Shown here piece by piece: positions 1 through 18,801 of a stretch of 18,801 nt of DNA. The notes beneath the pieces were generated by a model, which searched no databases, was not told the DNA's origin, and saw nothing but the letters and a program-made list of their open reading frames with translations. The position numbers and the translations under genes were made by a program. Origin of the DNA: Nitrospinota bacterium (GTDB taxonomy: Bacteria; 2-12-FULL-45-22; JACOWJ01); contig JACOWJ010000053.1 of the NCBI GenBank assembly GCA_016176845.1, forward strand, positions 1 to 18,801. The letters run 5' to 3'. Each line of letters starts with the position of its first letter. Position 1 is the stretch's first letter.

Positions 1-7
1 GAATCTA

Positions 8-31
8 AATTTTCAATTTTCAATTTTCAAT
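8..31. repeat. Heptamer tandem repeat AATTTTC
   Basis: Three exact copies of the 7-bp unit AATTTTC (8-14, 15-21, 22-28) followed by a partial AAT, ending four bases before the stop codon of the minus-strand gene. The repeat may continue outside the window. Other spacers in this window hold tandem repeats with the same 7-bp period but different unit sequences. Confidence 0.7.
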
Positions 32-34
32 GGA

Positions 35-1444
35 TTAGCCCCTAACCGGAATGCACTTCCAATAATAGTTGTGGATCCCGCCGGCCTGAAAGAGCTTGCG
101 GAAGCTCATCTGCACCGGCATATCCACCTGGATCTCGTTCGCCTCTCGGTCCGTCATGGCACACAGCATCCGACCTCCGCCCTCGAAGTTGACCACGCTC
201 ACCACCAGAGGCGGATCGACGGAGCCGGCGATATAGTCCATGGCGTAAGTGAATAGCGTGCCCTTTCGGTCTGAGAGTCGCACCGGTTCGAAGTTATCTT
301 TGGCGTGGCACCGCGTGCACACCCGTTGCGGGGGGAATTGGGTGGTGCCGCACTGTTTGCACTTGACGCCATAAAGCTTCAGGTTCTTCTCTCGTTCCCG
401 GAGCAGGGCCGAGGCCGATGGACCCATCATCGGCGGGCGGCGGGCTGCCTCCGAGGGCATGAATTGGCGCCAGCGGATATAGGTATCGTAACTCTTGAGG
501 AGCTTTTTGGAGGCCAGATGGCCCTTCATGCCCATCCGTCCATCCACAGCCTGCCCGACCCGGTCGGTGGCCTGTAGGATGTAAGCATCGCTGCCATCGC
601 CATAGTTGGCCAGCAGCAGCCGGTCACCGGGCTTGGCCTGCTCCAGCGCGGCCACCAGCTGCATCAGGGCGTGGGCTGCTCCCGCGCTGCCCACGGAGCC
701 AAAGAGCGGGTCCTGGACCTGCGTCTTGGGATCGAACCCCAGGGCCCGGACCACCGCGGTGTGAGATCCGGCATCGGGGCCATAAAGGACCACCCTGGCG
801 AAGTCCTTCGGGGTGAGGTTGCATTTCTTCAGGAGGCCCGAGACCGCCTCCTGGATCACCTTCTGGTAACCTTGGGTGATCACGAACCGGTCCTCCCAGG
901 AGCGGACGAAGGCCTCCCCCTCAACCCGCCACACGTCCACGATCTCCCGAGAGATCGCGTGACTGGCCTCGACGCTCGCGGCGACGTCCGCCTCTCCCAC
1001 CAGGAGGGAGACAGCCCCATCCCCCGAGGTCCGATCGAAGCTCCCCTTAGGGGGACCCATGCGGCAGTCGCCGGCGACCACCAAAGCCCGTTTGGCGGAG
1101 CCGCCCTTGATGGCATCCAGGGCCATCCGCAAGGCGGCCGTCCCAGACCTCAATGAGTTGGTGCAGTCCGTGGTGAAGACATCCGGCCGCAAGTCCAGGG
1201 CCGTGGCCACGATCGTGGCCGCCTGTTTCTCCTGATAGGGTGAGGTGGTGGAGGCGAAGAAGAGGGCATCGACCGAACCGCGGTCGATCCCTTTGAGGCA
1301 GTCCAGGGCAGCCGCCACTCCCATGCTCACGCTGTCCTCGTCGAAGTTGGCCACCGCCTTCTCCGCCGAGGAGCCCCAACCGCTCGTCTCCTTTCCGACC
1401 CGGTAGAGGGGTATGTAAGCCCCAGCCGCGATGATCCCAGCCAT
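35..1444 (-). CDS. HMG-CoA synthase-like thiolase-fold protein fused to Zn-ribbon/OB-fold (DUF35) domain
   Basis: The 469-residue protein has two parts. Residues 1 to about 340 resemble HMG-CoA synthase/KAS III-type thiolase-fold enzymes: E72 in a SPYQEK stretch, a TNSLRSGTAAL segment at the usual nucleophile loop (95-105), and SHTAVVRALG with H228. Residues 350-469 are a DUF35 module: a zinc ribbon with C362-x2-C365 and C376-x2-C379, then an OB-fold. In archaea, HMG-CoA synthase, thiolase and a separate DUF35 protein form one complex, and BbsA of anaerobic toluene degradation is a DUF35 partner of a thiolase; here the parts are fused. By eye, the canonical catalytic Cys position (TNAC in HMG-CoA synthases) is Leu97, with Cys94 nearby, so the reaction is uncertain. 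It probably handles an acyl-CoA condensation or cleavage in the cytoplasm. The ATG follows AAGGAGG at good spacing. The only neighbour in the window is the divergent PfkB gene. Confidence 0.85.
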   Translation of the reverse strand: MAGIIAAGAYIPLYRVGKETSGWGSSAEKAVANFDEDSVSMGVAAALDCLKGIDRGSVDALFFASTTSPYQEKQAATIVATALDLRPDVFTTDCTNSLRSGTAALRMALDAIKGGSAKRALVVAGDCRMGPPKGSFDRTSGDGAVSLLVGEADVAASVEASHAISREIVDVWRVEGEAFVRSWEDRFVITQGYQKVIQEAVSGLLKKCNLTPKDFARVVLYGPDAGSHTAVVRALGFDPKTQVQDPLFGSVGSAGAAHALMQLVAALEQAKPGDRLLLANYGDGSDAYILQATDRVGQAVDGRMGMKGHLASKKLLKSYDTYIRWRQFMPSEAARRPPMMGPSASALLREREKNLKLYGVKCKQCGTTQFPPQRVCTRCHAKDNFEPVRLSDRKGTLFTYAMDYIAGSVDPPLVVSVVNFEGGGRMLCAMTDREANEIQVDMPVQMSFRKLFQAGGIHNYYWKCIPVRG

Positions 1445-1648
1445 TCCGTTCCTCCTTCTCTATATCCATTGTCGTTTTGCTGAAACCTGGCTCTTGCTTC
1501 GTAGTACCCATAGAATAAAGTATCCCGGATAACACCTAAGATAAGACAGGCGCTCCCCCAGTCTTGATGGACGCGCAAGGTAGGATCTCTGTGGGAGATC
1601 ATGGAAAAGCAAGCTTCGGGCCTCGGCCGATATCCCATGATGAAGCGG
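1445..1648 (-). other. 5' leader of the HMG-CoA-synthase-like gene
   Basis: About 200 bp lie between the predicted minus-strand promoter and the ATG. I see no convincing gene here. The stretch holds a small hairpin (GATCTC, 5-nt loop, GAGATC) near 1583-1599 and the ribosome binding site next to the start. A leader this long could hold a regulatory structure, but it matches no riboswitch I recognise. Confidence 0.4.
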
Positions 1649-1677
1649 ATGCTAACATTCCTAGGGGGCTTTGTCAA
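1649..1677 (-). promoter_or_regulatory. Sigma-70-type promoter, minus strand
   Basis: On the minus strand, a perfect -35 TTGACA (complement of 1672-1677) is followed by a 17-bp spacer and -10 TAGCAT (complement of 1649-1654, 4/6 to consensus). It points toward the HMG-CoA-synthase-like gene and would give a leader of about 200 nt. Confidence 0.55.
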
Positions 1678-1729
1678 GAGTGATCTGTCCAGATTTTCGG
1701 GGTGAAACCTCATCAAAAAAAACGATATT

Positions 1730-1738
1730 TGATATAAT
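1730..1738 (+). promoter_or_regulatory. Extended -10 promoter upstream of the PfkB kinase
   Basis: TGATATAAT is a perfect -10 hexamer (TATAAT, 1733-1738) with an extended TGn element. The -35 is weak and the spacer is A-rich (1714-1722). Transcription should start near 1745, about 36 nt before the GTG at 1781. It is divergent from the minus-strand promoter at 1649-1677. Confidence 0.6.
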
Positions 1739-1780
1739 GGATGAGGAAAGTTTGCGAGCTGAACGAGGGAGGGGAATGGC

Positions 1781-2704
1781 GTGGTGGGATTGGATAGGAG
1801 TAAGCCCTACGACGTGGTCGGTCTGGGGCTGAATGCCGTGGACTACCTGTGTGTAGTGCCCCATTTTCCCCGGTTCGATTCGAAGGTGAAGATGTTGGAG
1901 TTTAAGCGGGAAGCGGGGGGCCAGGTCGCCACCGCCCTGGTCGCCCTAACGCGCTGGGGCCTGGCCACTTCTTACATCGGCAAGGTGGGGGAGGATGAGC
2001 TGGGCCGGTACACCTGGCAAGAGTTGAAAAAGGAGGGGGTGGATATCACGCATCTGAAGGTGGCCCCAGGGGCGACCTCGCAATTTGCCTTCATCATGGT
2101 GGACCGACAAACGGGCGAGCGAACCATCGTCTGGCACCGGGATGAGAAGACCGACCTTACCCCCCAGGAGGTGAGCCGATCTGCGGTGACGGCCGGCCGG
2201 GTCCTTCATCTGGATGGGCATGAGATCGATGCCGCAATCCAGGCGGCCCGGTGGGCCAGGGAGGAGGGAATCCCCGTGGTCCTGGACATCGATGCCATCC
2301 ACCCCAAGACCGCAGAGCTGATTCGCGCCGCCGATTTTCTGATCGGGGATCGGAATTTCCCGACGGCCTTCACCGGGAATCCCGATCGAGAGGCAGCCCT
2401 GAGAGAGATCGCCTCCTTGGGGCCGCGAGAAGTGGCCATGACCCTGGGAACGGAAGGAGCGATGGCCTTAAGCATCGAAGGGGTCCGGTATCGCCCCGGG
2501 TACAAGGTGAAGGCGGTGGATACCACGGGGGCGGGCGATCTCTTCCATGCGGGCTTCATTTATGGGTTGCTCCAGGGTTGGGGTCTGTCAGAGAGGTTGG
2601 CCTTCGCCAACGCGGTGGCCGCCTTGAAATGCCGGCAACTGGGGGGCCGAGCGGGCATTCCCACCCTGGAGGAGGCTTACCGTTTTATGGGAGAAAATGC
2701 TTGA
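1781..2704 (+). CDS. PfkB/ribokinase-family carbohydrate kinase
   Basis: This 307-residue cytoplasmic kinase has the usual PfkB family length. It transfers the ATP gamma-phosphate to a sugar or nucleoside hydroxyl. The N-terminal beta-strand start (DVVGLGLNAVDYL, 11-23), the substrate-side glycines EAGGQVA (44-50) and the C-terminal signature DTTGAGD (247-253), with catalytic base D253, are all visible. The sequence does not tell me the substrate; ribokinase, fructokinase and other sugar kinases are all possible. The GTG at 1781 follows a strong AGGGAGGGG at 1766-1774. The split transketolase begins 123 bp downstream on the same strand, so a role in sugar-phosphate metabolism is reasonable, but the transketolase pair may have its own promoter. 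Confidence 0.9.
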   Translation: MVGLDRSKPYDVVGLGLNAVDYLCVVPHFPRFDSKVKMLEFKREAGGQVATALVALTRWGLATSYIGKVGEDELGRYTWQELKKEGVDITHLKVAPGATSQFAFIMVDRQTGERTIVWHRDEKTDLTPQEVSRSAVTAGRVLHLDGHEIDAAIQAARWAREEGIPVVLDIDAIHPKTAELIRAADFLIGDRNFPTAFTGNPDREAALREIASLGPREVAMTLGTEGAMALSIEGVRYRPGYKVKAVDTTGAGDLFHAGFIYGLLQGWGLSERLAFANAVAALKCRQLGGRAGIPTLEEAYRFMGENA

Positions 2705-2722
2705 AATGTGGGCATTTTAGGC

Positions 2723-2752
2723 TTGCGCCCGCCTTCATTCTTATGGTATGTT
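2723..2752 (+). promoter_or_regulatory. Candidate promoter of the transketolase operon
   Basis: A weak -35 TTGCGC (2723-2728), an 18-bp spacer and -10 TATGTT (2747-2752) with an extended TGn (TGG, 2744-2746) lie in the 123-bp gap after the PfkB gene. This allows independent transcription of 2828-8315; readthrough from the kinase is also possible. Confidence 0.35.
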
Positions 2753-2827
2753 ATGCCCAGATTGGTTCGGGGGTTCCCGGATGGATCGAGCCTGTGATTG
2801 AGCCTAATCAAGAGGAGAGATGGGTGC

Positions 2828-3649
2828 ATGGAAGAAGATAGGGTCGCGGAGTTGAAGGAAATCGCCCGGCAGGTCCGTATCGACATCCTGAAGATGTTGG
2901 CGAAGGCGGGCTCGGGTCATACGGGGGGCTCTCTCTCTGCCGTGGAGATCGTGACGGCTCTCTACTTTGCCAAGATGCGGCATAACCCTGAGAGGCCCGA
3001 TTGGGAGGAACGGGACAGGTTTGTGCTCTCCAAGGGGCATGGGGTGCCTGTCCTTTATGCGGTGTTGGGCCGATGTGGCTATTTTGACCGGAAGCACTTT
3101 GAGACCTTACGGCAGCTGGGCAGCCTTCTCCAGGGCCATCCTTATAGCGGGTTGACTCCCGGTATCGAGGTCTCCACGGGCTCTCTGGGCCAGGGCCTCT
3201 CCCAGGCCAATGGCATTGCCCTGGCGACCCGGTTGAACCGGAAGGATTGTCGGGTGTATGTCCTCCTGGGCGATGGGGAGTCACAGGAGGGTCTGATCTG
3301 GGAGGCGGCCATGACCTCCGCCCATTACAAGATCGACCACCTCTGTGCCATCACGGATAACAATGGCCTCCAAATCGATGGCCCGGTCAGCAAGGTGATG
3401 GCCGTCGAGCCGATCGCCCGCAAGTGGGAGGCCTTTGGCTGGCATGTCTTGGAGGTGGACGGTCATCGCTTCGAGGAGATCCTGGCCGCCCTGGATTGCG
3501 CGGAAAATACCAAGGGCCGGCCTACCATGATCGTGGCCCATACGGTCAAAGGCAAAGGGGTTTCCTTCATGGAGAACCAGGTCAAATACCATGGGACGGT
3601 CCCCACTCCCCAGGAGTTGGAGCTTGCCCTGAAGGAATTGCAAGTCTGA
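2828..3649 (+). CDS. Transketolase, N-terminal (TPP-binding) subunit
   Basis: This 273-residue protein is the thiamine-diphosphate-binding half of a split transketolase, which moves two-carbon ketol units between sugar phosphates. Visible features are GSGHTGGSLS (28-37) with H31, SKGH (68-71), GSLGQGLSQA (118-127) and the TPP/Mg motif from GDGES (148-152) to DNN (177-179). ATG 2828 is chosen because AGGAGA lies 9 nt upstream at 2813-2818; an in-frame TTG at 2798 would put the ribosome binding site inside the gene. The C-terminal half is the next gene, separated by a 113-bp spacer with a large hairpin. Split transketolases are known in archaea and many anaerobic bacteria. A relative acting on another ketose cannot be excluded. 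Confidence 0.93.
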   Translation: MEEDRVAELKEIARQVRIDILKMLAKAGSGHTGGSLSAVEIVTALYFAKMRHNPERPDWEERDRFVLSKGHGVPVLYAVLGRCGYFDRKHFETLRQLGSLLQGHPYSGLTPGIEVSTGSLGQGLSQANGIALATRLNRKDCRVYVLLGDGESQEGLIWEAAMTSAHYKIDHLCAITDNNGLQIDGPVSKVMAVEPIARKWEAFGWHVLEVDGHRFEEILAALDCAENTKGRPTMIVAHTVKGKGVSFMENQVKYHGTVPTPQELELALKELQV

Positions 3650-3656
3650 TTTAATC

Positions 3657-3740
3657 GTATAGGAATTTCCATTTTTGGGTTTTAAGTTTTAGGTTTTAAG
3701 TTTTAGGAGCTTAAAACCTAAAACTTAAAACCTAAAACTT
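3657..3740 (+). repeat. Heptameric palindromic repeat between the transketolase subunits
   Basis: Heptads GTTTTAA/GTTTTAG alternate from 3679 to 3706, and their complements run from 3711 to 3738. Arms 3684-3707 and 3717-3740 pair perfectly over 24 bp around a 9-nt loop. Just upstream, 3657-3670 reads GTATAGGAATTTCC, the exact reverse complement of the motif at 15548-15561, so this looks like one member of a dispersed repeat family in reverse orientation. The transcript would fold strongly between the two subunit cistrons, leaving the tktC ribosome binding site (3751-3755) free. Confidence 0.8.
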
Positions 3741-3762
3741 ATCTTGAAAAGGAGGAGAAGCT

Positions 3763-4719
3763 GTGGTAGAGATGCTGGGCACCCGGGAGATGTACGGGGA
3801 TACCCTGGTGGAGCTGGGCAGCGAGAATGAGGATATCGTGGTCCTGGATTCCGATCTTTCCAGTTCTACGCGGACTTCCAAGTTTGGAGAGAGGTTTCCC
3901 GAAAGGTTCTTCAACATGGGGGTTTCGGAGCAGGATATGATCGATACGGCCGCCGGGCTGGCGGCCTCTGGCAAGATCCCTTTTGCCAGCACATTCGCCA
4001 TCTTTGCGACCGGCCGGGCCTGGGAAATGATCCGGCAATCCGTCTGTTATCCTAAAAACAATGTCAAGATCGTGGCCACGCATGGAGGGATCACCGTAGG
4101 ACCTGATGGGGCCTCTCACCAGTGCATGGAGGATATCGCGTTGATGCGGGTGCTGCCCAACATGACGGTCATTGTGCCGGCCGATGCCCATGAGGCCAGG
4201 GCAGCCATCCGGTTTGCCGCCAAGAATCGAGGGCCGTTTTACATCCGCCTGGCCCGGGATAAGTTCCCGGTCCTTTACTCCCCCGACCTCGATTTCGAGC
4301 TGGGCCGGGCTCGGGTCCAACGGGTCGGCCGGGAAGCGACCATCATCGCTGCGGGCCTGATGGTTCACGAGGCCCTGAAAGCGATTGACCTCCTGGAAGG
4401 GCAGGGGCTCCGGGTGGGATTGATCAACATGTCCTCCATCAAGCCCCTGGACCGGCAGGCCGTTCTCGATGCGGCCCGTACCACTGGGGCGATCGTGACC
4501 GCCGAAGAGCATTCGATCCTCGGGGGGTTGGGAAGCGCCGTGGCCGAGGTGTTGGCGGAGGAGTGCCCCACTCCGATGCGAAGGATCGGGGTCAGGGACC
4601 TCTTCGGCACCTCGGGGGAGCCGCAAGCGCTGTTGGCCCATTACGGGCTGACCGCCCAGGAGATCGCCCGGGCTGTGGGCGAGGTGATCGGCCTCAAGAC
4701 AGGGGGCGAGAATCGATGA
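3763..4719 (+). CDS. Transketolase, C-terminal subunit
   Basis: This 318-residue protein carries the pyrimidine-binding and C-terminal domains of transketolase and should pair with the N-terminal subunit just upstream. The segment FNMGVSEQDM (50-59) holds the conserved Glu that activates thiamine diphosphate, and SHQCMEDIALMR matches the family substrate/cofactor loop. The C-terminal domain has the usual VVTAEEHSILGGLGSAVAE-type loop. The GTG start at 3763 has GGAGG at 3751-3755 with 7-nt spacing; an ATG lies three codons inside. Its stop overlaps the first possible ATG (4716) of the S41 protease gene, which suggests translational coupling. 1-Deoxyxylulose-5-phosphate synthase halves look similar, but the paired N-subunit reads as transketolase. 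Confidence 0.92.
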   Translation: MVEMLGTREMYGDTLVELGSENEDIVVLDSDLSSSTRTSKFGERFPERFFNMGVSEQDMIDTAAGLAASGKIPFASTFAIFATGRAWEMIRQSVCYPKNNVKIVATHGGITVGPDGASHQCMEDIALMRVLPNMTVIVPADAHEARAAIRFAAKNRGPFYIRLARDKFPVLYSPDLDFELGRARVQRVGREATIIAAGLMVHEALKAIDLLEGQGLRVGLINMSSIKPLDRQAVLDAARTTGAIVTAEEHSILGGLGSAVAEVLAEECPTPMRRIGVRDLFGTSGEPQALLAHYGLTAQEIARAVGEVIGLKTGGENR

Positions 4720-4730
4720 GGAGCAGTAGT

Positions 4731-6101
4731 ATGCAAAGCAATGAGGGGAAGGGGAAATGCCGCTTCAGGTATTGGTGTATCTTAGTCCTGCTCCTGGCCT
4801 TTCTGGGGGGCAATTTTACCGCCCAGAGGGTTCAGGCCAAGGGAGAGACGTACGATGACCTCCGGATCTTCTCCGAGGTCCTTTCCCTGGTCCAGAAGAA
4901 GTATGTCGAGGAGGTCAAGGGTGACGAGCTCGTCCGGGGGGCCATCGCGGGGATGTTGAGGACCTTGGACCCGCACTCTTCCTATATGTCTCCGGATATC
5001 TTCAAAGAGATGCAGGTGGAAACGGAGGGGAGCTTTGGCGGCCTGGGCATCGAGATCACGCTTAAGGACGAACAGCTGACGGTGGTCTCTCCCATCGAGG
5101 GGACTCCCGCCGACGAGGCCGGCATCAAGGCCGGGGACCGTATCTTGAAGGTCAATGGCGAATCGACCCGGGATTTTACCCTGCTGGAGGCCGTCAAGCG
5201 GATGAGAGGTCCCGCCGGTACCAAGGTGATCTTGACCATCCTGCGGGAGGGGTTCACCGAGACCAAAGATTTCGAGCTGACTCGCGCCATCATCAAGATC
5301 AAGAGCGTCAAGTGGAAGATGAGGGACGATGGCATCGGCTATGTCCGGCTCAGCAGCTTCAATAAGACCAGTACCGACGAGCTGGAGAAGTCCCTGGAGG
5401 AGATGGAGAAGAAAAAGATGACCGGCCTCGTCCTGGATCTTAGAAATAACCCGGGAGGGCTGCTCGATCAGGCGGTCAAGGTGACGGAGCTCTTCCTGAA
5501 GAAGGGGGATCTGATCGTCTATACCAAGGGCAGGTCCGACGACCAGAATCTGCGGTTTGTCGCCGGCGGGAAGAAATCTTCTTATCAAGGATTCCCCATG
5601 GTGGTGCTGGTCAACGAGGGCAGCGCCAGCGCTTCGGAGATCGTCTCTGGGGCCCTTCAGGACCTGGGAAGGGCCGTGATCTTGGGGACCAAGACCTTCG
5701 GCAAGGGATCGGTCCAAACCATTATCCCTTTGAGCGATGGGTCGGGGTTGCGTCTGACCACGGCCAAGTATTATACGCCAAAGGGCCGCTCCATTCAGGA
5801 GAAGGGAATCGCGCCCGATATCTTCGTGGAGAACCCTCCGATCGACCGCATGGTCAAGCTGGAGGGACCCAAGGAGGGGCCAAAGCACCCTCAGATCATT
5901 CGGGAGAAGGATCTCCAGCGCCATTTGGGCGGCGAGCCGGAGAAGGAGTCCGATAATCCGACCGGGAAGGAGGTCAAAGACAAACCCGCCAAGGAGGGAG
6001 GGGACGAGGAGAGTGACTTGCAGCTCCAGCGGGCCCATGATCTGTTGAAAGGCCTGACGATCTTTAAGAAGATTCTGGTTACCTCCCTGGCGGAGAAATA
6101 A
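4731..6101 (+). CDS. CtpA-type S41 carboxy-terminal processing protease
   Basis: This is a periplasmic serine protease of 456 residues that trims or degrades envelope proteins from their C-terminus. Basic residues (K7-R13) and a hydrophobic stretch (about 15-27) form a signal peptide or anchor. The PDZ domain is roughly 98-185, with GGLGIEI and GTPADEAGIKAGDRIL. The S41 domain follows, with LDLRNNPGG (235-243), GSASASE (297-303, nucleophile probably S300) and GKGSVQT (324-330, general base K325); the 25-residue Ser-Lys spacing matches the family. The C-terminal tail (about 370-440) is charged. ATG 4731 is preferred because AGGAG at 4719-4723 sits 7 nt upstream; in-frame ATG 4716 overlaps the tktC stop and would add MRSSS. 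An open frame back to 4563 is an overlap artefact. Confidence 0.93.
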   Translation: MQSNEGKGKCRFRYWCILVLLLAFLGGNFTAQRVQAKGETYDDLRIFSEVLSLVQKKYVEEVKGDELVRGAIAGMLRTLDPHSSYMSPDIFKEMQVETEGSFGGLGIEITLKDEQLTVVSPIEGTPADEAGIKAGDRILKVNGESTRDFTLLEAVKRMRGPAGTKVILTILREGFTETKDFELTRAIIKIKSVKWKMRDDGIGYVRLSSFNKTSTDELEKSLEEMEKKKMTGLVLDLRNNPGGLLDQAVKVTELFLKKGDLIVYTKGRSDDQNLRFVAGGKKSSYQGFPMVVLVNEGSASASEIVSGALQDLGRAVILGTKTFGKGSVQTIIPLSDGSGLRLTTAKYYTPKGRSIQEKGIAPDIFVENPPIDRMVKLEGPKEGPKHPQIIREKDLQRHLGGEPEKESDNPTGKEVKDKPAKEGGDEESDLQLQRAHDLLKGLTIFKKILVTSLAEK

Positions 6102-6105
6102 AAAC

Positions 6106-6131
6106 CAATTTCCAATCTTCATTTTACAATT
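6106..6131. repeat. Degenerate heptamer repeat
   Basis: After the protease stop the spacer reads as diverged 7-bp units: CAATTTC, CAATCTT, CATTTTA and CAATT. It runs straight into TTCGCGCGAA (6131-6140), a motif also found in the large palindrome at 17353-17415. It has the same period as the other spacer repeats but is poorly conserved. Confidence 0.45.
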
Positions 6132-6146
6132 CGCGCGAAGCGCGCG

Positions 6147-7253
6147 GTGATCGGGGGCGCCATACGCAATCCACGACGAAAAAACAGAGGGAAAAGGAGC
6201 AAGGCTGCCGTCCCCCAGAGCAGGAAGAGATCCCTCCGGCGCAGGGCGTGGGGTCTCGCGATGGCGTTTTCGCTGTTGATCGTCGGGGGTACGGCCCTGC
6301 TCGCCAACTGGTCGCGCCTCAAAGATTCCCGGCTTTCCCCTGAATCCCCCTCGCCTCTGAAACTGGAGGCCCCGCACCCAACGAAGGGGGGGCCACGTGG
6401 TGGGGTGGAGCTTCCCCCGGGTCCCGGGACCAAAGTTGGCCCGAGACCCAAAGCTCATGGGGAGGCACCCATTGCCCCATCACGGTCCGGGGAGCAGGTG
6501 CCCTCTCCTCTTGCCCCGCCACTCCAAGGCTCCCCCCACCCCGGTGTGCCTCCCCATCGCGCCGGGAAGCCCGATACCGGGCCCCGGGCCCGGATCGCCA
6601 TCGTGATCGACGACCTCGGGTGGGACCCCGAGGTGGCTGACATGTTGCTCGAGCTGGATTTCCCCCTGACCTTCGCGATTCTGCCCTCTTTGCCCTATTC
6701 GGAGAGCGTGGCCCGCCGGGCTACCCAGAAGCGGCGAGAGATCTTGCTCCATCTGCCCATGGAGCCTCAAGGCTATCCGGCGATGGATCCCGGGAAGGGG
6801 GCCCTGTTGAGGGAGATGGATGAGGAGACCCTGGAATCCTTGCTCCTGCAAGATCTAAAGGGTATCCCCAACCCGGCGGGGGTCAATAATCATATGGGAT
6901 CGAGCTTCACAGAGGACGAGCGGGCGATGAGGGTGGTTTTGAAAGTCCTCAGGCGGCGGGGACTTTTCTTTTTGGATAGTCGCACCAGTCCCCATTCGGT
7001 GGCCTATGAGGTGGCCAAAGAGCTGGGGCTGAAGGCAGGCCGGCGGCAAGTCTTTCTGGACAACGGGGACCAGGCCGATCCGGCGGCTGTAGAGAAACAG
7101 ATCTGGCGACTGGCTCATATTGCCCAGAAGGAGGGCCGGGCGATCGGGATTGGCCATCCTCACCCGTATACCCTCGAGGCCCTGCGCCGGACTTTGCCTC
7201 AGCTGAAGGCCGATGGCGTGGAGGTGGTTCCCGTCTCCCGGCTGGTGGATTAG
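6147..7253 (+). CDS. Divergent polysaccharide deacetylase (DUF610/YibQ family)
   Basis: This 368-residue protein should be anchored in the inner membrane with a periplasmic NodB-like domain. A basic N-terminus (9-33) precedes one membrane segment (about 35-52), then a Pro/Gly-rich linker (about 60-145). The catalytic-type domain begins at RIAIVIDDLGWD (149-160), with LHLPMEP (201-207) and GVNNHMGS (245-252) as the family motifs. Family members resemble sugar deacetylases, but their substrate is not established. The gene lies 45 bp after the CtpA-type protease and 15 bp before tsaD, a layout I associate with Desulfobacterota. The start is uncertain: GTG 6147 has no clear ribosome binding site and abuts a GC-rich repeat, and the next ATG (6261) would remove the basic N-terminus and cut into the membrane segment. 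Confidence 0.85.
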   Translation: MIGGAIRNPRRKNRGKRSKAAVPQSRKRSLRRRAWGLAMAFSLLIVGGTALLANWSRLKDSRLSPESPSPLKLEAPHPTKGGPRGGVELPPGPGTKVGPRPKAHGEAPIAPSRSGEQVPSPLAPPLQGSPHPGVPPHRAGKPDTGPRARIAIVIDDLGWDPEVADMLLELDFPLTFAILPSLPYSESVARRATQKRREILLHLPMEPQGYPAMDPGKGALLREMDEETLESLLLQDLKGIPNPAGVNNHMGSSFTEDERAMRVVLKVLRRRGLFFLDSRTSPHSVAYEVAKELGLKAGRRQVFLDNGDQADPAAVEKQIWRLAHIAQKEGRAIGIGHPHPYTLEALRRTLPQLKADGVEVVPVSRLVD

Positions 7254-7268
7254 GAAAGCGAAGCCCAT

Positions 7269-8315
7269 ATGCTCATTTTAGGGATAGAGACCTCTTGCGA
7301 TGAGACTGCGGCGGCAGTCGTGGAGGAGGGATTGCGGGTCCGCTCCAACATTGTCTCCTCTCAGTTGGAGCTTCATAGCCCCTATGGGGGCGTAGTACCG
7401 GAGCTGGCTTGCCGCATGCATGTGGAAAATATCCTTCCGGTCATCAGTGAGGCCTTGAGCGAGGGCGGGGTCTCTCTGGAGGAGATCGACCTCATCGCGG
7501 TTACCCGCGGCCCGGGGCTGATTGGGGCCTTGCTGGTGGGACTCTCGACCGCGAAAGGCCTCGCCTACGCGCAGAGAAAGCCGCTGGTCGGGGTGAACCA
7601 TCTGGTGGGCCACATTTACGCGGCCTTCCTGGAACAGCCTTCCGTCCCCTTCCCTTTCCTGGCCCTGGTCGTCTCCGGGGGGCATACGGAGCTTTATCGG
7701 GTCAAGGAGCATGCCCGTTATACCCTCCTGGGGAGCACCCGCGATGATGCGGCGGGAGAGGCCTTTGATAAGGTGGCCAAGATGCTGGACCTGGGCTATC
7801 CGGGAGGGCCCATTATCGATCGGAGTGCCCGGCAGGGGGACCCCCAGGCGATCGACTTTCCCCGCGCGTATCTGGGGAAGGATTCCCTGGACTTCAGCTT
7901 CAGCGGCCTCAAGACGGCGGTTCAGATTTACCTCAAGCGCCATCCGCAGCTCCTCGCCCAGGAGGCAGAAGAGCGTTCCGCCTGGGTGTGTAACGTGGCC
8001 GCCAGCTTCCAGCAGGCCGTAGTGGAGGTGTTGGTGGCCAAGACCATCCAGGCCGCTCAGCGGGAAAAGGTGGCTTCGATCCTCCTGGTGGGCGGTGTTG
8101 CCTGTAACACCCTCCTGCGAAGGGAGTTGCGGGCCAGGGGAGAGGAGATCGGCCTGCCGGTATTTTATCCCTCGCCAGTCCTATGTACGGACAATGCAGC
8201 GATGATCGCCTGCGCGGCTTACTTCCATGGCCTGAAGGAGGGCTTCCCTCCCGCCTGGCCCCCGCACTACCTGGAAATGGATGCGGTGGCCGCGCTGCAG
8301 GTTCCAGAGGGTTAA
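7269..8315 (+). CDS. tsaD: tRNA N6-threonylcarbamoyladenosine transferase TsaD
   Basis: TsaD transfers the threonylcarbamoyl group from threonylcarbamoyl-AMP to A37 of ANN-decoding tRNAs, working with TsaB and TsaE in bacteria. The 348-residue length is typical. Visible motifs are the ASKHA start LGIETSCDETA (4-14), GPGLIGALLVG (81-91), the metal-binding NHLVGH (110-115, H111 and H115), VSGGHTEL, GEAFDKVAKMLDLGYPGGP and GGVACNTLLR. ATG 7269 follows an AGGAAAG ribosome binding site and lies 15 bp after the deacetylase stop. It is the last gene of the plus-strand run. The TsaB and TsaE partners are not in this window. Confidence 0.97.
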   Translation: MLILGIETSCDETAAAVVEEGLRVRSNIVSSQLELHSPYGGVVPELACRMHVENILPVISEALSEGGVSLEEIDLIAVTRGPGLIGALLVGLSTAKGLAYAQRKPLVGVNHLVGHIYAAFLEQPSVPFPFLALVVSGGHTELYRVKEHARYTLLGSTRDDAAGEAFDKVAKMLDLGYPGGPIIDRSARQGDPQAIDFPRAYLGKDSLDFSFSGLKTAVQIYLKRHPQLLAQEAEERSAWVCNVAASFQQAVVEVLVAKTIQAAQREKVASILLVGGVACNTLLRRELRARGEEIGLPVFYPSPVLCTDNAAMIACAAYFHGLKEGFPPAWPPHYLEMDAVAALQVPEG

Positions 8316-8374
8316 ACGGTTCTCCCATCCAATCCCTTCAATCGCCCCTGCTCCCTGATGGGATAAAACCTCCG

Positions 8375-8490
8375 CATTTTCGTGTTAATTGGTCATGCGC
8401 TTTACGGCACCCAAGCCCATGAAAATGGCTTACGACACTCCCTCTCCCCTTGGGGAGAGGGTTGGGGTGAGGGGACATTTTCGTACTAAT
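8375..8490. repeat. GC-rich palindrome flanked by 15-bp direct repeats
   Basis: In the convergent spacer, CATTTTCGTGTTAAT (8375-8389) and CATTTTCGTACTAAT (8476-8490) are direct repeats matching at 13 of 15 positions. Between them, CCTCTCCCC (8441-8449) and GGGGAGAGG (8452-8460) form a perfect hairpin, followed by GTTGGGGTGAGGGG, a string recurrent in many bacterial genomes. The hairpin could help end transcription from both sides, but it has no U-tract. The whole looks like a small inserted repeat. Confidence 0.5.
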
Positions 8491-8509
8491 GTCGAATGAA
8501 TCTCCATGC

Positions 8510-9111
8510 CTAATCCAGGTAACGCCAACAAGGCTTGAAGTTTAAGTAAAGAGCAGGAGATTTCCCCTCTCGCGGGGCCTTGACGGTTGCCTCGGCCACG
8601 ATCTTCTGGAAGATGTCCGGCTCCCCCTCCAGGCGCTCGAAGATATCGGTCGGGCGCGTCCAGATGGGTGTCCCGGTAAGAATGACGTCCCAGGGTCGGT
8701 CGGGCGGCATCGCGTGGATTTTCTCCTCTTGAGCGATCCGGCGGTTGAGGCAGGCAAGCAGCTCGAAGATCTGGGGGTTCATTTGGGTGGTGGGGGTACA
8801 ACCGTCGCGGAAGCGGCCCAGGTCCCGGAAGGATAAGAGGCAAAGCAGGCCCAGGGCATACTTGAACTGGATCTGTGGGAACTTGTTCAGATGGCTCTCT
8901 TTGAAAGCCTCCCATTCCTTGGGGGGGAGGGACGTTTGGGCGTACCTCTCTGCTCCCTCGACCACCTTTGTGCGGTAAAACTGGGCTGTCAGGTAGGGTT
9001 GGGTCCCGATGTGAGAGAACGCCCGAAGATAGCAGGACAACCGCCAGTCGGTGGTGTGATTGGCCACCTCCACCAGCCTATGTCTGGCCTCTTGGGCGTT
9101 GCCGCCTTTTT
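8510..9111 (-). pseudogene. C-terminal part of frameshifted HD-domain protein
   Basis: This minus-strand reading frame runs from the A5 tract to TAG at 8510-8512 and continues the HD-domain gene upstream after a one-base shift. Its roughly 200 residues begin GGNAQEARHRLVEVANHTTDW and end FKPCWRYLD. I do not recognise a domain here; the composition is ordinary for a soluble helical protein and its codon use resembles the neighbours. The frame is open back to 9181, but an independent start there would encode only out-of-frame residues of the HD region. No ribosome binding site precedes any in-frame start near the break. It is probably not translated alone unless the shift is a sequencing error or a recoding event. 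Confidence 0.65.
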
Positions 9112-9834
9112 CCAGGCGATCTGGAGATAATTGCCGATCATGGCGGCCGAGATGGCCCGGGCGTTGTAAGGGTAAGCCCACACATCGATTATGGTAAAGA
9201 GGATCAGGGCCTCGATGAAGAGCTCCATGAGGGGGGCATCGCTCAGGAAAGGGAGAAACTCGGGGTCGTCCAGCAGCACGCTGAAGGCCAGAAAGGAGAT
9301 CTCCCCGGAGTAGAGCGTTCCCACCAGGAGGTGGCTCTCGATCACCTTGGTGACCAGGAGGGCCTCCTCGGGGGAGAGGGCGATTCCCTCCAGCAGGCCC
9401 AACTCCCGAACCAGTTGAGCTCCCTTTTCGGGGTGATGCTCCTTATCCTCCAGCCTTCCCATATCGTGCAGCCAGAGGATCAGAGGCATGAGCGACGGGT
9501 TGGCCTGGACCAGGGAAGCGGATAAGCGGCAGACCGGCTCCAACTCGGTATCGGAGAGGCCGCTCTCGGGGAAGGAGCGGGACTGGATCCGGTTGTGGAC
9601 GGCGATCGCGTTGAAGGTATGGGCCAGGGTGCGGCCGAACTCTGCGGGATCGGATTGGGCCCCCTTGACCCATAGCTCCCGCAATGGCGGGAAGAAGTGG
9701 CTCAATTGTTCGCATTCTTCGCTCGCTTCCCACCTTCTCTCCCTGGCCCATCCGGTTTGATTGACCCATTCCAGGGTGATCCCCTGGCCAAACGACAGAA
9801 GCTTCTCCAACGGTTCGTGAGTGAGGGATGACAT
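8989..9834 (-). pseudogene. HD-domain protein, N-terminal part, frameshifted
   Basis: From ATG at 9834 (upstream AAGGAAAGGAAA) the frame gives about 243 convincing residues, then about 38 out-of-frame residues to a stop at 8989. HD-superfamily metal-site candidates are H80, the pair H123-D124 (LWLHDMGR), H133/H134 (KEHHPEKG), H168 (VIESHLL) and possibly D217 (IIDVWAY). Such proteins are often phosphohydrolases, but the substrate is unknown. The break is at AAAAA 9107-9111: adding one A joins it to the downstream frame, giving about 441 residues. It lies 35 bp after the HAD phosphatase in the same operon. It could be a sequencing or assembly slip, a real pseudogene, or less likely programmed frameshifting. 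The frame is open upstream to 10074, but that part lies inside the HAD gene and is not real. Confidence 0.75.
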
Positions 9835-9869
9835 CGCTGGTTTCCTTTCCTTAACGTAATGACGGTTTG

Positions 9870-10565
9870 TCAGGCCTGCCTCGCGTAAACCTCTGCCAGG
9901 AAGGCCGGATAGTCGGCCAGACTGGAGAATAGGTAATCCGGGAGATAAGGGCGCAGCTCGTCCAGGCTGTAACGGCCCGTGGCTACGGCGACGGTGGAGA
10001 CCTGGGCTGCCTTCCCGCTGAGGATATCCAGGGGGGTATCCCCGATGATATAGACCTCCTCGCGGCCCAGGCATCTTCCCAGAAGCCTCTCCGCCTTTCG
10101 AATGGCGATCTTCACCAGCTCCGGTCGCTCTTCCGAGTCCGAGCCATAGCCCCCCAACCGAAAATAGGGATAGATTCCCGCCCTTTCCAATTTGATCCGG
10201 GCCCCCTGCTCGATATTGCCGGTGGCGAGCCCCACCAGGGCATCCTCTCGCGCGGCCAGCTCCGCCAGCAGCAGTTCGATGCCCGGCATGATCCGGAAGT
10301 TCGGGGAGCTCTGCACCTCCCCCTCGAGGAAGGCCAGGTAGCTCTCCATGACCTGCCGGACTTGTTCAGGGCCGGGGCTTAAGCCCAGGTTCAGCTGAAG
10401 GACCTCTCGGATGATCCAGGGATCCGTTTTCCCATCGAGAATGAGCCCTTTCAGGGCATTCTCTACCGCGTAGCGGGCTCGAAAGGCGCGCACTAACGCA
10501 CGACTGCCCGCCCCTCCGGTGTTGATCAGGGTTCCATCCACATCGAATAAGAAGACCTTTTCCAT
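9870..10565 (-). CDS. HAD-superfamily hydrolase (phosphoglycolate phosphatase-like)
   Basis: This 231-residue cytoplasmic phosphatase has the HAD core motifs: motif I FDVDGTL (7-13, nucleophile D8, acid D10), motif II LATGN, and motif IV IIGDTPLDI carrying the metal-binding Asp. The helical cap between motifs I and II is the C1 type of the phosphoglycolate phosphatase/beta-phosphoglucomutase group. The substrate is not determined by sequence. ATG 10565 is chosen because a good promoter (10628-10656) predicts transcription from about 10621; the frame is open to 10667, but starts there would lie upstream of the transcript. It is followed after 35 bp by the broken HD-domain gene, so the two were probably an operon of hydrolases. 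Confidence 0.88.
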   Translation of the reverse strand: MEKVFLFDVDGTLINTGGAGSRALVRAFRARYAVENALKGLILDGKTDPWIIREVLQLNLGLSPGPEQVRQVMESYLAFLEGEVQSSPNFRIMPGIELLLAELAAREDALVGLATGNIEQGARIKLERAGIYPYFRLGGYGSDSEERPELVKIAIRKAERLLGRCLGREEVYIIGDTPLDILSGKAAQVSTVAVATGRYSLDELRPYLPDYLFSSLADYPAFLAEVYARQA

Positions 10566-10627
10566 GATCTCAGCGGTCCTTTCCATTTCATCGGCCGTTT
10601 TTGGCAGCGGGTGGGGTTTCCTATCCA

Positions 10628-10656
10628 TCCATATCACAAAATGAGCGCCCTGTAAA
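10628..10656 (-). promoter_or_regulatory. Promoter of the HAD/HD operon, minus strand
   Basis: On the minus strand, -35 TTTACA (complement of 10651-10656), a 17-bp spacer and -10 TATGGA (complement of 10628-10633) with extended TGA. The transcript should start near 10621, about 55 nt before ATG 10565. Confidence 0.5.
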
Positions 10657-10962
10657 CCTCCACACACATTGCTTTATTCGGGAAGAGCAATTCGAACGAT
10701 TCCCCAGAGGGATCACCCGCGGGAACCTCCGCATTCGCCTTCTGAGCCGGGGTCTCCGGGTTAAAACCCGGCAAATATTTCCGCATGGAATAACAAATCC
10801 GTAATTTGTAATGACTGTTTCGTTATTTTCTTTCGAATAATTGGCGGATTTCCACCCCTGAAAAAGGACATCCCGCCTTTATTTCCAGTGCTTCTCAGCC
10901 GCGGATGGATTTTGGCCCTTTTTTTGCTTACCTACCCTATTGACTCGAAATATGGACTTTCG
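10657..10962. other. Intergenic region between HAD operon and pilin operon
   Basis: I see no gene in this stretch between the divergent HAD and pilin genes. It holds a small perfect hairpin, CCGGGTT/AACCCGG with a 2-nt loop (10756-10771), and an AT-rich segment. TTGACT at 10940-10945 could serve as a -35, but only weak -10 candidates lie 16-18 bp downstream (such as TAGGCT at 10964-10969). Confidence 0.4.
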
Positions 10963-10988
10963 ATAGGCTTTGGCATTTTCACGGTAAA
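10963..10988 (+). repeat. 26-bp block shared with the BcrB-like gene's upstream region (copy 1)
   Basis: The core TTGGCATTTTCACGGTAAA (10970-10988) occurs exactly, in reverse complement, at 17241-17259. With the preceding ATAGGC and one variable base, the match reaches 25 of 26 positions. It lies about 85 bp upstream of the PilX-like start, so it could be an operator or the edge of a dispersed repeat. Confidence 0.7.
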
Positions 10989-11072
10989 ATTTCCCGCTAA
11001 AGTTCCTTCGATCCACTCCGATGAAGCAGGTACGGGAAGCTTTCCAAATGTGTGGAGAGTGGAGGGGTGAGG

Positions 11073-12407
11073 ATGAAAAAGAGGATGATTCCCGGAACCG
11101 ACCCAGAGGGGTCTGCTCTCATCGCCGTTCTCATGATGATGCTCGCCCTGTTCTTCCTCTCGTCCATCGTGATGGACACCACTAGCAGCTATCTGAACCA
11201 ATGGGTTACGCCTCAGGTGCGCACCTCCCGGGCCCTCTACGTGGCCGAAGGGGGTGCCCACGTTGCCCTGCAATGGTTGAGGGACTCCTATGGGCTTCCC
11301 CGCAACAGCTCTTGTTCCCCTTCCCCTTGCTTCTCCAGCACCACCGCGGGGCAAATCGTTTACAATAACCAACCCGTTGTCCTGTCGGCCTCCACCGACC
11401 CCGACCTGAATCACCCAGACTCCTACACGGATATGGAGGGGACCGTGCGGTCGGGGGTCATCGCTGGCTTTCAAAGCAACCTCACCAACCAGAGCCTGGG
11501 CAGTGGGACCTTCAACGTGGAGGCGACCCTGCTGGGGACCAATCCCCAGCGGTGGCGCATCGCCTCCAACGGCACCGTCTCGAGCGTGTCGAAGACGGTG
11601 ACCGTTCAGACCCGCCAGAACCCCTTTAACCCCCCTTATGCCCTGGTGACGGGCGGTGACCTGGCGATCGGTGGCAACTCAAAGGTCCAGGGAAGCTGTG
11701 GCAATGCCCATTCCAATGCGAATCTTAGCGTCGGTAACTCAATTACCGTTGCCGGGACCGCCACGAGCACGGGGAGCTGCAGCGGCTGTAGCGGGCACCC
11801 CGATTGGGGCGGCGGCCGGCCAAAAGCGAAGATCCCGGCAGTGATCCCGTCGGACTTCCAACAGTATGCCATCTATGAGCTCCGGTCGGATGGGAAGATT
11901 TACTACGGGCAGGCATCGGCCACTCCAGGGGTGGAGATCACCAGCGGTCCCCTCAAGGATCAGTGGTCCTATTCCAGCGCCACGGAGGTATGGAAGCTCA
12001 GCGGCAACACCGCTGCCGACGGGGCCTTTTACGCCGAGGGGAAAATTGAGGTCTCCGGAAGCCCCGGCGACGCCACCACTCCCTGGCAGGCCACGCTCAT
12101 CGCCACCGGGGATATCAAGATCTCCGGCAGCCCGAGGCTGACGCAGTACACCCAGAACCTGCTCATGGTGGCCGGCCAGGACCTGACCATCAGCGGCGAT
12201 CCCCAGACCGACCCTGTAGGAGGGGTCATGGCGGCCAAGAATCAGCTGAAGATCTCCGGCAATCCCCAGCTCAACGGGTTCGTCTTTTCTAAAAGCGCGG
12301 AGATCTCTTCGGTCACGATTGGTAACCCGACCATCACCTATAACTGCCAGCTAGGCAGCAACCCATTTCCGGGAGACCTGGCCATGGTTAGCTGGATGGA
12401 GAATTAG
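11073..12407 (+). CDS. pilX: PilX-like type IV pilus assembly protein
   Basis: This 444-residue pilin-like protein is probably a minor pilin or pilus-assembly factor at the cell envelope. The N-terminus is basic, then EGSALIAVLMMMLALFF (12-28) forms the hydrophobic helix, followed by SRALYVAEGGAHVALQWL, as in PilX N-domains. A cleavage site after G13 is possible; the usual Glu at +5 is absent (A18), as in GspK/PilX types. Four SG-P motifs, VSGSP, ISGSP, ISGDP and ISGNP, recur at residues 327, 350, 373 and 394 (spacings 23, 23, 21), which suggests a beta-solenoid C-terminus. Three closely spaced Cys (CSGC and C in GSCGN) lie mid-protein. ATG 11073 has GGAGG at 11061-11065, 7 nt away; GTG 11052 is less likely. 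It leads a pilX-pilV-pilW group. Confidence 0.8.
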   Translation: MKKRMIPGTDPEGSALIAVLMMMLALFFLSSIVMDTTSSYLNQWVTPQVRTSRALYVAEGGAHVALQWLRDSYGLPRNSSCSPSPCFSSTTAGQIVYNNQPVVLSASTDPDLNHPDSYTDMEGTVRSGVIAGFQSNLTNQSLGSGTFNVEATLLGTNPQRWRIASNGTVSSVSKTVTVQTRQNPFNPPYALVTGGDLAIGGNSKVQGSCGNAHSNANLSVGNSITVAGTATSTGSCSGCSGHPDWGGGRPKAKIPAVIPSDFQQYAIYELRSDGKIYYGQASATPGVEITSGPLKDQWSYSSATEVWKLSGNTAADGAFYAEGKIEVSGSPGDATTPWQATLIATGDIKISGSPRLTQYTQNLLMVAGQDLTISGDPQTDPVGGVMAAKNQLKISGNPQLNGFVFSKSAEISSVTIGNPTITYNCQLGSNPFPGDLAMVSWMEN

Positions 12408-12408
12408 C

Positions 12409-12846
12409 ATGGTAACAACGGAGTGGATCGTCGCCTCCCCCCGGATTCCTCCGGCCAAGAGACTCCTTCTGAGAGGCTTTCGGATCGAGGCTAAGGCGAG
12501 AGCAGGCCAGCAGCAGGGGTTTACCATGATGGAGACCCTGGTTGCCCTCGTGCTCTTCACGGTGGTCCTGCTCGGCACGCTCGGCGGAGCAGCGACCGTC
12601 GCCTGGATCAATGCCCAGGGGGGAAAGACCTCTCGGGCCATGCTCTTGGCCCAGGAGAGGATGGAGCAGCTCAAGGCGGGTGGCTACGCCGCCCTGGCCT
12701 CCGGGAGCAACACCGTGGGAGGCTTCTCCCGGAGCTGGACGGTAGCCACCGGACCCCAGGCCAACACGCGTCGGGTGGATGTAACCGTCACCTGGACGGT
12801 CCCCCGATCGGGGAGCATCACCCTTACAATGGTCATGAGCCAGTAA
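12409..12846 (+). CDS. pilV: PilV-like minor pilin (type IV pilus modification protein)
   Basis: This 145-residue prepilin has a class III-type N-terminal signal: cleavage between G37 and F38 in QQQG-FTMMETLVALVLF, with Glu at mature position 5 (E42) and a hydrophobic helix to about residue 62. After it comes LLAQERMEQLK, typical of PilV. The 37-residue leader is unusually long, but I found no closer in-frame ATG, GTG or TTG before the cleavage site. The ATG lies one base after the PilX-like stop, with GGAG nearby, so translation is probably coupled. PilV helps prime pilus assembly with PilW and PilX. Its mature part is small and beta-rich (WTVATGPQANTRRVDVTVTW). Confidence 0.85.
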   Translation: MVTTEWIVASPRIPPAKRLLLRGFRIEAKARAGQQQGFTMMETLVALVLFTVVLLGTLGGAATVAWINAQGGKTSRAMLLAQERMEQLKAGGYAALASGSNTVGGFSRSWTVATGPQANTRRVDVTVTWTVPRSGSITLTMVMSQ

Positions 12847-12857
12847 GAAGTGGGGCG

Positions 12858-13649
12858 ATGGAGGAGAGACAACCGCAGGAGAGAGGATCTACCCTCGCCG
12901 AGGTCTTCATCTCGTTGGCGATCACAGGGATCATCCTGGCAGCCGTTTACGCCCTGTTTATCAGCCAGAACAAGAGCTATATTGCCCAGCAGGACGTCAT
13001 CCAGCTTCTCCAGGATTCGCAGAACGCCACGAACGTCCTGGCGAAGGACCTCCGGATGGCCGGCTATGGCGTTCCCGTGGCGACATATCCGGGAAATCCA
13101 TGTCTGGGAAATCCGGACAATTCATGTCGGATCACAGCAGCCAGCGCGACCAGCCTGACGACTAACGGGAACTTCCGCCGGGTCAGTCCCACCCTGCGCG
13201 AGTTTGCCGCCAGCGGGCAAGCGACCCTGCAGGTTCAGAGCATCACCGGCTTTGCCGTCGGCGATACGATTTGGATCACCAACGGGACCAACTCGGAGCC
13301 GAAGACGATCTCCGGGATCACCGGAGGCGGCTCCCCCTCCCTGACGGTAAATGCAAACCTCTCCAACTCCTATAATGCCGGGAGCACCGTCCACCAGAGC
13401 CGGACCATCACTTACACGTACGCCAATGGGACCCTTTCCCGAACCATGGGCGGCGTCCAGCAGACCCTGGTGCAGAACGTCACGGCCTTCTCCTTCACGT
13501 ACACCTATTCGGGGGCCGTGAGCCTGACGAACATCCGGCAGATCATGGCATCCCTGACGGTCCAGACAGCCAAAGCCCTCCCAGATACAGGCAAGAAGCG
13601 GACGGTCACCTTCCAGACGATCGTAGCCCCCCAGAACCTGGCGTTTTGA
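12858..13649 (+). CDS. pilW: PilW-like minor pilin
   Basis: The 263-residue prepilin has a short leader MEERQPQERG cleaved after G10, then STLAEVFISLAITGIILAAVYALF, with Glu at mature position 5 (E15) and one membrane helix. The following SQNKSYIAQQDVIQLLQDSQNATNVLAKDLRMAGYG matches PilW, where the conserved element is an aligned helix ending in RMAGYG. The remainder is beta-rich and Ser/Thr-rich, as expected for an exposed minor pilin. It starts 11 nt after the PilV stop with only a weak GGGG ribosome binding site, so it depends on the upstream genes. No FimU/GspH, PilY1 or PilE gene follows in the window, so the rest of the pilus machinery must be elsewhere. Confidence 0.85.
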   Translation: MEERQPQERGSTLAEVFISLAITGIILAAVYALFISQNKSYIAQQDVIQLLQDSQNATNVLAKDLRMAGYGVPVATYPGNPCLGNPDNSCRITAASATSLTTNGNFRRVSPTLREFAASGQATLQVQSITGFAVGDTIWITNGTNSEPKTISGITGGGSPSLTVNANLSNSYNAGSTVHQSRTITYTYANGTLSRTMGGVQQTLVQNVTAFSFTYTYSGAVSLTNIRQIMASLTVQTAKALPDTGKKRTVTFQTIVAPQNLAF

Positions 13650-13679
13650 TTTGCGTAGGCTGCTCTCCTCTTGTTGGCA

Positions 13680-13708
13680 TTGCCAGCTCCTTCCGGATGT
13701 GATATGGT
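13680..13708 (+). promoter_or_regulatory. Promoter upstream of the GDPD gene
   Basis: -35 TTGCCA (13680-13685), a 17-bp spacer and -10 TATGGT (13703-13708) with extended TGA (13700-13702). Transcription would start near 13715, about 120 nt before the chosen start. A strong ribosome-binding-like GAGGAGGAAG follows at 13716-13725 but has no ATG, GTG or TTG in range. Confidence 0.45.
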
Positions 13709-13836
13709 CTACAATTGAGGAGGAAGTCTTAAAGAAATTTTTTCCCGGCCGCTCTCCACATCTTCCAAAGCTTGCTGGAAATGGTCCGGACGGCGTCGTC
13801 GTGAGGGGAGCGCGGGAAGTTACCAGGGGGCTGAAG

Positions 13837-14760
13837 ATGAGGAACCTCGTTCCTACCCTCTTTAGATCTTGGCTGAACGGGCGCTTTCGATGCATCTCCT
13901 CTGAAAAGAGGCTTCCCTTTCGACTGAAGAGGCCCAAGGTCATCGTCCACCGAGGAGACACCACGGCCGGAGCCCCGGAGAACTCCTTGTCAGCCTTCCG
14001 CCACGGAGTCGAGGTGTCGGGCGCCCATGGGTTCGAGTGCGATATTCGGCGGGCGATGGATGGTGCCCTGGTGATTCTGCATGACCCCAAGGTCGGCCGG
14101 ACGGCGGCTCCTACGGCCAGATCTCCCGGAAAGAAACGTTGGGTCAGGGAGCTGACGGGAAAGGAATTGCGCACCTTTCGGCTTAAGCTGCCCCTGCGCG
14201 AAACGATCCCTTCGTTGGAGGAGGTTCTGGACTACGTTGGGTCGCGGGAAGGCCTCATCTGTTACCTCGAGTTCAAGGAGGGAAACCTGGAGTACATCCG
14301 GGCGATCATCGAGACGGTTCGGCGATACCAACTCCAGGATAGGGTCCTCTTCATCAGCTTTGATGCCTCCACCCTGGCCCTGGCCAAGGAGATGGCCCCA
14401 GAGATCCCAGGAGAGGTCATTGTCGTCAATATCTTTCATCGACTGGTGGATGTCGCCCGGGCAGCCCGGGCCGATGGGGTGGCCATAGCCGTGCTCACCT
14501 TTCGATTCGTGCGGTCCTGGCTCCAGGCCGAGGTGCAAAAGGCCCATGAGGCGGGGCTGTGGGTAAACGCGGGGGTCGTCAACTCCCTCCATTTCCTGCC
14601 ATGGCTCCTGGCCAGCGGAATTGATGGCATCTTCACCGATGATCCGCGGCTAATCCTGCAAGGTTTGCAAGAACTGGTCGGCGAAGGCGAGGCTGGTCCT
14701 TCCCCAGTGCCTCTGATATTACGGCCAGAGGCTGATATCCGGCCGGATTTTGATCCGTAA
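13837..14760 (+). CDS. Glycerophosphodiester phosphodiesterase family protein
   Basis: The enzyme hydrolyses glycerophosphodiesters to sn-glycerol 3-phosphate and an alcohol, recycling phospholipid head groups. From ATG 13837 it has 307 residues. GDPD motifs are clear: VHRGD (37-41, H38-R39), ENSLSAF (48-54), FECDIRRAMDG (66-76, E67 and D69), LHDP (81-84, second catalytic H82), LEFKEG and the C-terminal GIDGIFTDDP. No signal peptide is obvious, so it may be cytoplasmic. ATG 13837 follows AGGGGG by 6 nt. The frame is open to 13651, but the extra residues look unlike the family; GTG 13801 is another option. It lies between the pilin genes and the MocA-like gene, with its own candidate promoter. 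Confidence 0.88.
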   Translation: MRNLVPTLFRSWLNGRFRCISSEKRLPFRLKRPKVIVHRGDTTAGAPENSLSAFRHGVEVSGAHGFECDIRRAMDGALVILHDPKVGRTAAPTARSPGKKRWVRELTGKELRTFRLKLPLRETIPSLEEVLDYVGSREGLICYLEFKEGNLEYIRAIIETVRRYQLQDRVLFISFDASTLALAKEMAPEIPGEVIVVNIFHRLVDVARAARADGVAIAVLTFRFVRSWLQAEVQKAHEAGLWVNAGVVNSLHFLPWLLASGIDGIFTDDPRLILQGLQELVGEGEAGPSPVPLILRPEADIRPDFDP

Positions 14761-14784
14761 GTCCTTAACGCTTGCTGACCTCAT

Positions 14785-14799
14785 TGAATGATTCATTCA
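14785..14799. promoter_or_regulatory. Small palindrome before the MocA-like gene
   Basis: TGAATG-ATT-CATTCA is a 15-bp palindrome ending 11 bp before ATG 14811 and just before the ribosome binding site GGGAGAGGGAG. It could be an operator or a small RNA hairpin affecting translation. The evidence is symmetry and position only. Confidence 0.25.
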
Positions 14800-14810
14800 G
14801 GGAGAGGGAG

Positions 14811-15452
14811 ATGGAGAGAACTTGGGTTTCGGCCCTCATCTTGGGAGCTGGACAGGCCAGGAGGATGGGGCTCACCAAACAGCTTCTCCCCTTCGGGCGA
14901 ACCACCTTGCTGGGACAAGTGCTGGGAAACGTCCTCGCCTCGCAGGTTCAGGAGACGGTTCTGATCCTGGGCCACGAGGCCGGGGCGATCCTTCGGGCTT
15001 TGGGGCTTAACCATCCTGATCCAGAAGAAGGGCTCAACCGCTCCGATAAAATTGGGTTCAAGGTCCGGATCAACCCGGAGTACGCGGAGGGCCTCAGCTC
15101 CTCCATCCGGTTGGGGGTGTCGTCCCTCGCCCCTCAGGCCGCGGCCGTGATGATCGTGCTGGGAGATCAGCCTTTGATCGATCCTCTGGTGATCGATTTT
15201 CTCATCGCCACCTTCAGGGCGAGCGGCCGCGGGATCGTTGCTCCATTCTATGGGGGTAGAAGGGGCCACCCGATCCTGCTGCATCTGAAGTACCGGGAAT
15301 CCATGCTCGGCCTCCGGGGGGATGTGGGCTGTCGGGAGATCCTGTCCACCTGTTCCGAGGATCTTTTGGAGGTCGAAGTGGACTGTCCGGGAGTGGTCCA
15401 GGATGTGGATACCCTGGAGGAGTACCGGCGTTGCCGCGAGAGCCTAAAGTAA
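14811..15452 (+). CDS. MocA-like nucleotidyltransferase (molybdenum cofactor cytidylyltransferase family)
   Basis: This 213-residue cytoplasmic enzyme belongs to the MobA/MocA NTP-transferase group. Visible motifs are the nucleotide-binding LGAGQARRMGLTKQLL (11-26), the metal-binding GDQPLID (118-124), the substrate loop GRRGHPILL (149-157) and DVDTLEEY (198-205). MocA joins CMP from CTP to molybdopterin, giving the cytosine dinucleotide cofactor used by xanthine-oxidase-family enzymes. MobA uses GTP instead; the YqeC-like partner just downstream favours MocA. Uncharacterised relatives in selenium-dependent hydroxylase clusters are equally possible. ATG 14811 follows GGGAGAGGGAG; an in-frame TTG at 14772 is weaker. 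It lies 50 bp after the GDPD gene and may share its transcript. Confidence 0.82.
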   Translation: MERTWVSALILGAGQARRMGLTKQLLPFGRTTLLGQVLGNVLASQVQETVLILGHEAGAILRALGLNHPDPEEGLNRSDKIGFKVRINPEYAEGLSSSIRLGVSSLAPQAAAVMIVLGDQPLIDPLVIDFLIATFRASGRGIVAPFYGGRRGHPILLHLKYRESMLGLRGDVGCREILSTCSEDLLEVEVDCPGVVQDVDTLEEYRRCRESLK

Positions 15453-15453
15453 A

Positions 15454-15640
15454 TTAGGGATTAGGGATTAGGGATTAGGGATTAGGGGCTAGTAAGAAAG
15501 AAGAGCTTTTGCTAATCCCTAGCCCCTAGTCCCTAGCCCCTAAAAAAGGAAATTCCTATACCTTACAAGTTAGCTCTCAGCTCGTAGCTCATAGCTCATA
15601 GAGGGCTGAGCTCCGAGCTGAGAAAGGGAATTCCTATACG
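15454..15640. repeat. Two adjacent heptameric hairpin elements with shared end motif
   Basis: The 213-bp spacer before the YqeC-like gene holds two repeat modules. Module 1: about four tandem heptads of the TTAGGGA type (15454-15492), an imperfect complementary arm (15511-15541), then GGAAATTCCTATAC (15548-15561). Module 2: heptads AGCTCGT/AGCTCAT (about 15581-15600) in a hairpin whose arms TCTCAGCTCGTAGCTCA (15575-15591) and 15607-15623 pair at all but one position, then GGGAATTCCTATAC (15626-15639). The end motifs differ at one base, and its reverse complement is also at 3657-3670. The spacer carries no gene. Confidence 0.75.
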
Positions 15641-15665
15641 CTCAAGTTAGCGCGGGGAGGCCCTG

Positions 15666-16439
15666 ATGCGGGAAAGCGGCTTGATCGAGGCCCTGGAGGT
15701 CCGAGCGGGGGAGATGGTCTGCCTCGTGGGAGGAGGAGGAAAGACCAGTCTGATGTTCTGGCTGGGCAGAGAGCTGGCCGAGCGCTATGGCCGGGCCATC
15801 ATGACCACCACTACCCGGATCCTGGAGCCCAACCCATCTCAGGCTCCCTGTCTCCTCGTGAGCGCGGATGAGGAGGAGATCCGGGCTTTGATCCGTCCTC
15901 TGCTGGACGAGCATGGCCGGGTGACCCTGGCGGCCCGCCGCCTGCCGGAAGGAAAGCTCTCGGGGTTCCCCTCGGAGGTCATCGAAAGGTTAGCCTTGGC
16001 ACTCCCGGGGGTCCCCTGGGTGATCGAGGCCGATGGATCTCGTCAAAAGCCGCTGAAGGCCCCCAACGCGACCGAGCCCGTCATTCCTCCCTCGACCTCT
16101 CTGGTGGTGGCGATGGTGGGGCTCGATGCGCTCGAGGGAAGGCTCACGGAAGAGTACGTCTTTCGCCCGGAGGTCGCCGCGAGGTTGTTGGGCGTTCCTC
16201 TGGGAGATCCAGTGGTTCCGGAGCATGTGGTGGGTCTTCTGGCCCATCCGGAGGGGATCCTTAAGGGTACCCCCCCCGGAGCCAGGACCATCGCCTTCCT
16301 GAACAAAGTGGACCTCCCCGGCGCCAGGGAGAAGGGCGAGGCCCTGGCGCTAAGCATCCTGCTCCGGACCCCCCCGCTGGTGAAACGGGTGCTGTTAGGG
16401 AGCGCCGCCGCTACTTGTATTCTTCCCTGGGAGGGCTGA
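15666..16439 (+). CDS. yqeC: YqeC-like selenium/molybdenum hydroxylase accessory protein
   Basis: This is a 257-residue P-loop protein. GGGGKTS (22-28) is the nucleotide-binding loop, TTTTRI (47-52) follows, EADGSRQKPLKAPNATEPVIP (121-141) is the family's most conserved block, and NKVD (213-216) resembles a G4 motif. YqeC proteins occur with selenium-dependent molybdenum hydroxylases and are thought to help make their cofactor; the exact step is not established. ATG 15666 follows GGGGAGG by 5 nt. It follows the MocA-like gene on the same strand, but 213 bp of repeats intervene. Its last 29 bp overlap the 3' end of the convergent cupin gene. No molybdenum hydroxylase structural gene is in the window. 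Confidence 0.82.
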   Translation: MRESGLIEALEVRAGEMVCLVGGGGKTSLMFWLGRELAERYGRAIMTTTTRILEPNPSQAPCLLVSADEEEIRALIRPLLDEHGRVTLAARRLPEGKLSGFPSEVIERLALALPGVPWVIEADGSRQKPLKAPNATEPVIPPSTSLVVAMVGLDALEGRLTEEYVFRPEVAARLLGVPLGDPVVPEHVVGLLAHPEGILKGTPPGARTIAFLNKVDLPGAREKGEALALSILLRTPPLVKRVLLGSAAATCILPWEG

Positions 16440-16737
16440 AGATGTCCAAAGCGCGCGTGGCCTCCCCTAAAGTCTTCACTTTATGGAGGACACCTCCCGG
16501 GATCAGGTAGGCATCCCCGGCCTTGATGACCCGGACCTCCGATCCGATGGTGAATTCCAGCTCCCCCCAAAGGACGACACCGGCCTGCTCGTGGGGATGG
16601 CTGTGCTCGGGTACGATGGAGTGAGGCTCGAGATCGACGAAAGAGAGCATCATCTTATCCTGCCAGGCCACGCGGGCCTTGACCCCCGGGGCGAGCTCTT
16701 TTGCCCCCAAGGCCTCCGGATCCACGAAGTAGCTCAT
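16411..16737 (-). CDS. Single-domain cupin protein
   Basis: This is a small 108-residue beta-barrel protein. The metal-binding cupin motif 1 is visible as EHSHPHEQAGVVLWGELEF (44-62; H45, H47, possibly H49, E50), and motif 2 as AYLIPGGVLHKV (76-87, H85). Single cupins of this type bind a divalent metal and may act as isomerases, dioxygenases or sugar/ligand sensors; I cannot assign one. ATG 16737 has GAGGAGGG just upstream. The frame stays open to 17001, but that extension translates two dispersed repeats and is not protein-coding. The gene converges on the YqeC-like gene with a 29-bp overlap, which may cause transcriptional interference. Confidence 0.85.
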   Translation of the reverse strand: MSYFVDPEALGAKELAPGVKARVAWQDKMMLSFVDLEPHSIVPEHSHPHEQAGVVLWGELEFTIGSEVRVIKAGDAYLIPGGVLHKVKTLGEATRALDIFSPPREEYK

Positions 16738-16761
16738 GGGTTCCCTCCTCTTTTTTACTAA

Positions 16762-16901
16762 GAGGGTGTGTAAGAAGTTGCCATCTCGGCCAGATCCAGG
16801 AGATTGCTTCGTCGCTAACGCTCCTCGCAATGACGTTAATCTTGTCATTGCGAGCGAAGCGAAGCAATCCTCGTTATATGCTGGACTTTTCACACACCCT
16901 C
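16762..16901. mobile_element. MITE-like element with terminal inverted repeats
   Basis: GAGGGTGTGTAAGAAG (16762-16777) and CTTTTCACACACCCTC (16886-16901) are terminal inverted repeats matching at 14 of 16 positions. Between them is the palindromic repeat with arms GATTGCTTCG...TGAC (16803-16834) and GTCATTGCG...CAATC (16844-16869), a type spread across many bacterial genomes. The element is 140 bp with no coding capacity. I saw no clear target-site duplication. Confidence 0.6.
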
Positions 16902-16923
16902 CAAGGGTTTCAAACAAATCTCT

Positions 16924-16991
16924 TGTCATTCCCGCGAAAGCGGGAATCCATGTCAGGAAGACTGGATTCCGGGTCAAGCCCGGAATGACAG
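16924..16991. repeat. Dispersed palindromic repeat (TGTCATTCC...GGAATGACA)
   Basis: A 68-bp repeat with terminal inverted TGTCATTCC and GGAATGACA and internal hairpins CCCGCGAAAGCGGG and TTCCGGGTCAAGCCCGGAA. The type is very common between genes of proteobacterial genomes; when translated it gives the familiar spurious IPAFAGMT-like peptide. Confidence 0.75.
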
Positions 16992-17098
16992 CAATAGACA
17001 TTGGTTATTTCCGATAATGTCTAATGGGAAAGCCTGCCGGGAATATTCCGGATTCCTGAATTTAACATGGTCTATCCCCTGTCGGCAACTAAAAAATC

Positions 17099-17127
17099 TT
17101 GACAAGTCATCGGCCGATTGCTAATGT
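17099..17127 (+). promoter_or_regulatory. Candidate promoter upstream of the BcrB-like gene
   Basis: A perfect -35 TTGACA (17099-17104), a 17-bp spacer and a weak -10 TAATGT (17122-17127, 3/6). If used, the leader would be about 390 nt, passing the shared 26-bp block, a large hairpin and a short overlapping reading frame. Confidence 0.35.
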
Positions 17128-17240
17128 GAACAAAAATTCATAGATCTCCTCACGGGTGCTGCCGGGCCGAGCTGCCCGCGAGGCCTTCTATGGCTTGCCG
17201 GCAGCGCCTGCACAGGGATCGATATGGGTTGCCGGTCGGA

Positions 17241-17266
17241 TTTACCGTGAAAATGCCAAGGCCTAT
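17241..17266 (-). repeat. 26-bp block shared with the pilin upstream region (copy 2, inverted)
   Basis: TTTACCGTGAAAATGCCAA (17241-17259) is the exact reverse complement of 10970-10988; with GGCCTAT next to it, 25 of 26 positions match 10963-10988. It lies about 255 bp upstream of the BcrB-like start. Confidence 0.7.
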
Positions 17267-17352
17267 TGGGGGCCGATTTTCATTCTCGGGGGCGGCCAAC
17301 TCCGGTCGGCCATGTCGGTTCAGGATCATGGACTAAATTAAGTTTCCCGTTT

Positions 17353-17415
17353 TTTCGCGCCCTTCGCGGCTTCGCGCGAACTCTTGATTCACGCGAAGCC
17401 GCGAAGGGCGCGAAA
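17353..17415. repeat. Perfect 24-bp inverted repeat rich in TTCGCG
   Basis: Arms 17353-17376 (beginning TTTCGCGCCC) and 17392-17415 (ending GGGCGCGAAA) are perfect complements with a 15-nt loop. TTCGCGCGAA also occurs at 6131-6140. The hairpin would be very stable in a transcript reading into the BcrB-like gene and has a T6 run just before its left arm, so it resembles a terminator only on the opposite strand. Confidence 0.7.
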
Positions 17416-17488
17416 TCTCTGGGAAAGTTATTTGGTCGCTATTCTTAGGGAAAGGAAGGCCGAAAACGTTCGGGCAAGGAGCAGTTTT

Positions 17489-17533
17489 ATGATCGCAGTA
17501 GAGATCAAGGAGGCGATTCGATGGAAGCGGTAA
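17489..17533 (+). other. Possible 14-codon leader reading frame
   Basis: ATG 17489 with CAAGGAG at 17475-17481 opens a 14-residue frame (MIAVEIKEAIRWKR) that ends at TAA 17531-17533, overlapping the first 13 bases of the BcrB-like gene in another frame. The BcrB-like ribosome binding site lies within it. It could be a translational coupling leader or chance. Confidence 0.3.
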
Positions 17534-18801
17534 AAACGTTGGAGCCCCAATACCAGGGGGCCGCTCGGGAAGGACAGAGGGTCCTGATCAAGCGATGGTT
17601 CGACGGGATCAGTCAGAGCCGGGAGCGAGGGGAGAAAGTCGCCTACGCCTTCGTCATCCCCAGCGCCTTCGAGCTGCTGCGCTCTTTTGACATTCAGGTC
17701 ATCGCCCTGCCCGAGGTTCAGGCCCTCCAGTGCGCCGTCAAGAAGGTCGGCCAGCAGTATCTGACCAAGGCCGAGGAGATGGGCTATTCGCTGGATGTCT
17801 GCGGCTACGTCAAGATCGATGCAGCCATGCTTGAGATGGGCGGGGGCCACCCCCTGGGGAAGATCCCCCCCCCCGACCTGGTGATCTGTCCCACGCTGTG
17901 CAACACCTATATCAAGTGGGCCGAGATCTGGGAGGATCGGTTCAACGCCCCGCTCATGCTGCTGGACCAGCCCTCCCGCATCATGAACGTCGAGAACTAC
18001 TGGGGCAGCGCCGACTACGAGATCGACCTCAAGTATATGATGAGCCAGATGGAGGATTTGATCGAGGCCTGCGAGCGGATCACCGGCAAGCGGTTCGACC
18101 CGGACAAGCTGGCCTATTACGAGGGCCAGTGGAACCAGGTAGCCGACCTGTGGATGGAGATCCGGGAATTCAACAAGCGGATCCCGGCCGTCTTCGATTC
18201 CTTCGAGGATGGCCTCTATTACATGGGCGGCATCCAGGCCTGTCGGGGCAGCGGCGAGGCGATCCCCTTTATGAACGCCATCAAGCAGGAGCTGGAGGAG
18301 CGGGTGGCCCTGGGGATCTATCCGGTGAAGGAGGAGCGGTTCCGGATGTTCATCGACCTGGCCCCCTGCTGGTCGAAACTCAGGAGTTTCATCGGCCTCT
18401 TCAAGAAGTGGGACGTCCTGTTCGTCTATGGGACTTACATGAGCATGCTGGTGGAGCCCGAGTTCCGCTACGATACCTCCCGGCCCCTGGAGAGCCTGGC
18501 CGAGAGCCTGATCTACTTCACAACGCCGGGATCGACCATGAACCTCTTCAGCAACCGCCTGGGCCAGACGATCGACCTGTGCCAGGAGTATTCGATCGAT
18601 GGGGTGGTGCTGCACGCCATCAAGAGCTGTCGGGCCATCTCGGGAGGGATCGTGGACGAGCGGGAGTTTCTCCAGCGGGCGGGGATCCCCACGCTGTTCC
18701 TTGACTCGGACCTGGTCGATGCCCGGTATTTCTCGGAGGCCCAGATGCGCAACCGGGTCGATGCCTTCTTTGAGTCCTTGGAGCGCAAGAAGTTTTACCG
18801 T
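17521..18801 (+). CDS. 2-hydroxyacyl-CoA dehydratase/benzoyl-CoA reductase family subunit (BcrB-like), partial at 3' end
   Basis: The frame is open for 427 codons to the window edge with no stop. The protein belongs to the HgdB/BcrB/BzdO family, whose members bind a [4Fe-4S] cluster and take low-potential electrons to reduce or dehydrate CoA thioesters. Candidate cluster or active-site cysteines are C94 (DVCGY), C123 and C127 (ICPTLCNT) and C370 (IKSCR). The C-terminal GIPTLFLDSDLVDARYFSEA, then RVDAFFESL, is the familiar end of these proteins, so probably only a few codons are missing (BcrB/BzdO are about 430-450 residues). BcrB-like is the best guess; a 2-hydroxyacyl-CoA dehydratase subunit is possible. 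ATG 17521 has AAGGAGG at 17507-17513, 7 nt upstream. Partner subunits and a ferredoxin or activase should lie just downstream. Confidence 0.88.
   Translation, partial: MEAVKTLEPQYQGAAREGQRVLIKRWFDGISQSRERGEKVAYAFVIPSAFELLRSFDIQVIALPEVQALQCAVKKVGQQYLTKAEEMGYSLDVCGYVKIDAAMLEMGGGHPLGKIPPPDLVICPTLCNTYIKWAEIWEDRFNAPLMLLDQPSRIMNVENYWGSADYEIDLKYMMSQMEDLIEACERITGKRFDPDKLAYYEGQWNQVADLWMEIREFNKRIPAVFDSFEDGLYYMGGIQACRGSGEAIPFMNAIKQELEERVALGIYPVKEERFRMFIDLAPCWSKLRSFIGLFKKWDVLFVYGTYMSMLVEPEFRYDTSRPLESLAESLIYFTTPGSTMNLFSNRLGQTIDLCQEYSIDGVVLHAIKSCRAISGGIVDEREFLQRAGIPTLFLDSDLVDARYFSEAQMRNRVDAFFESLERKKFYR

Follow-up and report, generated by a model that had tools for sequence, protein, structure and literature searches.

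Period-7 intergenic repeats of a Nitrospinota bacterium as arms of dispersed miniature palindromes with a probable relation to S23p elements

Overview

The heptameric repeats found between genes in an 18,801-nt stretch of Nitrospinota DNA (the window, which is the start of contig C40) are the arms of dispersed miniature intergenic palindromes, most likely ORF-less members of a heptad-armed class of elements that carry S23p in their full form. The 7-nt period, the hairpin layout and the intergenic position of these repeats are real and strong. Two open puzzles meet here, namely the dominance of 7-base units in the long simple repeats of bacteria and the role of S23p, a widespread protein also called "four helix bundle". 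If S23p elements and heptamer palindromes turn out to be a single class, the period would belong to a machine of protein and nucleic acid, open to in vitro tests, and a large part of the intergenic repeats in bacteria would share one origin.

Heptamer arrays in the window

The features of the window are listed in Table 1. The initial annotation described five intergenic period-7 arrays with five different units. Four of these are clear, but the fifth, at 6106-6131, is degenerate and was not called by TRF. Several units are indeed present; the window contains four unit families, not five, because 6106-6131 is a degenerate array of the same family (CAATTTT) as the array at 8-31. The claim that at least three of the loci form hairpins was borne out, as three palindromes folded as single-stranded DNA far better than shuffled sequences: 3673-3741 with a 30-bp stem (z = -7.1), 15453-15543 (z = -4.4) and 15571-15623. 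The array described at the second of these loci is real, but its C-rich partner arm had been overlooked. At 6104-6145 folding is limited to the GC-rich cap, and no fold was obtained for 8-31, an array at the contig end whose partner arm may be cut off because the window begins where the contig begins. Rfam models gave zero matches within the window. An ARAGORN tRNA-Sec call at 7865-7941, which sits within tsaD, was taken as a false positive.

Table 1. Heptad-armed elements and their parts in the window
Feature	Position	Strand	Evidence or remark
Family C heptamer arm (AATTTTC)n, single arm	8-31	+	3.4 exact copies; TRF, period-7 scorer
Family F palindrome, TTTTARG units, two inverted arms, ~30-bp stem	3673-3741	-	Arms at 3679-3705 and 3712-3738 (TRF, period-7 scorer)
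Family F element including tail	about 3657-3747	-	
Shared 3' tail AAAATGGAAATTCCTATAC (minus-strand reading), then target-like TTAAATC	3657-3675	-	
Degenerate family C arm, CAATTTC CAATCTT CATTTTA CAATT	6105-6131	+	At 6106-6131, period-7 matches 12/18, composition-shuffle p = 0.002
GC-rich cap hairpin CGCGC-GAA-GCGCG, GNA triloop	6132-6144	+	Outer end typical of family C arms
Left terminal motif YAARTTA (TAAATTA)	15450-15456	+	Logo; overlaps stop codon of upstream gene
Family T 5' (G-rich) arm, TTAGGGA x5, exact	15453-15487	+	TRF, period-7 scorer
Conserved family T loop CTAGTAAGAAAGAAGAGCTTTTGCTA	15489-15514	+	
Family T 3' (C-rich) arm, pairs with 15453-15487	15512-15543	+	TRF, period-7 scorer, folding
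Shared 3' tail of T element	15544-15561	+	
Family S element: CAAGTTA end, AGCTCAT array, inverted partner	15566-15623	+	z = -4.2; array at 15571-15601 (TRF, period-7 scorer)
Shared 3' tail of S element GAAAGGGAATTCCTATAC, then CAAGTTA at 15643-15649	15622-15639	+	

Period 7 across the genome

The focal assembly comprises 1.53 Mb in 61 contigs and is 68% complete. The genome-wide search for period-7 enrichment that had been proposed for these repeats was run over 1.31 Mb and yielded 376 period-7 tracts; of the other periods between 4 and 13, none exceeded 35 tracts. Exact period-7 runs of at least 12 matches numbered 62 in 0.41 Mb, compared to 0.5 in shuffled sequence, and periods that are not multiples of 7 gave at most 3 such runs each in the same 0.41 Mb. 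The comparison of intergenic and coding density was likewise carried out: 112 of 124 tracts in a 0.41-Mb sample were noncoding in DNA that is 83% coding, an enrichment of about 45-fold, and several of the 12 other tracts lie at gene ends. The two outcomes that would have contradicted the initial annotation, no enrichment at 7 and equal frequency inside genes, were both absent. A single 14-mer, ATTAGGGATTAGGG, has 29+20 overlapping matches in the focal genome. Across 16 other bacterial genomes sampled there was no general excess of period 7, single genomes excepted; an excess with different units was found in two Desulfobacterales genomes (G046 and G049) and in other MAGs bearing the tail sequence described below.

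Unit families and arm polarity

Five unit families were recognized in the focal genome: T (TTAGGGR, also written YTAGGGR), F (TTTTARG), S (AGCTCRT), C (CAATTTT/GCATTTT) and P (ACAGGGR). Pairing and folding indicate that the elements have inverted complementary arms able to form a stem, and the inverted pairs occur in a single polarity within each family, 103:0 over four families (T 39:0, F 34:0, S 9:0, C 21:0). The 5' arm is G-rich and the 3' arm C-rich in the ORF-less elements of families T, F and P, while family C is nearly neutral and family S shows the opposite arrangement. The 5' arm of T elements contains two to eight units, and a search with the T loop pattern gave 27 matches over 728 kb, some 25 being T elements with heptamer arms. 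Nested and adjacent element copies were also observed.

The families are dispersed element copies with conserved loops and ends, not independent local expansions. This bears on an ordinary explanation of such repeats, which is that they are heptanucleotide simple sequence repeats (SSRs), independent noncoding arrays without any element or protein that arise through a preference of polymerase slippage for 7-nt units. Heptanucleotides are the commonest class of long SSR in most prokaryotic genomes and have been attributed to polymerase contact length, according to a survey as relayed in later papers (PMC4679880, PMC4692102), and unit number does vary in situ in one array described below. The fixed polarity, the conserved loops and ends and the dispersed near-identical copies are not, however, produced by slippage alone, and an SSR origin for these elements is considered improbable.

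The initial annotation had suggested the copying mechanism as one candidate for the conserved feature. Within a family, the two arms of a locus proved no more alike than arms taken from separate loci (permutation p = 0.73, 0.997, 0.19 and 0.07 for four families). Because arm similarity has no within-locus excess, local copying between the arms of one locus is unsupported and local templating was rejected; copies inherit their arms.

Element ends and the search for a mobiliser

A tail common to several families, AAAAWGGAAATTCCTATRCGAT, lies at the end of many T and F copies and of some in families S and P, and is followed by the consensus YAARTTA. The left end of family T is also YAARTTA, with no conservation further to the left. 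The logos of the tail and YAARTTA are alike in the focal genome (104 tails in a 728-kb sample) and in other genomes (74 tails). The tail core is present at 58 places in the focal genome and at none when read backwards. The tail pattern is rare elsewhere: a broad sample showed it in 1 of 385 further genomes, and a search of 84,980 species recovered 60 stretches, spread over 28 MAGs from several phyla, where chance would give about 2 (calculated by hand from the pattern length). Hairpins of other kinds precede the tail in those genomes, and the target consensus there is unchanged. A single match was found in viral contigs, without element context, and a literature search for the tail sequence found no relevant paper. 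Family C is without the tail; its arms are capped on the outside by short hairpins with GNA triloops, the stems of which vary between copies and stay paired (pairs 2-5 are 79-95% complementary, versus 25-31% at control sites). Family C and the tail may have arisen separately. In the copies inspected no target-site duplication was seen, and the YAARTTA target consensus lies on one side.

Asymmetric ends and an element terminus that resembles the target are typical of the IS200/IS605 logic of transposition, which the asymmetric ends and YAARTTA terminus of the present elements fit. They could be REPIN- or MITE-type elements moved by a Y1 transposase (RAYT or IS200/IS605-like) acting on the hairpin, with the heptamers as incidental filler and S23p as an occasional passenger, and their extragenic hairpin doublets do fit the description of REPINs (PMC3116915). 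This explanation is doubtful, as Y1_Tnp was not found in the focal assembly (68% complete) or in the tail-bearing genomes G047 and G048, no transposase ORF recurs beside the tails among 466 ORFs, and inspection of copies revealed no target-site duplications. The reverse transcriptase domain RVT_1 was not found in the focal assembly either, leaving both a Y1 transposase and a reverse transcriptase unsupported as a general mobiliser. The ORFs that do recur beside tails look like ordinary host genes.

Turnover between close relatives

Across the regions they share, genomes G046 and G049 have about 94% identity. The comparison of close relatives for unit turnover, as called for in the initial annotation, was made between these two, and their orthologous intergenic sites carry different palindromes, often built of different heptamers. 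A GTTCACG array shared by both differs in unit number, demonstrating that whole heptamers are gained or lost within a copy in situ, most simply by slippage. Constancy of period and palindromic layout despite changing units was found at three levels: within the genome (five families), between close relatives and across phyla.

Stable hairpins located between genes might alternatively be regulatory or transcription-termination structures kept by host selection, and the heptamer elements of Geobacter and Beggiatoaceae have been proposed to be regulatory. Convergent gene pairs are not preferred (6/77, versus 25/227 intergenic gaps), and a terminator function was rejected on this ground. Unrelated palindromes at orthologous sites of close relatives would also be unexpected under conserved regulation, and host selection for such a role is accordingly regarded as very unlikely to account for the elements.

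S23p genes between heptad arms

One heptamer palindrome of G049, made of AGTCAGA units, surrounds an ORF that G046 lacks at the corresponding site. This ORF was identified as the 23S rRNA intervening-sequence protein S23p (PF05635, E = 2e-37; weak bAvd match; PDB 2gsc). A second, shorter S23p is found in G046 inside TAACTRCTCAG...heptamer ends, as in the ORF-less palindromes of that genome. A first set of 26 S23p ORFs was assembled from plasmid copies, mostly cyanobacterial, and the copies in G046 and G049. Of these 26 ORFs, 13 are flanked by inverted arms together with a period-7 tract, compared to 2/275 control ORFs (p = 5e-14); the units are diverse and include AGTCAGG, AACAGGG, AAAAGGG, TAGGGTG and GTTCAAG. 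Exceptions to the link are three plasmid copies with a peak at period 8 and several copies lacking inverted arms. Plasmids of Nostoc, Aulosira and Trichormus carry the same kind of heptad arms around S23p genes, so the likeness to cyanobacterial heptameric repeats drawn in the initial annotation was apt.

A search of viral contigs with a single protein detected no S23p, while an alignment search found 36; none was found in phage records. An independent set of 30 non-identical loci was drawn from IMG/VR metagenomic contigs. Inverted arms were present at 21 of these 30 loci versus 7 of 154 controls (p = 5e-15), the effective number of loci being smaller than that counted because some are related. 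Period 7 scored best among periods 5-10 at all but one locus, with many different units, against a host background in which a period-7 tract lies near 44 of the 154 control ORFs, many S23p hosts being heptamer-rich anyway. The 5' arm contains more G than C in 32 of 34 cases, matching the polarity of focal families T, F and P, and the median S23p arm length of 26.5 nt compares with 25-36 nt for families T, F, S and C. In plasmids, metagenomic contigs and the two Desulfobacterales genomes, then, S23p genes sit between heptad arms whose units differ by locus. In the 23S intervening sequence of Coxiella burnetii, S23p is immediately preceded by GACAGAT heptamers that differ from strain to strain (PMC4990558), and a search of open-licence papers did not find a general S23p-heptamer link.

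The copies in the window are most likely ORF-less members of this S23p heptad-armed class. For the window's own families the link to S23p is one of architecture only, because the focal genome was searched with no S23p match (zero matches in 1.31 Mb, or 86% of the 68%-complete assembly, using a profile built here). Also counting against this reading are the different outer ends of family C and the absence of a Y1 transposase and RVT_1 from the focal assembly. Family C pairs with long loops (220-280 bp) were considered as decayed S23p elements and rejected, at least two of the four inspected holding other dispersed repeats nested in the loop.

A possible mechanism

The elements are miniature intergenic palindromes built from tandem heptamers with a fixed arm polarity per family, and in the full form of the class an S23p gene follows a G-rich 5' arm and precedes a C-rich 3' arm. 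An element would be transcribed by read-through with neighbouring genes, and the RNA or single strand would fold into the stem. Selection may then act on the fold and on the 7-nt spacing, which would correspond to the repeat unit of a binding partner, with ring-shaped pentameric S23p as the leading candidate. Movement would depend on a putative machinery acting in trans. A more far-reaching proposal is that S23p, whose four-helix bundles form a pentameric ring and which is related to Avd of the diversity-generating retroelements, contacts each 7-nt unit of the arms through one protomer and so sets the period. Elements would spread as hairpins bound by cis- or trans-encoded S23p, any arm sequence would be allowed if spacing and stem are kept, and bacterial heptanucleotide repeats, STRRs included, would largely be the remains of one mobile-element class. 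This proposal is speculative and is regarded as unlikely to hold.

Comparison with known systems

Cyanobacterial STRRs are heptameric and intergenic, with several unit families per genome, and small dispersed repeats are found embedded in them. Intergenic tandem heptamers are likewise present in the focal genome, but the focal arms, from a different and poorly sampled phylum, are inverted and keep one polarity, and in families T and F they come with a defined tail and target. The 23S rRNA intervening sequences with S23p, such as that of C. burnetii, share with the focal elements a palindromic stem of inverted complementary arms and, for T, F and P, a G-rich 5' and a C-rich 3' arm. In their full form the S23p gene lies between the arms, with heptamers of variable number adjoining it (PMC4990558). 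The known intervening sequences, which RNase III excises, are inside 23S rRNA, whereas the focal elements are dispersed between protein genes, as are the window copies, and are mostly ORF-less with many different units. REPINs and MITEs are also short dispersed extragenic hairpins whose stems vary while pairing is kept, but the focal elements differ in having arms of tandem heptamers, several unrelated arm families with one tail, and no RAYT found. The multicopy elements of Geobacter metallireducens consist of four or five tandem heptamers (PMC2700814), a feature shared with the focal elements; they have one consensus per class, also occur within genes, and were proposed to be regulator-binding sites or regulatory RNAs (PMC2700814). 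The heptamers of Xanthomonas (GGGAATC) and Nostoc (GGGGA(T/C)T) are intergenic, with one unit per genome, and have been studied as G-quadruplexes without a link to S23p (PMC4692102). Xanthomonas campestris is the source of a solved S23p structure, 2gsc (PMC4990558), and the 70-75 convergent inverted heptamer pairs reported in Xanthomonas (PMC4692102) resemble the paired arms of focal family T.

Hairpin caps and the shared tail

In family C, one of the families of dispersed intergenic palindromic elements with tandem-heptamer arms in the focal genome, the arms carry GNA-triloop hairpins as caps, of which there are ~43 in 728 kb of this genome. Their stems covary strongly (25 distinct stems in the same 728 kb), and together with the triloops this is the pattern one would expect if the hairpins act as single-stranded DNA. 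The shared 3' tail AAAAWGGAAATTCCTATRCGAT, with its adjoining YAARTTA target consensus, is found in the focal genome and in 28 MAGs (stretches L086-L145); in Desulfobacterota, Latescibacterota, Planctomycetota and others it is joined to unrelated hairpin cargoes. T and S elements are also present in MAG NC_groundwater_1425, labelled Chloroflexi (L127, L140). Because its T element shares 80-93% identity with those of the focal genome, and a nearby stretch 77%, this bin may contain misbinned contigs from a relative.

Other dispersed repeats

Further dispersed palindromic repeats lie in the window, and two more dispersed repeats were found in stretch L252. The L252 repeats each have well over ten copies in G049; sites filled in its relative G046 have orthologous G049 sites without them, which is helpful for mapping insertion boundaries.

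Coordinates of the hairpin cap and dispersed repeats
Stretch	Position	Feature
Window	6132-6144	Family C cap
Window	8407-8485	CCCTCTCCCC...GGGGAGAGGG
Window	16790-17000	CATTCCCGCGAAAGCGGG and GCAATGAC types
Window	17350-17415	TTCGCGCCCTTCGCGG palindrome
L252	12755-12934	Repeat, about 154 bp
L252	7753-7964	Repeat, about 212 bp

Genomic context of S23p genes

At a minority of loci encoding the 23S rRNA intervening-sequence protein (S23p, PF05635), the arms or flanks have a period of 8 rather than 7 (L348, L294, L302, L308; e.g., AAGGAACT, AGGAGATA). An S23p gene of Riemerella NZ_CP081930 (L303) adjoins sufB; this record is labelled a plasmid, and carries ileS, lepA and suf genes, and is therefore probably a chromosomal fragment. 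S23p genes also occur within CRISPR-Cas operons (L295, L297, L294), flanked by cas6 and cas4 in Anabaena and Pseudanabaena, and by cmr2 and cmr3 in Picosynechococcus.
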